The notes beneath the pieces are model-generated. The model had not been told where the DNA came from. It ran no database searches and saw only the letters and a program-made list of their open reading frames with translations. Of a stretch of DNA of 64,000 bases, positions 1-64,000 are shown one piece after another. The translations under genes and the position numbers were made by a program. Origin of the DNA: Roseateles saccharophilus (GTDB lineage: Bacteria > Pseudomonadota > Gammaproteobacteria > Burkholderiales > Burkholderiaceae_C); contig NZ_SMBU01000013.1 in the NCBI RefSeq assembly GCF_004342485.1, positions 1-64,000 on the forward strand. The letters are read 5' to 3'. The first letter of the stretch is position 1, and each line of letters starts with the position of its first letter.

Positions 1-500
1 CCCTGCTGGTTGTGCAGCCAGCCGGTCAGCGACACCAGCAGCCCGGAGGCGATGACGGCGCCGAGGTTCCAGCACATGCCCTGCAGGCCGGAGTAGCGCG
101 CCTGGTCGGTCTTGGAGGCCGTGGTCATGAAGACGCCGTCGGCGCAGGTGTCCTGCGTGGCCGACGCGAAGCCGGTGATCCAGAAGAAGGCCAGCGAGAG
201 CTTGAAGAAGCCCTCGGTGGGCAGGCACAGCGCGACGAGGCCCAGCGAGGCCATCATCGTGAACTCCATGCTGATGACCCAGAAGCGCTTGCTGCGGTAG
301 GCCTCCAGCAGCGGCGCCCAGAGCGGCTTGAGCACCCAGGGCAGGTACATCTGCGAGGTGTAGAGGGCGATGTCCTCGTTGGCGATGCCGAGGTTCTTGT
401 AGATGATGGCCGCGACGACGCCGACCATCACATTGGGCAGGCCCATGGCGAGGTAGAGCGAGGGCACCCAGGTCAGCAGATGGCGACGGGTCGATGGCAT
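1..500 (-). CDS. MFS permease, AmpG/PAT-like, 3' end outside window
   Basis: About 166 N-terminal residues are visible, starting at an ATG (498-500) preceded by GGAG. The protein begins with charged residues (MPSTRRHLL) and then hydrophobic helices. It contains the motif DIALYTSQMYLPWVLKPLW and an early helix with GLPN, which resemble AmpG-type major facilitator permeases that import glycan fragments. It is the last visible gene of the minus operon behind GH9 and GH31, with 23 bases between the GH9 stop and this start. The likely role is uptake of xyloglucan oligosaccharides or sugars across the inner membrane, which is inferred from position. The substrate cannot be read from the sequence. 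Confidence 0.8.
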   Translation of the reverse strand, partial: MPSTRRHLLTWVPSLYLAMGLPNVMVGVVAAIIYKNLGIANEDIALYTSQMYLPWVLKPLWAPLLEAYRSKRFWVISMEFTMMASLGLVALCLPTEGFFKLSLAFFWITGFASATQDTCADGVFMTTASKTDQARYSGLQGMCWNLGAVIASGLLVSLTGWLHNQQ

Positions 501-523
501 GGAGTCTCCGTATTGTTTTTTGG

Positions 524-2221
524 TCAGTGCGGACGCGGCGTCAGGGCCTGCAAGGCCGCCGACACATAGACCAGCGGCGCGTTCCAGTTGATCGCGACCT
601 CGTTGCTGGCATAGCTGCAGAAGTGGTCGAGATAGGACAGCGCGGCCCGCTTCGACGCGTAGCGCACCGGGCAGCCGGCCTGGTCCTGCTGGCCGGGGTT
701 GGGGCCGCCGACGAGGAAGCCGGGCACGGGTTCGTCAACGCCATCGGCCTCGGAGGGGCGGTGGTGGGGGTGCACGGGCGGCTGGGCACCGAAGCCCGTC
801 ACGAAGGAGCGGCCCAGCGGGTTGCGGCCCAGCACATGGTCGAACAGCGCCTGCGCGGCGGCCAGCAACTCGGGTCGGGGCTGGAGGCGGTAGGCCTGGA
901 TCAGCATCAGCGCGCGGTTCAGCGCGCCGGAGTTGCTGCCCCAGTCGAAGTCCTGCGCGCGCAGGCCGACACGCCAGGCCGAGGCCCGCCAGCTGGACAG
1001 CAGTTCGTTTGCAAACACCACGACACGAGATTCGACGACAACGCTGTCATTGTGTTCGAGTTTGTGGCGCTGCTGGGCTAGGGTTAGCCATGCCAGGCCC
1101 TTCACATCGCCCCAGGACGGCAGGCTGATGGCCAGCTTGTCGAGATCAGGCCGGTAGCCCGCCTCGCCGGTGGCGATCCAGAGCTCGGTGCCGGCCCAGG
1201 CGAATTCGTCGGACAGTTCGACGTCACCGTAGTCGCCGGTGCGGATGTCGGGCGGCTGGCGGTAGACCTCGGCAGGATGGGCCTGGGCCCAGTCCCAGGC
1301 GCACCGCGCGGCGGCCAGCATGCGCGCGGACAGGCCCGGGCGCTGCGCATCGAAGGCGGCGAACACACGGCTGGCCTGGGCCATGACGGCGGCGAAGTCC
1401 AGCGCCGCCGCGGTGCTCTTGCCGACGACGTAGCGCTCCCCCGTCGCATCGGCCGGCATGACGACGCCGTCGAAGCCCTTGTTCGTGAGCTTGGCGTAGA
1501 CGCCGCCATCGGCCGGGTCCTGCATGGCCAGCATCCAGTCCAGGTTCCACAGCGCCTCGTTCAACAGGTCGGGCAGGCCGTTGCCGCTCTCCGGGATGTG
1601 GAGGTTCTGCTGCCTGAAGACTTCCGGGAAATGCTCCCAGGCGGCCAGCAGCGTGTAGACCGTGATGCCGGAGTTGACGATGTATTTGTTGTAGTCGCCG
1701 GCGTCGTACCAGCCCTTGGGCGCCGCGATGACCGTGCCCTCGGGCCGCCCCGGGCCGACGGCCGAGGCGTGCACGAGGACATGGTCGTCCGGATGGCCGG
1801 CGGGCCGCGCCCAGCGGCCGGCGTACACGCCCGGCAGCGCCGTGCTGGCGCGGTTGAAGTAATAGGCCTTGATGGCCGCCACGTTCACGGCCGCATAGAC
1901 GTCGGCGGCGATGTCGAAGGCCGGCGAGTCGGGCAGGCCGTCGACATGCAGGCGGTAGCGGCCGGGCCGCCGCAGCGCGGAGAAGTCGGCCAGGCGCACG
2001 GCCCCGCCGGCCGGCTCCCAGACCGCTGACGCGCCGAGCCGGCCACGCAGCACGACGCGGCCCGTGCCGGCATCGACGACGCGGAAGCTGCCGGCCTCGC
2101 CGCCCACCACGCCCGCGACCTTGGCCGCGCCGGGCGGGTAGCCGAGCTGGTTGACGGCAATGCCGTCGGCGCCGGCAGCGCCCGCCGCCGCCATCGCCAG
2201 GGACAGCAGCAGGCGGCGCAT
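524..2221 (-). CDS. GH9 endo-beta-1,4-glucanase, exported
   Basis: The 565-residue protein has a short Sec-type signal peptide (about residues 1-18), an N-terminal immunoglobulin-like CelD_N domain (GIAVNQLGY, about 20-105) and a GH9 (alpha/alpha)6 catalytic domain. The catalytic-base motif DAGD is at D173-D176, a signature-like HPHHRPS lies near the C-terminal third, and the catalytic acid is E541 in ASNEVAINWNAPLVY. The family cleaves beta-1,4-glucan backbones, including cellulose and sometimes xyloglucan. The start overlaps the GH31 stop by one base, so translation is probably coupled. It likely acts outside the cytoplasm to make oligosaccharides for the locus transporters. Confidence 0.93.
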   Translation of the reverse strand: MRRLLLSLAMAAAGAAGADGIAVNQLGYPPGAAKVAGVVGGEAGSFRVVDAGTGRVVLRGRLGASAVWEPAGGAVRLADFSALRRPGRYRLHVDGLPDSPAFDIAADVYAAVNVAAIKAYYFNRASTALPGVYAGRWARPAGHPDDHVLVHASAVGPGRPEGTVIAAPKGWYDAGDYNKYIVNSGITVYTLLAAWEHFPEVFRQQNLHIPESGNGLPDLLNEALWNLDWMLAMQDPADGGVYAKLTNKGFDGVVMPADATGERYVVGKSTAAALDFAAVMAQASRVFAAFDAQRPGLSARMLAAARCAWDWAQAHPAEVYRQPPDIRTGDYGDVELSDEFAWAGTELWIATGEAGYRPDLDKLAISLPSWGDVKGLAWLTLAQQRHKLEHNDSVVVESRVVVFANELLSSWRASAWRVGLRAQDFDWGSNSGALNRALMLIQAYRLQPRPELLAAAQALFDHVLGRNPLGRSFVTGFGAQPPVHPHHRPSEADGVDEPVPGFLVGGPNPGQQDQAGCPVRYASKRAALSYLDHFCSYASNEVAINWNAPLVYVSAALQALTPRPH

Positions 2222-4494
2222 CAGGCCGTCGTCCAGTACAGCGCGGTGCCGTCGCCCTGCACGGGGCTGCGCCGGCCGTCGACCTCCAGCGCCCAGTCGC
2301 GCAGCGCGCCTTCGCTCACCTCGGCGGCATAGCGCTGGCCCTGGCGGCTGACCGTGCCGCGCGCGGCGACCTGCCCGTCCAGCCCGACGACCGTGAAGGC
2401 CGCACAGGCGCCGTCGTCCAGCTCGAACACACGCAGCACGGTGCCGCGGGCGTAGTCGTAGTCGGGCTTCTGCATCTCGGCGCCCCAGGCGATGACGCTG
2501 TTCGGCGCGGCATAGAGCGGCATGGACAGGAAGCCATGCGTCTCACGGTGCCAGCGCCCGCCGGGCTTCTTCTCGCCGGACAGCAGATGGGTCCATCGCC
2601 CCTCGGGCAGGTAGAAGTCCACCTCGCCGCTCTCCGTGAAGACGGGCGCGACGAGCAGGGCTTCGCCGAGCTGGTACTGCCGGTCCAGCGTCGCGCAGGC
2701 GGGGTCCTGCGGATGCTCCATCAGCATGGAGCGCATCAGCGGCACGCCGGTCTGCGTGGCCTCGTGGGCCTTCGCGTAGAGGTAGGGCATCAGCTGGTGC
2801 TTGAGCCGCGTGAAGACGCGCAGCACGTCGCAGCTCTCCTCGTCCACCAGCCATGGCACCCGGTAGCTGCTGCTGCCGTGCAGGCGGCTGTGCGAGGACA
2901 TCAGGCCGAACTGGATCCAGCGCTTGTAGACGGCCGGCGGCGGGTTGCCCTCGAAGCCGCCGATGTCATGGCTCCAGAAGGCGAAGCCACAGCTGGTGAG
3001 CGACAGGCCGCCGCGCAGGCTCTCGGCCATGGATTCGAAGGTGCTCCAGCAGTCGCCGCCCCAGTGCACCGGGAAGCGCTGGCCCGAGGCATAGGTGGAG
3101 CGGGCGAAGACGATGGCGTCGGGGCCCTGCACCTCCTGCAGCAGCTCGAACACGGCCTGGTTGTATTGCAGCGCGTAGAGGTTGTGCATCTCGGCGGGGT
3201 CGGAGCCGTCGAAGTAGCTGACGCCCTCGCTCGGGATGCGCTCGCCGAAGTCGGTCTTGAAGCAGTCGGCGCCCATGGCCAGCAGGCGGCGCAGATGACC
3301 CTGGTACCAGGCCTTGGCAGCAGGGCTTGTGAAGTCCACGATGGCCATGCCGGGCTGCCACTGGTCGGTCTGGAAGGTCAGGCCATTCGTCCTCTTGATG
3401 AAGTAACCGTTCGTGACCCCCTCGGCGAACAGCGGCGACTTCTGCGCCACATAGGGGTTGATCCAGAGGCTGATCTTCAGGCCCTTGGCATGCAGGCGCT
3501 TCAGCATGGCCTCGGGCTCGGGGAAGCCGCGGCGGTCCCATTCGAAGTCGCACCACTGGAACTCGCGCATCCAGAAGCAGTCGAAGTGAAAGACCGACAG
3601 CGGCAGCTCGCGCCGCGCCATCTCGTCGATGAAGTGGGTGGCCGTGGCCTCGTCGTACTGGGTCGTGAACGAGGTCGTCATCCACAGGCCGAAGCTCCAG
3701 GCGGGCGGCAGCGGTGCGCGGCCGGTCAGCGCGGTCAGGCGGCCGACAACCTCCTTGGGCGTGGGGCCGGCGATGACGCAGTAGTCCAGGCTCTCGCCTT
3801 CGCGGCTGAACTGCACGCGGGCGACCTTCTCGGAGCCGACCTCGAAGGACACCGGGCCGGCCTCGTTGACGAGCACGCCATAGCCGCGGCTGGTCATGTA
3901 GAAGGGCACGCTCTTGTAGGCCTGCTCGCAGGCCGTGCCGCCGTCCTTGTTGCTGTTCTCCACCACCTGGCCGTTCTTGACCCAGGGCGTGAAGCGCTCG
4001 CCCAGGCCGTAGACGTTCTCGCCGACGGCCAGCGTCAGCTGCTCGTGCACATGGTTGCCCTTGCCGACCCACTGGATGTAGCCCAGGCCGCGCCAGTCGC
4101 TCTTGGTCAGCACGCGCTCGCCTTCGCGGAAGGTGAGGCTCCAGCCCTCGCCCTTCTTCACGTCGACCGAGATCGCGCCGGAGGTCAGCGTGGCCGTCGT
4201 TTCGCCGTCGACGATCTGCACGACAGGCCGGCCGGCGCCCGGCATCGGCACATGCAGGCGCGGCGGCGTGGAGGCCGCGTAGTGCTCGACGCTGACGCGG
4301 ATGACGCCCTCGAGCGGCGAGCTCAGCGTCACGGTCAGCGTGGGGCCTTGCAGCGTGTCGCCGCGGTGCTTGATCGGCCGCGTCGTGGCGAGCACGACGA
4401 GGCGCTCTTCGTGGGCTTCCAGCGCATAGGCCTCGGCCGCGTAGTGCGCGGCGATGCCAGGCTGCAGCAGCCACTGTCCATCGGTGAACTTCAT
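2221..4494 (-). CDS. GH31 alpha-xylosidase (YicI/Xyl31A type)
   Basis: The 757-residue protein has no signal peptide, so it is probably cytoplasmic. The nucleophile motif KTDFGERIP places the nucleophile at D415, and GGDCWSTFESM places the acid/base at D481. These are almost the same positions as in E. coli YicI (D416 and D482). The KTDFGERIP form is typical of alpha-xylosidases rather than alpha-glucosidases. The family removes non-reducing-end alpha-1,6-xylose from xyloglucan oligosaccharides. The gene lies 26 bases downstream of the halogenase-like gene and overlaps GH9. The released xylose would feed XylA and XylB on the other arm of the locus. Confidence 0.95.
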   Translation of the reverse strand: MKFTDGQWLLQPGIAAHYAAEAYALEAHEERLVVLATTRPIKHRGDTLQGPTLTVTLSSPLEGVIRVSVEHYAASTPPRLHVPMPGAGRPVVQIVDGETTATLTSGAISVDVKKGEGWSLTFREGERVLTKSDWRGLGYIQWVGKGNHVHEQLTLAVGENVYGLGERFTPWVKNGQVVENSNKDGGTACEQAYKSVPFYMTSRGYGVLVNEAGPVSFEVGSEKVARVQFSREGESLDYCVIAGPTPKEVVGRLTALTGRAPLPPAWSFGLWMTTSFTTQYDEATATHFIDEMARRELPLSVFHFDCFWMREFQWCDFEWDRRGFPEPEAMLKRLHAKGLKISLWINPYVAQKSPLFAEGVTNGYFIKRTNGLTFQTDQWQPGMAIVDFTSPAAKAWYQGHLRRLLAMGADCFKTDFGERIPSEGVSYFDGSDPAEMHNLYALQYNQAVFELLQEVQGPDAIVFARSTYASGQRFPVHWGGDCWSTFESMAESLRGGLSLTSCGFAFWSHDIGGFEGNPPPAVYKRWIQFGLMSSHSRLHGSSSYRVPWLVDEESCDVLRVFTRLKHQLMPYLYAKAHEATQTGVPLMRSMLMEHPQDPACATLDRQYQLGEALLVAPVFTESGEVDFYLPEGRWTHLLSGEKKPGGRWHRETHGFLSMPLYAAPNSVIAWGAEMQKPDYDYARGTVLRVFELDDGACAAFTVVGLDGQVAARGTVSRQGQRYAAEVSEGALRDWALEVDGRRSPVQGDGTALYWTTA

Positions 4495-4520
4495 GGTGGT
4501 TCTTGGGTCTCTTCAGGGGG

Positions 4521-6047
4521 TCAGGGTTGGGGTGGCGCCTTCACGTGGCGTTCGATGTAGTCACCGTGGTCGGGCACGCCGGCCGCGGTCTGCGCGATGG
4601 CCTGGCGCAGACGCGTGAAGTGCTGCAACAGGGCCTTGGCGTCGATGTGATCGACGAAGGGGTCGTGGCTCTCGGGCTGCAGGCCCAGGCCGAGGAAGAG
4701 GGACACCCAGGACGGCTCGGCAAAGCCCTCGGGGTCGAAGATGGCGACGCGTGCCGCGCCGCGGAAAAGCTCGATCTGGTGAGCCAGCGAGTCCGGGATG
4801 GGCATGGCCGCGCAGTAGCGCCACAGCTCGCTGTCGCGCCTCTCGGTCAGCTTGTAGTGCAGCACGATGAAGTCGCGGATGGACTCGTACTGCCCGGCCA
4901 TGCGGCGGTTGAACTCGGCCGCCAGATGCGGCTTGAACCGCTTGTCCGGGAAGAGCTGGATGAGCCGCCCGACGCCGTCCATGATGAGCTGGATGCTGGT
5001 GGACTCCAACGGCTCCAGGAAACCGCCGGAGAGGCCGATGGCGACGACGTTCTTCACCCAGCCCTGGCGGCGCCGGCCGGTCGTGAAGCGCAGCTGGCGC
5101 GGCGTGTCCAGCGCGCGGCTGTCCAGGCCCGCGAGCAGCGTGGCGGCGGCCTCGTCGTCGCCGATGAAGCCGCTGCAGTAGACATGGCCGTTGCCGGTGC
5201 GGTGCTGCAGCGGGATGCGCCACTGCCAGCCGGCCGGCTTGGCGGTGGACATCGTGTAGGGCGTCAGCGGTGCGACACGTTCGCTCGGCACGGCCAGCGC
5301 GCTGTTGCAGGGCAGCAGCGCGCTCCAGTCCTCGAAGGGCGACTGCATCGCGCCGGCGATCAGCAGCGCCCGGAAGCCCGAGCAGTCGATGAAGAGGTCG
5401 CCGTCGACGCGGCGGCCGTCGGCCAGCCTCACGGCAGCGACGAAGCCGTCCTCGGGCCGCAGTTCCACGTCGACGATGGTGCCCTCGACGCGCTGGGCGC
5501 CGCGCGCCAGCGCGTACTCGCGCAGATAGGCGGCGTAGAGGCCGGCGTCGAAGTGGTAAGCAAAGGAATAGGCATTGGCCGCCGACGGCGCGCCGTCCAC
5601 GGGCGGCGTGAAGCGGTTGCGCAGCGCCATCACCGTGGCCATGGACCAGTCCTCGTAGCCGGGCAGGCCGTCCACGATGCGCGACAGGCGCAGCCAGTGC
5701 TGCCAGGGCGAGCGGTTGTCGATGGCCGGGCCGAAGTCGCCGAAGCCATGGAAGAAGCGCCGGCCCAGGCGGCCCCAGTCGCGGAACTCGATGCCGAGCT
5801 TGAAGCTGCCCTGGGTGCGCCTGACGAAGTCGGCGTCGTCCAGGCCCAGCGTGCGGTTGTAGGCGCGGATGGGCGGCAGCGTGGCCTCGCCGACGCCGAT
5901 GCTGCCGATGTCCGGCGACTCGACCAGCACGATCTCGCAGCGCCCAGCGCCCGCCTTCTCGAAGCGCTGGGCCAACGGGGCCGCCGTCATCCAGCCGGCC
6001 GTGCCGCCACCGACGATGACGATGCGACGGATGGCGCTGTTGCTCAT
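4521..6047 (-). CDS. Tryptophan-halogenase-family flavoprotein
   Basis: The 508-residue protein starts at ATG 6047, preceded by GGGAGG at good spacing. An upstream in-frame start at 6155 lacks such support. The FAD-binding motif is GGGTAGW (residues 13-19). All hallmark residues of flavin-dependent tryptophan halogenases appear intact: K83 in GSFKLGIEF, W274 and W276 in WQWRIP, and E348 in EPLESTS. These correspond to K79, W272/W274 and E346 of PrnA. It is the first gene of the minus operon and faces the xylose-type operator. Halogenase-family genes recur beside TonB receptors in proteobacterial carbohydrate loci, but their substrate is unknown. No tryptophan-related gene is nearby, so its role in xyloglucan use is unexplained. 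Confidence 0.9.
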   Translation of the reverse strand: MSNSAIRRIVIVGGGTAGWMTAAPLAQRFEKAGAGRCEIVLVESPDIGSIGVGEATLPPIRAYNRTLGLDDADFVRRTQGSFKLGIEFRDWGRLGRRFFHGFGDFGPAIDNRSPWQHWLRLSRIVDGLPGYEDWSMATVMALRNRFTPPVDGAPSAANAYSFAYHFDAGLYAAYLREYALARGAQRVEGTIVDVELRPEDGFVAAVRLADGRRVDGDLFIDCSGFRALLIAGAMQSPFEDWSALLPCNSALAVPSERVAPLTPYTMSTAKPAGWQWRIPLQHRTGNGHVYCSGFIGDDEAAATLLAGLDSRALDTPRQLRFTTGRRRQGWVKNVVAIGLSGGFLEPLESTSIQLIMDGVGRLIQLFPDKRFKPHLAAEFNRRMAGQYESIRDFIVLHYKLTERRDSELWRYCAAMPIPDSLAHQIELFRGAARVAIFDPEGFAEPSWVSLFLGLGLQPESHDPFVDHIDAKALLQHFTRLRQAIAQTAAGVPDHGDYIERHVKAPPQP

Positions 6048-6209
6048 GGCCGCCTCCCGGCGCCTGCGTGAGCGCAGGGCGCAAGGCAGCCGCCCGGTCG
6101 GGTCGGGGTCACTGCATGTCTCCTGTAATGGCTTGTACCGGCGCTGCGTTGGCACCGGGCCGCGAGTCTGCGGCCTGCCCGGCCGGGGCGGGAGGGTGTT
6201 TCCCCTTAT

Positions 6210-6234
6210 TTAGTTGGTTCGCCGCACGAACTAA
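6210..6234. promoter_or_regulatory. Xyl-type operator between divergent arms, overlapping both promoters
   Basis: A 25-bp inverted repeat has outer arms TTAGTT and AACTAA and inner half-sites GGTTCG and CGAAC. Its length and outer arms match the Bacillus XylR operator (TTAGTT at one end, AACTAA at the other, same 25-bp span). In plus direction TTAGTT (6210-6215), 16 bp, then TAATAA (6232-6237) could be -35/-10. In minus direction a TTAGTT-like box and TAAATA (complement of 6208-6213) are arranged symmetrically. The site would let the adjacent ROK repressor control both arms. The operator reading is strong; the promoter assignment is inference. Confidence 0.75.
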
Positions 6235-6296
6235 TAATGTTTGCACAAGGCCGGAGCGGCATGCGCCCGGCTCACACAAGACAACGGAGACAGAAC

Positions 6297-7519
6297 TTGC
6301 CCGTCGAGGCCACCGGCAGCCAGCAGCTGCTCAAGGACATCAACCGCATGGCCCTGGTGCGCCACCTGTGCGCCAAGCCGGGCCAGTCGCGCGCCGACCT
6401 GGCCACGGCCGTGGGCCTGACCAAGTCCACCGTCAGCGCGCTCGTGCGCGACCTCGTCGCCGAGGGCTGGCTGGAGGAGCGCGAAGTCGTCGCGACCGGC
6501 GACCTCGGCCGCCGCCCCACGCCCCTCTTCATCGACCCGGCCCGGCTGCTGCTGCTCGGCGCCGAGGTCGACATCGATTCCGCCCGCGTCGTCGCCACCT
6601 CGCTGACCGGCGAGGTCAAGGCCCACGCCGTCGCCAGCCACGGGCCGGGCAAGAGCGCCAAGGCCAGCATCGCCAGCCTGGCCACGGCCCTGCTGAAACT
6701 GCGCCGCCAGTTCGACGCCACCCAGCACCGCATCATCGGCATCGGCGTGGGCCTGCCGGGCGGCGTGGACGAGGCCGAGGGCTTCCTGCATTTCGCGCCC
6801 AACCTGGGCTGGAGCGAGGTGCCCGTGGGCGCGCTGCTGCGCGAGAAGTTCGCCGGCACCGCGCTGGCCGATGTGCCGCTGTTCGTGCAGAACGAGGCCG
6901 ACGTGGCGGCCCTCGGCGAGCTGGAGTTCAACCCCTCGCCGCTGACCGACCCGCTGCTCTACGTCAGCATCAACCAGGGCGTGGGCGCCGGCGTCATCGT
7001 CGGCTGCCGGCTGCTGACCGGCCACCGCGGCTTTGCCGGCGAGGTCGGCCACATCGTGCTGCAGCTGGGCGGCCCGCAATGCTCCTGCGGCCGGAGCGGC
7101 TGCGCCGAGGCGCTGATCGGCCCGCGCGCGATGCTGCGCAGCCTGCCGGGCAGCGAAACCGAGGGGCTGAACGAGATCCGCGCCCGCCTGGCCGCCGGCC
7201 ATGCCGGCCAGACCGCCGCCGTGCGCCAGGCCGGCGAATACCTCGGCGTGCTGCTGAACAACCTCGCCGCCGCCTACGACCCGGCCTGCATCGTCGTCGG
7301 CGGCGCGGCCGTCGAGCTGGGTGACGCCTTCCTGCAGCCCGCGCTGCAGACGCTGGCCGGCTATGCCGCCGCCGCGCGGCTGGCGCCGCCGACCGTGCGC
7401 GTCTCCAGCTTCGGCAGCGATGCCGTCGCCATCGGCGCCGCGGCGCTGGCCCGCTACCGGCTGACCCGCCCGCTGATCTCCACGGCGGCGATGGACGCCG
7501 TGGCCAGGGAGGCGGCCTG

Positions 7520-7520
<1 letters not shown>
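6297..7520 (+). CDS. xylR: ROK-family xylose repressor (XylR-like)
   Basis: The 407-residue form has an N-terminal winged helix-turn-helix (about residues 10-75, LATAVGLTKSTVSALVRDL) and a ROK sugar-kinase-like domain. The zinc motif H252 with C262-S-C264...C269 is intact. I chose TTG 6297 because GGAGA lies six bases upstream. The ATG at 6237 would lie within or at the edge of the operator/-10 region and probably is not transcribed. The stop overlaps the xylB start (TGATG), so the two are co-translated. Likely ligand is xylose or a xyloglucan sugar; repression through the 6210-6234 site is inferred. Confidence 0.9.
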
Positions 7521-8974
<1,454 letters not shown>

Positions 8975-8992
8975 CCCTTCCGCCCCATTCTC

Positions 8993-10309
8993 ATGAGCAG
9001 CTACTTCGAACACATCGCCCCGATCCGCTACGAGGGCCCCGACAGCCAGAGCGAGCTGGCCTTCAAGCACTACGACAAGGACCGCATCGTGCTGGGCCGG
9101 CGCATGGAGGACCAGCTGCGTTTCGCCGTCTGCTACTGGCACAACTTCGTCTGGACCGGCCTGGACCCCTTCGGCGGCGCGACCTTCGAGCGCCCCTGGT
9201 TCCACGGCGGCAGCCCGATGGAGCTGGCCCGCGCCAAGGCCGACGCGGCCTTCGAGTTCTTCCAGAAGCTCGGCGCGCCCTACTACTGCTTCCACGACCG
9301 CGACGTCGCCCCCGAGGGCGCCACGCCGCGCGAGAGCCAGGACAACTTCAAGCGCATCGTCGAGCTGCTGGCCGAGAAGCAGCGGGCCACGGGCATGAAG
9401 CTGCTGTGGGGCACGGCCAATCTGTTCAGCCACCGCCGCTTCATGTCGGGCGCGGCCAGCAACCCCGACCCGGCCCTGTTCGCGATGGCCGCGCTGCAGG
9501 TGCGCGACGCGATGGACGCCACGCTCAAGCTCGGCGGCGAGAACTATGTGCTCTGGGGCGGCCGCGAGGGCTACGAGACGCTGCTGAACACGCGCCTGGG
9601 CCAGGAGCTGGACCAGCTCGGCCGCTTCCTCAGCATGGTCGTGGACTACAAGCACAAGATCGGCTTCAAGGGCGCCATCCTGATCGAGCCCAAGCCGCGC
9701 GAGCCGTCCAAGCACCAGTACGACTTCGACGTCGCCACCGTCTACGGCTTCCTCGTGCGCTACGGCCTCGAGAAGGAGGTCAAGGTCAACATCGAGGCCA
9801 ACCACGCGACGCTGTCGGGCCACAGCTTCGAGCACGAGATCGCGACGGCCGGGGCCTTGGGCATCCTCGGCAGCCTGGACATGAACCGCGGCGACCCGCA
9901 GCTGGGCTGGGACACCGACCAGTTCCCCAACAACGTGCCCGAGACGGCGCTGGCCCTCTATCACGTCATCCAGGCCGGCGGCCTCGGCTCGGGCGGCCTG
10001 AACTTCGACGCCAAGGTGCGCCGCCAGTCGCTGGATGCGGCCGACCTCTTCCACGGCCACATCGGCGGCATGGACGTCTGCGCCCAGGGCCTGCTCGCGG
10101 CCGAGAAGATGATCGAGGACGGCCGCCTCAAGGCCGCCGTCGACGCCCGCTACGCCGGCTGGGACACACCCGCCGGCCAGGACATCCTGCAGGGCCGCCA
10201 CACGCTCGGCCAACTGGCCGACCAGGTGCTCGAGCGCAATACCGACGTGGCACCCGTGTCGGCCCGCCAGGAAGCCCTGGAGAACCTCGTCAACCGCTTC
10301 TGCGGCTGA
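8993..10309 (+). CDS. xylA: Xylose isomerase, type II
   Basis: The 438-residue protein has the type II length and start. Catalytic H101 and D104 lie in [11 protein letters not shown] at the same numbering as E. coli XylA. Metal-binding motifs [30 protein letters not shown] and [19 protein letters not shown] are intact. It interconverts D-xylose and D-xylulose in the cytoplasm. It sits between xylB and the TonB receptor. Xylose freed by GH31 and GH39 is the probable source. Confidence 0.97.
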
Positions 10310-10493
10310 CGCAGGCTAACCACACGAGACAGCGCATCCACTCCGCCCCGGACAGACAACGCTGCCATGAACCATCACCCACTTCCCGCCCGACATCGCC
10401 GCGCGCGATGTTGATGCCGGGCAACCTTCCCGCCGAACCAGCAGTCCGACATAGCCAGGCCCCGAGCCCGACACCACAACGAGAGGAGACACT
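10310..10493 (+). promoter_or_regulatory. Leader region ahead of the TonB receptor
   Basis: This 184-base gap has no coding signal. It contains an inverted repeat, ACATCGC and GCGATGT with a five-base loop (10393-10411), and a clear ribosome-binding site GAGAGGAG just before the receptor's GTG start. No clear sigma-70 promoter and no copy of the 25-bp xyl operator is seen. The receptor may be read through from xylA or from an unrecognised promoter here. Confidence 0.4.
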
Positions 10494-13400
10494 GTGAACC
10501 ACCCCCGCCGCACCGCCATTTCAATTGCCGCCGCCCAGGCCGCGCTGCTCTGCAGCAGCCTGGCCCTGGCCCAGACGGCCCCCGCGCCCGACGCACCTGC
10601 ATCCGCCCCCGAGGCCAAGGCGCAGAAGATCGAGACCGTCGTCGTCAGCGGCCGCCGCGCGGCGCTGCAGTCGGCGCAGAAGATCAAGCAGGATTCCGAC
10701 GAGATCGTCGACTCGGTCAATGCCGACGACATCGGCAAGCTGCCCGACCACTCCGTCACCGAGGTGCTGCAGCGCATCTTCGGCGTGACCATCGACCGCA
10801 CGATGGCCAAGGGCGACCCCGAGCACTACTCGGTGGAAGGCTCGGGCGTGAACATCCGTGGCCTGTCCTATGTGCGCTCCGAGGTGAACGGCCGCGACAC
10901 CTTCTCCGCCAACGGCGGCCGCGCGCTGAACTTCGAGGACGTGCCGCCCGAGCTGATGGCCGGCGTGGACGTCTACAAGAACCCGTCGGCCTCGCAGGTC
11001 GAGGGCGCCGTCGGCGGCCTCGTGAACCTGCGCACCGCCCTGCCCTTCGACTACGCCGGCTTCAAGGGCGCACTGACCGTCGGCGGCAACTACAACCAGC
11101 TGCAGGGCAAGTCCAGCCCGGCCGTCTCGGGGCTGCTGTCCAACCGCTGGAAGACCGATGCCGGCGAGTTCGGCGCGCTGCTGAGCCTGGCGCACAACAA
11201 GACGACGACGCGCACCGACCTCTGGCAGGTCGAGCCCTACTACAACATCGACGGCACGCACTGGGTTCCCAAGGGCGCACAGTGGCGCGACTCCAATTTC
11301 GACCGCAACCGCGATGGCATCTACGGCGCGCTGCAGTGGAAGAAGGACGACGTCAGCAGCTCGCTGACCTATTTCCAATCCAAGTACCGCATGCACTGGG
11401 ACGAGAACGCGCTGTTTGCCCAGTCCACGCCCTTCAATCTGCAGGTCTCTCCCGGTGCCACCTACGGCGCCAATAGCCAGTTGCTCAAGGGCACGCTGAC
11501 CGACACCGCCGACAGCGGCATCGCCTTCGGCGCCGATACGCGCTATATGACGCGCGACTCCAAGACCCGCGACCTGGGCTGGAACCTGAAGTGGCGTGCC
11601 AACGACCGCTGGAGCTTCAGCACCGATGTGCAGCTCGTGAAGTCCACGACCAGCGCACTGGACTCCACCGTCGCCACCGGCCTGATCATGCCCAAGGAGA
11701 CGCTGGACCTGTCGGGCTCCATCCCGCGCGTCACCTTCGACGCCTCCGACCTGGCTGCACTCCAGGACAAGAGCAACTACTTCTGGGCGTTCACGATGGA
11801 ACACCAGGACCAGAGCAAGGCCGACTCCAAGGTCTGGCGCGCCGACGGCAAGTTCAACTTCGACAGCGCGGTGCTGCAGGACCTGCAGTTCGGCATCCGC
11901 ATGACCGACGCCAACGCGACCACCGTCAACTCCTCGCCGAGCTACCACTGGTCGCCCATCACTCAGCCCTGGGCGAGCTGGCTCTACGGCGGCAATCTCG
12001 CGCGCCTGAGCGACCCGCGCTTCAACGCGGGGGTCACGCAGCACCAGTTCAAGAACTTCTTCGGCGGCCAGAACGTGCCGAGCATCTACGTGCCCAGCGT
12101 GTCGCTGGCCCAGGGCTTCCCGGCCAGCTACGCCACGCTGCACAGCTACCCCGAGGCCCTGTGCGCCGCCGCCAACGGCGCCAACGCCTGGCAATGCACG
12201 CAGACCTGGGCGGGCGAAGCCTGGACGCCGGCCACCTTCGGCAGCGACCCCGAGGGCACCAATGCCCAGCACGAGAAAACCCAGGCCGCCTATGGCCAGC
12301 TGCGCTTCGGCTGGGAGGACCAGCCCATGCCGGTGGACGGCAATGTCGGCCTGCGCGTCGTTCGCACCGACATGAAGGCCAACGGCTACATGGTCTTCAC
12401 GAACAACGCGCCGACCCTGAAAGCGGGCGAGACCCTGGGCGGCGTGGCCATCCCCGGCGTGGCCGCATTCTCCAAGGCCATCGACGCCGGCCAGGTCTAC
12501 ACCGACGTGCTGCCCAGCCTGAACCTGCGCCTGAAGGCCAGCGACCAGCTGCAGTTCCGCCTCGCGGCGGCCCAGGCCATGTCGCGCCCGGACTTCTCGC
12601 AGCTGCAGGCCTATACCTCGCTGTCGCTGGACACTCAGAAGCACACCGTCGGCAACACCATCGTCATCGACAGCGTCTCGCTGAGCGGCACGGCCGACGG
12701 CAACCCCATGCTCAAGCCCGTCAAGAGCAACCAGCTGGACCTGACCGGCGAGTGGTATTTCGCCAAGACCGGCTCGCTGACCCTGGCCCTGTTCGACAAG
12801 GAGCTGAAGGACATCATCGTCAACCAGTCCTCCACCGTGGCGCTCAAGGACGGCAACGGCACGCCGGTCAACTTCACGGTGACCTCGCCCGTCAACGGCG
12901 CCAAGGGCCACGCCCGCGGCTTCGAGATCGCCTTCCAGCGCTATTTCGACATGTTCCCGGGCTGGATGTCGGGCTTCGGCGTGCAGGCCAACTACACCTA
13001 TGTGAACAGCGCCACCACACCCTACAACCCGGTCAAGAGCGCCTACTGCGCCGGCACCAGCACCGGCGCCGACAACCTCAACCTGAACATCAACGGCTGC
13101 GACACCGACGGCCACACCTTCGGCAACCTGCCGCTGGTGAACCTGTCGAAGAATTCCTACAACTTCGCGCTGCTCTACGACTACGCCCAGTTCTCGGCCC
13201 GCCTGGCCTACAGCTGGCGCTCCAAGTACCTGCAGGCCGTCAGCGCCAACGGCACCCACAACGGCGACGGCCGGTTGCCGGACGGCACCCAGGTGGCCTA
13301 TGCCCTGCCGACCTGGAGCGACGCCTACGGCCAGCTCGATGCCGGCGTCACCTACCGCGTCAACGACCACTTCAGCCTCAGCCTGGAAGGGCAGAACCTG

Positions 13401-13508
13401 AACAACGCGCTGGCGCGGCAGCTGATGCAGCAGCAGATCGGCTTCATGACCCGCGGCGTGAACTACACGGGCCGCCGCTACACCGTGCAGGCCAGCTACT
13501 CTTTCTGA
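10494..13508 (+). CDS. TonB-dependent outer-membrane receptor (TonB-Xanth-Caul type)
   Basis: The 1004-residue protein starts at GTG 10494 after a strong GAGAGGAG site. It has a signal peptide ending near residue 26 (LALAQ), a TonB-box-like stretch ETVVVSGRR at about 48-56, a plug domain (DIGKLPDHSVTEVLQRIFGV, VNIRGLSYV) and a large barrel ending in YTVQASYSF with the outer-membrane C-terminal Phe. Length and plug resemble proteobacterial carbohydrate receptors. No SusD partner is present, as usual outside Bacteroidetes. Context points to xyloglucan oligosaccharide uptake. A hairpin follows the stop codon. Confidence 0.95.
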   Translation: MNHPRRTAISIAAAQAALLCSSLALAQTAPAPDAPASAPEAKAQKIETVVVSGRRAALQSAQKIKQDSDEIVDSVNADDIGKLPDHSVTEVLQRIFGVTIDRTMAKGDPEHYSVEGSGVNIRGLSYVRSEVNGRDTFSANGGRALNFEDVPPELMAGVDVYKNPSASQVEGAVGGLVNLRTALPFDYAGFKGALTVGGNYNQLQGKSSPAVSGLLSNRWKTDAGEFGALLSLAHNKTTTRTDLWQVEPYYNIDGTHWVPKGAQWRDSNFDRNRDGIYGALQWKKDDVSSSLTYFQSKYRMHWDENALFAQSTPFNLQVSPGATYGANSQLLKGTLTDTADSGIAFGADTRYMTRDSKTRDLGWNLKWRANDRWSFSTDVQLVKSTTSALDSTVATGLIMPKETLDLSGSIPRVTFDASDLAALQDKSNYFWAFTMEHQDQSKADSKVWRADGKFNFDSAVLQDLQFGIRMTDANATTVNSSPSYHWSPITQPWASWLYGGNLARLSDPRFNAGVTQHQFKNFFGGQNVPSIYVPSVSLAQGFPASYATLHSYPEALCAAANGANAWQCTQTWAGEAWTPATFGSDPEGTNAQHEKTQAAYGQLRFGWEDQPMPVDGNVGLRVVRTDMKANGYMVFTNNAPTLKAGETLGGVAIPGVAAFSKAIDAGQVYTDVLPSLNLRLKASDQLQFRLAAAQAMSRPDFSQLQAYTSLSLDTQKHTVGNTIVIDSVSLSGTADGNPMLKPVKSNQLDLTGEWYFAKTGSLTLALFDKELKDIIVNQSSTVALKDGNGTPVNFTVTSPVNGAKGHARGFEIAFQRYFDMFPGWMSGFGVQANYTYVNSATTPYNPVKSAYCAGTSTGADNLNLNINGCDTDGHTFGNLPLVNLSKNSYNFALLYDYAQFSARLAYSWRSKYLQAVSANGTHNGDGRLPDGTQVAYALPTWSDAYGQLDAGVTYRVNDHFSLSLEGQNLNNALARQLMQQQIGFMTRGVNYTGRRYTVQASYSF

Positions 13509-13520
13509 CGCCGGCACTCG

Positions 13521-13554
13521 CCCGGCGGTCCTGGCGGGCCGCCGGGCCTTCTTT
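13521..13554 (+). terminator. Hairpin with T-rich tail after the TonB receptor
   Basis: CCCGGCGG (13521-13528) pairs perfectly with CCGCCGGG (13539-13546) and is followed by CCTTCTTT. It sits between the receptor stop and GH35. It could be a partial terminator giving more receptor than enzyme transcript, or an mRNA-stabilising end. The T tract is imperfect, so read-through is likely. Confidence 0.6.
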
Positions 13555-13572
13555 GCGCAAACCGAGTTCCCG

Positions 13573-15210
13573 ATGAAGAAGCGACTCCTGCTCGCAGCCG
13601 CCCTGGCCTGCGTGTTCACCGCGCAGGCCACCACGGCCGCCGACCTGCCCCGCCTCGTCGAGCGCGACGGCCGCCACGCGCTGCTGGTGGACGGCAAGCC
13701 CTTCCTGATGCTGGGCGCCCAGGTGCACAACTCCAGCAACTACGCCGAGGCGCTCAAGTCCGTCTGGCCGGCCGTGGCCGACGTGCGCGCCAACACCGTC
13801 CTCGTACCGGTGGCCTGGGAGCAGGTCGAGCCCGAGGAGGGGCGTTTCGACTTCGGCTTCGTCGACACGCTGGTGAAGCAGGCACGCGAGCACGGCAAGC
13901 ATGTCGTGCTGCTGTGGTTCGCGACCTGGAAGAACACCAGCCCCCAATACACGCCCGCCTGGGTCAAGCTCGACACGCGGCGCTTCCCGGCGATGCGCGA
14001 CCGCGAGGGCCAGGCCAGCTACTGCCTCAGCCCCTTCGGCGCCGAGACGCTGAAGGCCGACAAACGCGCCTTCGTCGCGCTGATGACGCACCTGAAGCAG
14101 CTCGACGCCGACAAGCACACCGTGCTGATGGTGCAGGTGGAGAACGAGGTCGGCACCTATGGCCTGGTGCGCGACTTCGGCAAGGAGGCGCAGGCCGCCT
14201 TCGAGCAGGACGTGCCGGCCGCCGTGCTCGCCCACAAGAAGCCCGTGGCTGCCGCGACCGGCAGCTGGCGCGCCGTCTACGGCGACTATGCCGACGAATA
14301 CTTCCACGCCTGGGCCATCGCCCGCTACATCGGTGACATCGCCGCGGCCGGCCGCGCCGTCTACGACCTGCCGATGTACGTCAACAACGCGCTGCGCAAC
14401 CCGCTGGAGCAGCCGCCCAGGCCCTGGAACAAGGACTTCGCCAGCGGCGGCCCGACGCACGACGTCATAGCCATCTACAAGGCCGCCGCGCCCGCCCTCG
14501 ACATCGTCGGGCCCGACATCTACAACGCCGAATCCGCCCAGGTGAACGCCAACCTCGGCCTCTTCCAGCGCGCCGACAACGCGCTGTGGGTGCCCGAGAT
14601 CAGCAACAAGGCGATCTATGGCCGCTACCTCTACGCCATCCTCGGCAGGGGCGCCATTGGCGTGTCGCCCTTCGGCATCGACTACTTCAACTACAGCAAC
14701 CACCCACTGGGCACTGCGGCCGTGGACAAGTCGCTGACCGAGCCCTTCGAGCGCGTCTACCGCATGTTCGGCCCCATCCAGCGCCAATGGGCGCAATGGG
14801 CCTTCGAGGGCCGCACGCGCGGCGCCGCCGAGGGCGACGACCGCAAGCCGCAGACGCTGGAATTCCCCGGCTGGGTGGCGAAGCTGAGCTACCGCGAGTG
14901 GCGCTTCGGCGAGAGCAGCTGGGGCGGCGAGTTCGCGTCGCCGCCACCCGGCACCGAGAAGCCCGGAGGCGGCGTCGCCATTGCGCAGATCGGCGCCGAC
15001 GAGTTCCTCGTCATCGGCCAGACCACCCGAGTGCGCATGGAGGCCGCGCCCGGCAGCAGCGGCATCATGCTGCGCGCCGAGCAGGGCCACTTCGACGCCC
15101 AGGGCCGCTGGCAGATGGAGCGGGTCTGGAACGGGGACCAGGTCGACTACGGCCTGAACCTGCCGAACGAGCCCGTGATGCTGAAGCTCACGATGGGGCA
15201 TCCGAAGTGA
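13573..15210 (+). CDS. GH35 beta-galactosidase (Bgl35A-like), exported
   Basis: The 545-residue protein has a signal peptide of about 22 residues ([19 protein letters not shown]). The catalytic acid is E192 in [11 protein letters not shown] and the nucleophile is E342 in WVPEISNK. Overall layout resembles the Cellvibrio xyloglucan-specific Bgl35A, with a DUF5597-like C-terminal part. It would remove terminal beta-galactose from xyloglucan side chains, probably in the periplasm. It shares one base with GH74 downstream. The ribosome-binding site is weak. Confidence 0.92.
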
Positions 15211-17402
15211 TGCGCCGCCGCCACCTGCTGCAGGCCGCCGGCCTGCTGGCCACGCTGCCCGCCTGGGGCGCCGAAAGCGCCCCTGCCTACGACTGGCGCA
15301 GCCTCACGTTCGGCGCCGGCGGCTTCATCGACGGCTTCGTCTTCCACCCGCGCGAAAAGGGCCTGCTCTACTGCCGCACCGACATCGGCGGCGCCTACCG
15401 CTTCGATCCGGCCGGCAAACGCTGGCTGCCGCTGCTGGACCATCTCTCCAAGGCCGACGCCGACCTGATGGGCGTGCTCAGCCTCGCGGTGGACCCGAGC
15501 GACGCCAACCGCGTCTATGCCGCCTGCGGCCTCTACACCAGTCAATGGGCACGCACGGCGGCCCTGCTCGCATCCACCGACCGCGGCGCGACGTGGACCG
15601 TGCACGAGCTCGGCCTCAAGCTGCTGGGCAACGGCCCCGGCCGCGGCTCGGGCGAGCGCCTGCAGGTGGACCCGAACCGGCCCGAGCGCCTGCTGCTCGG
15701 CAGCTCGCAGGACGGCCTGCTGCAAAGCACCGACCGCGGCCAGCATTTCAGCGCCCTGGGCGGCTTCCCGGCCCGGCATGTGTCCCTGGTGCTGTTCGAC
15801 GCCAGCAGCGGCCAGGCCGGCCAGGGCTCGCGCACCGTCTACGTGGGCAGCCACGACCAGCCCGGCCTCTTCGTCTCCCACGACGCCGGCCAGAGCTTCA
15901 CGCGCATCGCCGAGCTGCCCGCCCAGGCACCGCAGCGCGCGGCCTTCGGCGCGGACGGCGCGCTCTATGTGACCCTCGCCGCCGGCGCGGCCGGCGAAGT
16001 CGTCAACCCCAGCTATGCCAAGACCGGCAGCGTCTGGCGCCGCAGGCCCGACGGCCGCTGGCAGGACATCACGCCCGCCAGGCCGACCGCCGCCCAGCCC
16101 TTCGGCTATTCCGGCCTCGACGTGGACGCGCAGCGCCCCGGCCGCCTCGTCGTGTCCACCATCGAGCGCTGGAGCGGCGGCGACGAGATCTTCATCTCCG
16201 ACGACGCCGGCGCCAGCTGGGCGCCGCTGAGCCCACGCTCGCGCTTCGACGATGGCCGCCACCCCTGGCTGCAGGCCTACCAGCGCAAGCAGCCCCACGC
16301 CCTCGGCCACTGGCTGGCCGACATCAAGATCGACCCGCACGACGGCAATCACGCCCTCTACGGCACCGGCTACGGCCTGTGGATGACGCAGGACCTCGGC
16401 GCCGCCCAGGTGCACTGGGACTTCAGGGTCGAGAACATCGAGGAGACGGCCACCCTCGGCCTCGAGAGCCCCTCGGGTGGCGCCTCGCTGCTGGCCGCGA
16501 TGGGCGACGTGGCGGGCGCCGCCTGGGACGACCTGACGCAAGGCCCCAAGGCCGGCCTCTTCCTGCCGGCCGGCGAGACCTGCCGCGCCGTCGCCTTCGC
16601 CGAACTCAAGCCCGCCGTCCTCGCGCGCACATCCGACATGGCGGCCAACGGCGGCTACTGGTCGCCCGACGGCGGTGCCAGCTGGCGGCCCTTCGGCCCC
16701 TCGCCGTCGCGCGCAGCCAAGACACCCGAGGGCTGGCGCGCGTCCACCGGCCAGGTCGCCGTGTCGGCCCAGGGCGGCTTCTTCCTGTGGGTGCCGGAGA
16801 AGCAGCCGGCGCTGTTCTCGCGCGACCACGGCAAGACCTGGACCCAGAGCCAGGGCTGGCCCGCCGAGCGCGACATCGTGCTCAGCCCCGTGGCCGACCG
16901 CGCCGTCGAAGGCGCCTTCTATGTGCACGACCGCGCCAACGGCCGCATCCTCGTCAGCATCGACGGCGGCGCCAGCTTCCAGCCCGGCATCACCGGCCTG
17001 CCCAGGCTGGAGACCTGGCAGGGCGCCCAGCTCGTCTGCGCGCCGGGCCAGCCGCGCGACCTGTGGCTGGCCCTGCCCGACGGGCTGATGCACTTCCCCG
17101 GCATGGACGCGCGAGCCAAGACCATGCCCGGCGTCGTCGAGCCCTGGCGCGTGGCCGTGGGCAAGGCGGCCGAAGGCGCGAGCTATCACGCGGTCTATCT
17201 GTGGGGCCGGGTGCTGGTCAACGGCGACCCGACGGAAGGCCTGTTCCGCTCCATCGACGCCGGATCGAGCTGGCAGCGCATCAACGACGACCGCCACCGC
17301 TACGGGCGGCTCAACGCGATGGCCGCCGACCCACTGGAGTTCGGTGTCGTCTACGTCGCGCCCGAGGGCCGCGGCGTCGTCATCGGCAAGCCGCGCGCAT
17401 GA
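15210..17402 (+). CDS. GH74 xyloglucanase, exported, Tat-like signal
   Basis: The 730-residue protein starts at the ATG overlapping the GH35 stop. The signal region [20 protein letters not shown] resembles a twin-arginine signal. The two seven-bladed propeller halves show repeated STDRG, SHDAG and SDDAG Asp-box-like motifs. Probable catalytic aspartates are D58 in [10 protein letters not shown] and D371 in [12 protein letters not shown], equivalent to the two catalytic Asp of GH74 enzymes. The family hydrolyses the xyloglucan backbone (endo or oligosaccharide-reducing-end type). This is the most substrate-specific enzyme of the locus and fixes its target as xyloglucan. Confidence 0.94.
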
Positions 17403-19678
17403 AGCGTTTCCTGCTCGCGCTGTGCATCGCCGTCTCGCTGCCGCTCCAGGCCGCCGAGTCGGTGCTGCACTACGACCGGCCCGCGCCCGACACGGCCCAA
17501 GGCTGGGAGCAGCAAGCATTACCCATCGGCAACGGGCGCCTGGGCGCGATGCTGTTCGGCCAGGTCGCGCGCGACCGGCTGCAGTTCAACGACATCACGC
17601 TGTGGACCGGCGACACGCAGCAGATGGGCGCCTACCAGCCCTTCGGCGATGTGCTGCTGACGCTGGACGGCGCCGACGCGCCGGTCAGCGACTACCGCCG
17701 CGAGCTGGACATCGGCCGCGCGCTGAACCGCCTGAGCTACACGCAGGCCGGCGTGCGCTTCACGCGCGAGGTCATTGCCAGCCACCCCGCGCAGGTCATC
17801 GCGTGGCGGCTGACGGCCGACCAGCCCGGCCGCTACAGCGGCCGCATCGCGCTGACCGACCGCCACGGCGCGGCGCTCGGCGTGGCCCGGCAATCGCTGG
17901 CCGCCGCGGGCACGCTGCCCAACGGCCTGGCCTACGCCAGCCAGCTGCGCGTGCTGAACGACGGCGGCAGCGTCACGGCCGACGGCAACACGCTGGTGTT
18001 CCACGGCGTCGACGCGCTGACCCTCATCCTCGGCGCCGACACCAGCTATGCCGACGGCCAGCCGCCGCTGCCGCGCGTGCAGGCCCAGGTCGCCGCGGCC
18101 AAGCCCTGGCCGCAGCTGCAGGCCGAGCACGAGCGCGACGTGCAGGCGCTGCTGGGCCGCGTGCAGCTGGACCTCGGCGCCAGCCCGGCCGAGCGCCGCG
18201 CGCTGACGACCGATGCGCGCCTGGCCGCCTACACGCAGCACGGCGGCGACCCCGAGCTGGAGGCGCTGTATTTCCAGTTCGGCCGCTACCTGCTCGTCAG
18301 CAGCTCGCGCGACTCGCTGCCCGCCAACCTGCAGGGCCTGTGGAACGACAGCCCCACGCCGCCGTGGAACAGCGACTACCACTCCAACATCAATCTGCAG
18401 ATGAACTACTGGCCGGCCGAGCCGACCCACCTGGCCGAGGCCGCGCGGCCCCTGCATCGCTTCGTGCAGCGCCTGATCCCCGCATGGCGCCGCGCCGTCA
18501 GCGAACGCGCCTCGCTCGCGCTGAAAGACCCCAAGGCCCTGCCCGCTGAAACCCCGCCCTGGGACAAGTCCGTGCAGCCGCCGGCCGAGACCTTCCTCGC
18601 CGCGGCGGGCAGGCCGGTACGCGGCTGGGCGCTGCGCACCGAGACCAACCCCTTCGGTGCGCTGGGCTATCTGTGGAACATGACGGGCAATGCCTGGTAT
18701 GCCCGTCACTTCTGGGAGCACTACGCCTTCACGCAGGACCGCGACTTCCTGCGCGACGAGGCCTGGCCGGTGCTGAAGGAGGTCGGCGAGTTCTGGGAAG
18801 ACCGACTCAAGGAGGCGCCCGATGGCCGCCTCGTCGCACCCAACGGCTGGTCGCCCGAGCATGGCCCCATCCAGGACGGCGTGAGCTACGACCAGCAGAT
18901 CCTGTGGGACCTGTTCGACAACATCGCGCAGGCGGCCGACGTCCTCGGCGACCAGGCCGCGCACGACCACGCCGCCGCGCTGCGCGACCGGCTCGCGGCC
19001 CCGCACGTTGGCAGCTGGGGCCAGCTGCTGGAGTGGCGAGACGAGCTGAAGGACCCGCTGCTCGACACGCCGCGCGACACCCACCGCCATGTGTCCCATC
19101 TGTTCGCCCTCTTTCCCGGTCGCCAGATCTCGCCGGCGCGCACGCCCGAGCTGGCTGCCGCCGCCCGCACGACATTGGCCGCGCGCGGCGACGTCAGCAC
19201 CGGCTGGTCCATGGCCTGGAAGATGGCCTACTGGGCACGGCTGCGTGACGGCGACCATGCCTACGAGCTGCTACGCGGCCTGCTGGCCCAGCCCGGCTCG
19301 CGTGCCGCACGCGGCGGCGCCGAGGTGAACCAGGGCGGCACCTATCCCAACCTCTTCGACACCCACCCGCCCTTCCAGATCGACGGCAATTTCGGCGCCA
19401 CCGCCGCCATCGCCGAGATGCTGCTGCAGTCGCAGGACGGCGTGATCGAGCTGCTGCCCGCGCTGCCGGCGGCCTGGCCGGCAGGCTCGGTCAGGGGCCT
19501 GCGCGCACGCGGCGGCTTCGAGGTCGACATGGCCTGGGCCGGCGGCAGGCCGACGAGCGCCACCGTGCGCTCGGTGGCCGGCGCGGGCGGCGGTGTCGTC
19601 CGCTTCGGCACGCACCTCATCGAGCTCAGGCTCCAACCCGGCCAGCAGCGTTCGCTGTCGGCCAAGGACTTCGAATGA
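17399..19678 (+). CDS. GH95 alpha-L-fucosidase (Afc95A-like), exported
   Basis: The 759-residue protein has a signal peptide ([21 protein letters not shown]). GH95 catalytic residues are visible: N330 and N332 in [14 protein letters not shown]487 in GWSPEHGP, and D662 in [11 protein letters not shown]. The family removes alpha-1,2-fucose by inversion, or alpha-galactose in some members. Fucosylated xyloglucan side chains are the expected substrate. It overlaps GH74 by four bases at the start and the SGNH gene by four at the end. No fucose catabolic gene is in the window. Confidence 0.94.
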
Positions 19679-20931
19679 ACCGCTTCCTCGCACTCGCACT
19701 GGCGGCCCTGCTGCCGCTGTCGGCCCCGGCCCTGGACCTCGGCAAGGGCTGGCAAATCGCCGTCACCGACTTCGAGGGCGAAGCCCTGCTCGACACCGAC
19801 CGCGTGACCGTGCCCAAGCCCGCCAGCCCGCGCGTGCCCGACAGCCATGTCGCCGCGCGCCGCGGCAGCGACGGCGCGCTGACGCTGCAGTTCAGCAACT
19901 CCTGGATCGCGCAACTGCGCTGGCAAGGCGGCAAGCCGCTGGACCTGCGGCCCTATCTGGCCAACGGCACCGTCGAGTTCGACTTGCGCGTCATCGACCT
20001 CGCCCACGGCGGCATGAAGTTCAAGCTCGGCTGCGGCACCGACTGCGAGCGCAAGATCCCCTTCCTGTTCGCCGGCCGCGAACTGATCGGCAAGGGCCCG
20101 CAGCACATCAGCTTCGCGCTGAAATGCTTCTGGCGCGAGGGCGACGATTTCAGCGCTGTGCCGCTGCCCTTCACGCTCGAAGGCACGGGCAGCGGCGAGA
20201 TCGCGGTGAACCATCTGCGCCTGAACCGGCAGGGCAAGGCCACGACCGCCTGTCCCGACTACCGCAGCCAGTCCGTCACGCCCGAGCGGCTGCAGGAGTC
20301 CTGGGCCATGGACTGGTGGCTGCCGCGCCACGAGGCCAAGCTGGCCGAGGTCCGCGCCCACCGCGAGGCCGGCCGGCGCGTGGACCTCGTCTTCCTTGGC
20401 GACTCCATCACCCAGGGCTGGGAGAACGAGGGCAAGCAGGTCTGGGCGGAGCACTTCGCGAAGTACAACGCCGTGGCCCTGGGCTTCGGCGGCGACCGCA
20501 CCGAGAACCTGCTGTGGCGGCTGCAGCATGGCGAACTGGACGGCATGGCACCCAAGGCCGTCATCATGCTGATCGGCACCAACAACACCGGCGACCGGCT
20601 GGAAGACCCGGCGCTGACCATCGCCGGCATCAAGCGCAACCTCGACGAAGTCCGTCGGCGCCAACCGCAGGCCAAGGTGCTGCTGCTGGCCCTGTTCCCA
20701 CGCGGCGAGAAGCCCGACGACGTGACGCGCCGGCATAACGACAAGGTCAATGCGCTGCTGCCCGCGCTGGCCGACGGCCGCCAGGTCGTGTTCCTGGACA
20801 TCGGCCGCGCCCTCATGAACCCGGACGGCACGCTGTCCAAGGACATCCTGCCCGACTGGCTGCACCTCAGCCCGCAGGGCTACGACATCTGGGCCCGCAG
20901 CCTGGACGCAACTCTCACCCCCTGGCTCTGA
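19675..20931 (+). CDS. SGNH-family acetyl esterase with N-terminal beta-sandwich, exported
   Basis: The 418-residue protein has a signal peptide of about 19 residues. Residues about 20-190 look like the beta-sandwich (ExoP_C/galactose-binding-like) domain seen on some GH3 enzymes. The C-terminal SGNH hydrolase domain has S244 in [22 protein letters not shown] and the D394/H397 pair in [10 protein letters not shown]. The context suggests removal of O-acetyl groups from xyloglucan galactose. The exact ester specificity is not readable. Its stop codon is the first base pair region of the inverted-repeat element at 20931-21091. Confidence 0.85.
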
Positions 20932-21091
20932 GAAGGTGTGAACGAACCCCACACGCCCGCTCATCCCGCCGCAACGCCGCCACTCGGCGTTGCAAATGCT
21001 CGCCGTAGACCGAGCTACGGCTGCGCTTTGCGCCTTGATTGGCGACGCCGCGACGGCCTGCTCGGCCGCGCGGGGTCCATTCACACCTTCT
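20931..21091. repeat. 161-bp element with 12-bp terminal inverted repeats and internal hairpins
   Basis: The ends are perfect inverted repeats AGAAGGTGTGAA (20931-20942) and TTCACACCTTCT (21080-21091). Just inside, AACCCC and GGGGT continue the pairing imperfectly. Inside are perfect hairpins GCAACGCCG/CGGCGTTGC (20971-20993) and GCCGTAG/CTACGGC (21002-21021), then GCGC-TTT-GCGC and GGCC/GGCC stems. It fills the whole gap between the esterase and GH1. It looks like a non-coding mobile-type (MITE-like) or structured RNA element. Confidence 0.75.
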
Positions 21092-21098
21092 GACCTTC

Positions 21099-22457
21099 AT
21101 GACTGCCCTGACTTATTCAAGCCCCTTCCCCGCCGACTTCGTGTTCGGCGTCGCCGCCGCCGCGCCCCAGATCGAGGGCGCCGCCTTCGCCGACGGCAAG
21201 GGCGAATCCATCTGGGACCGCTTCTGCCGCCAGCCCGGCAAGGTGCATGACGGCGACACGCTGGACATCGCCTGCGACCACTACCACCGCTTCGACGAAG
21301 ACTTCGCGCTGATGGCCTCGCTGGGGGTCAAGAACTACCGCCTGTCCCTGGCCTGGCCGCGCATCTACCCGAGCGGCAACGGCGAGCTGAATCAGGCGGG
21401 GCTGGACTTCTACCGCCGCCTGTTCGCCAGCATGAAGAAGCACGGCATCACGCCCTGGGTCACGCTGTTCCACTGGGACCTGCCGCAGGCGCTGGAGGAC
21501 CGCGGCGGCTGGACCTCGCGCGTGACGGTGGACGCCTTCGCCCGCTATGCCGACACGGTGGTGAAGGCCTTCGCGGGCGACGTGAAGCACTGGATCACGA
21601 TGAACGAGATCCGCTGCTTCACGCAGCTGGCCTATGGCTACGGCACCAAGGCGCCGGGCCGCAAGGAAAGCCCGGCCATCGTCAACCAGACCTTCCACCA
21701 CGCGCTGCTCTGCCACGGCCACGGCGTGCGCGCGGTGCGCGAGTTCGGCGGCGCCGGCGCCGTCGTCGGCCTGACGGACAACTGCGATGTCTGCATCCCT
21801 GTCACCGAGACGCCCGCCGACATCGCCGCCGCCCAGGCCTGGTTCCTGGAGAAGAACGCCCATGTGCTGGGCGCCATGCATGCCGGCCGCTATCCCGAGA
21901 GCTACCTGGCCCGCGTGGGTGCCGATGCGCCCGAGGTGCTGCCCGGCGACTTCGACCTCATCAGCCTGCCCACCGACCACCTGGGCCTGAACATCTACAC
22001 CGGCACCTATGTGCGCGCCGGTGGGAACGGCGCGGCCTGGGAGGCCCTGCCCCTGCCCGCCCACTATCCCAAGGCCGACAGCCCCTGGCTGCACATCGCG
22101 CCCCAGTCCATCTACTGGGCCACGCGCTTTTGCGCCGAGCTCTACGGCCACCAGTCGCTCTACATCACCGAGAACGGCTGTGGCTACAACGACGAGCCCG
22201 TCGTGAACGGCGAGGTCCTGGACCTGCACCGCCGCGACTTCCTGCGCAACCACCTGCGCGAGGCCCACCGCGCCATCGCCGATGGCGTGCCGCTGCACGG
22301 CTACTTCCTGTGGAGCTTCATCGACAACTACGAGTGGGAGGACGGCTATCAGCGCCGCTTCGGCATCGTGCACTGTGACTACGACACGCTGGTGCGCACA
22401 CCCAAGCTGTCGGCCCGCTACTACGCCGAAGTCATCTGCGAACACCGCATCGTATGA
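21099..22457 (+). CDS. GH1 beta-glucosidase, cytoplasmic
   Basis: The 452-residue protein starts at ATG 21099, matching the usual GH1 beginning (FPADFVFGVAAAAPQIEGA). A TTG at 21039 would translate part of the repeat element and is not preferred. The acid/base is E170 in TMNEIRCF and the nucleophile is E358 in YITENGCGY. The common NEP is NEI here, a mild variation. There is no signal peptide, so it probably finishes imported gluco-oligosaccharides in the cytoplasm. No Shine-Dalgarno sequence is seen because the repeat element ends eight bases upstream. It overlaps the symporter by four bases. Confidence 0.95.
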   Translation: MTALTYSSPFPADFVFGVAAAAPQIEGAAFADGKGESIWDRFCRQPGKVHDGDTLDIACDHYHRFDEDFALMASLGVKNYRLSLAWPRIYPSGNGELNQAGLDFYRRLFASMKKHGITPWVTLFHWDLPQALEDRGGWTSRVTVDAFARYADTVVKAFAGDVKHWITMNEIRCFTQLAYGYGTKAPGRKESPAIVNQTFHHALLCHGHGVRAVREFGGAGAVVGLTDNCDVCIPVTETPADIAAAQAWFLEKNAHVLGAMHAGRYPESYLARVGADAPEVLPGDFDLISLPTDHLGLNIYTGTYVRAGGNGAAWEALPLPAHYPKADSPWLHIAPQSIYWATRFCAELYGHQSLYITENGCGYNDEPVVNGEVLDLHRRDFLRNHLREAHRAIADGVPLHGYFLWSFIDNYEWEDGYQRRFGIVHCDYDTLVRTPKLSARYYAEVICEHRIV

Positions 22458-23893
22458 ACGCCTCGGACCTCCCGCTGACCCAGGCCCTGCCGCCGGTGGC
22501 CGACCGCCTGCCCATGCGGCAGAAGATCGGCTTCGGCCTGGGCTCCATCCTCGACATGTGGGGCCACTGGCTCTACCCGTCGCTGGCCTACCAGGTCTTC
22601 AACATCTTCCTCGGCGTCGCCCCCGGGCTGATCTCGACGGTGCAGATGGTCAAGATCTTCATCGACGCCGGCTCGGACGCGGTCTTCGGCTGGATCTCGG
22701 ACAACACGCGCACCCGCTACGGCAGGCGGCGGCCCTTCATCCTGGTCGGCGGCGTGCTGGCCGGCATCGGCCTGCCGCTGATGTTCGCCGTGGGCAGGGG
22801 CTGGAGCAATGGCGAATACTTCGTCTTCATGCTGCTCAGCATGGTGATCTACGTGCCCATCATGAGCTGCTTCAACATGCCCTGGAGCAGCCTGGGCGCG
22901 GAGATGACGCCGGACTACCACGAGCGCACCTCCGTGATGGCAGTACGCGCCATCATCCAGAAGGGGCCGGAGCTGGCGATGTTCGGCGCCGCGCAGTTCA
23001 CGACGCTGGCGATCTTCAACCAGGCCAACGGCAAGCCCGACATCCTGCGCGGCGCCCAGACCTACTGCGCCATCCTCGGCGCCATCATGGTGGCGGTGTC
23101 CATCGCCATCTTCCTGCTGGTGCGCGAGCGCTACTACGAGAAGCTGGTGGCGCGCACCCAGACCCACATCCCGCTGGCCGACACGCTGTGGCGCACGCTG
23201 CGCTGCAAGCCCTTCCGGCACGTGCTGGGCATGATGCTGGCCTACGGCACCGGCACGGCCATGGTGAGCACGCTGGGCTACTACGCCACCATCTACTACG
23301 TCTGCCGCGGTGACGTCGTGCAGGGCGCGGCGTGGAACACCGCCATGGGCATCTCCGGCTTTGCTTTCGGCTTTGCCGGCATTGCGTTCTTCACCCGGAT
23401 TGCACGCCACAAGGGCAAGCGCGCCGGCTTGGCCTGCGCGCTGTCGCTGGCCATCTGCGCCTTCATCGGGGACTGGTGGCTCTACGACCCGGCGCGGCCG
23501 TATCTGCAGCTCCTGGCCTGCGGCTTCGTCGCCTTCACCGGCGCGGGCTTCTGGACCCTCTACGGCTCCACGATGGGCGACGTGGTCGACTACGACGAGC
23601 TGCAGACCGGCCAGCGCCGCGAGGGTTCGTTCGCGGCCTGCCAGTCGTGGATCTCCAAGCTCGGCATCGCGCTGGGTACCGGCGCCTCGGGCTGGATCCT
23701 GCAGTTCACGGGCTTCGATTCCAAGCTGGATGTGCAAGACCCGCATGCCATCTTCATGATGCGCATCCTGCTGTCGGGCATCCCGGTCGCAGGCCTGGTG
23801 CTGGCGCTGGTCTCGCTGCTGCGCTTCCAGCTGACCGAAGCCCGCATGCTGGAGATCCGCGGCCAGCTCGAAGCGACGCGAGGCCAGGTATGA
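22454..23893 (+). CDS. GPH-family sugar:cation symporter (MelB/XynB-type MFS)
   Basis: The 479-residue membrane protein has about 12 hydrophobic helices and the GPH motif DAGSDAVFGWISDNTRTRYGRRRP after helix two. A second family motif (GDVVDYDELQTGQRREGSF) is near the C-terminal third. GPH carriers import glycosides with H+ or Na+. With both neighbours overlapping by ATGA, it likely brings xyloglucan-derived oligosaccharides to cytoplasmic GH1 and GH31. Confidence 0.93.
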   Translation: MNASDLPLTQALPPVADRLPMRQKIGFGLGSILDMWGHWLYPSLAYQVFNIFLGVAPGLISTVQMVKIFIDAGSDAVFGWISDNTRTRYGRRRPFILVGGVLAGIGLPLMFAVGRGWSNGEYFVFMLLSMVIYVPIMSCFNMPWSSLGAEMTPDYHERTSVMAVRAIIQKGPELAMFGAAQFTTLAIFNQANGKPDILRGAQTYCAILGAIMVAVSIAIFLLVRERYYEKLVARTQTHIPLADTLWRTLRCKPFRHVLGMMLAYGTGTAMVSTLGYYATIYYVCRGDVVQGAAWNTAMGISGFAFGFAGIAFFTRIARHKGKRAGLACALSLAICAFIGDWWLYDPARPYLQLLACGFVAFTGAGFWTLYGSTMGDVVDYDELQTGQRREGSFAACQSWISKLGIALGTGASGWILQFTGFDSKLDVQDPHAIFMMRILLSGIPVAGLVLALVSLLRFQLTEARMLEIRGQLEATRGQV

Positions 23894-25476
23894 CGGTGTC
23901 ACGCCGCATGGCCCTGCAAGCCGCGCTGGCCGGCGCCTCGCTGCCGGCCGTGGCCGCACCGCGCTTTGGCGCCGGCATCGAGGGCCAGCGCCGCGCCGAC
24001 CTGGGCGATGGCACTTATCGCAACCCCATCGTCCCCGGCGACCATGCCGACCCCACCATCCTCAAGGACGGCGCGGACTACTGGATGACGTTCTCGTCCT
24101 TCCAGTCCTACCCGGGCGCCGTGATCTGGCATTCGCAGGACCTGGTGAACTGGGCGCCCGTCACCGCCGCGCTGACGCAACCCATCGGCACGGTCTGGGC
24201 CATGGACCTGGTCAAGCACCAGGGGCGGTATTTCATCTACATCCCGGTGCTGCAAGACAACGGCACCGGCATCTACGTCATCCATGCGGACGACATCCGC
24301 GGGCCGTGGAGCCCGCCCGTCGACCTGAAGATCCCCGGCTGCATCGACCCCGGCCACGTCGTGGGCGAGGACGGTCGACGCTACCTCTTCGTCAACGGCG
24401 GCCGGCGCGTTCGCCTCACGGGCGATGGCCTCGCGACCGACGGCCCGGTCGAGGCCAACGCCTGGACGCCCTGGCAATACCCCAAGGACTGGGTGGTCGA
24501 GATGTCCGCGCCCGAGGGCCCGAAGCTGTTGCGTCGCGGCGAGTGGTTCTACCTGATCTCTGCCGTTGGTGGCACGGCCGGGCCGCCCACCAGCCATATG
24601 GTCACGGTGGCCCGCTCGCGCTCCGTCCACGGGCCCTGGGAGCACTGCCCGCACAACCCCATCGTGCGCACCCGCAGTGCCGACGAGCCCTGGTGGTCGC
24701 GCGGCCATGCCAGCCTGGTCGAAGGCCCGGCCGGGGACTGGTGGATGGTCTACCACGGCTACGAGAACGGTTTCCGCACGCTGGGGCGCCAGGCCTTGCT
24801 GGAGCCCATCGAGTGGACGGCCGACGGCTGGCCCCGCGCCAAGGGCGGCACGCTCGCGTCCCCTTTGTCCAAGCCGCGGGGCGGCAAGGCAAGCCCGGCC
24901 GGCGCGGCCCTGTCCGACGACTTCTCGCGCAACCGCATGGGCGTGCAGTGGAGTTTTCATGCGCCGGGGCCGGATGAACTCGCGCGGCTGCGCTGGCAGG
25001 ACCACAGCCTCCTCATCCGCGGCAAGGGCCAGTCCCTGGCCGATTGCTCGCCGCTGACCTGCAGCGCCGGCGACCGCAGCTATGAGTGCAGCGTGGAGCT
25101 GGAGATCAGCGGCGACGGCCAGGGCGGCCTGGCGCTGTTCTACAACGAGCGCGGCCATGTCGGCATCGCCTTCAGCACGACGCAGATGCTGACCTATGGC
25201 TATGGCCAGGAGCAAACCTGGATGCGCGAGGCCCTGCCCTCGACCTCCGGCACGCGCTCGGTCCACCTCCAGCTGACCAACCGCGAGAACGTCATCACCT
25301 GGCGCTACTCGCATGACGGCGGCCGGACCTGGGTCCAGCACCCCTGGCAAATGGAGGTCTCGGGCCTGCATCACAACGTCTTCGGCGGCTTCGTCAGCCT
25401 GCGGCCCGCGCTGTTCAGCGCTGGCGCCGGCGAGGTGCGCGCCCGCAATTTCGTCTACAGAGGACTGACCGCATGA
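23890..25476 (+). CDS. GH43 arabinofuranosidase/xylosidase, exported, Tat-like signal
   Basis: The 528-residue protein starts at ATG 23890, overlapping the symporter. Its signal has SRRMALQAALAGASLPAVA, twin-arginine-like. A five-bladed propeller has D54 (HADPTI), D153 (CIDPGH) and E209 (APEGPKL) as the base, modulator and acid. A C-terminal concanavalin-like beta-sandwich (from about residue 340) matches the GH43 C2 module. The family removes alpha-L-arabinofuranose or beta-xylose. In a xyloglucan locus arabinose removal is likely, as in Bacteroides XyGUL. Specificity remains uncertain. Confidence 0.9.
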   Translation: MTVSRRMALQAALAGASLPAVAAPRFGAGIEGQRRADLGDGTYRNPIVPGDHADPTILKDGADYWMTFSSFQSYPGAVIWHSQDLVNWAPVTAALTQPIGTVWAMDLVKHQGRYFIYIPVLQDNGTGIYVIHADDIRGPWSPPVDLKIPGCIDPGHVVGEDGRRYLFVNGGRRVRLTGDGLATDGPVEANAWTPWQYPKDWVVEMSAPEGPKLLRRGEWFYLISAVGGTAGPPTSHMVTVARSRSVHGPWEHCPHNPIVRTRSADEPWWSRGHASLVEGPAGDWWMVYHGYENGFRTLGRQALLEPIEWTADGWPRAKGGTLASPLSKPRGGKASPAGAALSDDFSRNRMGVQWSFHAPGPDELARLRWQDHSLLIRGKGQSLADCSPLTCSAGDRSYECSVELEISGDGQGGLALFYNERGHVGIAFSTTQMLTYGYGQEQTWMREALPSTSGTRSVHLQLTNRENVITWRYSHDGGRTWVQHPWQMEVSGLHHNVFGGFVSLRPALFSAGAGEVRARNFVYRGLTA

Positions 25477-27044
25477 CTTCACGCCGCCAGCTGCTGGCCG
25501 CCGCCGCCGCGCTGCCGCTTGCCTCCACGGCCCTCGCGGCGGCTCCCCAGCGCCGCATCGTGCTCGACCTCGCGCAGGCGCAGCAACCACTGGACCGCTT
25601 CTTCGACCACTGCGTCGGCTCCGACTATCCGGGCACGCTCTACCGCGACGACTCGCTCGGCCAGCTGAAGACGGCGGTGGACGAGCTGGGATTCCGCTAC
25701 CTGCGCTTCCACGCCATCTTCCACGACGTGCTGAAGACGGTCACGCGCGACGCAAGCGGCCAGCTCGTCTTCGACTTCACCGGCATCGACAAGCTCTACG
25801 ACGCGCTGCTGGCGCGGCGCATCAAGCCTTTCGTCGAGCTCGGTTTCACGCCGCTGGCGCTCAAGACCTCGGACCTGAAGATCTTCTACTGGGCCGGCAA
25901 CACCTCCCACCCCGAGCCCACCGGGTGGGTCGCGCTGATCGACGCGTTTGCCCGCCACCTGCTGCAGCGCTATGGCGCGGCGGAGGTGCGCAGCTGGTAT
26001 TTCGAGGTCTGGAACGAGCCCAACCTCGACGGCTTCTGGGAAAAGGCCGACCAGGCCGCCTACTTCGACCTCTACACGCGCACGGCCAGGGCGATCAAGG
26101 CGGTGGATGCGCAATTGCGTGTCGGTGGCCCCTCCACGGCCGGCGCGGCCTGGGTGCCGGAGTTCCTGGCCCACGCCAAGGCGACGGACTCGCCGGTGGA
26201 CTTCGTCACCACCCACACCTATGGCGTGGAGCATGGCTTCCTGGACGAGTTCGGCGTCGAGGACCGCATGCTGTCGCCCTCGCCCGAGGCCATCGTGGGC
26301 GACGTGAAGCGCGTGCGCGCGCAGATCGAGGCCTCGCACCTGCCCGGCCTGCCGCTGTTCTTCACCGAGTGGAGCACCAGCTACAACCCGCGCGACCTCG
26401 TGCACGACAGCTATGTGAGCGCGGCCTATGTGCTGACCAAGTTGAAGCAAACGCAGGGCATCGCGCAGTCGATGAGCTACTGGACCTACTCCGACCTCTT
26501 CGAGGAGCCGGGGCCGCCGGATGCACCCTTCCACGGCGGCTTCGGCATGATGACCCGTGAGGGCATCCGCAAGCCCGTGTGGTTCGCCTATCGCTATCTG
26601 GCAGCCTTGCAGGGCCGGGAAGTGCCGACGAGCGACGCCTTCACTTGGGCCGCGACGGACGGCCAGCAGTTGCAGGCCGTCGTCTGGGACTGGCGAAACA
26701 CCGGGCAGAAGCTCAGCAATCGCAGCTTCTTCGGCAAGCCGCAGCCCTCTCACGACGTGGGCACGGTCAACGTCGTGCTGCGCCACCTACCGCCCGGCCG
26801 CTACCGGCTCACGCAGCGCCGCACCGGCTTCGAAGCCAACGACGCGCACACCGCCTATCTGAAGATGGGATCGCCCAAGGATCTCGATGCGAAGCAGCTC
26901 GCCGAGCTGCAGGCGCTGACCGCCGACAAGCCTGAGCAGCAGCGTGAGCTGCTCGTCGGCGCCGCCGGCTCCGCCACCGTGACGCTGAAGCTGCGCAGCC
27001 ATGACGTGCTGCTGCTGAGCCTGCAAAAAAAGGTGGCCGCATGA
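25473..27044 (+). CDS. GH39 beta-xylosidase, exported, Tat-like signal
   Basis: The 523-residue protein has a signal region MTSRRQLLAAAAALPLASTA with a twin-arginine look. The TIM barrel carries acid/base E182 in FEVWNEPNLDGFW and nucleophile E299 in FFTEWSTSY. A beta-sandwich follows after about residue 370. GH39 enzymes release beta-linked xylose or related glycosides. Xyloglucan xylose is alpha-linked, so this enzyme suggests co-use of xylan fragments or rarer beta-xylosyl side chains. It overlaps GH43 and GH5 by ATGA. Confidence 0.9.
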   Translation: MTSRRQLLAAAAALPLASTALAAAPQRRIVLDLAQAQQPLDRFFDHCVGSDYPGTLYRDDSLGQLKTAVDELGFRYLRFHAIFHDVLKTVTRDASGQLVFDFTGIDKLYDALLARRIKPFVELGFTPLALKTSDLKIFYWAGNTSHPEPTGWVALIDAFARHLLQRYGAAEVRSWYFEVWNEPNLDGFWEKADQAAYFDLYTRTARAIKAVDAQLRVGGPSTAGAAWVPEFLAHAKATDSPVDFVTTHTYGVEHGFLDEFGVEDRMLSPSPEAIVGDVKRVRAQIEASHLPGLPLFFTEWSTSYNPRDLVHDSYVSAAYVLTKLKQTQGIAQSMSYWTYSDLFEEPGPPDAPFHGGFGMMTREGIRKPVWFAYRYLAALQGREVPTSDAFTWAATDGQQLQAVVWDWRNTGQKLSNRSFFGKPQPSHDVGTVNVVLRHLPPGRYRLTQRRTGFEANDAHTAYLKMGSPKDLDAKQLAELQALTADKPEQQRELLVGAAGSATVTLKLRSHDVLLLSLQKKVAA

Positions 27045-28210
27045 AGCGCCGCCATGCCCTTGCCGCCTTGCTGCCCCTCGCCGGCTGCGGGGGCGGCGGC
27101 TCCGCCGCAGCCGCCCCGGCGGCCGACGCACCCGCCCCGGCCCCTGCTGCTGCAACGCCCACCACCACCGGCATGCGCGCGCTGACCAGCCTGCAGCTCA
27201 GCCAGCTGATGGGCGCCGGCTGGAACCTCGGCAACGCCCTCGAATCCATAGGCGGCGAGACCGCCTGGGGCAACCCGGCCACGACGCAGGCGCTGCTGAC
27301 GGCGGTGAAGGCCGCCGGCTTCAAGACCGTGCGCATCCCGGTGTCCTGGAAGCAGTACGCCGACGCCAACGACGTCATCAGCACCACCTGGATGAGCCGC
27401 GTCGCCGAGGTCGTGGGCTATGCGCAGGCCGCCGGCCTCTACGCCATCATCAACATCCACTGGGACGGCGGCTGGATGCAGCCCACCTTCGCGCAGCAGG
27501 CCATGGCCAATGCGCGCATCACCAAGTTCTGGACGCAGATCGCCAACCAGTTCAGGAGCCACGACGACACGCTGCTGTTCGCCGGCACCAACGAGGTCAT
27601 GGTGACGGGCGACTACGGCACACCGACGGCCGAATACGTTAGCGTGCAGAACGGCTTCAACCAGCAGTTCGTCAACGCCGTGCGCGCCACTGGCGGCAAC
27701 AACGCGGTGCGCCACCTCGTCGTGCAGAGCTTCAACACCAACATCGACCATGCGCTGAACTTCGCCGTCATGCCGACCGACCCTGCGAAGGACCGGCTGA
27801 TGATGGAAGTGCACGACTACGACCCCTACGACTTCACGCTCAACGACAAGAGCAGCATCTGGCAATGGGGCGCTGGCGCGACGGACCCGGCGGCCACTGA
27901 GACCTGGGCCAACGAGGCCTACACCGACGCCCAGTTCCAGAAGATGAAGGCTAGGTTCGTCGACCAGGGCATCCCGGTCATCCTCGGCGAGTTCGCCGCC
28001 ATCCGCCGCACTGAGTACGCGGATGCCGAGACCTACCGCCTCGCCTGGAACACCTATATCGCCCGCTCCGCCTGGACCCACGGCCTGGTGCCCGTCTACT
28101 GGGACGCCGGCGCCGCGCGCGACAATCACAGCTCAGGCCTGTTTGACCGCGCGACCGGCGATCAGGTCTACCCGGCCATCGTCGACGCGCTGGTCAACGC
28201 GGTGCGTTGA
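27041..28210 (+). CDS. GH5 endo-glucanase lipoprotein (GH5_4-like)
   Basis: The 389-residue protein has a lipobox LLPLAGC with the acylated Cys at residue 16, followed by a glycine and Ala-Pro-rich linker (about 17-45). The GH5 domain begins with GAGWNLGNALES, typical of subfamily 4. The acid/base is E185 in GTNEVM and the nucleophile is E317 in VILGEFAA. Subfamily 4 includes many endo-xyloglucanases. Lipid anchoring would place it on the outer membrane near the TonB receptor. It is the last gene of the plus operon, and its 3' end overlaps ridA on the other strand by 17 bases. Confidence 0.93.
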   Translation: MKRRHALAALLPLAGCGGGGSAAAAPAADAPAPAPAAATPTTTGMRALTSLQLSQLMGAGWNLGNALESIGGETAWGNPATTQALLTAVKAAGFKTVRIPVSWKQYADANDVISTTWMSRVAEVVGYAQAAGLYAIINIHWDGGWMQPTFAQQAMANARITKFWTQIANQFRSHDDTLLFAGTNEVMVTGDYGTPTAEYVSVQNGFNQQFVNAVRATGGNNAVRHLVVQSFNTNIDHALNFAVMPTDPAKDRLMMEVHDYDPYDFTLNDKSSIWQWGAGATDPAATETWANEAYTDAQFQKMKARFVDQGIPVILGEFAAIRRTEYADAETYRLAWNTYIARSAWTHGLVPVYWDAGAARDNHSSGLFDRATGDQVYPAIVDALVNAVR

Positions 28211-28595
28211 GCGCTGCGATGCACTCGATCTCGACCCGCGCGCCAAGCGCCAGGCCGTTGCAGCCCAGCGCGCTGCGCGCCGGCAGCGGCGTGCTGCCGA
28301 AGAACTCGCGGTAGACCTCGTTGAAGGCCGGCCAGTCGGCCATGTCGGCCAGCATCACCGTGCAGCGCACGAGATGCTGCAGGTCCAGCCCCTGGCCGCG
28401 CAGCACGGTGCGGATGTTCTCCAGCGTCTGCCTCGCCTCGGCCCGCAGGCCGCCATCGACGAGCTTCAGCTGCCCCGGCACATTGCCGAGCTGGCCCGAC
28501 AGATACAGCATCTGCCCGACGCGCACGCCCTCCGGAAAGGGCACGCCGGCCGGCACGACCTGGCCGCTGTTGAAACGTTCTATGTCGTGGGTCAT
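28194..28595 (-). CDS. ridA: RidA/YjgF enamine-imine deaminase
   Basis: The 133-residue form starts at ATG 28595; an in-frame GTG at 28619 is less likely. The protein shows RidA features: hydrophobic strand QMLYLSGQLG, ENIRTVL, and the end motif ALGARVEIECIAAL with the conserved Arg and Glu. The family hydrolyses reactive imines from amino-acid metabolism in the cytoplasm. It converges on the xyloglucan operon and shows no functional tie to it. Confidence 0.9.
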   Translation of the reverse strand: MTHDIERFNSGQVVPAGVPFPEGVRVGQMLYLSGQLGNVPGQLKLVDGGLRAEARQTLENIRTVLRGQGLDLQHLVRCTVMLADMADWPAFNEVYREFFGSTPLPARSALGCNGLALGARVEIECIAALNAPR

Positions 28596-28856
28596 GGGGA
28601 TTCCGTTTCCGTTGATCACCTGCGCCAGCGAAGGATCGGTTCACGTGTTACCGGCCTTAGGCTGAATGCGGCGGGAGGCCCAGAAACCAACTGGTCGGTC
28701 GCGACCGACCCAAACCGGAAGTAGCCAGGCCCGATTTTGCCGCCCTATACCGGCCACTCAGCGGACACGCGCCCCGGGGTTTTGGGTTGAAGCTGAGCAA
28801 GGGACCGAGGCTTGCCGAGGGACTTCGCTCGAGCGACCGATTCACCCAACTTGGAG
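28596..28856. other. Non-coding gap with an 18-bp perfect palindrome
   Basis: No credible gene is seen in this 261-base gap. It holds a perfect palindrome GGTCGGTCG/CGACCGACC (28693-28710). It marks the left edge of the toxin-antitoxin island. No tRNA or integrase attachment pattern was recognised. Confidence 0.4.
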
Positions 28857-29168
28857 CTAGGCAGGTGACGCGTGAAGCTTGACACCCAACGCCCTTGCAA
28901 CTTTTAGTACCGTTGCGAAGCTCGGGTTTCCACCTGCGCCCAGAGCGCGATACAGACTCTCGCGGCTCAACCCTGCGTCCTTGGCGACTTGCGTCATGCC
29001 CTTCGCGCGAGCAATGTTTCCGAGTGCCTTGGCAATTCCGGCAGCGTCATCAGGTGCCTCCTCAAGCCATGCATCAAGGTAAGCTGCCATTTCTTCCGGC
29101 GTACGCAGATGCTCTGCCACGTCATACGACGATGTCTTCGTGGATTTCGTGGTCGCGGTTCTTGGCAT
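28857..29168 (-). CDS. HigA-type antitoxin (HI1420 family)
   Basis: The 103-residue protein has a C-terminal helix-turn-helix (QVAKDAGLSRESLYRALGAGGNP) and the family phrase RTPEEMAAYLDAWLEEA. This matches the downstream addiction-module antidote family. It starts six bases after the toxin stop on the same strand, so the order is toxin then antitoxin, as in HigBA-like modules. It should bind and neutralise the RelE-fold toxin and repress the operon. Confidence 0.88.
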   Translation of the reverse strand: MPRTATTKSTKTSSYDVAEHLRTPEEMAAYLDAWLEEAPDDAAGIAKALGNIARAKGMTQVAKDAGLSRESLYRALGAGGNPSFATVLKVARALGVKLHASPA

Positions 29169-29173
29169 GGGGA

Positions 29174-29467
29174 CTACTCCTTGAAGTTCTTGGCCAGATG
29201 AATTGCTAGCGAAATGTCTTTCTGCTGTGTGGCCTTGTCGCCGCCAATCAGCAACAACAATAGCCGGCTTCCACGCTGCGTGTAGTAGACGCGATAGCCC
29301 GGACCTACGTCGATCTTGAGTTCGGAGACACCATCCGTGAGATCCCGGTGCTGTCCAGGATTTCCATCAATCAAGCGATCCACGCGCACCAGAATCCGCG
29401 CCCTACCCATGCGGTCCTTCAGCCCATCGAGCCAATCACGGTACTCGTCGGTCTTCTCAACTCGCAT
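29174..29467 (-). CDS. RelE/HigB-type toxin (HI1419 family)
   Basis: The 97-residue form starts at ATG 29467 (MRVEKTDEYRDWL), the usual family start. An upstream in-frame TTG at 29494 is less likely. Motifs ARILVRVDRL, DGVSELKIDVGPGYRVYY and LLLLLIGGDKATQQKDI are typical of this RelE-superfamily group of ribosome-dependent mRNA interferases. A promoter at 29474-29501 sits so close that the mRNA may be leaderless. Confidence 0.9.
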   Translation of the reverse strand: MRVEKTDEYRDWLDGLKDRMGRARILVRVDRLIDGNPGQHRDLTDGVSELKIDVGPGYRVYYTQRGSRLLLLLIGGDKATQQKDISLAIHLAKNFKE

Positions 29468-29473
29468 TGGTTG

Positions 29474-29501
29474 AGTGTAGCCCAAACGATACAATAATCA
29501 A
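29474..29501 (-). promoter_or_regulatory. Sigma-70-like promoter of the HigBA-type module
   Basis: On the minus strand, TTGATT (complement of 29496-29501), a 16-bp spacer and TACACT (complement of 29474-29479) are seen. Only six bases separate the -10 box from ATG 29467, so the predicted start of transcription is at or next to the A of the start codon. No Shine-Dalgarno sequence is present. Confidence 0.55.
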
Positions 29502-29667
29502 CCAGACCGTCTTGACCCGGCCAGAGCCGGTTCGCGGACCGCGGTCGTATCTTCACCGACCGGATTGAACGGCTTCCTACCGGTCGGACATGGATGTCTG
29601 GAGACGGCCGACAGCCGGTACAGACAGATCCGTGCGCCGCGGATTACTTGAGGGCCGCCTGGAAGAG

Positions 29668-29983
29668 TCAATGGAAGTCTTCCTCGCGCTGGTGGCGTTC
29701 GCCGATCACGAGCACCAACTCGGGCGAGCGGATGTCGAAGCGCAGGATGTAGCCGGTTGTGCCGAACGGGATGATGAGTTCGCGCAGCGTCGACCGGGCA
29801 CCGACCTTGCGGTAGCTGTACGGCGTTGTCGACAGGTGGCTCAACGCGGCTTGGCGGATGACCTTGAGCGCCTCGTCGGCCCAGATCGAGTTCTTCGAGC
29901 GTTTCGGCGCGATCAAGCAGGAAGTCGTAGAACCGCACCAAGTCGTCCTCAACGCCTTGCGTGAATTCGACGGCGTAGCTCAT
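29668..29983 (-). pseudogene. ParE/RelE-family toxin with a single-base frameshift
   Basis: The first part reads MSYAVEFTQGVEDDLVRFYD up to about residue 34 (ELDL) and then runs out of frame. In the next frame the protein continues as ADEALKVIRQAAL through RELIIPFGTTGYILRFDI to EEDFH and a stop at 29668. Reading CTGGCC instead of CTGGGCC near 29880-29882 would join LDL to ADEALK smoothly. The reconstructed product is about 105 residues, a typical ParE length. Its antitoxin gene overlaps by four bases upstream. It may be truly broken or a base-calling error in a G run. Confidence 0.75.
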
Positions 29984-30252
29984 CCGCCCAGTTGCTTGCG
30001 GCGCTTGGCGAATTTGGCTTCGAGCTTGGCAATGACCTGGGCGGCGGGGATGGACACGCCTGTGCGCTCGTACTCGGCCAGGGATGCGTCGCAGCGCGCA
30101 GCGAAGTCGGTCTGAACGCGCCGGTACTCAACGGCGTTGCGCACGGCGACCTCGACAAAGTCGGCCAGCGTTTCGCCCGGGCGCAGCACCGCGTCGAGGC
30201 TGGCACGCAGTTCGCGCTCGACACGGACTTGGGGGATGACTGCGTCTTTCAT
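29980..30252 (-). CDS. YlcI/YnfO-like antitoxin of the broken toxin
   Basis: The 90-residue form starts at ATG 30252 (MKDAVIPQVRVERELRASLD); GTG 30276 is possible. The N-terminal strand VIPQVRVERELR and the helices after it look like a ribbon-helix-helix DNA-binding antitoxin. Its stop overlaps the toxin start (ATGA), a typical antitoxin-toxin pair arrangement. It could persist as a lone repressor if the toxin is dead. Confidence 0.7.
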   Translation of the reverse strand: MKDAVIPQVRVERELRASLDAVLRPGETLADFVEVAVRNAVEYRRVQTDFAARCDASLAEYERTGVSIPAAQVIAKLEAKFAKRRKQLGG

Positions 30253-30322
30253 GATCACATCGTCGTGCAAGTGCACTACGAATTCAATGCTCTCGCCGCG
30301 ACCGGCAGGTTGTGGCCGACAG

Positions 30323-30420
30323 CCACCTCACCGCGCACTCATCCCCATCGCCCGCTCCAGCGCCGCCGGATCGAACACCTGCCCGCCCTTGACCGTGCGC
30401 CAGACACGGCGGATTCCGCT
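30323..30420 (-). pseudogene. 98-bp duplicated 3' end of the amidohydrolase gene
   Basis: These bases match 31167-31264 with seven mismatches and no gap (about 93% identity). The copy includes the last 31 codons and stop of the amidohydrolase (ending AMGMSAR) plus five bases beyond. There is no upstream coding part. It lies in a 227-base gap between two toxin-antitoxin modules. Confidence 0.85.
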
Positions 30421-30479
30421 TACGCCCCCTGAAAGACGCTTGCCTGGCGCAAAAGTCTTCCCACGCGTTCAGCGCTGCC

Positions 30480-30794
30480 CTAAACGCCAGACAACACCGC
30501 ATCGATGGCCGATACCAGTGCGCTGGCCTGTGCCGCCACGTTGTCCACCGGGCGCCGCAGGGCCTTCGCTGGCAGGGGCGCCGCATAGTGGGCCAGCGCG
30601 CGCAGGCGCTTGCCCTTGACCGTGATGACGGGGCAAAGCGCGGTCGGCACCTTTTTCCCTTCGTCGAGCACGGCCAGCGGAATGGTCAGTCGCGTGGCCA
30701 GCGCATCGAGCAGGTCGCTCTGGATCACGACCACATAAGGTATGCCGTCGGCAGCGCTGTTGCTGGGGTTGGCGAAGACGTCGTACTGGGCCAT
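30480..30794 (-). CDS. ccdB: CcdB-family toxin
   Basis: The 104-residue protein starts MAQYDVFANPS and contains YVVVIQSDLLDALATRLTIPL and a C-terminal helix ending AIDAVLSGV. These match CcdB, whose last residues contact DNA gyrase (usual ending W-G-I; here S-G-V). The family poisons gyrase. It lies seven bases downstream of a Phd-like antitoxin rather than a classical CcdA. Confidence 0.88.
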   Translation of the reverse strand: MAQYDVFANPSNSAADGIPYVVVIQSDLLDALATRLTIPLAVLDEGKKVPTALCPVITVKGKRLRALAHYAAPLPAKALRRPVDNVAAQASALVSAIDAVLSGV

Positions 30795-30801
30795 CGGCCC
30801 C

Positions 30802-31071
30802 TCACCACGGCCGCAGGTCGGCGCCAGGAATGCCCTGCGTTTCGACGCGGGCGTTCTGGGCGGCGATCCAGTCGCCGAACTCGGCTTCGAAGGCCTTCTT
30901 GCGCGCAGCGCGGCTGGCCTTGTCCTGGCCGGCTTTCAGGGCCTGATATTGCTCGGCCGAGAGGATCACGGTATCGATCTGGCCGGCCTTCTCCACGAAC
31001 ACCGGCTCGCGCTTGGCCTGGGCGCAGAGACTTCCAAAACGGTTCTTGGCTTCGGTGGCGGTCACGCGCAT
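30802..31071 (-). CDS. Phd/YefM-type antitoxin paired with CcdB
   Basis: The 89-residue form starts at ATG 31071 after GAGGAG. The Phd fold is seen in MRVTATEAKNRFGSLCAQAK and EPVFVEKAGQIDTVILSAEQY. The C-terminal part (AARKKAFEAEFGDWIAAQNARVE) would wrap the toxin. The pairing of a Phd-type DNA-binding domain with a CcdB toxin shows how antitoxin modules are swapped. Confidence 0.85.
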   Translation of the reverse strand: MRVTATEAKNRFGSLCAQAKREPVFVEKAGQIDTVILSAEQYQALKAGQDKASRAARKKAFEAEFGDWIAAQNARVETQGIPGADLRPW

Positions 31072-31105
31072 GGCGGGCTCCTCGAACTGTTGGCGCAGAC
31101 GCGCG

Positions 31106-31123
31106 AATGGCCATTTTAGCCAT
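31106..31123. promoter_or_regulatory. Small palindromes upstream of the antitoxin, probable autoregulatory operator
   Basis: AATGGCCATT (31106-31115) is a perfect palindrome, and ATGGC (31107-31111) also pairs with GCCAT (31119-31123). They lie about 35-50 bases upstream of the antitoxin start. Phd-type antitoxins bind such short palindromes. Confidence 0.45.
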
Positions 31124-31166
31124 CCACTTGGCGCAGGGGCGACGGCACCCGCCCGAAGAAGTACCC

Positions 31167-31264
31167 CCACCTCACCGCGCCCCCATCCCCATCGCCCGCT
31201 CCAGCGCCGCCGGGTCGAACACCAGCCCGCCCTTGACCGTGCGCCAGACGCGGCGGATGTCGCT
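31167..31264. repeat. Parent copy of the 98-bp direct repeat
   Basis: This is the intact 3' end of the amidohydrolase gene, from five bases past its stop inward. With the copy at 30323-30420 it brackets the CcdB/Phd module as direct repeats about 750 bp apart. Confidence 0.85.
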
Positions 31265-33139
31265 CATCTGCCGCAGCGGGTCGCCGTCGACGAGGACCAT
31301 GTCGGCCAGCTTGCCCGGCACGATGCTGCCGCGGTCCTTCTCGACGCCGAGCACGCGGGCCGACGTCAGCGTCGCCATGCGCAGCACCTCGGCGTTGGGG
31401 ATGCCGGCCTGGGCATACAGCTCCAGCTCGCGGTGCAGGCTATAGCCGGCAAAACCGTCGCTGCCCGGCATGAGGGTGACGCCGCCGTCGTGCAGCATCT
31501 TCAGCATGCGCAGCAGGCCCGGCAGGGCTTGCGCGTAGGCGACCTCCTTGCCCGGCGGCACGGCCACGGCACCCGAAAGCTGGCGGCGCCGCACGACGGC
31601 CGGAAAGCGCGCCACCACCGGCCGCAGCGCCGGCGCCGCGCGGGCCGGCTCGCCGGAGTAGAGACCTTCGAGCACGACCATCGTCGGGTCCAGCACCGTG
31701 TGGTGGCGGCGCAGGAATTCGACGAATTCGGCGAAGCGCCCGTCGCCCAGGTCGAACTGCGCGAGCTTGTCGGCCAGCACCGTGTAGCGGTCGCGGCTGC
31801 GCGTGTCCTTCACCTCGTCGGCGAAGAAGTTCAGCAGGATGAAATTCAGGTGCTGGATCTCGTCGGCGCCGGCCTCGACGAAGGCGCGCGCGAAGGTGAA
31901 GGCCGGCACATGGCCGCTGACGCGCAGGCCGCGCTCATGCGCCCGGTCGGCCACGGCGGCGACCAGGGCCGGACTGAAGGACGAGTAGATCTTGACCTGG
32001 GCATAGCCGTGGTCGGCATACCAGTCCACCGCCGCGCGGGCCTTGTCGGCGGTGTCCACGCGCACATCGGTCGGCCCGGCCAGGGGCCCGATGCCTTCGA
32101 TGATGCCGGCCAGCGTCACGCGCGGGCCCAGCTCGGCGCCGCTGTCAAAGCGCTGCACGCGGGCCAGCATGGGCAGGTTGTCGTTGGCCATGTCGCGCGC
32201 GCTGGTCACGCCGGCGATCAGGTCGAACACGCCATCGACACCGCTGAAATGCTGGTGCACGTCCCACAGGCCCGGCAGCAGCAGCCGGCCCTTGGCCTCG
32301 ATGATTTCCGCATCGGGCGGCACGTCGAGCTCGGCATCGGGCTCGACGCGCACGATGCGCTCCCCGCGCATGAGCACGCTGACGCCTTCGCGCACGCCGA
32401 GGTCCACGGGGTCGAACAGGCGCGCACCGCGGATCAGCAGCGCACCCTGCGGCCGGTGGGCCTGCGACCTAGCGAGCGCCGCATGCCAGGCCTGGTCGGC
32501 GGTCTGCTGCTCGCGCTGCAGCTGGGCCAGCGCCGGCAGCAGGGGCGCTGGCAGCACCTCGAACCAGTCGTCGACGACGGCGGCCGTCTCGCCCTGCTCA
32601 TCCAGCCACACCGGCACCGGCGTGAACTCGATGCCGGCGATGCGATGGAGCGTCAGGCGGCGGCCGGCCGCCGCCACGCTAGTTTCACCGCCCTCCAGGC
32701 TGGCCTCGCCGGCCGGCAGCAGGGCCAGCCTGTGGCCCGGCGCCTTCAGCAGCGCGCGGGCCAGCACGCCCATGAACTCGGGCGGCGGGTTGGCGGGCAG
32801 ATAGAAGCCGGCGGCGGTCGTTTCGCCCACCTCGATGCGGTTCTTCCAGCGCGCCTTGCCGGCCGCGTCGCGCTCGAAGCTCTCGGTGAAGGGCACCTTC
32901 CAATAGTCGTTGCCGCCGGCCTCGTAGCGCGTCGGCAGGCCCTGGGCGTCGAGCTGCCAGCGCGCGTCGACGACGTCGCCACGGCCACGGTCGTTGAAGC
33001 TGTAGTGCGCCGCGGTGACGCCCTTCCCGGGCTGGCTGATCGCCTGCGCGCCGGCCTCGGTGCCGTGGATCTGCACGCGGTCCTCGCGGGCCGACACGCT
33101 GCCGCCGAGCAGCAGCATCGCGAATGCGAAGGCCTTCAT
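31172..33139 (-). CDS. Exported amidohydrolase (imidazolonepropionase/prolidase-like)
   Basis: The 655-residue protein has a short signal peptide (MKAFAFAMLLLGGSVSA). An N-terminal region of about 230 residues of unknown fold precedes the amidohydrolase domain. Metal and catalytic motifs are LWDVHQHFSG, VKIYSSF (Lys), SGHVPAF, IQHLNF and PGSDGFAG (Asp). Family members hydrolyse peptides, lactones or cyclic amides. The substrate is not readable. It overlaps the dipeptidase gene by four bases, so the pair may act together on peptides outside the cytoplasm. Its 3' end is duplicated downstream. Confidence 0.88.
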   Translation of the reverse strand: MKAFAFAMLLLGGSVSAREDRVQIHGTEAGAQAISQPGKGVTAAHYSFNDRGRGDVVDARWQLDAQGLPTRYEAGGNDYWKVPFTESFERDAAGKARWKNRIEVGETTAAGFYLPANPPPEFMGVLARALLKAPGHRLALLPAGEASLEGGETSVAAAGRRLTLHRIAGIEFTPVPVWLDEQGETAAVVDDWFEVLPAPLLPALAQLQREQQTADQAWHAALARSQAHRPQGALLIRGARLFDPVDLGVREGVSVLMRGERIVRVEPDAELDVPPDAEIIEAKGRLLLPGLWDVHQHFSGVDGVFDLIAGVTSARDMANDNLPMLARVQRFDSGAELGPRVTLAGIIEGIGPLAGPTDVRVDTADKARAAVDWYADHGYAQVKIYSSFSPALVAAVADRAHERGLRVSGHVPAFTFARAFVEAGADEIQHLNFILLNFFADEVKDTRSRDRYTVLADKLAQFDLGDGRFAEFVEFLRRHHTVLDPTMVVLEGLYSGEPARAAPALRPVVARFPAVVRRRQLSGAVAVPPGKEVAYAQALPGLLRMLKMLHDGGVTLMPGSDGFAGYSLHRELELYAQAGIPNAEVLRMATLTSARVLGVEKDRGSIVPGKLADMVLVDGDPLRQMSDIRRVWRTVKGGLVFDPAALERAMGMGAR

Positions 33140-34200
33140 GCCCAGGCCTCCTGCATCAGCCGGCGGAAGTTGCCGCCGAGGATCTTGTCGACGCGAGCCG
33201 CCGTGTGGCCGCGCGCCGCGAGCAGTTCGGCCAGGCGCTGGAACTGCGTCGGCCCGCAGAGGTCAGGCAGGAAGAGGCTGATGTCGGCCGACTCGCCCGG
33301 CGCGCCTATGCCCATCGTGCGGCGCAGCTCGGTCTCGGCCGCGAGCTGGGCGCGGTAGGCGGCCATGTCGTCGATGGCCGTCGTGCCGCCGTCGGTGCCG
33401 AGACCGACATGGTCCTCTCCGCAGACGGCGATCGCATGCTCCAGGTGGGCGATCAGGTCAGCCGCCAGCGGCTGGCCTTCGAGCCGCAGATAGGGCATGA
33501 AGTACAGGCCCACCACGCCGCCCTTGTCGGCCAGCAAGCGCAGCTCGGCGTCGCTCTTGTTGCGCGGGTGGTCGGCCACCGCGCGGCAGCCGGTGTGCGT
33601 GATGGCCAGCGGCCGGCGCGCGGCGCGCAGCGCGTCCAGGCAGGTCTTCTCGCTGCTGTGGCTGAGGTCGACGAGCACGCCCTCGGCCTGCAGCCGCTCG
33701 ACGACGGCGTGGCCGAAGCCGCTCAGGCCGCGGTCGTCCGCCACCGTCGCGCCGTCGCCGACGGCATTGCGGCCGTTGTAGGTCAGCTGGATGACGCGCA
33801 CGCCGAGGTTGGCGAACAGCGCGACGCGGTCCAGGCTGGTGCCCAGCATCTCGGTGTTCTGGAAGCCGTAGACGACGGCGATGCGGCCCGCGTCGCGCGT
33901 GGCGTCGAGGTCGGCCGCGGTGTGGGCCTTCAGCAGCGCGTCGGGCCGCGCGCGGATGAAGGCGTCCCAGGCGGCGATGTCGGCGACCGTTGCCTCGAAG
34001 GGCTCGGCGCTGCCGGCCACATGGCCGAGCGTGATGTTGACGGCCGTGAGGCCGGCCACGCGCGCATCGGCCAGCGAGCGCGCGTCGACGTTCTGGCCGC
34101 TGCTGCTGTAGGCCATGGCCTGGCGGTCGTCGCCATGGGATTCGAGCTGGCGGTTGGGGTTGTCGAGCACGCCCAGTGCGTTGATGACATGTCGTTTCAT
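33136..34200 (-). CDS. Membrane dipeptidase, peptidase family M19
   Basis: The 354-residue form starts at ATG 34200, preceded by GGAGGA. M19 motifs are GFQNTEMLG, VIQLTYNGRNAVGDG, LVDLSHSS, ITHTGCRAVADHPRNKSD and LGTDGG. The usual N-terminal D-G-H-N-D metal motif is not obvious, so the first metal site is unusual. There is no signal peptide. The family cleaves dipeptides with a zinc pair. It is divergent from the thiamine operon. Confidence 0.87.
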   Translation of the reverse strand: MKRHVINALGVLDNPNRQLESHGDDRQAMAYSSSGQNVDARSLADARVAGLTAVNITLGHVAGSAEPFEATVADIAAWDAFIRARPDALLKAHTAADLDATRDAGRIAVVYGFQNTEMLGTSLDRVALFANLGVRVIQLTYNGRNAVGDGATVADDRGLSGFGHAVVERLQAEGVLVDLSHSSEKTCLDALRAARRPLAITHTGCRAVADHPRNKSDAELRLLADKGGVVGLYFMPYLRLEGQPLAADLIAHLEHAIAVCGEDHVGLGTDGGTTAIDDMAAYRAQLAAETELRRTMGIGAPGESADISLFLPDLCGPTQFQRLAELLAARGHTAARVDKILGGNFRRLMQEAWA

Positions 34201-34234
34201 GCTGTCCTCCGCGGCCGCCGATTCTGGCCCGCGT

Positions 34235-34264
34235 TTGACAGCGCAGGGCAGCGGCCCGCACAAT
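34235..34264 (+). promoter_or_regulatory. Sigma-70 promoter of the thiamine operon
   Basis: TTGACA (34235-34240), an 18-bp spacer and CACAAT (34259-34264) are seen. Transcription would start just before the TPP riboswitch at about 34272. The -35 box is perfect. Confidence 0.7.
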
Positions 34265-34271
34265 CCGCCCC

Positions 34272-36345
<2,074 letters not shown>

Positions 36346-36347
36346 TC

Positions 36348-37346
36348 ATGCACATCGCCATTGCAGGCGCCGGCGTGATGGGCCGGCTGCTCGCCTGGCA
36401 GCTGGCGCGGGCCGGGCATCGCGTGCAGGTCGTCGACCCGGCGGCCGGCCCGACCGAGCCCGGCGCGGCCGGCTTCACGGCGGCCGGCATGCTGAGCCCG
36501 CTGGCCGAGCAGGAGCATGCCGAGCCCGAGGTCGCGGCCCTGGGCTGGCGCTCGCTGCAGCTGTGGCCGGCCATCGCCGCGGCGCTGGGCCGGCCCGAGC
36601 TGGTGCGCACCGAGGGCAGCCTGCTGCTGGCTCATGGCAGCGACGCGGGCGCCGCGCAGCGCGTGCTGGCCCGGTTGCCGGACAGCCTCGAACCGCTGGG
36701 CCGCGCCGAGCTGCAGGCACTGGAGCCGGCACTTGCGCCCGACCTCAAGGCCTGGCTGCTGCCCGGCGAGGGCCAGCTGCTGCCGCGCGAGATGCTCGCG
36801 GCGCTGGCCGAGCCGGCGGGCGGCGTGGGCTGGCGCTGGGGCCGCAGCGCCGTCGGCGTGCAGCCGCATGCGCTGCAGCTCGACGACGGCAGCCGCATCG
36901 ACGCCGACCTCGTCATCGACACCCGCGGCCTGGGCGCAAAGCTCGATTGTCCCGGGCTGCGCGGCGTGCGCGGCGAGGTCGTCTGGCTGCACGCGCCGGG
37001 CGTCGAGCTGCGCCGCCCCGTGCGCCTGCTGCACCCGCGCCACCGCGTCTACATCGTGCCGCGGCCGGGCGACCTCATCGTTGTCGGCGCGTCCGAGATC
37101 GAGAGCGAGGACCGCTCGCCGGTCAGCCTGCGCAGCGCCGTCGAGCTGATGGCCGCGGCCCACAGCGTGCTCCCCGGCCTGGCCGAGGCGCGCATCGTGC
37201 ATCTCGACGTCAACCTGCGCCCGGCCTTTGCGGATCACCGCCCGCGCATCGAACACCAGGCCGGCCTGCTGCGCATCAACGGCCTGTTCCGCCATGGCTG
37301 GCTGCTGGCACCGGCACTCGCCGAGGAAGCACTTCGGCATGTCTGA
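36348..37346 (+). CDS. thiO: Glycine oxidase
   Basis: The 332-residue flavoprotein starts with the FAD motif GAGVMGRLLAWQLARAGH. It contains AGMLSPLAEQE, typical of ThiO, and a C-terminal domain ending GLFRHGWLLAPALAEEAL. ThiO makes dehydroglycine for the thiazole ring. It starts two bases after thiC and its 3' end overlaps thiS by eight bases. Confidence 0.93.
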   Translation: MHIAIAGAGVMGRLLAWQLARAGHRVQVVDPAAGPTEPGAAGFTAAGMLSPLAEQEHAEPEVAALGWRSLQLWPAIAAALGRPELVRTEGSLLLAHGSDAGAAQRVLARLPDSLEPLGRAELQALEPALAPDLKAWLLPGEGQLLPREMLAALAEPAGGVGWRWGRSAVGVQPHALQLDDGSRIDADLVIDTRGLGAKLDCPGLRGVRGEVVWLHAPGVELRRPVRLLHPRHRVYIVPRPGDLIVVGASEIESEDRSPVSLRSAVELMAAAHSVLPGLAEARIVHLDVNLRPAFADHRPRIEHQAGLLRINGLFRHGWLLAPALAEEALRHV

Positions 37347-37542
37347 GTACACGCTCAACGGCCAGGCCCAGGCCTGGCGCGAAGGCCTCAGCGTGGCCGC
37401 GCTGCTGGCCGAGCTGGAGCGCGCACCCGACGCCGTCGCGACGGCCCTCAACGGCGCCTTCCTGCCGCGCGGGCGCCGCGAGGCCACGCTGATCCAGCCC
37501 GGCGACGCGCTGACGCTGATCCAACCCATCACAGGGGGATGA
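37339..37542 (+). CDS. thiS: ThiS sulfur-carrier protein
   Basis: The 67-residue ubiquitin-like protein ends in the required Gly-Gly (PITGG). The start ATG 37339 lies within the end of thiO. It contains [12 protein letters not shown] and [14 protein letters not shown]. The C-terminal thiocarboxylate donates sulfur to the thiazole. No ThiF is in the window. Confidence 0.95.
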
Positions 37543-37543
37543 C

Positions 37544-38332
37544 ATGACCTGGACCCTTTACGGCAAAACGCTCACGAGCCGCTTCCTGCTCGGCACGGCC
37601 GGCTACCCCTCGCCCGAGGTGCTGCGCCAGGCCGTGCGGGCCAGCGGCGCCCAGGTGCTAACCGTCGGCCTCAAGCGCACGCTGGCCGCGGCCGGCGACA
37701 ACGGCTTCGTCGCGGCCATCCGCGCGACGCTGAAGGAAACCGGCGGCCAGCTGCTGCCCAACACGGCCGGCTGCCGCACGGCGCGCGAAGCCGTCACGCT
37801 CGCGCAGATGGCGCGCGAGCTCTTCGACACGGCCTGGATCAAGCTCGAGGTCGTCGGCGACGAGTACACGCTGCAGCCTGACCCCTGGGAGCTGGTCACG
37901 GCCGCCGAACAGCTGGTGAAGGAAGGCTTCCAGGTCTTCCCCTACTGCACCGACGACCTCGTCACCTGCCGCCGCCTGCTCGACGCGGGCTGCGAGCTGC
38001 TGATGCCCTGGGGCGCGCCCATAGGCTCGGGCCAGGGACTCATCAACCCCTTCGCGCTGCGCACGCTGCGCGAGCGCCTGCCCGGCGTGCCGCTGATCGT
38101 CGACGCCGGCATCGGCGCGCCCTCGCACGCGGCCCAGGCCATGGAGCTGGGCTATGACGGCGTGCTGCTGAACTCCGCCGTGGCCCAGGCCGGCGACCCG
38201 GTGCGCATGGCCGCCGCCTTCGGCCAGGCCATCGCGGCCGGACGCCTGGGCTTCGAGGCCGGCGTGATGGCGCGCCAGGACATGGCCGTGGCCAGCACGC
38301 CGGTGGGCGGCCGGCCCTTCCTGATCGCATGA
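37544..38332 (+). CDS. thiG: Thiazole synthase
   Basis: The 262-residue TIM-barrel protein has the Schiff-base lysine K100 in WIKLEVVGD and the phosphate-binding end [11 protein letters not shown] and [12 protein letters not shown]. It combines DXP, dehydroglycine and ThiS sulfur. It begins one base after thiS and overlaps thiDE by four bases. Confidence 0.96.
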
Positions 38333-39849
38333 CGATGATGAAGCCACCCGTCATCTGGAGTGTTGCCGGCCTGGACAGCGGCGGCGGCGCAGGCCTGTCG
38401 GCCGACCAGCGCGCGGCCGATGCTTTTGCAGTCCACCTCTGCCCCGTCGCCGCGGCGCTGACGGCGCAGAACAGCGTCGCCGTCGAGGCCGTCTTCCCCA
38501 CGCCGCCCGAGCAGCTCGACGCCCAGCTCGCCGCGCTCGCCAGCGACCTGCCGCCTGTCGCAATCAAGACCGGCCTGCTCGGCGGCGTCGAGCAGCTGCG
38601 CGTCGTCACGCGCTGGGTCGACCGGCTGCGCGAGCGGGCGCCCGTGGCCCTGGTTGTCGACCCGGTGCTGCGCGCGTCCACCGGCGCCAGCCTGGCCGAC
38701 GAAGCCCTGCTGCGTGCCTACCGCGAGGAGTTATTGCCGCGCGCGACGGTCATCACGCCCAACCGCCGCGAGGCCGCACGATTGGTGGGCGACGGCACCG
38801 CGCAAAGCCAGGCCAGGGCGCTGGGCGTCGAGAGCGTCTGCATCACCGGCGGCGACGAGGGCGACGCGCTGGCGCTGGACTGGCTGGCCAGCCCGCAGGC
38901 CAGCGGCTGGCTCGCGCTGCCGCGCCGCGAGGCGGCCAACAACCACGGCACCGGCTGCTGCTTCGCGACCGGCCTGGCCGCGGCGCTGGCGCGCGGCTTC
39001 GTCGCGGCCGATGCTGCCGTGCTGGCCAAGATGCTGACGACCTCGGGCCTCGCCGATGGCGCCGCGCCAGGTGCCGGTGCCGGGCCGGTGCGGCCGCGAG
39101 CCGACTTCATCCACGACGCGAGCCTGCTGCCCGCCCTCTTCGACCACGAGCCCGGCGCCTGGCCCGAGCGGCACAGCGGCGGCATCGCAGGCGTCTACGG
39201 CATCACCGACAGCGGCCACCATGCGGCCGAGCTGTTCGCGCAAGGCCTCGCGACCGTGCAGCTGCGCCTGAAGCGCGGCGATGCCGAGGCCGACTGGCCC
39301 GCGCGGCTGCACGCCGAGCTGAAACCGGCGCTCGCCGCCGCACAGCGCTGCGGCGCGACGCTGGTGCTGAACGACCACTGGCGCGAGGCGCTGGCGGCCG
39401 GCGTCGGCTTCATCCACCTCGGCCAGGAAGACCTGCTCGCGCTGGGCGAGGCCGAGCGCCACGAGCTGGCGGCCGCACGCTCACGCGGCCTGCGCCTGGG
39501 CCTGAGCTCGCACAGCCTGTGGGAGCTGGCCCGCGCCGCGGCCTGGGCACCGGACTACATCGCCTGCGGCCCGGTCTGGCCGACGCTGACCAAGGCCATG
39601 CCCTGGCGGGCCCAGGGGCTGGACAACCTCGCCTGGTGGGCCGCGATGGCGCCGGCGCCGGTCGTCGGCATCGGCGGCGTGCTGGCGCCCGAGCAGCTCG
39701 CGGCCATCGCCGCCGCGGGAGCAAGCGCGGGCTGCGTCGTGCGCGGGCTCAAAGTGATCGAGCCCGCGATCTGGCAACAGGCCTGGCGCGAAGGCCGGGC
39801 CAGCGCCAACGCTGCGGCCGCTGGCTGGCCGCACGCCAGCCTCGACTGA
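38329..39849 (+). CDS. thiDE: ThiD-ThiE fusion: HMP-P kinase and thiamine-phosphate synthase
   Basis: The 506-residue protein joins a ThiD domain (about 1-260: [43 protein letters not shown]) to a ThiE domain (about 285-490: [41 protein letters not shown]). The ThiD part has lost some usual length. The fusion would channel HMP-PP to condensation with the thiazole. It is the operon end and nearly abuts the convergent subtilase. Confidence 0.94.
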
Positions 39850-39852
39850 AGC

Positions 39853-41718
39853 TCAACGCGTGCGGCGCGGCCGGCGCAGCGCAAGGCTGGCAGCGGCCAG
39901 GCCGAGCAGCCACAGTGGCGATGCGGCGCCCCCCCCGCCACTCGCAGGGGCAGGCGCCGGTGCGGGCGTCGGTGCCGGCGTCGGTGCCGGCGTCGGTGCC
40001 GGCGTTGGCGCGGGCACCGGGATGGGGGTGCTGCCCTGCTTCTGGCCGCAGATGCTCAGGTTATCGCTTTGCAGGCCGAGAGAGGTGCGCGCCGGCGCCG
40101 CGTAGGTGGTCGGATTCGTCGCGTACTTGACGGCCTCCTGGGCATCGAGCAGGCCGGCGCCGCAGGTGCTGGTGGTACAGGTGCAGCGGCTGTTGTTGCT
40201 GGTCGAACAATAGCCCAGCGCGTAGGCCGTCACATGCGGGCGGGCGCTGAGCTTGAGGCCGCTTTCGACCTGGGCCAGCGTCAGGTTGGGATTGGCCGCC
40301 CACATCAGCGCCGCCGTACCGGCCACCTGGGGCGCGGCAAAGCTCGTGCCGCTGACGGCACCGTAGCTCGCCAACAACGGCGAAGTGGTGCCCGTGTTGG
40401 TCGTCGACACGATGCCAGCGTCGGCAAGTTCGGTGTCGCAGGTGCGCTTGTAGTCCGCGTCGCCGCCGGTGGCGAGCAGTTGGACCTCGGGGCCGAAGTT
40501 CGAATAGATCGCCTTGAAGCCCTGCCGGTTGGCCGCAGCCACGCCGAAAACCCCGGCGCAGTTCGCGGGCCGGCCCACGGCGCTGCGCAGATTGCCGGCC
40601 GCCGCGGCGATGAACACGCCCTTGGCGCGCAGCTCGGCAATCGCGTCGAGATACAGGCGCGCTGCCGCGGCGACGTCCGGGTTGCTGTCGTTGGTGTCGC
40701 AGGTGGTCACGCCGGCGAAGCCGATGACGACGACCTTGGCCGGCGTCGCATTGGCAGGCGCGCCGGCCACATTCAGGCCCACGGCCCAGCGCATGCCGTC
40801 CACCATGTCGCCCACCGAGGCGCCGCATTTGCCCGACACGCGCACCGGCAGGATCTGCGCGTTCCAGTTGATGGCGGCGACGCCGCTGCCGTTGTTCGTC
40901 ACCGCGCCGAGCTGCCCCGCGACGAGGGTGCCATGCCAGCTGCTGGTCGCGCTGACGAGGCAGCCATCCCAGAGCGCGAGATTGGCGTCATGCTCGGCCT
41001 GGCTCAGCGCATCGCCCGGGTCGTTGGCGCCGGCGCTGCGGCCTGTGCCGCCGTTGTTCGCGTAGTCGGGATTGCTGACGAAGTTGTAGCCCTGCAGCAC
41101 GTTGGCATTCAGGTCGCCATGCGAGGTGACGCCCGAGTCCAGCACCGCGATGACCGTGGCGGCCGAGCCCTTCGTCGTGTCCCAGGCCTTGGTGAAGCCG
41201 GCGGCGCCGGCATTGCTCGCGTCGTTCTGATCGTCCAGCCACCATTGGGCGCTGGCCGGGTCCGTCGCCCGGAAAAACGGATCGTTGGGAACGGCGGCGC
41301 GCTGCTCGCGCAAGTCGGGCATTGCATAAGCCACACGCGTGTCGGCGCGCAGGCGGGCCAGCCAATCGGCCTGGTACGAAGCGCTGGACTGCAGCCGCCA
41401 CCAGCCCGGGCCCAGCGGGCGGCCGGCCTTCAACGGCAGTCCGGCGTCGGCAATCACCCGCCCCAGCAAGGCCTGCTGCTCGGCGGCGCTGCGGGGAGAC
41501 GCGCCGTCGGCGAGCTTCACGATCAGCACCGTCGCTGCCACAGCCTCCGCGGGCGATGCCGGCACGGCAGCCGTCAGCGGCTGCAGCTGCGCGGCCAACC
41601 CGACGGACAAGGCCACGATGCCTGTCACCGTCGCCGCGGCGACGAACTGGTTGACACGAATTCCCCGCGACGCCGGTTGGGGCGCAGGGGTCAGGGGGGG
41701 CAGGGGCTGCATCTTCAT
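39853..41718 (-). CDS. S8 subtilisin-like protease with GlyGly-CTERM-like tail
   Basis: The 621-residue form starts at ATG 41718 (GTG 41721 and ATG 41712 are alternatives; no clear ribosome-binding site). A hydrophobic signal-anchor segment lies at about 24-50. The triad is D194 (VLDSGV), H262 (SSWHGTLVAG) and S459 (SGTSFAAP), with the oxyanion Asn in AAAAGN. After a Pro-Ala-Pro-Thr repeat linker comes GGGGAASPLWLLGL followed by RRPRRTR, the layout of GlyGly-CTERM tails processed by rhombosortase. Such proteins are usually type II secretion substrates, and this gene is divergent from gspG. Confidence 0.92.
   Translation of the reverse strand: MKMQPLPPLTPAPQPASRGIRVNQFVAAATVTGIVALSVGLAAQLQPLTAAVPASPAEAVAATVLIVKLADGASPRSAAEQQALLGRVIADAGLPLKAGRPLGPGWWRLQSSASYQADWLARLRADTRVAYAMPDLREQRAAVPNDPFFRATDPASAQWWLDDQNDASNAGAAGFTKAWDTTKGSAATVIAVLDSGVTSHGDLNANVLQGYNFVSNPDYANNGGTGRSAGANDPGDALSQAEHDANLALWDGCLVSATSSWHGTLVAGQLGAVTNNGSGVAAINWNAQILPVRVSGKCGASVGDMVDGMRWAVGLNVAGAPANATPAKVVVIGFAGVTTCDTNDSNPDVAAAARLYLDAIAELRAKGVFIAAAAGNLRSAVGRPANCAGVFGVAAANRQGFKAIYSNFGPEVQLLATGGDADYKRTCDTELADAGIVSTTNTGTTSPLLASYGAVSGTSFAAPQVAGTAALMWAANPNLTLAQVESGLKLSARPHVTAYALGYCSTSNNSRCTCTTSTCGAGLLDAQEAVKYATNPTTYAAPARTSLGLQSDNLSICGQKQGSTPIPVPAPTPAPTPAPTPAPTPAPAPAPASGGGGAASPLWLLGLAAASLALRRPRRTR
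39956..40015 (-). repeat. Five 12-bp tandem repeats coding the Pro-Ala-Pro-Thr linker
   Basis: Units of GTCGGTGCCGGC (plus strand) repeat three times exactly (39968-40003), flanked by two variant units. They encode PAPT/PAPA repeats before the sorting tail. Unit number could vary among strains by slippage. Confidence 0.85.
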
Positions 41719-41758
41719 CACGCGCCCACGTTAGGCCGCTGCGGTGAAGAGGCCATGA

Positions 41759-41778
41759 CATGAGCCATGCGGACCACG
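41759..41778. promoter_or_regulatory. 20-bp LuxR-type site between subtilase and gspG
   Basis: The left half CATGAGCC equals that of the site at 51445-51464. The right half CGGACCACG differs by one base from that of the site at 58161-58180. It lies in the 137-bp divergent region, so it could act on both the protease and the secretion operon. Confidence 0.5.
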
Positions 41779-41791
41779 GCGCCAGTCATGA

Positions 41792-41827
41792 ATCCGTCTT
41801 TCACGGCGCGGTCATTGCGGCTTCCTA
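41792..41827 (+). promoter_or_regulatory. Promoter block of gspG shared with the LuxR gene
   Basis: ATCCG, CGGTCAT (41809-41815) and CTTCCTA (41821-41827) occur with exactly the same spacing (17 and 12 bases) at 51470-51505. It ends 28 bases before the gspG start. It is probably promoter sequence; no classical -35/-10 is obvious. Confidence 0.5.
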
Positions 41828-41855
41828 AGCTGCGCCGCCCTGACCCGTTCGGACC

Positions 41856-42281
41856 ATGACCACCCAACACCGCCCCCACCGCCGCCGCGGCTTCACGCTG
41901 CTGGAGTTGCTCGTCGTCATGGTCATCATCGGCCTGCTGGCCGGCTATGTCGGCCCCAAGTTCTTCGGCCAGATCGGCAAGAGCGAGGTGAAGGCGGCCA
42001 AGGCCCAAATCGACGCGCTGCAGAAGTCGCTCGATCAGTACCGGCTCGATGTCGGCCACTACCCCAGCACCGAGCAGGGCCTGGCCGTGCTGGTGGCCAA
42101 GCCCGCCGACGAGCCCAAGTGGGCCGGGCCCTATCTGAGCAAGGCCCTGCCCAAGGACCCCTGGGGCCACGACTACCAGTACCGCGCGCCGGGCGAGCAT
42201 GGCGAATACGACCTGCTCAGCTATGGGCGCGACGGTCGGCCCGGTGGCGAAGGCGAAGACGCCGACATCGTGTCCTGGTGA
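41856..42281 (+). CDS. gspG: Major pseudopilin GspG
   Basis: The 141-residue protein has the prepilin leader HRPHRRRG cut before FTLLELLVVMVIIGLLAG, with Glu at mature position 5. The GspG core follows: GPKFFGQIGKSEVKAAKAQI, YPSTEQGLAVL, LPKDPWGHDYQYR and the end GGEGEDADI. GspG polymerises into the type II secretion pseudopilus. It is separated from gspF by a REP element. Confidence 0.96.
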   Translation: MTTQHRPHRRRGFTLLELLVVMVIIGLLAGYVGPKFFGQIGKSEVKAAKAQIDALQKSLDQYRLDVGHYPSTEQGLAVLVAKPADEPKWAGPYLSKALPKDPWGHDYQYRAPGEHGEYDLLSYGRDGRPGGEGEDADIVSW

Positions 42282-42289
42282 CGAGGATG

Positions 42290-42361
42290 GTGCCCCCACG
42301 TTCGCTTCGCTCTCTGCCCCCCGAGGGGGCGCGTCAGCGCCTTCGGGCGGCCGGGCGGCAC
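42290..42361 (+). repeat. REP-like element between gspG and gspF
   Basis: The 72-bp GC-rich sequence starts GTGCCCCCACG, has a CCCCCCGAGGGGG hairpin and ends GGGCGGCCGGGCGGCAC. An inverted, diverged copy is at 50856-50927. It has the look of the palindromic repeat common in comamonad genomes. It supplies the sequence just upstream of the gspF start. Confidence 0.75.
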
Positions 42362-42365
42362 TGAC

Positions 42366-43550
42366 ATGGCCGAGTTCCACGTCCGCTACCTCGACGCCGC
42401 CCGGCAGACCGCCGAGAGGCGTGTGCAGGCGGCGGACGTGGGCAGCGTCGCGGCGGCGCTGGGCCTGTCGCCGGCCTCGCTGCTCGCGGTGGAGCCAGTC
42501 GAGACCGCACCGTTGAAGGCGCGCAGCGGCCGCTTCCCGCGCCGCCAGTTCGCGCAGCAGCTGGCCGTGCTGCTGCGCGCCGGCATTCCGCTGCTGGAGG
42601 CCCTGCAGACGCTGCAGTCGCAGGACAACCCGCCGGCTGTCGCCGTAGCGCTGACGGGTGTCATCGCGCGCATCCAGCTCGGCGAGTCCTTCTCCGCCGC
42701 GCTGGCCTCGCAGCCGCAGGCCTTCGACGCGCTGTTCGTCGCCGTCGTGGAGGCCAGCGAGCGCAGCGGCCAGGTCGAGCAGGCGCTGTTCGAGCAGGCC
42801 GGCTATCTGGCCTGGGTCGAGCAGCTGCGCGGCAAGCTCGTGGCCGCGGCCATCTACCCGGCCATGCTGATCACGGCGGGCTCGGCCGTCGTGCTCTTCC
42901 TGCTCCTCTTCGTCGTACCGCGCTTTGCCGGGCTGCTGGACGGCGTGGGCGGCGATCTGCCGCTGGCGTCCAGGGCCTTGATCGCCGTGGGCGCCTTCAG
43001 CGGCGCGCATCCGGCGCTGCTGTTGTTGATCACGGCGGGCCTGGTCGCGCTGCCCGTGCTGGCCTGGCAGCGTGGCCTGCGCGAGGCGCTGCAATCGCGG
43101 CTTTGGCAGCTGCCGCTGGTCGGCCCGAAGCTGCATCTGCTGTCCCTGGCCCAGCTCTACCGCTGCCTGGCCATGCTGCTGCTGGCGGGCGTTCCCATCG
43201 TGCCTGCGCTGGTGAATGCGCGCGGTGTCGCGGCAACCCACTTGCGCCCCGCGCTGGACCGCGCCACCGAGGCCGTGCGCCTGGGCGAGCGGCTGTCGGC
43301 CTGCCTGCAGCGCGAGGGCCTGACCACGCCGGTGTCGCTGCGCATGCTGCGCGTGGGCGAGCACAGCGGCGAGTTGGGGGCGATGCTGGCGCAGGCGGCA
43401 GGCTTCTACGACGAGGAGCTGTCGCGGCTGTCGGACCTGGTGACGCGGTTGATCAATCCGGTGTTGATGTTGCTGATGGGGCTGGTGATCGGCACGGTGG
43501 TGGTGCTGATGTATCTGCCGATTTTTCAGTTGGTGGATCAGGTGCAGTGA
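42366..43550 (+). CDS. gspF: Type II secretion inner-membrane protein GspF
   Basis: The 394-residue protein has two T2SSF domains (about 65-185 and 270-385) with FAQQLAVLLRAGIPLLEAL and LYRCLAMLLLAGVPIVPAL, and three membrane segments (about 165-190, 215-235, 365-390). It forms the inner-membrane platform contacted by GspE. The start ATG has only a weak GGGCGG upstream, from the REP element. A 628-bp gap filled by an inverted repeat follows. Confidence 0.95.
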   Translation: MAEFHVRYLDAARQTAERRVQAADVGSVAAALGLSPASLLAVEPVETAPLKARSGRFPRRQFAQQLAVLLRAGIPLLEALQTLQSQDNPPAVAVALTGVIARIQLGESFSAALASQPQAFDALFVAVVEASERSGQVEQALFEQAGYLAWVEQLRGKLVAAAIYPAMLITAGSAVVLFLLLFVVPRFAGLLDGVGGDLPLASRALIAVGAFSGAHPALLLLITAGLVALPVLAWQRGLREALQSRLWQLPLVGPKLHLLSLAQLYRCLAMLLLAGVPIVPALVNARGVAATHLRPALDRATEAVRLGERLSACLQREGLTTPVSLRMLRVGEHSGELGAMLAQAAGFYDEELSRLSDLVTRLINPVLMLLMGLVIGTVVVLMYLPIFQLVDQVQ

Positions 43551-43604
43551 TGGGGCGGGTACGCAGGTTGCCTCTTCGTTGCTACGGCTTGATGGCCAAG
43601 CCCA

Positions 43605-44143
43605 GCCGGGAGTTCGCCCCGGCGGGCGACCTACTTTCTGGCCCGCCAGAAAGTAGGCAAAGAGCGGCCCCTGCAAAACCGCCCCTGCGGGGTTCCCTGC
43701 GATGCTCGAAGCCCGGGGCCGCGCCCAACTCACTTCGCTACGCTCCGTTCAAACAATGGGGCGCGAAGTCAGAACTTGAGGCTCGCTGCGCTCGCGCCCC
43801 GGGCTCCTGCGCTTCTCGGCGGTTTAGAAGGGGAGTTCCCCAAACAGCCGAACAGCCAACAGCCAAGCCCGAAAGCCGGCTGGCGCCGGCTGTTCATCAC
43901 CCCCCCTCTGAGCCCGCCGAGCAGCGCAAGGACTTGAGGGCGCGCGCGCAGCGCACTTCGAGAACTGACTTCGCGCAACTGTTTGAGCGCAGCGTAGCGA
44001 AGCGAGTTTTGCGCGAGCCCTCAAGGCCTGAGCAGCACAGGGCAGCCCGCTGCGAAGCAAAGGGCCGGGCGGTTCAGGGGCGACTTTTTGCCTACTTTTT
44101 GGTCGCCCAAAAAGTAGGTCGCCCGCCGGGGCGAACTCCCGGC
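43605..44143. repeat. 539-bp imperfect inverted repeat splitting the secretion operon
   Basis: The outer ends are inverted copies: GCCGGGAGTTCGCCCCGGCG at 43605 and its complement ending at 44143. Each arm next carries a perfect 12-bp hairpin, CCTACTTTCTGG/CCAGAAAGTAGG (43630-43657) and CCTACTTTTTGG/CCAAAAAGTAGG (44091-44118), with four-base loops. Interior parts such as CTTCGCTACGCT and GCGCGAAGTCAG also recur inverted in both halves. No gene is supported within it. The rest of the 43551-44178 gap holds nothing recognisable. Confidence 0.8.
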
Positions 44144-44178
44144 ATGGGCCTCGCCACAAACCCAGCGGAGCAAAAACC

Positions 44179-45697
<1,519 letters not shown>

Positions 45698-45717
<20 letters not shown>

Positions 45718-46768
45718 ACGCCTGCTGCTGGCGGGCGACCGGGTGCTGGACACCCAGGGCCAGGCCTGGCCCGACTTCGCGGCCTGGTGCGCCGCCCATG
45801 CCGGTGCGCGCGCCGAGCTGCTGGTGGGTGCCGAACAGGCCCACAGCCTGCTCGTGCCCGCCGACCTGCCGCTGGCCGACGCGGACGCCCTGCAGGGCTA
45901 TGCGCGACTGCAGTTCACGCACTACTTCGGGCCGGCGGCTCAGCAATGGCCGCTGGCCAGCAGCGAGCGCGTCGCCTGCGCGCTGGCCGACGCCGACCTG
46001 GCTGCGCTGCAGGCCACGGCAGCCGCGCAGCGCGTGCGCATCGCCTCGCTGCGGCCGAGCTGGACGCTCTGCGCCGCGCAGGACGGTGACACCGCCGTCA
46101 TCGACGGCGACATGCTGACCTGGCTGCGCCGCAGCGGCGGCCGCCTCGTCGACCTGCAGCAGCGCCATGTCAGCGACGAACTGCTGCGCGAACTGGAAGG
46201 CGCGCGCATCGCCCCTGCCATCGACCTTCTCACCGAGCCCGGCGCGCGCCTGGGCCCGGACTTCATCGCGCAGCCGTCGCGCATGCGGCCGCTGGCCTGG
46301 GCCTGGGCCGCCGCCGCGGCTGCGGCCTGCGTTCTCGTCGTGCTGCAGGCCCAGGGCCAGCGTGAGGAGGCCCAACGCCTGGCCGAGCAGTCCGCCGTGC
46401 TGGACCGCCTCGCCCGCCCCGCCGCGGCAGCCAAACCCAAGCCGCCCAACCCGGCCGCGCGTGCCCGCGCCTGGGCCGTGTCGAACCAGCTCGGCACCGA
46501 CTGGGCCGCGCTGTGGGCCGACGTCGAGCGGGCGCTGCCGCCCGGCCTGCAGCTCGCCGCGCTGGATCTGGACCGACAGTCACTGCGCCTCGAAGGCCAG
46601 GCGGCCGATGCCGACGCGGTGACCCGCCTCGTCGACCGGCTCACGCTGCAGGCCGCGCCAGGCGACGAGGTGGTGCTGACCCGGCTGCAGAAGCCCGACA
46701 CGGTGGCGGACGAAACAGGCGGCGCGCTGCGCTTCGAACTCGTGCGTCGCGCGGGAGGCGCGCGATGA
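45698..46768 (+). CDS. GspL/PilN-like inner-membrane assembly protein
   Basis: The 356-residue form starts at GTG 45698 with GGAAGAA upstream; GTG 45668 is an alternative. A cytoplasmic domain (1-195) precedes one membrane segment at about 198-218 (AWAWAAAAAAACVLVVL), then a coiled and ferredoxin-like periplasmic part. This layout fits GspL or a PilM/PilN relative. Identification rests on order behind gspE and topology. Confidence 0.75.
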
Positions 46769-47280
46769 AGCGCTGGCTCGACATGGCCCGCCGCCTCGGC
46801 TGGCCGGCCGCGCTGGCGCTGCTGCTGACGCTGGCCGCCGTCGTCGGCGCGGCCTGGCTGCCGCGCGAGCAGCAGCGGCTGGACGCCGAGCGCCAGCACC
46901 TCGCCAGCCGCCGCGCCGCGCTGCAGCCGCGAGCCTCTTCCAGCATTCCCACGGACGGTGGCGCCGCGCTGGCTGCCAGCCTGCCCCCCGACGCCGAGCG
47001 CCAGGCCCGCACGGCCGCGTTGCTGGCGCTGACGACCGAGCTCGGCCTTCCCTGGCCGCGCAGCGAATTCCGCTATCAGGCCGACCGCGAGCTGGGCCTT
47101 GCACAGTACCGCGTCGCCATGCAGCTCAGCGGCCGCTACAGCACGCTGCGCGGCTTCGTCGCCGAGGCGCTCAGGCGCGACCCCGCGCTGGCGCTGGAAA
47201 CCCTCCGCCTGCGGCGCGATGCAGACGGCCAGCTCAAGGCCGAGCTGGCCTGGGTGCTGCACATGCAGGTCACGAAATGA
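46765..47280 (+). CDS. GspM/PilO-like inner-membrane protein
   Basis: The 171-residue protein has one membrane segment (about 13-32), a short coiled region with REQQRLDAERQHLASRRAAL, and a small alpha/beta domain ending ELAWVLHMQVTK. The start follows GGGAGG and overlaps the previous stop. GspM or PilO proteins of this size pair with GspL/PilN. Sequence signals are weak and the call is by position. Confidence 0.68.
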   Translation: MKRWLDMARRLGWPAALALLLTLAAVVGAAWLPREQQRLDAERQHLASRRAALQPRASSSIPTDGGAALAASLPPDAERQARTAALLALTTELGLPWPRSEFRYQADRELGLAQYRVAMQLSGRYSTLRGFVAEALRRDPALALETLRLRRDADGQLKAELAWVLHMQVTK

Positions 47281-47783
47281 AGCGGCCCTCGCCACGACAG
47301 CTCGCGCTCTTCGGCGCCCTCGGCCTCAGCCTCGCAGCCACGCTTTGGGTGTCGCGCGACGACGAGGCCGACACCGCCGCAGTCGCCAGGCCGCGCCACG
47401 CGATCTCGGCCACGCCAACGCCGGCATCGGCAATGGCCGACTGGCCCGGCCCCGCCGCCAGCGCCCGCGCGGACTGGCCGGCCCTCGACCCGCAAGCCCG
47501 CGCCGCCTGGGGCGAGACCCCGCTGGCGCCACCGCCGGCCCAGGCCGAGGCCGCGCCGCCGCCGCCCAGCGCGCCGCCGTTCCCGTACCAGTTCGTCGGC
47601 CGCATGACCGACTCGCGCCCCCGGGCCGTCCTGAACAACGCGCAGCGCAGCGCGGTGGTCGCCGCGGGCGACGTGGTGGACGGCCAATGGCGCGTCGACG
47701 CCATCGAGGCCGGTGGCTTGCGCCTGACCTATTTGCCCCTGGGCCTGGCCCAGTTCGTCTCCTTTGCCAGACCCTCCGCATGA
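47277..47783 (+). CDS. GspC/PilP-like periplasmic connector
   Basis: The 168-residue protein has one N-terminal membrane helix (about 8-24), a Pro/Ala-rich linker and a small beta domain (FPYQFVGRMTD...AVVAAGDVVDGQWRVDAIEAGGLRLTYLP) like the GspC homology-region or PilP fold. Such proteins link the inner-membrane complex to the secretin. It overlaps both neighbours by four bases. Confidence 0.72.
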   Translation: MKRPSPRQLALFGALGLSLAATLWVSRDDEADTAAVARPRHAISATPTPASAMADWPGPAASARADWPALDPQARAAWGETPLAPPPAQAEAAPPPPSAPPFPYQFVGRMTDSRPRAVLNNAQRSAVVAAGDVVDGQWRVDAIEAGGLRLTYLPLGLAQFVSFARPSA

Positions 47784-49999
47784 GCCGCGTTCCCGTCATT
47801 GCCTTGGTCCTGCTGCTGGCCGCCTGCGCCAGCCACCCTGCTCTGCGTGAGGCCGAGGTGCTCGCCCGGCAGGGTGAACACGAGAGCGCCTGGCGGCTGC
47901 TGCGCGATGCCGCCGCGGCCTCGCCGCAGGACGAAGCACTGCGCAGCGCGCGCCAGCGCGAGGCCGAGCTGGGCCTGCTGAGCCTGGCTGCGCAGGCCGA
48001 GAACGCCCGCGCGGCCGGCCAGCTGGAGGCCGCCGCCGACCTGCTGCTCCGCATGGAAGCCATAGACCCGCTCGCGCCGCGCACCCGTGCGCTGCAGCTC
48101 GCGCTGGGCCGCGCGCGCCGCCACGAGGCCCTGCTCACCCAGGCCGAGCATCAGCTGCAGGCTGGCCAACGGGATGCCGCGCGCGAGGCGGTGGCCCAGG
48201 TGCTGGCGGAAGACCCCGGCCAGCCACGCGCCCAGGCACTCCAGCAGAAGCTGCGCCGGGCCTTCGCGCCGCCGCTCGCAGCGCCCACGCTCGCGGCGGC
48301 CTACCAGAAGCCCGTGAGTCTGGAGTTCCGCGATGCGCCGCTGCGCACCGTCTTCGAGGCATTGAGCCGCGGGGCCGGCGTCAACTTCGTGTTCGACAAG
48401 GACGTGAAGGCCGATGCCCGCGTCAGCGTCTACCTGAAGGACGTCAGCGTCGACGAGGCCATGCGCATCGTGCTGAGCACGCAGCAGCTGGAACGCAAGC
48501 TGCTCAACGACAACTCGGTGCTGATCTACCCCAACACGCAGCAGAAGCAGCGCGAGCACCAGGAGCTCGTCACGCGCAGCTTCTACCTGAACAACGCCGA
48601 CGTGAAGCAGGCCCAGGCGCTGGTGCGCATGATGGCCAAGACGCGCGACGTCTTCATCGACGAGCGGCTGAACCTGCTGGTGGCGCGCGACACGCCCGAG
48701 GTGATCGCGATGATCGAGCAGCTCGTCGCCGGGCTGGACCTGCCCGAGCCCGAGGTGATGCTCGACGTGGAGGTGCTCGAGCTGGGCACCGACCGCAGCG
48801 CCGAGGCCGGCCTGAACTGGGCCACCGACGCGACCTACGGCAGCACGGACACCGCGACCATGGTGCCCTGGAGTTCCCGCGGCAGCTTTCGCACGCTGGT
48901 GGCCAACCCCGTCGTCGCGGCGCGGCTCAAGGGCGAATCGGGCGCGAACAACCTGCTGGCCAACCCCAAGCTGCGCGCTCGCAACAAGGAGAAGGCCAAG
49001 ATCCAGATCGGCGACCGCGTGCCCGTGTTCACGAGCACGTCGACGGCCAACGTCGGCGTGTCCACGGCCGTGACCTACATCGATGTCGGCATCAAGCTGG
49101 AAGTGGAACCCACCGTGCAGCTGGACAACGACGTCGTCATGAAGGTCAACCTCGAGGTCAGCAGCCTGGGCGTGAAGGAAACCTCGGGCGGCCCGCAGCC
49201 CACCAGCGCCTACCGCATCGGCACGCGCAACGCGTCCACGTCGCTGCGGCTGCGCGACGGCGAGACCCAGGTGCTGGGCGGACTCATCAACGACGAAGAC
49301 CGCAAGACCATCGCCGGCGTGCCCTATGTGTCCGAGACACCGCTGCTCGGGCGCCTGTTCGGCGTGCACACCGACAGCCGCAAGAAGACCGAGATCGTGC
49401 TGCTGATCACGCCGCATGTGCTGCGCAACCTCAGCCTGCCGGACGCCGGCCAGACCGTGCTGGCCTCCGGCTTCGACGCCAACCCGGGTGCCGAGGGCCT
49501 GAGGCTGCGCGCCTCGCGCGGCAACGCGGCGGCGCCGTCGCTGAGCGACACCACGCCGGCGGGCGCCCGACCGTTGTCTGCGGCCATCGCCAAGGCCCAG
49601 GCGGCCCGGTCGCAGGGCCAGCAGCAGGCCCTGGCTCCGGTCCAGGCCCCGGCCCAGCCCGAGGAGGCCACCGTCGAGCTGCAGCTGGTGGACAGCATCG
49701 CGGCGGGAGAGAACCTGACCGTCACGCTTGCCAACCGGTCCAGGGCCACGGTGGCCGGCAGGATGACCTATGACGCGGCCCTCTTCACGCGGGCCGACGT
49801 CGACGACGCTCAGGCCGGCAGCGGCCTCGCCGAGGTGGAGCTGGCGCCCGAAGCCCAGCAGGTGGTGGTGCTGCGCGCCCGGCCCGACGCGGCGGGGCGC
49901 TCCGGCTCGCTCCAGTTCGTGAACGCAAAGGCCACGGGGCCCAACGGCGAGGCGCTGAAAGTGCGGGTGGAGGGCGGCTCCCATGTCGAGGTTCGCTGA
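47780..49999 (+). CDS. gspD: Secretin GspD-like lipoprotein with cohesin-like extension
   Basis: The 739-residue protein has a lipobox LLLAAC (acylated Cys16), a TPR-like N-terminal part (about 25-170), secretin N-domains (VSLEFRDAPLRTVFEALS; NADVKQAQALVRMM) and the secretin core (VPVFTSTSTANVG, VGIKLEVEPTV, VLGGLINDEDRKT, VPYVSETPLLGRLF, EIVLLITPHV). Residues about 620-739 add a beta-rich cohesin-like domain (ENLTVTLANRSRATVAGRMTYD). It forms the outer-membrane channel. No N0 domain is obvious; the N-terminal helical repeats are unusual for GspD. Confidence 0.9.
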   Translation: MSRVPVIALVLLLAACASHPALREAEVLARQGEHESAWRLLRDAAAASPQDEALRSARQREAELGLLSLAAQAENARAAGQLEAAADLLLRMEAIDPLAPRTRALQLALGRARRHEALLTQAEHQLQAGQRDAAREAVAQVLAEDPGQPRAQALQQKLRRAFAPPLAAPTLAAAYQKPVSLEFRDAPLRTVFEALSRGAGVNFVFDKDVKADARVSVYLKDVSVDEAMRIVLSTQQLERKLLNDNSVLIYPNTQQKQREHQELVTRSFYLNNADVKQAQALVRMMAKTRDVFIDERLNLLVARDTPEVIAMIEQLVAGLDLPEPEVMLDVEVLELGTDRSAEAGLNWATDATYGSTDTATMVPWSSRGSFRTLVANPVVAARLKGESGANNLLANPKLRARNKEKAKIQIGDRVPVFTSTSTANVGVSTAVTYIDVGIKLEVEPTVQLDNDVVMKVNLEVSSLGVKETSGGPQPTSAYRIGTRNASTSLRLRDGETQVLGGLINDEDRKTIAGVPYVSETPLLGRLFGVHTDSRKKTEIVLLITPHVLRNLSLPDAGQTVLASGFDANPGAEGLRLRASRGNAAAPSLSDTTPAGARPLSAAIAKAQAARSQGQQQALAPVQAPAQPEEATVELQLVDSIAAGENLTVTLANRSRATVAGRMTYDAALFTRADVDDAQAGSGLAEVELAPEAQQVVVLRARPDAAGRSGSLQFVNAKATGPNGEALKVRVEGGSHVEVR

Positions 50000-50462
50000 G
50001 CGGGGCTTCACCCTCGTCGAGATGCTGGCGGTGGTCACCATCGTCGGCATCCTGGCCGCGGCGGCGCAGCCGCTGGCCGTCTGGGTGCACAAGCGCCAGC
50101 GCGAGACCGAACTGCGCCAGGCGCTGCGCACGCTGCGCGGCGCCCTCGACGCCTACCGCCAGGCGACGAGGGACGGCCGCATCACGCTGAAGGCCGACGA
50201 CAGCGGCTACCCGCCCGACCTCGACAGCCTCGTGCGCGGCGTGCCCGACGCCCGGGACGCACAGCAGAAGAAGCGCATCTACTTCCTGCGCCGCCTGCCG
50301 CGCGACCCGCTGGCCGACCCGGCCCTGGCCGCCGCCCAGACCTGGGCCCTGCGCAGCTACGACAGCCCGCCGGACGCACCCGTGCCCGGCAAGGACGTGT
50401 TCGACGTGCACTCGATGTCGGACGCCGTCGCCCTCGACGGCTCACGCTACCGGGACTGGTGA
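49983..50462 (+). CDS. Type II secretion pseudopilin
   Basis: The 159-residue protein has a very short leader MSRFAERG cut before FTLVEMLAVVTIVGILAAAA, with Glu5. It contains GYPPDLDSLVRGV and YFLRRLPRDPL, related to GspG-like families. It starts 16 bases inside the end of the secretin gene. It is a probable minor pseudopilin. Confidence 0.88.
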   Translation: MSRFAERGFTLVEMLAVVTIVGILAAAAQPLAVWVHKRQRETELRQALRTLRGALDAYRQATRDGRITLKADDSGYPPDLDSLVRGVPDARDAQQKKRIYFLRRLPRDPLADPALAAAQTWALRSYDSPPDAPVPGKDVFDVHSMSDAVALDGSRYRDW

Positions 50463-50845
50463 TGAAACGACGGGCGCCGGGCTTCACCCTCATCGAGCTC
50501 ATCGTCGTGATGGCGATCGTGGCGCTGCTCGCCGGCATCGCGGCACCGCGCTACTTCAACGCCGTGGACCGCGCCAAGGCCAACAGCCTGCGCTCGTCAC
50601 TGGCCGTCATGCGCGACGCGCTGGACAAGTACGCGGCCGACAAGGGGCACTACCCGGACGCGCTCGATCAGCTCGTGCAGGACCGCTATCTGCGCCAGCT
50701 ACCCGAAGACCCGCTGACCGGAAGCGCCACGAGCTGGGTCACGCAGCCACCACCGGCCGAGGCCGAGATGGGCGGCCAGGTCGGCGACGTGCACAGCGGC
50801 GCCGCCGGCCGGGCGCCCGATGGAAGCCTGTATGCGGACTGGTGA
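50462..50845 (+). CDS. Type II secretion pseudopilin, GspG-like
   Basis: The 127-residue form starts at ATG 50462 (GTG 50459 is an alternative), leader MKRRAPG then FTLIELIVVMAIVALLAGIA with Glu5. It contains AAPRYFNAVDRAKANSL, DKGHYPDALDQLV and LPEDPLTGS, close to GspG but shorter. It overlaps the preceding stop. Confidence 0.9.
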   Translation: MKRRAPGFTLIELIVVMAIVALLAGIAAPRYFNAVDRAKANSLRSSLAVMRDALDKYAADKGHYPDALDQLVQDRYLRQLPEDPLTGSATSWVTQPPPAEAEMGGQVGDVHSGAAGRAPDGSLYADW

Positions 50846-51431
50846 CGCGCCCACGCGCCGCCGGGCCGCCCCAAGGCGCGCCGGCCCCCGTGGGGGGCAG
50901 GAGGCGTACTCGCCGACGTGGGGGCACAAAACTCGCGGTTTCACCTACCTCTGGCTGCTCTTCGCGCTGGCCCTGGGCGGCGTCGCGCTCGCGGCCCTGG
51001 GCGAACTGGAGCAGACGCGCCAGCGCCGCGAGCGCGAGGCCGAGCTGCGCTTTCGTGGCGAGGCCATCGCCGCGGCGCTGGGGCGCTACGCCGAGCGCAC
51101 GCCGGTCGGCCATCTGCCGCTGCCCCAGCAGCTGGAGGAGCTGCTGGCCGACACACGCTTCCCCAAGCCGCAGCGGCACCTGCGCCAGCTCTACGCCGAT
51201 CCCTTCACCGGCAGGCCCAACTGGGAGCTGGTGCTCGGCCAGGCGACCATCGCCGCCGGCGTCGACAGCCAGGGCAAGGGGACCCCGAAACCACAGGCCG
51301 GCCGCGGCATCGTCGGCGTGCGCAGCAGCTCGACACGCCACCTGCTCGCGACCGCCGACGGCCGCTCGACGGCACATGACTGGGTCTTCGTTGCGCCGCC
51401 TCCCGCGGACAAACCCATCCATTCGGAGTAG
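50832..51431 (+). CDS. Atypical pseudopilin with REP-derived leader
   Basis: The 199-residue form starts at ATG 50832 with GGAAG upstream (ATG 50820 is possible). A 36-residue leader encoded mostly by a REP element ends HKTRG before FTYLWLLFALALGGVALAA. Mature position 5 is Trp, not the usual Glu. The rest (REREAELRFRGEAIAAALGRYAE, FPKPQRHLRQLYADPFTG) matches a pseudopilin-like family of Burkholderiales. It ends the secretion cluster. Confidence 0.78.
   Translation: MRTGDAPTRRRAAPRRAGPRGGQEAYSPTWGHKTRGFTYLWLLFALALGGVALAALGELEQTRQRREREAELRFRGEAIAAALGRYAERTPVGHLPLPQQLEELLADTRFPKPQRHLRQLYADPFTGRPNWELVLGQATIAAGVDSQGKGTPKPQAGRGIVGVRSSSTRHLLATADGRSTAHDWVFVAPPPADKPIHSE
50856..50927 (-). repeat. Inverted, diverged REP copy inside a pseudopilin gene
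   Basis: On the minus strand it begins GTGCCCCCACGTCGGCGAGT and contains CCCCCCACGGGGG and GGGGCGGCCCGGCGGCG, matching the 42290-42361 element. It is translated as the basic leader of the last pseudopilin. Confidence 0.7.
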
Positions 51432-51444
51432 GGCCTGTGCACAC

Positions 51445-51464
51445 CATGAGCCGAACGGCTCATG
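51445..51464. promoter_or_regulatory. 20-bp palindromic LuxR-type site upstream of the LuxR gene
   Basis: CATGAGCCGAACGGCTCATG has perfect 9-bp arms around a central AA. It shares the CCG-NN-CGG core and 20-bp size with the sites at 41759, 52452 and 58161. It begins 14 bases after the last pseudopilin stop and suggests autoregulation. Confidence 0.6.
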
Positions 51465-51469
51465 CCGAC

Positions 51470-51505
51470 ATCCGGCCTTCAACGCACGGTCATCCGCCCT
51501 TCCTA
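51470..51505 (+). promoter_or_regulatory. Promoter block of the LuxR gene shared with gspG
   Basis: ATCCG, CGGTCAT (51487-51493) and CTTCCTA (51499-51505) repeat the pattern and exact spacing of 41792-41827. The block lies 78 bases before the LuxR start. Confidence 0.5.
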
Positions 51506-51582
51506 GAGTTTCGACCTCGTGTGTCCGCTGCGAAGTTTTGTTCCTTCGCGCACGACGCGCCCCCACTGCTCAAGCGCCACCC

Positions 51583-52434
51583 ATGACACACAACGACGCC
51601 CTGGCCGTGACGCTGAACCCCAGCGATCCCGTAGAAGCCATCGTGCGCGCGGCCGAATCCGCACTCAACGTGCGCCGCCGCTACCAATTCTTCGTCTGGA
51701 CGCAGAGCTATCTGGGCCGGCTGATCCCGCACCAGCTCGCCGTCTGCGGCAGCTACGACCGTGCCTCACGGGAACTGCTGTTCGACGTCTTCAACAGCTT
51801 CGGCCTCGAACCCGTGCTGATGGACGCCCTCGGCGACGCGCGCAGCCTGCTGATGCGCCATCTGCAAGGCTGCTGGCTGGAAGCACGCTGCCGCCCGACC
51901 ATCGTCGCGACGGCCGAGCTGTCCTTCGCCTCACTGGGCACGGTGCGCGACGCGCTGCTGGCGGCGCAGTTCGAGAAGATCCTCGTGCACGGCATGTCGC
52001 GCCCGCAGCGCCCGCAGGAGATCGAGAGCTTCTTCGCCTTCGCGGCGCAGGACGGTGCCGCGCTCGCTGCGCATGCCGCGCGGCTGGAACTGCTGCTCCC
52101 GCATGTGCACGGCGCCTGGCAGCGCGTGCAGGCGGTCGAGCGCGATGTCGGCACGGGCGGCGCGGCCGTGCCCCCGTCGATCAAGGTCGGCGGCGTCACG
52201 CAACGCGAACGCGAGATCCTCACCTGGCTGCGCGAGGGCAAGAGCAACCAGCAGATCGCCGAGCAGCTCGGCATCAGCGCGCTGACAGTGAAGAACCACG
52301 TGCAGAAGATCCTGCGCAAGCTGGGCGCCGCCAACCGCGCCCAGGCCGTGGCGCAGGCGATGTCGCTGCAGTTGCTGGAAAGCATGCCCGGCGCGCAGGC
52401 CGCGGCCCGCCGCCGCGACGTGCCCCTGACTTGA
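51583..52434 (+). CDS. epsA: LuxR-family regulator, EpsA-like (PEP-CTERM associated)
   Basis: The 283-residue protein starts at ATG 51583. A long N-terminal domain (RRRYQFFVWTQSYLGRLIPHQLAVCG, FGLEPVLMDALG) resembles EpsA regulators linked to exopolysaccharide and PEP-CTERM/exosortase clusters. The C-terminal GerE helix-turn-helix is about residues 205-265 (TQREREILTWLREGKSNQQI, GISALTVKNHVQKILRKL). No receiver domain is seen. The 20-bp palindromes at and around it are good candidates for its binding sites; that is inference. Confidence 0.75.
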   Translation: MTHNDALAVTLNPSDPVEAIVRAAESALNVRRRYQFFVWTQSYLGRLIPHQLAVCGSYDRASRELLFDVFNSFGLEPVLMDALGDARSLLMRHLQGCWLEARCRPTIVATAELSFASLGTVRDALLAAQFEKILVHGMSRPQRPQEIESFFAFAAQDGAALAAHAARLELLLPHVHGAWQRVQAVERDVGTGGAAVPPSIKVGGVTQREREILTWLREGKSNQQIAEQLGISALTVKNHVQKILRKLGAANRAQAVAQAMSLQLLESMPGAQAAARRRDVPLT

Positions 52435-52451
52435 TGGCCTCAGGGTTTGCA

Positions 52452-52471
52452 CGTAGTCCGTACGGACTGTG
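52452..52471. promoter_or_regulatory. 20-bp LuxR-type site upstream of the first PEP-CTERM gene
   Basis: CGTAGTCCGTACGGACTGTG has a perfect 14-bp palindromic core AGTCCGTACGGACT. Its left half is identical to that of the site at 58161. The 254-base gap also has a GTCAT at 52497-52501, an inverted pair CCCGCT/AGCGGG and GGATCC repeats, and GGAG before the next start. Confidence 0.65.
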
Positions 52472-52688
52472 AACCAAATTGCGCTCCGGTGCGCATGTCA
52501 TCGGCCGCCAGAAGAATGCCGGCCATCGGATCCACGGATCCCCGCTCTTTGACAAGCGGGTCTTCATGACCCAGGCGCCCAAGGCCACCGCCGATTGCGA
52601 TGCAGCGATCCAGGGGAGGCAGCCAGGCGTGACGGCGTCCAGCCAAAAGCTGGGGCCCCCACCACCAACCCTCCTTGGAGTGATTCAC

Positions 52689-53453
52689 ATGAAGATCAAG
52701 TCCCTCGCCGCCGCGGCCCTCGCGGTCGTCGCCGTCTCGCAAGCCCACGCCGGCATCGCCGTTATGACCAACGGCAACTCCGAACTCTTCTTCGTTCTCG
52801 GCAACGACAAGGGCTCCTTCCTGCTGGACACCGGCGTCACCGTCAACGCGCTGAAGAGCGCCAGCTTCAGCTCCTACGTCCAGAACGTGACCAACCTGGT
52901 CGGCTTCTCGAGTTTTGTCGCCGGCAGCACCCCGCAGTGGGCGCTGGCCGTGTTCGACGGTACTGGCACCACGGGCTACTCCAACGTTGAACTGATCTCC
53001 ACCCGCGCGACCACCACGCCCACGCTCGCCTCGATCAACAACACGACCTTCAAGGGTTCCGTGTTCAACAACACCGGCCTGATCGCCCAGACTGCCAGCA
53101 ACCAACTCGACAGCGCCACCAGCGACCACATCGCCGTGGCCGATGGCAGCAGCTTCAACGCCGTCGGCACGGCCGGCTATTTCGGCTCCAACTTCTTTGC
53201 CATCGGCCAGGCGAGCAACCAGATCGGCAATGCGGTGGGCACCAGCTCGACGCTGCTGGACTGGAAGGGCAACGGCACCAACTCCCTCACCAAGGTGACC
53301 ACCGCCACGCTGACCGGCTACAGCGCCTCGTTCGACGGCTCCACTCTGTCCATCTCGGCCCCCGTCGCTGCCATTCCCGAGCCCGGCAGCTACGCGATGC
53401 TGGCCGCCGGCCTCGCTGCCGTCGGCTTCGTCGTGCGCCGCCGCCGCGCCTAA
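52689..53453 (+). CDS. PEP-CTERM surface/secreted protein 1
   Basis: The 254-residue protein starts at ATG 52689 after TTGGAG. It has a signal peptide (MKIKSLAAAALAVVAVSQAHA), a Ser/Thr/Asn-rich body, and the sorting tail IPEPGSYAMLAAG then VVRRRRA. Exosortase cleaves such tails at the inner membrane. The opening of the mature part (NSELFFVLGNDKGSFLLDTG) resembles that of the protein at 56988. Function is unknown. Confidence 0.92.
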   Translation: MKIKSLAAAALAVVAVSQAHAGIAVMTNGNSELFFVLGNDKGSFLLDTGVTVNALKSASFSSYVQNVTNLVGFSSFVAGSTPQWALAVFDGTGTTGYSNVELISTRATTTPTLASINNTTFKGSVFNNTGLIAQTASNQLDSATSDHIAVADGSSFNAVGTAGYFGSNFFAIGQASNQIGNAVGTSSTLLDWKGNGTNSLTKVTTATLTGYSASFDGSTLSISAPVAAIPEPGSYAMLAAGLAAVGFVVRRRRA

Positions 53454-53471
53454 CTCACCGTCCTGTGCCCC

Positions 53472-53495
53472 GCCTGGTGGCGATCACCGCCAGGC
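53472..53495 (+). terminator. Hairpin after PEP-CTERM gene 1
   Basis: GCCTGGTGG pairs with CCGCCAGGC (one G-U) around a six-base loop, starting 18 bases after the stop. There is no T tract, so it is terminator-like or an mRNA 3' stabiliser. Confidence 0.45.
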
Positions 53496-53574
53496 AGGAG
53501 CAGTCAATCCGGCCCGCGGCGCCGCCGCGCTGGCCGTGGCCTCTTACATCCCTTCTTCCTCTGCGAGTCCACTC

Positions 53575-55059
53575 ATGAAACTCAAGCTTATCGCCATGGC
53601 CGCCCTCGTGGCCGCCGGTTCCGCCCACGCGCTGTCGCCCGCCGCCATCGACACGGCCCGCGCCAATGGCACGCTGAAGGAAATCCGCCTGGTCGGCTCT
53701 TCCGCCTATCGCCTCGCCATCGCTGGCCACATCCAGACGATCTGCCAGGCCGGCACGATCGACGTCTTCTTCTCGGCCGCCAACCTGATCGCCAACGGCG
53801 ACGGCGCCGGCTCGGGCGCCCGCGCCTACTCCTGCACGCTGGGCACCGCCCTGGGCAACTACGCCGCCGGCACGCCGATCCTGATCCACAAGCGCGACAC
53901 CGGTGGCTCCATCATCGGCGTGGCCAACGTCGCCGCCAACGACGCCACGACCGTCATGATGAAGGTCAGCGCGGCTTCGTGCTCGGCCCCGGTCGCTTAC
54001 ACCAACATCACCACCAAGACGTCCCAGTGCTCGCTGACTGAGAACGTGGCGCCCGACGCCGGCTTCTCCGACCTCGAGCCCAACATGCTGAATCAGTCGC
54101 CCAACCTGATCGACAACACGCTGGGCGACCCGACGAGCGGCTCGAAGGCGCCGGTCAACCTCTCCGCGCTGACCATCCAGCCTTACTGGCAGGCCATCTT
54201 CGGCGTGGCCGTCAACCTGAAGGCCTACCGCGCCCTGCAGGCCGCCCAGGGCCTGGCCCAGGACGACACCGACGCCAACCGTCCCAGCCTGTCCAAGAAC
54301 TGGATCCGCAGCGTGCTGACCGGCAACGTCGATACGAGCTCCGCCGGCCTGCAAGGCTGGGGTCTGGTGCTCGGCACCGGTGGCAACGGCAAGACCGTCA
54401 ACATCTGCCGTCGCGACCCGGGTTCGGGCACGCAAGCCACCACGCAGGCCTATTTCCTGCAGAACCCCTGCAATCCGGCCGAGAGTCTGGCGGCTGCCCG
54501 CCAAGCCGGCGCGACCAAGCCGGCCCCCAACGGAAACACCGGCGGCGTGAACGTGATCGAGAACTCGTCGACCGGTGACGTGCTGAACTGTCTGACCGCC
54601 GCCGACAACGACGCCGCGACGGACTACGCCATCGGCTTCTTCAGCCGCGAGAACGTGGAAACCGGCAAGCAGTGGCGCTATGTCCGCGTCGACGGCGCGC
54701 TGCCGAACCGCTACATCGCTGGCACCGTGCCGAGCGGTGCCGTGAACGGCAGCTACGACTTCGTCGGCGAAGGCACGATGCAGTGGAACACCGCCAAGGT
54801 GAGCGCTAACGCCAACCTGCTGGCCGCGCTGACCAACATCGCCACCGTGTCCAACACGCCGGACGCGATCGCCGCACTGCCCGTCACGTCCTCCGCCAAC
54901 TCGCCCGACGGCGTGATGGCCACCCCGTTGGTGTGGTCCAACATCCAGGCGAGCTGGACCTCGCTGACCGCCGCCCAGCAGCCCTACTCCTCGCGCCTGC
55001 TGCACGCCACGCAAGTGAACGGCGTGAGCGACAGCTGCTCGATCTACAACACGTTCTAA
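53575..55059 (+). CDS. Exported phosphate-binding-like protein A
   Basis: The 494-residue protein starts at ATG 53575 with signal peptide MKLKLIAMAALVAAGSAHA. It shows periplasmic binding-protein traits: KEIRLVGSSAYRLAIAG near the N-terminus and the PstS-like anion loop RRDPGSGTQATT, plus GVAVNLKAYRALQ. Several paired cysteines occur. It has no PEP-CTERM tail. The same architecture is repeated in the next gene at roughly three quarters identity by eye. Ligand and role are unknown. Confidence 0.82.
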   Translation: MKLKLIAMAALVAAGSAHALSPAAIDTARANGTLKEIRLVGSSAYRLAIAGHIQTICQAGTIDVFFSAANLIANGDGAGSGARAYSCTLGTALGNYAAGTPILIHKRDTGGSIIGVANVAANDATTVMMKVSAASCSAPVAYTNITTKTSQCSLTENVAPDAGFSDLEPNMLNQSPNLIDNTLGDPTSGSKAPVNLSALTIQPYWQAIFGVAVNLKAYRALQAAQGLAQDDTDANRPSLSKNWIRSVLTGNVDTSSAGLQGWGLVLGTGGNGKTVNICRRDPGSGTQATTQAYFLQNPCNPAESLAAARQAGATKPAPNGNTGGVNVIENSSTGDVLNCLTAADNDAATDYAIGFFSRENVETGKQWRYVRVDGALPNRYIAGTVPSGAVNGSYDFVGEGTMQWNTAKVSANANLLAALTNIATVSNTPDAIAALPVTSSANSPDGVMATPLVWSNIQASWTSLTAAQQPYSSRLLHATQVNGVSDSCSIYNTF

Positions 55060-55116
55060 GCAGGGCACTGCTCGGGGCGGGTGCCTGTCACCTGCCCCGA
55101 GTCTTGCCTCGATACA

Positions 55117-55165
55117 CCCGGGCTCAAGGCCCGGGCCTTTCAATGAGCCCGGCGTATTTTTTTTT
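55117..55165 (+). terminator. Intrinsic terminator after protein A
   Basis: CCCGGGC (55117-55123) pairs with GCCCGGG (55129-55135), GGGC/GCCC can form an alternative stem to 55150, and a run of nine T follows near 55156-55164. It is the clearest terminator of this cluster. Confidence 0.8.
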
Positions 55166-55229
55166 AGGTTTTACCGTGTTGTTGCGGTCGAAACCTTCAG
55201 CACGGCCTCAACTACAGGTCGCCGGGAAG

Positions 55230-55279
55230 GCTATTCATTGCACATCTGAAATGGTGAGCCATCGTGTGCAGCGAATAGC
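55230..55279 (+). promoter_or_regulatory. Long hairpin in the leader of protein B
   Basis: GCTATTCATTGCACA (55230-55244) pairs with TGTGCAGCGAATAGC (55265-55279) with two mismatches and a 20-base loop, then TCTTTTG. The gap 55166-55329 is poorer in GC than the genes. It may be an attenuator or a regulator-binding site ahead of protein B. Confidence 0.45.
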
Positions 55280-55329
55280 TCTTTTGCGTTTGGCGCCGCC
55301 GTAAGCGGTATTTTTCAGGGAGTCAACTC

Positions 55330-56820
55330 GTGAAGATCAAGCTCATCGCCATCGCCACTCTGGCGGCTGCAAATTCGGCCCAAGCCCTTTCCCCTACGGC
55401 CGTTGACACGGCGCGCGCCAACAGCACGCTGAAGGAAATCCGCCTGACCGGCTCCTCCTCCTACCGCTTCGTCATCGCCGGTTATGTCCAGACGATCTGC
55501 CGAGCTGGCACCATCGACGTCTTCCACTCCGCCGCCGACCTGATCGCGAGCGGCGATGGCGAGGGCTCGGGCGCACGCGCCTACTCCTGCACGCTGGCCA
55601 CGGCCCTGGGCAACTACGCCGCTGGCACGCCGGTACTGATCCACAAGCGAGACACCGGCGGTGCAATATTTGGCGTGGCAAACGTGGCCACCAACGACGC
55701 AACCACCAAGATGATGAAGGTGAGCGCGACCTCCTGCTCGCAACCCACGGCCTACACAGACATCACCACCCGTACCTCCCTCTGCTCGCAAACCGAGCAG
55801 GTCGCACCCGACGCCGGCATCTCAGACATTGAGCCACCTTTGCTGAACCAGTCGCCCAACCTGACGGACAACGTCCTGGGCGACCCGCAAAGCAATTCAA
55901 AACTGCCTGTCGATCTCTCCACGTTGACCGTGCAGCCCTACATGCAAGTCATCTTGGGTGTGGCCGTCAACCTCAAGGCCTACCGAGCCCTGCAGGCGAC
56001 CCAAGGCCTCGACACCGCCAAGGATGACGACGCCAACCGTCCCAGCCTACCCCGAACCTGGATTCGCACCGCCATGACCGGTGCCGTAGACACAAGTGCG
56101 GACGGCCTCGAGGGTTGGGGCTTGGTATTGGGCACCAGCGGCAACGGCAAAACAGTCAATATCTGCCGTGAAAACCCAGGTTCAGGCACGCAGGCTGCTG
56201 CCCAAATGTACTTCCTCAACAACACCCCCTGCGACCCGGGCCACGGCCTAAGTGCTGTCCGCCAAGCAACCGCAACCAAGCCGTTGCCCAATGCCAACGG
56301 CAGCACCCCAAATACGATTGAAAACCTATCAGAGGGCGACGCACTTGCCTGCCTGACCAATGCCGACAACAACGCCTCCACGGCCTATGCGCTGGGTATC
56401 TTCAGCAAGGGAAACGTCGAGGCTGGCACCAAGTGGCGCTATGTCCGCCTCGATGGCGCGCTGCCTAACCGCTACATCTCCGGCAGCATGCCAAGCGGCG
56501 CCGTGAATGTCAGCTACGACTTCGTGGCCGAGGGCACGATGCAGTGGAACACCGCGAAGGCGAATGCCAACGCCGACCTGCTGGCTGCGCTGAACGCGAT
56601 CGTCACCCAGTCCAACACGCCGGCCGCGATCGCCGCATTGCCTGTCACCTCATCGGCCAACTCGCTCGACGGCGTAATGGCCAGCCCGCTGGTGTGGTTC
56701 AACATCGCACCTTTTTGGAGCCAGCTGACCTCAGCCCAGAAGCCCTACGCCTCGCGCCTGCTGCACGCCATCCAGAGCAACGGCGTGAGCGATAGCTGTT
56801 CGGCCTACACCACGTTCTAA
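55330..56820 (+). CDS. Exported phosphate-binding-like protein B (tandem paralogue)
   Basis: The 496-residue protein starts at GTG 55330 after GGGAG. The signal peptide is KIKLIAIATLAAANSAQA. It repeats protein A along its full length, including ENPGSGTQAAAQ and the C-terminal DGALPNRYISG and SRLLHAIQSNGVSDSCS. The downstream flank (56821-56900) also resembles the flank of A, but without the T run. Its codons use more A/T than A. Confidence 0.82.
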   Translation: MKIKLIAIATLAAANSAQALSPTAVDTARANSTLKEIRLTGSSSYRFVIAGYVQTICRAGTIDVFHSAADLIASGDGEGSGARAYSCTLATALGNYAAGTPVLIHKRDTGGAIFGVANVATNDATTKMMKVSATSCSQPTAYTDITTRTSLCSQTEQVAPDAGISDIEPPLLNQSPNLTDNVLGDPQSNSKLPVDLSTLTVQPYMQVILGVAVNLKAYRALQATQGLDTAKDDDANRPSLPRTWIRTAMTGAVDTSADGLEGWGLVLGTSGNGKTVNICRENPGSGTQAAAQMYFLNNTPCDPGHGLSAVRQATATKPLPNANGSTPNTIENLSEGDALACLTNADNNASTAYALGIFSKGNVEAGTKWRYVRLDGALPNRYISGSMPSGAVNVSYDFVAEGTMQWNTAKANANADLLAALNAIVTQSNTPAAIAALPVTSSANSLDGVMASPLVWFNIAPFWSQLTSAQKPYASRLLHAIQSNGVSDSCSAYTTF

Positions 56821-56987
56821 GCATGGCATCGCCCGGGGCGGATGCCTACCGCCTGCCTCGGGAAACTGCTTTGATAGCCCGGACTCCAAGGCCCGAGACA
56901 TTCAATCAAAGAGCCGGCACTCCAGCTGATACGTTTCCGCAAGGCTGACAGATACCTACCGCTTCGCCGCGCTCACGAGGACACCGC

Positions 56988-58139
56988 ATGAACCCGACCG
57001 CACTCCAGACAACCCGCTGCCTCGTGCGCCGCGCCTGCATGACCACCGGCCTTCTGTGCCTTGGCCTCACCTCGCAGGCTGCATTGGCTGAGATCGGCAT
57101 TGGCATTGGCATGGGATTCTCGGCACAGTATCCGAACAATCCAGAGCTGTTCCTGACCCTACTGGATCAGACCACGGCACAGATGACCTACACCCTCGAC
57201 CTCAACGTCAGGGCCGCAACGTTCTTCATCAATGCCCAGCAGGACAGCGGCAGCTACCTCTTCTTCACGCTTGATCCCAGTACGGACGCCGCGCTTCAGA
57301 CCTTCGTGAATGCAGCCGGGACCAACCTCAGCACCACTCGCTGGGCCGTACTTGGATTCAACGATCCACTGTCCGGCGCCGCCAACAGAGTGCTCTACAG
57401 CACGATGACCAACAACGGAGACGTGGCCACTCAGGCCGCGAATTACGACGCACTGTTCAAGACCACCAATGGCACCCTTCGGCAAAACAACGCCTTGGCA
57501 AGCTACCTCGGTGCGCTGAACAACGCCACCACCGACCCTCACCTCATCACGATGACGACCTTGAAAACAGCGTCATCCTTTGGCAGCAGCCTAGCCACGG
57601 CATCCGATTCCATCTACGCCAACAAAGTGCATGGCTGGGCGAACGCTGCCAACAACGGCGATGGTGATTGCCTTTACAGCAGCGGGCTGTGCGTAGGGAA
57701 TCCTGTCGGCACGTCGTCGTGGTTCTATCGAACCCAGTTGTCCTCGACGAGCAACATCGGCAAAGTCGCCGTCGACGAGTTCGACAACCTCACCAACGAC
57801 GGCTACTGGGGCTTCATCAAGGACCCGAACTCGAACAAGTACGTGCTGAGCTACACCCTGCCCGGCTCCAACCCCAAGAGCCTGGTCAGCACCGACGCCG
57901 GCCGTGCGCGCCTGTCGATCACCGACTACAGCGCCAGCGCCGGGCCCACGCGTCTGCTCACGGTCGGCCAGGACGACATCGCCAACGCCGGCATCCAGGT
58001 GGCGGCCTTTGCCAATGCCGCCAGCGTCAGCCCCGTGCCCGAGCCGCAGACCTGGGGCCTGATGGCACTGGGCGGCCTGCTGGTGGCTGCACGCGCGCGC
58101 CGCGAGCGCCGCAGCGCCGGCCTCTCGCACCGCGCCTGA
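56988..58139 (+). CDS. PEP-CTERM surface/secreted protein 2
   Basis: The 383-residue protein has a long signal region (residues 1-34, ending ALAE) and mature start GIGIGMGFSAQYPNNPELFL, distantly like PEP-CTERM protein 1. The tail VPEPQTWGLMALGGLLVAAR then RRERR is a PEP-CTERM signal. The first two thirds (to about 57750) have mixed codon use and lower GC. The last 380 bases return to very high GC, suggesting a mosaic gene. Function is unknown. Confidence 0.9.
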   Translation: MNPTALQTTRCLVRRACMTTGLLCLGLTSQAALAEIGIGIGMGFSAQYPNNPELFLTLLDQTTAQMTYTLDLNVRAATFFINAQQDSGSYLFFTLDPSTDAALQTFVNAAGTNLSTTRWAVLGFNDPLSGAANRVLYSTMTNNGDVATQAANYDALFKTTNGTLRQNNALASYLGALNNATTDPHLITMTTLKTASSFGSSLATASDSIYANKVHGWANAANNGDGDCLYSSGLCVGNPVGTSSWFYRTQLSSTSNIGKVAVDEFDNLTNDGYWGFIKDPNSNKYVLSYTLPGSNPKSLVSTDAGRARLSITDYSASAGPTRLLTVGQDDIANAGIQVAAFANAASVSPVPEPQTWGLMALGGLLVAARARRERRSAGLSHRA

Positions 58140-58160
58140 ACAGGCGTTTCCTCGCAGGCG

Positions 58161-58180
58161 CGTAGTCCGTTCGGACTACG
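58161..58180. promoter_or_regulatory. 20-bp LuxR-type palindrome upstream of tpsB
   Basis: CGTAGTCCGTTCGGACTACG has 9-bp arms around central TT. It is followed 16 bases later by TCATCGCCCCTTC, resembling the TCAT...CTTC part of the promoter block at gspG and the LuxR gene. Confidence 0.65.
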
Positions 58181-58245
58181 TCGCTGCGTCGCGCTTCATC
58201 GCCCCTTCGCCGCGGCTCGCGACACTGAAATCCACTTTTCGGGAG

Positions 58246-58278
58246 CCGGCCCCTTGCACAAGGGGCCGGATAGTTTTT
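58246..58278 (+). terminator. Strong intrinsic terminator overlapping the tpsB start
   Basis: CCGGCCCCTT (58246-58255) pairs perfectly with AAGGGGCCGG (58260-58269) around GCAC, followed by ATAG and five T (58274-58278). The probable tpsB start codon TTG (58277-58279) uses the last T's. It could end PEP-CTERM gene 2 or act as an attenuator for tpsB. Confidence 0.8.
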
Positions 58279-59941
58279 GAAGCCGCCTCTTCTCTGTTTT
58301 CGTCGTTTCGCTTCATGCCGCCTGGCAGCCACCGCGCTGGCCGGACTGGCCTGGACCTGCGCTGGCCTGGCACAGGCGCAGCCGGCCGCCGATGCGCCGC
58401 GCTTCGACATCCTGGAGTTCGAGGTGGAAGGCAATACCGTGCTGAGCGCCGTCGCCGTCGAGCGCGTGGTGATGCCCTTCATGGGCCCGCAGCGCAGCGT
58501 GGGAGACGCCGAAGCGGCCCGGGCCGCGCTGGAAAAGGCCTACCAGGGCGCCAGCTACCTGAGCGTGTTCGTGGACCTGCCCGAGCAGAGCGTGGACGGC
58601 GGCGTGGTGAGGCTGAAGGTGATCGAGGGCCGCATCGAGCGGCTGGCCGTGACGGGCTCGCGCTACTTCGACCAGGGCCGCATCCGCCAGCGCGTGGCAG
58701 AGCTCGCACCGGGCACCGTGCCCAACTTCAACGAGGTGCAGAAGCAGCTGGCCACGGTCAACACCACCGAGGACCGCCAGGTGCAGCCCATCCTGCGGCC
58801 GGGCCGGCTGCCCGGCACCGTCGAGGCCGAGCTGCAGGTGAAGGACAAGCTGCCTCTGTCCGGCTCCTTCGAGGTCAGCAACGCCAACACGGCCAACACC
58901 ACCATGGAGAGGGCCACCGCCAGCGTCCGCTACGACAACCTCTGGCAGCTCGGCCACAGCATCGGCCTGACGCTGACGACCGCGCCCACCGATCCGTCGC
59001 AGACGACGGTCTCGGTGCTGAACTACGGCATACCGCTGGACGGCGGCAACAACCTCAGCTTCTACGAGGCGCACTCCAACAGCAACGTCAATGCACTGGG
59101 CGGCACCCAGGTGCTGGGCAAGGGCGACACCCTGGGCCTGCGCTACGCCATCAACCTCGGCGCGACGGAACACAGCGTGCAGGGCGCGACCTTGGGCCTG
59201 GACTACCGCGACGTGCAGCAGCAGGTCAAGCTCGGTGCGTCCAGCATCAGCAAGCCGCTGCGCTACCTGCCGCTGCAGGCTGGCTACACGGCCAACTGGT
59301 TCGAACCGAGCCGGCAGGGGCAGTTCACGCTGTCGATGAGCTGGGGCCTGAAGCCACTGCTGGCCCGCCGCATCGGCGGCTGCGAGCTGGAGGACGGCAG
59401 CATCGGCGTGGACGACCAGTTCCGCTGCTCGCGCAAGGGCGCGGACGGCGGCTTCTCGACGCTGCGCGTCGACCTGCGCCACACCGAGGTCTTTGCCGAC
59501 TTCAGCATCGCGGGCCGGCTGGCCGGGCAACTGGCCTCGCAGCCCCTGGTCAGCGCCGAGCAGTTCGTGCTCGGCGGCGCCGACAGCGTGCGCGGCTATC
59601 ACGAGAGCGCCGCCGTGGGCGACCACGGCGTGCTCGCATCGCTGGAACTGCGCAGCGCCAATCTCGCATCCTGGCTGCAAAGGCACCACCCCAGCGACGC
59701 CTTCAACGACCTTGGCGAGCTGAGCGTGCTGGCTTTCGTTGACGCCGGCAACCTGCAGACCCTCAACCCCGGGGCCGGCCAGGTCAGCCACCAGCCGCTG
59801 CTGGGTAGCGGCGTGGGGGTGCGCTTCGCCAGCCGCAGTGGGGTCACCCTCGATTTCCAGGTTGCCGATCCCCACCGGGCCATCGCCGGTGCCCCCAAAC
59901 CAGGCCGTCGCGCGCATGCGCGCATGGCCGTGAAGTTCTGA
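58277..59941 (+). CDS. tpsB: Two-partner secretion transporter TpsB (ShlB/FhaC family)
   Basis: The 554-residue protein is best started at TTG 58277, because no ATG or GTG in frame occurs before the mature part and this start gives a basic signal peptide ending near residue 36 (LAQAQ). POTRA-like domains (about 45-200: FDILEFEVEGNTVLS, VDGGVVRLKVIEGRIERLAV) precede a beta barrel with VRGYHESAAVGDHG and a C-terminal Phe. It exports the neighbouring TpsA across the outer membrane. The start is two bases past the stem-loop tail. Confidence 0.88.
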   Translation: MKPPLLCFRRFASCRLAATALAGLAWTCAGLAQAQPAADAPRFDILEFEVEGNTVLSAVAVERVVMPFMGPQRSVGDAEAARAALEKAYQGASYLSVFVDLPEQSVDGGVVRLKVIEGRIERLAVTGSRYFDQGRIRQRVAELAPGTVPNFNEVQKQLATVNTTEDRQVQPILRPGRLPGTVEAELQVKDKLPLSGSFEVSNANTANTTMERATASVRYDNLWQLGHSIGLTLTTAPTDPSQTTVSVLNYGIPLDGGNNLSFYEAHSNSNVNALGGTQVLGKGDTLGLRYAINLGATEHSVQGATLGLDYRDVQQQVKLGASSISKPLRYLPLQAGYTANWFEPSRQGQFTLSMSWGLKPLLARRIGGCELEDGSIGVDDQFRCSRKGADGGFSTLRVDLRHTEVFADFSIAGRLAGQLASQPLVSAEQFVLGGADSVRGYHESAAVGDHGVLASLELRSANLASWLQRHHPSDAFNDLGELSVLAFVDAGNLQTLNPGAGQVSHQPLLGSGVGVRFASRSGVTLDFQVADPHRAIAGAPKPGRRAHARMAVKF

Positions 59942-59943
59942 CC

Positions 59944-62900
59944 ATGGCCCGCCACGACACCCGCACGCTGCCTCCGCTGACTCCCCCGCCGCGGCCGGTG
60001 GCCGTCGGCGCGCGCGCGACGCCGCCGTGGCCGCATGCGCGGCACGCGCTGCTGCAGCCGCTGCTCGTGGCCCTGGCGGCGGCCATGCCCTGGCACGCCG
60101 ATGCCCAGACAAGGCCGGCGGCCAATGCCGTGCCGCAGCCAGTGACCAGCGGCTGGCGCGTATTCGGCAACGGTGGCAACGCGCCCCTCATCACACCCAA
60201 TGCGCGTGGCGGCCAGGACATGACCGTCCAGCAGGCGAGCCAGCGCGCCATCTACAACTGGGCCAGCTTCAACATCGGCGAGGCCAGCTCGGTCACCTTC
60301 GACATGGCGCAGTCGGGGTCGAGCGCGCTCAACCGCATCCACGACGCCAACCCGAGCCTGATCTTCGGCAGCCTGAAGGCCACCAACGGCGGCGAGATCG
60401 TCCTCTACAACCGCAACGGCATCCTGTTCGGCGGCGGCGCGCAGGTCAATGTGGGCAGCCTCATCGCGACGACACTGAGCCCGCGCGACGACGACTTCAA
60501 GAGCGGTTTCTCGGGCAACGTGCTGGGCGGCGACCCGGCCTTCTCCTACCGCTACGACAGCGAGAACTCGGCGGGCCTGTTCTCGAGCAGCTTCGTGCAG
60601 GTCGCGCCCGGCGCGCAACTCACGAGCGCCGAGGGCGGGCGCATCTTCCTGTTCGCCAAGCAGGTGAGCAACGCCGGCAACATCAGTTCGCCCGGCGGCC
60701 AGGTGGTGCTGGGCGCCGGCGCCGAGGCCTATCTGCGCCTGCCCACGGGCGACACGCTCTATGCCTCCGAGGTCAACCCCAATGTGCCGTCGGTGCGCGG
60801 CCTGCTGGTGGACCTGGGCCGGGCCGACCTCGCGGCGGCGGGCGACGGCAGCGTCGCCAACCAGGCGGGCGGCGTCGTCTCGTCGCCGCGCGGCAACGTC
60901 ACGCTGGTGGGCATGGCCGTGAACCAGTCGGGCCGCGTCAGCGCCACCACCAGCGTGTCGCAGAACGGCTCCATCCTGCTGCTGGCCCAGGGCGGTGCCA
61001 CGGCCCCCGTCGGCAACACCGGCAACCCCGGCTACAAGCGCGCCCTGCTGAACGGCAATCTCGTGCTCGGCAGCGGCAGCCGCACGGAGATCCTGGCCGA
61101 CGACAACGGCGCGGACGGCAAGCCGCTGACCTCCGACGACAACTCGACCTTCGTCACATCGCGGCTGCAGCTCAACGGCGCCAACATCACGCTGGAGAGC
61201 GGGGCCCAGGTGGTGGCGCCGGGCGCACAGGCGTCGATACGCGCCACCGCCACGCCGGTCTACGTCGCCGCACCCGGCAAGATCGACCCCTTCCAGCCCG
61301 ACGCCGGGCGGGTGCTGATCGGCGCGGGCGCGGGCATCGACCTCTCGGGCACCACCGACACCACGCTCAGCGCCGGCCGCTTCTTCGTCACGACCGAACT
61401 GCTGGGCAGCAACGACCTGGCGGACGCGCCGCTGCAAAAGAGCGGCCTGCTCTACCGCAACAAGGTCACGCTGGATGTGCGCGGCAGCTCGCCCATCCTC
61501 GGCAGCCTGGGGGGCTACCGCAGCGCGCTGCAGCGCAGCGCCAGCGAGCGGTTGTCGGTGGGCGGCGAGCTCAGCCTGCTGGCCGGCGAGGCCGTGCTGA
61601 TGGCCAACGGCGCATCGGTGAACGTCTCGGGAGGCCGCATCAGCTACACCGATGCCGTCGTCAGCCCCACCGTGCTGACGGCCAGCACCGGCAGGACCTA
61701 CAGCCTCAACGACGCGCCCAAGGACCTGCTCTACACCGGCGTCGCCAACGCCTTCAGCAACGTCAACGGCTGGGACCGCAACGGCGCCTCGGTGGGCTTC
61801 GGGCTGCGCTCGCCCGGCCGGGTCGAAGCCGGCTATGTGGCCGGCAGCGCCGGCGGTTCGCTCTTCGTGCTCGCCCCCAACGTCGTGCTGGGCGGCACGC
61901 TGCTGGGCAGCACCACGGCCGGCCTGCGGCAGGCCAACGGGGTCGACGCGCTCGCGACGCCGGCCCGGCTGGAGCTGGGCACGAGCTTCCACGGCTATGC
62001 GTTCAACGACATCGGCTACCTCGGGGCCGTGCTGGGCTCTCTCAGCATCACCGCGAAGCCGGTCTCGCTGAGCGGCTCAACGTGGGACGGCCTGTTCGCC
62101 TCCGCCAGCGCGCCGGCCCCCGCCAGCGGCTGGCAGTCGGCCGTCTCAGCGGCGCAGCTGGAGGCCAGCGGCTTCGGCAGCATCGTCATCAGCACGGTGG
62201 GCGACCTGGCGCTGCTGTCGGAGGTCGGGCAGCTCACGCTGCCGAGGCTCGGCAGCCTCGTGCTGAACTCGCAGAAGGGTCAGGTCGCGCTGGCCAGCTC
62301 GGTGCGCCTGCCCGGCGGCAGCCTCACCGCGCAGACGCTGCTGACCGGCGACGTGACGGTCGCCAGCGGCGTGACGCTGGATGCCTCCGGCGCCTGGGTC
62401 AACGCCCAGCTCGACGGTGCCGGCTCCAGCGCCGGCACGGCGGGCGGCAGCATCACGCTCAATTCGCAGCGCAGCGTGATCGCAGCGGCCGGCGCTGTCC
62501 TCGACGTCTCGGGCGGAGCACTGGTGGACACCGGCGGCACGGTGCGCGGCGGCCTCGGCGGCAGCATCATCCTGAGCGCCGGCCTGCCGAGCCTGCAGGG
62601 CGATTCCCTCGACCAGTCGCCGCTGCGCCATCTCGCGATCGCCGGGGTCGACCTGCGCGGCTACTCGAGCACCCGTGGTGGCAGCCTGAGCCTGACGGCT
62701 CCTTACGTGGACATCGGCAGTTTCTCGACGGCCCTGTCGGTCAACGCCGACGACGCGGCCCAGATGCCGGACGGCCTCAGGCTGTCGACCGACTTCTTCG
62801 GCACGGGCGGCTTCTCCAAATACACGCTGGATGGCCGGCGTGCGCTGGCGGTGGAGGCGGGCGCGACGATCGCACCCAACGCCGCGCTGTGGTTGCAGGG

Positions 62901-64000
62901 GCCAGCGACCCGCGGCATGCCCAGCGGCGCGCTCGCCGGCAAGGCCTTTGCCGGCGTCGGCCTAGCGGCCAACCAGCTGCCGCAGACGGTGAGCCTGGAC
63001 CTGCGTTCGAGCGGTCTCGGCGTCGACCAGGCCGAAGGCAAACTCAGCGTGGCCGCAGGCAGCCGCTTCGACCTGCAGCCCACGGCCAGCCTCGCGCTGT
63101 CGGCCGCCACCAGCATCTATTTCGACGGCCAGGCCCGCGCGCCGGGCGGGCGGATCGCGCTGACCGCCGGCGTCCTCCTCAACGCCGACAGCCAGGTACC
63201 CCGATTCCTCTGGCTCGGCGCCGACAGCCGACTGGACGTTGCCGGTACCCTGCAACGCACGCCCACCAGCGACGGCTTGCTGCGCGGGCGTGTGCTCGAC
63301 GGCGGCTCGGTCAACTTGTCCATCGCCAACGACTTGCGCTCCAGCTTGATTTGGCAGGCTGGCAGCGTCATCGACGCGAGCGGCAATTCCGGCCCGCTCG
63401 ATGTCTCGCTGCAGAACCAGGGCGGCAACGTGACGCAGCGCCAGACGGTCAGCAGCGCGGGCGGCAGCATCAGCTTCAGCGGCAACGGCCAGATGCTGCT
63501 GGAAGGCACGCTGCGCGCCGCCAGCGGCGGCGGGTCGAGCGCGGGAGGCCAGGTGAACGTGGCACTGCTGAGCGGTAGTGCCAGCCTCGTGGGCGTCGCC
63601 ACGCCGATCGAGCTTGCGCTCACGCAGGCCCCGACGCAGCTCACGGCCACGCTGGACCCGACGCAGCTCCCCAACGCGCTGAACCTGTCGCCACGCGCCT
63701 CGATCTCCGCCGCCCAGGTCGCGGCATCGGGCGCGGCCGACTTGGGTCTTTCGACGCAGGACGGCCTCTTCATCGAGAACGGTGTCAACCTCGCGATGCC
63801 GCGCCAGCTCGCCATCGATACCCCCTCGCTGCGGCTGGACGGCACGGGCTCCGCCACGCTGGCGGCGACCCAGTTGCAGTGGGGCTTCGCCCAGAAGCCT
63901 TCGTTCGGTGACAGTGGCGCGCTGCGGGTGGCCAACGCCAGCGGCGGCAGTGCGCAACTACAGCTCCAGGCGACCGACCTGGTGCTGGGCGAGCGCGTCG
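59944..64000 (+). CDS. tpsA: Filamentous-haemagglutinin-type TpsA exoprotein, 3' end outside window
   Basis: The frame is open from ATG 59944 to the window end, at least 1352 residues. A long signal region (about 1-55, ending AMPWHADAQ) precedes the TPS domain (SGWRVFGNGGNAPLITPNARGG, IYNWASFNIGEASSVTF, NRIHDANPSLIFGSLKATNGG, VLYNRNGILFGGGAQVNVG). The usual NPNGI box is NRNGI here. The rest has many short beta-helix repeats with LDASG and LDVSGG motifs. It lies two bases after tpsB. Likely an adhesin or secreted giant protein. Confidence 0.93.
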   Translation, partial: MARHDTRTLPPLTPPPRPVAVGARATPPWPHARHALLQPLLVALAAAMPWHADAQTRPAANAVPQPVTSGWRVFGNGGNAPLITPNARGGQDMTVQQASQRAIYNWASFNIGEASSVTFDMAQSGSSALNRIHDANPSLIFGSLKATNGGEIVLYNRNGILFGGGAQVNVGSLIATTLSPRDDDFKSGFSGNVLGGDPAFSYRYDSENSAGLFSSSFVQVAPGAQLTSAEGGRIFLFAKQVSNAGNISSPGGQVVLGAGAEAYLRLPTGDTLYASEVNPNVPSVRGLLVDLGRADLAAAGDGSVANQAGGVVSSPRGNVTLVGMAVNQSGRVSATTSVSQNGSILLLAQGGATAPVGNTGNPGYKRALLNGNLVLGSGSRTEILADDNGADGKPLTSDDNSTFVTSRLQLNGANITLESGAQVVAPGAQASIRATATPVYVAAPGKIDPFQPDAGRVLIGAGAGIDLSGTTDTTLSAGRFFVTTELLGSNDLADAPLQKSGLLYRNKVTLDVRGSSPILGSLGGYRSALQRSASERLSVGGELSLLAGEAVLMANGASVNVSGGRISYTDAVVSPTVLTASTGRTYSLNDAPKDLLYTGVANAFSNVNGWDRNGASVGFGLRSPGRVEAGYVAGSAGGSLFVLAPNVVLGGTLLGSTTAGLRQANGVDALATPARLELGTSFHGYAFNDIGYLGAVLGSLSITAKPVSLSGSTWDGLFASASAPAPASGWQSAVSAAQLEASGFGSIVISTVGDLALLSEVGQLTLPRLGSLVLNSQKGQVALASSVRLPGGSLTAQTLLTGDVTVASGVTLDASGAWVNAQLDGAGSSAGTAGGSITLNSQRSVIAAAGAVLDVSGGALVDTGGTVRGGLGGSIILSAGLPSLQGDSLDQSPLRHLAIAGVDLRGYSSTRGGSLSLTAPYVDIGSFSTALSVNADDAAQMPDGLRLSTDFFGTGGFSKYTLDGRRALAVEAGATIAPNAALWLQGPATRGMPSGALAGKAFAGVGLAANQLPQTVSLDLRSSGLGVDQAEGKLSVAAGSRFDLQPTASLALSAATSIYFDGQARAPGGRIALTAGVLLNADSQVPRFLWLGADSRLDVAGTLQRTPTSDGLLRGRVLDGGSVNLSIANDLRSSLIWQAGSVIDASGNSGPLDVSLQNQGGNVTQRQTVSSAGGSISFSGNGQMLLEGTLRAASGGGSSAGGQVNVALLSGSASLVGVATPIELALTQAPTQLTATLDPTQLPNALNLSPRASISAAQVAASGAADLGLSTQDGLFIENGVNLAMPRQLAIDTPSLRLDGTGSATLAATQLQWGFAQKPSFGDSGALRVANASGGSAQLQLQATDLVLGERV

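What the first reader, a model, noticed from the sequence alone, without database searches (positions are those of the whole stretch)
41759..58180. Four matching 20-bp palindromes define a probable EpsA-like regulon
Sites at 41759-41778, 51445-51464, 52452-52471 and 58161-58180 share size and the CCG-NN-CGG core (CCA in the first). They lie upstream of gspG/subtilase, the LuxR gene itself, PEP-CTERM gene 1 and tpsB. One regulator may tie type II secretion, sorted surface proteins and two-partner secretion into a single surface programme.
Basis: partly seen in the sequence, partly recalled or inferred. Interest (0 to 1): 0.78.

Follow-up and report, generated by a model that had tools for sequence, protein, structure and literature searches.

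The report
Phosphate-starvation switch for surface secretion genes
Matching 20-base palindromes mark the operons of a bacterial gene cluster for secreted and surface proteins; comparison with relatives suggests they are binding sites of the cluster's own LuxR-type regulator, placed just upstream of phosphate-starvation control sites.

Summary
All four palindromes sit at the stated coordinates; in the 5.77-Mb genome the degenerate pattern has one other match. A fifth site (41839-41858) was missed.

The motif is conserved: a matrix from the window's four sites finds 169 sites against 14 in a reversed control in 80 loci around related LuxR genes. In the genus, 11 of 20 genomes have the LuxR gene and the same 11 have the box. 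Consensus: CATGRKCCGWWCGGMYCATG.

So the regulon is supported, but as one local cluster: type II secretion operon, LuxR gene, PEP-CTERM/PstS-like genes, tpsB-tpsA. No box was found at other PEP-CTERM or exosortase genes examined.

New: behind the boxes lies TTCAY-N6-GTCAY-N10-(-10), a Pho-box layout, clear at gspG and epsA, partial at PEP1 and tpsB. In this genome its strict form occurs only at gspG and at pstS. The two unnamed secreted proteins have predicted PstS-like folds.

Best reading: PhoB and the LuxR-type protein jointly switch on a phosphate-scavenging secretion and surface programme. Binding is predicted, not shown.

The parts
41759..41778 (.). Box 1, upstream of gspG (divergent subtilase on the other side)
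   Evidence: 17.6 bits; same place in a close relative reads CATGAGCCGAACGGCTCATG
41839..41858 (.).
   Evidence: 22.6 bits; pair 80-81 bp apart also in L053, L054, L057, L070, L073
41800..41831 (+). Pho-box-like core promoter of gspG: TTCAC-N6-GTCAT-N10-TAAGCT
   Evidence: one of two matches in the genome; the other is the pstS promoter
41856..42281 (+). gspG, first gene of the T2SS operon
   Evidence: TIGR01710 183.7 bits
42366..51431 (+). rest of the T2SS gene run (gspF, gspE, PilN-like, secretin gspD, pseudopilin-like ORFs, unassigned ORFs)
   Evidence: order kept in relatives
39853..41721 (-). subtilase (S8 peptidase), divergent from gspG
   Evidence: PF00082; found in 21 of 80 related loci
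51445..51464 (.). Box 2, upstream of the LuxR gene (autoregulation inferred)
   Evidence: (29.9 bits)
51478..51509 (+). Pho-box-like core promoter of the LuxR gene: TTCAA-N6-GTCAT-N10-TAGAGT
   Evidence: aligned with relatives
51583..52434 (+). EpsA-like LuxR-type regulator, 283 aa
   Evidence: GerE PF00196; TIGR03020 167.5 vs cut-off 170; predicted fold, best PDB matches RhlR and CviR
52452..52471 (.). Box 3, upstream of the PEP-CTERM/PstS-like genes
52497..52517 (+). single Pho-like half-site and -10-like hexamer: GTCAT-N10-AAGAAT
   Evidence: e.g. L062 has GTCAC-N10-CAAAGT at this place
52689..53453 (+). PEP-CTERM protein 1
   Evidence: PF07589 30.5 bits
53575..55059 (+). PstS-fold secreted protein A (no Pfam family)
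   Evidence: AlphaFold pLDDT 89.1; 13 best PDB fold matches are phosphate-binding proteins; R-x3-SGT conserved
55330..56820 (+). PstS-fold secreted protein B, 74% identical to A (not modelled itself)
56988..58139 (+). PEP-CTERM protein 2
   Evidence: PF07589 22.2 bits
58161..58180 (.). Box 4, upstream of tpsB
58195..58226 (+). Pho-like core promoter of tpsB: TTCAT-N6-TTCGC-N10-GACACT (second half-site degenerate)
   Evidence: e.g. L066 reads TTCAT-N6-TTCAC-N10-GATACT
58277..59941 (+). TpsB (two-partner secretion pore)
   Evidence: PF03865, PF08479
59944..63999 (+). TpsA exoprotein, runs past the window end
   Evidence: PF05860

Best explanation
The palindromes are operators of the LuxR-type protein encoded among them. 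A dimer binds each 20-bp box, centred about 62 bp (about 70 bp at gspG) upstream of the start of transcription inferred from the -10-like hexamer. Directly downstream, after 13 to 21 bp, lies a PhoB-type site in place of a -35 hexamer (two half-sites 11 bp apart, complete at some promoters and partial at others), then 10 bases, then the -10. When phosphate is scarce PhoB~P occupies the Pho-like site; the LuxR-type protein adds a second input and also controls its own gene. Together they switch on one cluster: a type II secretion system, two PstS-like exoproteins, PEP-CTERM surface proteins and a two-partner-secreted exoprotein. Shown by computation: the motif, its conservation and linkage to the LuxR gene, the promoter layout, the same element at pstS, the predicted PstS-like fold. 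Inferred: that this LuxR protein binds the box, that PhoB binds the core, activation rather than repression, helical phasing, and the scavenging role.
For: Motif conserved near related LuxR genes: 25 against 2, 169 against 14, 154 sites above 15 bits against about 2 reversed; 1 of 154 centred in mapped coding DNA; 65 of 80 loci keep at least one site after 17 doubtful hits are dropped. Genus: LuxR gene in 11 of 20, box in the same 11, reversed control 0 of 20 (Fisher 6e-6, not corrected for kinship). Family sample: box in 9 of 22 genomes with the gene and 10 of 128 without (p 2e-4); the reversed control is in 3 of 22 and 8 of 128. A box also stands before the gene in L061 (27.4 bits), L079 (16.8) and L130 (17.7), where no other cluster gene was detected. 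Core: TCAY-N10-nAnnnT downstream of 100 of 137 kept sites, 4 in the mirror position. The strict Pho pattern has 2 matches in the genome, gspG and pstS of pstSCAB-phoU-phoBR, reversed 0; in the genus 65 matches in 20 of 20 genomes against 2 reversed. Of 38 rows read downstream of the held matches 14 are pstS; others include PhoX, GDPD and a phytase-like PEP-CTERM protein. gspG-type matches lie in the same 11 genomes: next to gspG or gspF in the 5 read, 9-10 kb from the LuxR gene on its contig in the other 6. PstS-like fold with R-x3-SGT.
Against: No binding or expression data. Most boxes lie in one cluster, so linkage to the LuxR gene and to the cluster are hard to part, and related loci are not independent. 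In the family sample 13 of 22 genomes with the gene lack the strict box, and 5 of the 12 boxes in the other 9 are not within 10 kb of the gene on its contig. Column-permuted palindromic matrices give 17 to 122 hits at 12 bits against 197 real. Of the four window promoters only gspG matches the strict Pho pattern; epsA has TTCAA as first half, PEP1 one half-site, tpsB a degenerate second half. 37 of 137 sites have no such element in the scanned span. 15 of 80 loci have no kept box above 15 bits. In Aquabacterium-type gspG promoters a Pho box stands without a clear LuxR box. A profile comparison does not join the exoproteins to PstS beyond the R-x3-SGT stretch (probability 0.3, E 0.2), Pfam finds nothing, and TM-scores normalised by the query are 0.30-0.39. 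Spacing groups near 32, 41-45 and 49-55 largely follow promoter class, so helical phasing is weakly supported.
Confidence: 0.75

Rival explanations
1. The boxes are operators of this LuxR-type protein, but it represses or tempers the cluster, with PhoB the only activator.
For: A box sits before its own gene and a second gspG box overlaps the start codon, as in negative autoregulation; at the P. aeruginosa lasI promoter PhoB competes with a LuxR-type protein (PMC7082139, passages).
Against: The main boxes lie upstream of the Pho-like element and do not overlap the -10.
Confidence: 0.15
2. The boxes belong to another transcription factor; the LuxR gene is only a passenger of the cluster.
For: Most sites are inside one cluster, so co-occurrence with the LuxR gene could be co-inheritance.
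Against: A 20-bp dyad fits a GerE-domain dimer (recalled); a box lies within 400 bp upstream of the gene in 36 loci, window included, and in three loci without detected cluster genes, two of them weak; none in six diverged relatives without the cluster, L092, L118, L120, L122, L124, L125.
Confidence: 0.1
3. Sites 3 and 4, which follow stop codons closely, are transcript hairpins or terminators, and only sites 1 and 2 are operators.
For: They start 18 and 22 nt after a stop codon and are of the CGTAGTCC type rather than CATGAGCC.
Against: No terminator-like call covers either, though a minus-strand call at 52480-52495 lies next to site 3; relatives have CATG-type boxes after the LuxR gene, e.g. 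L066, L068, L116; the GTCAY-like/-10 element follows at 45-46 bp as at epsA.
Confidence: 0.06
4. The core element belongs to another OmpR-family regulator with 11-bp direct repeats, not PhoB.
For: Such half-sites are shared by several OmpR-type regulators (recalled); the cluster promoters have TTCAY where pstS has GTCAC.
Against: The strict pattern finds pstS, PhoX and GDPD genes in the genus, and Aquabacterium-type gspG promoters read TTGTCACAAAGCTGTCAG, close to the E. coli Pho box of tandem CTGTCAT with a 4-bp linker (PMC3511308 passages).
Confidence: 0.1

Closest known systems
Hxc type II secretion / Psp (DING) / FhaB-like locus of Pseudomonas fluorescens SBW25 (PMC2225411 passages; PMC5082522 passages and section 8)
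   Same: T2SS genes beside a PstS-like exoprotein and a large haemagglutinin-type exoprotein; the exoprotein is made in phosphate limitation, with a putative Pho box.
   Different: In SBW25 hxcR is not phosphate-induced; here the first T2SS promoter itself carries the best Pho-like element. The passages that I read name no LuxR-type regulator or PEP-CTERM gene there. The exoproteins here lack the Pfam PstS signature.
Caulobacter ElpS with its adjacent T2SS (PMC2996285 passages)
   Same: Phosphate-starvation exoprotein with an adjacent T2SS.
   Different: ElpS is a lipoprotein whose release depends on the T2SS; no second regulator appears in the passages seen.
PrsK/PrsR sigma-54 regulon of PEP-CTERM genes (PMC1569441 and PMC9850573 passages)
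   Same: A conserved DNA motif upstream of PEP-CTERM genes with a dedicated regulator.
   Different: That motif carries a -24/-12 sigma-54 promoter and marks mostly single-gene PEP-CTERM operons; this one is a LuxR-type dyad before a Pho-like promoter and marks secretion operons.
EpsA (TIGR03020), XrtB/PEP-CTERM-associated LuxR-type regulator
   Same: Nearly full-length similarity, E 4.1e-49.
   Different: Just below the family cut-off and no exosortase on the contig.
LasR/PhoB at the Pseudomonas aeruginosa lasI promoter (PMC7082139 passages)
   Same: A LuxR-type regulator and PhoB meet at one promoter.
   Different: There the sites overlap and the proteins compete; here the sites are separate.

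Membership tests
EpsA equivalog (TIGR03020) | score above the curated cut-off | tested here: not met
   167.5 against 170 bits
EpsA equivalog (TIGR03020) | association with an XrtB exosortase locus | tested here: not met
   both exosortases of the genome on other contigs; tblastn of these two finds none in the 80 related loci at 1e-8; the XrtB type itself was not tested
LuxR/GerE-type regulators | C-terminal GerE HTH | tested here: met
   PF00196 73.3 bits
LuxR/GerE-type regulators | binds a dyad of about 20 bp | not testable with these tools
   dyad found and linked to the gene; binding not tested
AHL-binding LuxR receptors | autoinducer-binding Pfam domain | tested here: not met
   no such Pfam match at E 0.001; predicted fold resembles RhlR/CviR and GAF domains
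PhoB-dependent (Pho box) promoters | two half-sites 11 bp apart replacing the -35, 10 bases before the -10 | tested here: inconclusive
   met in strict form at gspG, with TTCAA first half at epsA, partial at tpsB, one half only at PEP1
PhoB-dependent (Pho box) promoters | same element at pstS in the same genome, with phoB present | tested here: met
PhoB-dependent (Pho box) promoters | PhoB binding and low-phosphate induction | not testable with these tools
   none
PstS/DING phosphate-binding proteins | fold nearest to PstS | tested here: met
   best 13 PDB fold matches are phosphate-binding proteins; predicted model only
PstS/DING phosphate-binding proteins | phosphate-ligand motif R-x3-SGT (role recalled) | tested here: met
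   R 34 of 35; S, G, T 35 of 35 rows
PstS/DING phosphate-binding proteins | PF12849 sequence signature | tested here: not met
   no PF12849 among 35 proteins
PrsR/sigma-54 PEP-CTERM regulon | -24/-12 element TGGCMY-N5-TTGC upstream | tested here: not met
   none in L016, the PEP1 locus; PEP2 and tpsB not scanned for it

The most novel reading that the evidence does not exclude
A two-key promoter family: the operons of a phosphate-scavenging secretion and surface cluster (T2SS, PstS-like exoproteins, PEP-CTERM proteins, two-partner secretion) are read by PhoB together with a self-regulated LuxR-type protein whose GAF/autoinducer-like domain senses an unknown second signal, so the machine is built only when phosphate is low and that signal is present.
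Probability: 0.5. Interest if true: 0.75.

Novelty: new variant of a known kind. Interest (0 to 1): 0.62.

Why it matters
It gives a predicted operator and regulon to an uncharacterised branch of EpsA-like regulators, predicts that a T2SS with PEP-CTERM and two-partner-secreted proteins serves phosphate starvation, and names two uncharacterised exoproteins as likely phosphate binders. All three can be tested with reporters and gene removals in freshwater Roseateles or Pelomonas strains.

Tried and rejected
Genome-wide PEP-CTERM/exosortase regulon: not supported; one pattern match outside the window; 11 of the 20 PEP-CTERM loci outside the window were held and scored, best 11.2 bits, the other 9 were covered only by the pattern searches. 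The off-cluster match C1:250645 scores 7.8 bits with the refined matrix and lies within long open frames: treated as chance. The off-contig box of G150 (C23:274048) is its gspG site on another contig, not a trans target. 17 Aquabacterium-type gspG-side hits above 15 bits were dropped because they overlap the -10 of a Pho-like promoter. Terminator reading of sites 3 and 4: no call covers them. A consensus sigma-70 -35/-10 scan of 51400-58400 found none, 0.8 expected, so it says little. Sequence searches of the exoprotein found nothing useful in Pfam or in the PDB (none; one match at E 0.52).

Literature, all as listings: (PEP-CTERM, EpsA, LuxR) 0 papers; (type II secretion, two-partner secretion, PEP-CTERM) 0; (PEP-CTERM, phosphate starvation) 3; (PEP-CTERM, palindrom, exosortase, regulator) 1, a cyanobacterial zinc paper; further listings. 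Passages were seen of PMC1569441, PMC9850573, PMC2225411, PMC2996285, PMC7082139, PMC5082522 (also one section) and PMC3511308; no paper was read whole. By these searches I found no report of this regulon in the held open-access library; other papers are not covered.


Full report
1. Observation. The four sites are present as described. A pattern that fits all four has one further place in the 5.77-Mb genome, the reversed control having one. A fifth site, CCTGACCCGTTCGGACCATG at 41839-41858, lies 80 bp beyond the first and covers the gspG start codon.

2. Is the motif real beyond this genome? An alignment of the window LuxR protein (51583-52434) with 11 relatives was used to fetch 80 loci (L052-L131, the best 80 of 302 confirmed places; many held to 10 kb on each side, some cut by contig ends). 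A matrix from the window's four sites alone gives 169 against 14 at 13 bits in the 80 loci, and 170 against 31 at 12 bits in the 73 more distant ones, 62 of 73 with at least one site. Twenty column-permuted palindromic matrices at 12 bits gave 17 to 122 against 197 real in the 80 loci, so composition explains part of the weak hits. An iterated matrix gives 154 sites above 15 bits (window included) against about 2 reversed, 1 of them centred in mapped coding sequence. 17 of the 154 were set aside as doubtful, leaving 137, of which 132 are outside the window, in 65 of 80 loci. Consensus: CATGRKCCGWWCGGMYCATG.

3. Does it go with the LuxR gene? In the genus, 11 of 20 genomes have the gene at E 1e-20 and the same 11 have RTRRKCCGWWCGGMYYAY, with no reversed match in any. 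In a family sample of 150, 9 of 22 genomes with the gene and 10 of 128 without have TGRKCCGWWCGGMYCA; the reversed control is in 3 of 22 and 8 of 128, so the second figure is background. Of the 12 boxes in those 9 genomes, 7 are within 10 kb of the gene. The genus result partly reflects that the boxes lie in the same cluster; but boxes also stand before the LuxR gene in L061, L079 and L130, where no other cluster gene was detected, the last two being weak. Diverged relatives without the cluster (L092, L118, L120, L122, L124, L125) have no box above 15 bits.

4. What the sites control. The cluster is conserved (lower bounds, of 80 loci): gspD 56, PstS-like protein 51, tpsA 47, tpsB 45, gspE 45, gspG 39, PEP-CTERM 2 and 1 in 26 and 24, subtilase 21. 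The 137 kept sites (window included) fall before the LuxR gene (38 sites, 36 loci), just after it (26, 24), on the gspG side (23, 16), more than 2.5 kb downstream (29, 26; tpsB in the window), and elsewhere (21).

5. The core promoter. DNA behind the boxes shows TCA repeated with 11-bp period, then 10 bases, then a -10-like hexamer. TCAY-N10-nAnnnT follows 100 of 137 kept sites and stands in mirror position at 4; an earlier count on all sites in a narrower span was 80 of 154 against 1 of 152. Spacing falls in groups near 32, 41-45 and 49-55, about a helical turn apart but largely one group per promoter class. This is the layout of a Pho box in place of a -35 (E. coli: tandem CTGTCAT with a 4-bp linker overlapping the -35; PMC3511308 passages; the 10-base distance to the -10 is recalled from phoA). 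The strict form KTCAY-N6-GTCAY-N10-TANNNT has two matches in the genome, gspG and the promoter of pstS-pstC-pstA-pstB-phoU-phoB-phoR. Over the genus it has 65 matches in 20 of 20 genomes against 2 reversed. I read 38 rows from the 30 loci held, 34 distinct matches: 14 rows are pstS, 5 gspG/gspF, and others include PhoX, GDPD, a phytase-like PEP-CTERM protein and fasciclin-type proteins, with several unassigned. In the window the epsA element has TTCAA as first half, tpsB a degenerate second half and PEP1 a single half-site, so the Pho reading is strong for gspG, good for epsA and weaker for the other two.

6. The exoproteins. 53575-55059 and 55330-56820 are 74% identical and match no Pfam family. 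The model of the first (pLDDT 89.1) has phosphate-binding proteins as its 13 best PDB matches (E 1.3e-8 to 3.1e-3, query-normalised TM 0.30-0.39). R280 is kept in 34 and G163, D166, S284, G285, T286 in 35 of 35 rows, with the R-x3-SGT spacing of the genome's own PstS. A profile comparison with PstS is not significant, so this is a resemblance in fold and motif.

7. The regulator. GerE domain plus an N-terminal domain; the model's best PDB matches are RhlR and CviR, with GAF domains further down. No autoinducer-binding Pfam match. Its signal is unknown.

8. Mechanism and novelty. Best reading: a PhoB and LuxR-type two-input switch for a phosphate-scavenging secretion and surface cluster. The nearest known arrangement that I saw is Hxc/Psp/FhaB-like in P. 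fluorescens SBW25. New here, as prediction: a LuxR-type operator, its pairing with Pho-like promoters, the PEP-CTERM members, and Pho-type control of the T2SS itself. No experiment was available.

Noticed in passing
window 34266-34382 (+): TPP riboswitch (Rfam RF00059, 62.5 bits) upstream of a thiamine gene group (DAO-type oxidase, ThiG, kinase/TMP synthase).
   Followed up: partly
window 58246-58269 (+): A hairpin with a T-run (CCGGCCCCTTGCACAAGGGGCCGG) sits between the inferred tpsB promoter and the tpsB start; a similar stem shows in L058 and its beginning in L052. A possible attenuator.
   Followed up: no
window 53575-56820: Tandem duplicate PstS-like exoproteins, 74% identical.
   Followed up: partly
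L174 and L188: In two relatives with the LuxR gene, a phytase-like PEP-CTERM protein (Pfam read in L174; L188 by similar N-terminus) follows a strict Pho-type promoter elsewhere in the genome.
   Followed up: partly
L168, L178, L189: A small fasciclin-type protein (Pfam read for L168 only, the others by similar N-terminus) is divergent from pstS and has its own Pho-type element.
   Followed up: no
L085:375-505, L112:820-950 and others: Aquabacterium-type gspG promoters carry TTGTCACAAAGCTGTCAG, close to a textbook Pho box, without a clear LuxR box.
   Followed up: partly
L128:10827-11561, L129:10826-11533: A second EpsA-like gene in opposite orientation right after the first.
   Followed up: no
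own genome: 22 PEP-CTERM matches and 2 exosortases; only two of the PEP-CTERM genes are in this cluster.
   Followed up: partly
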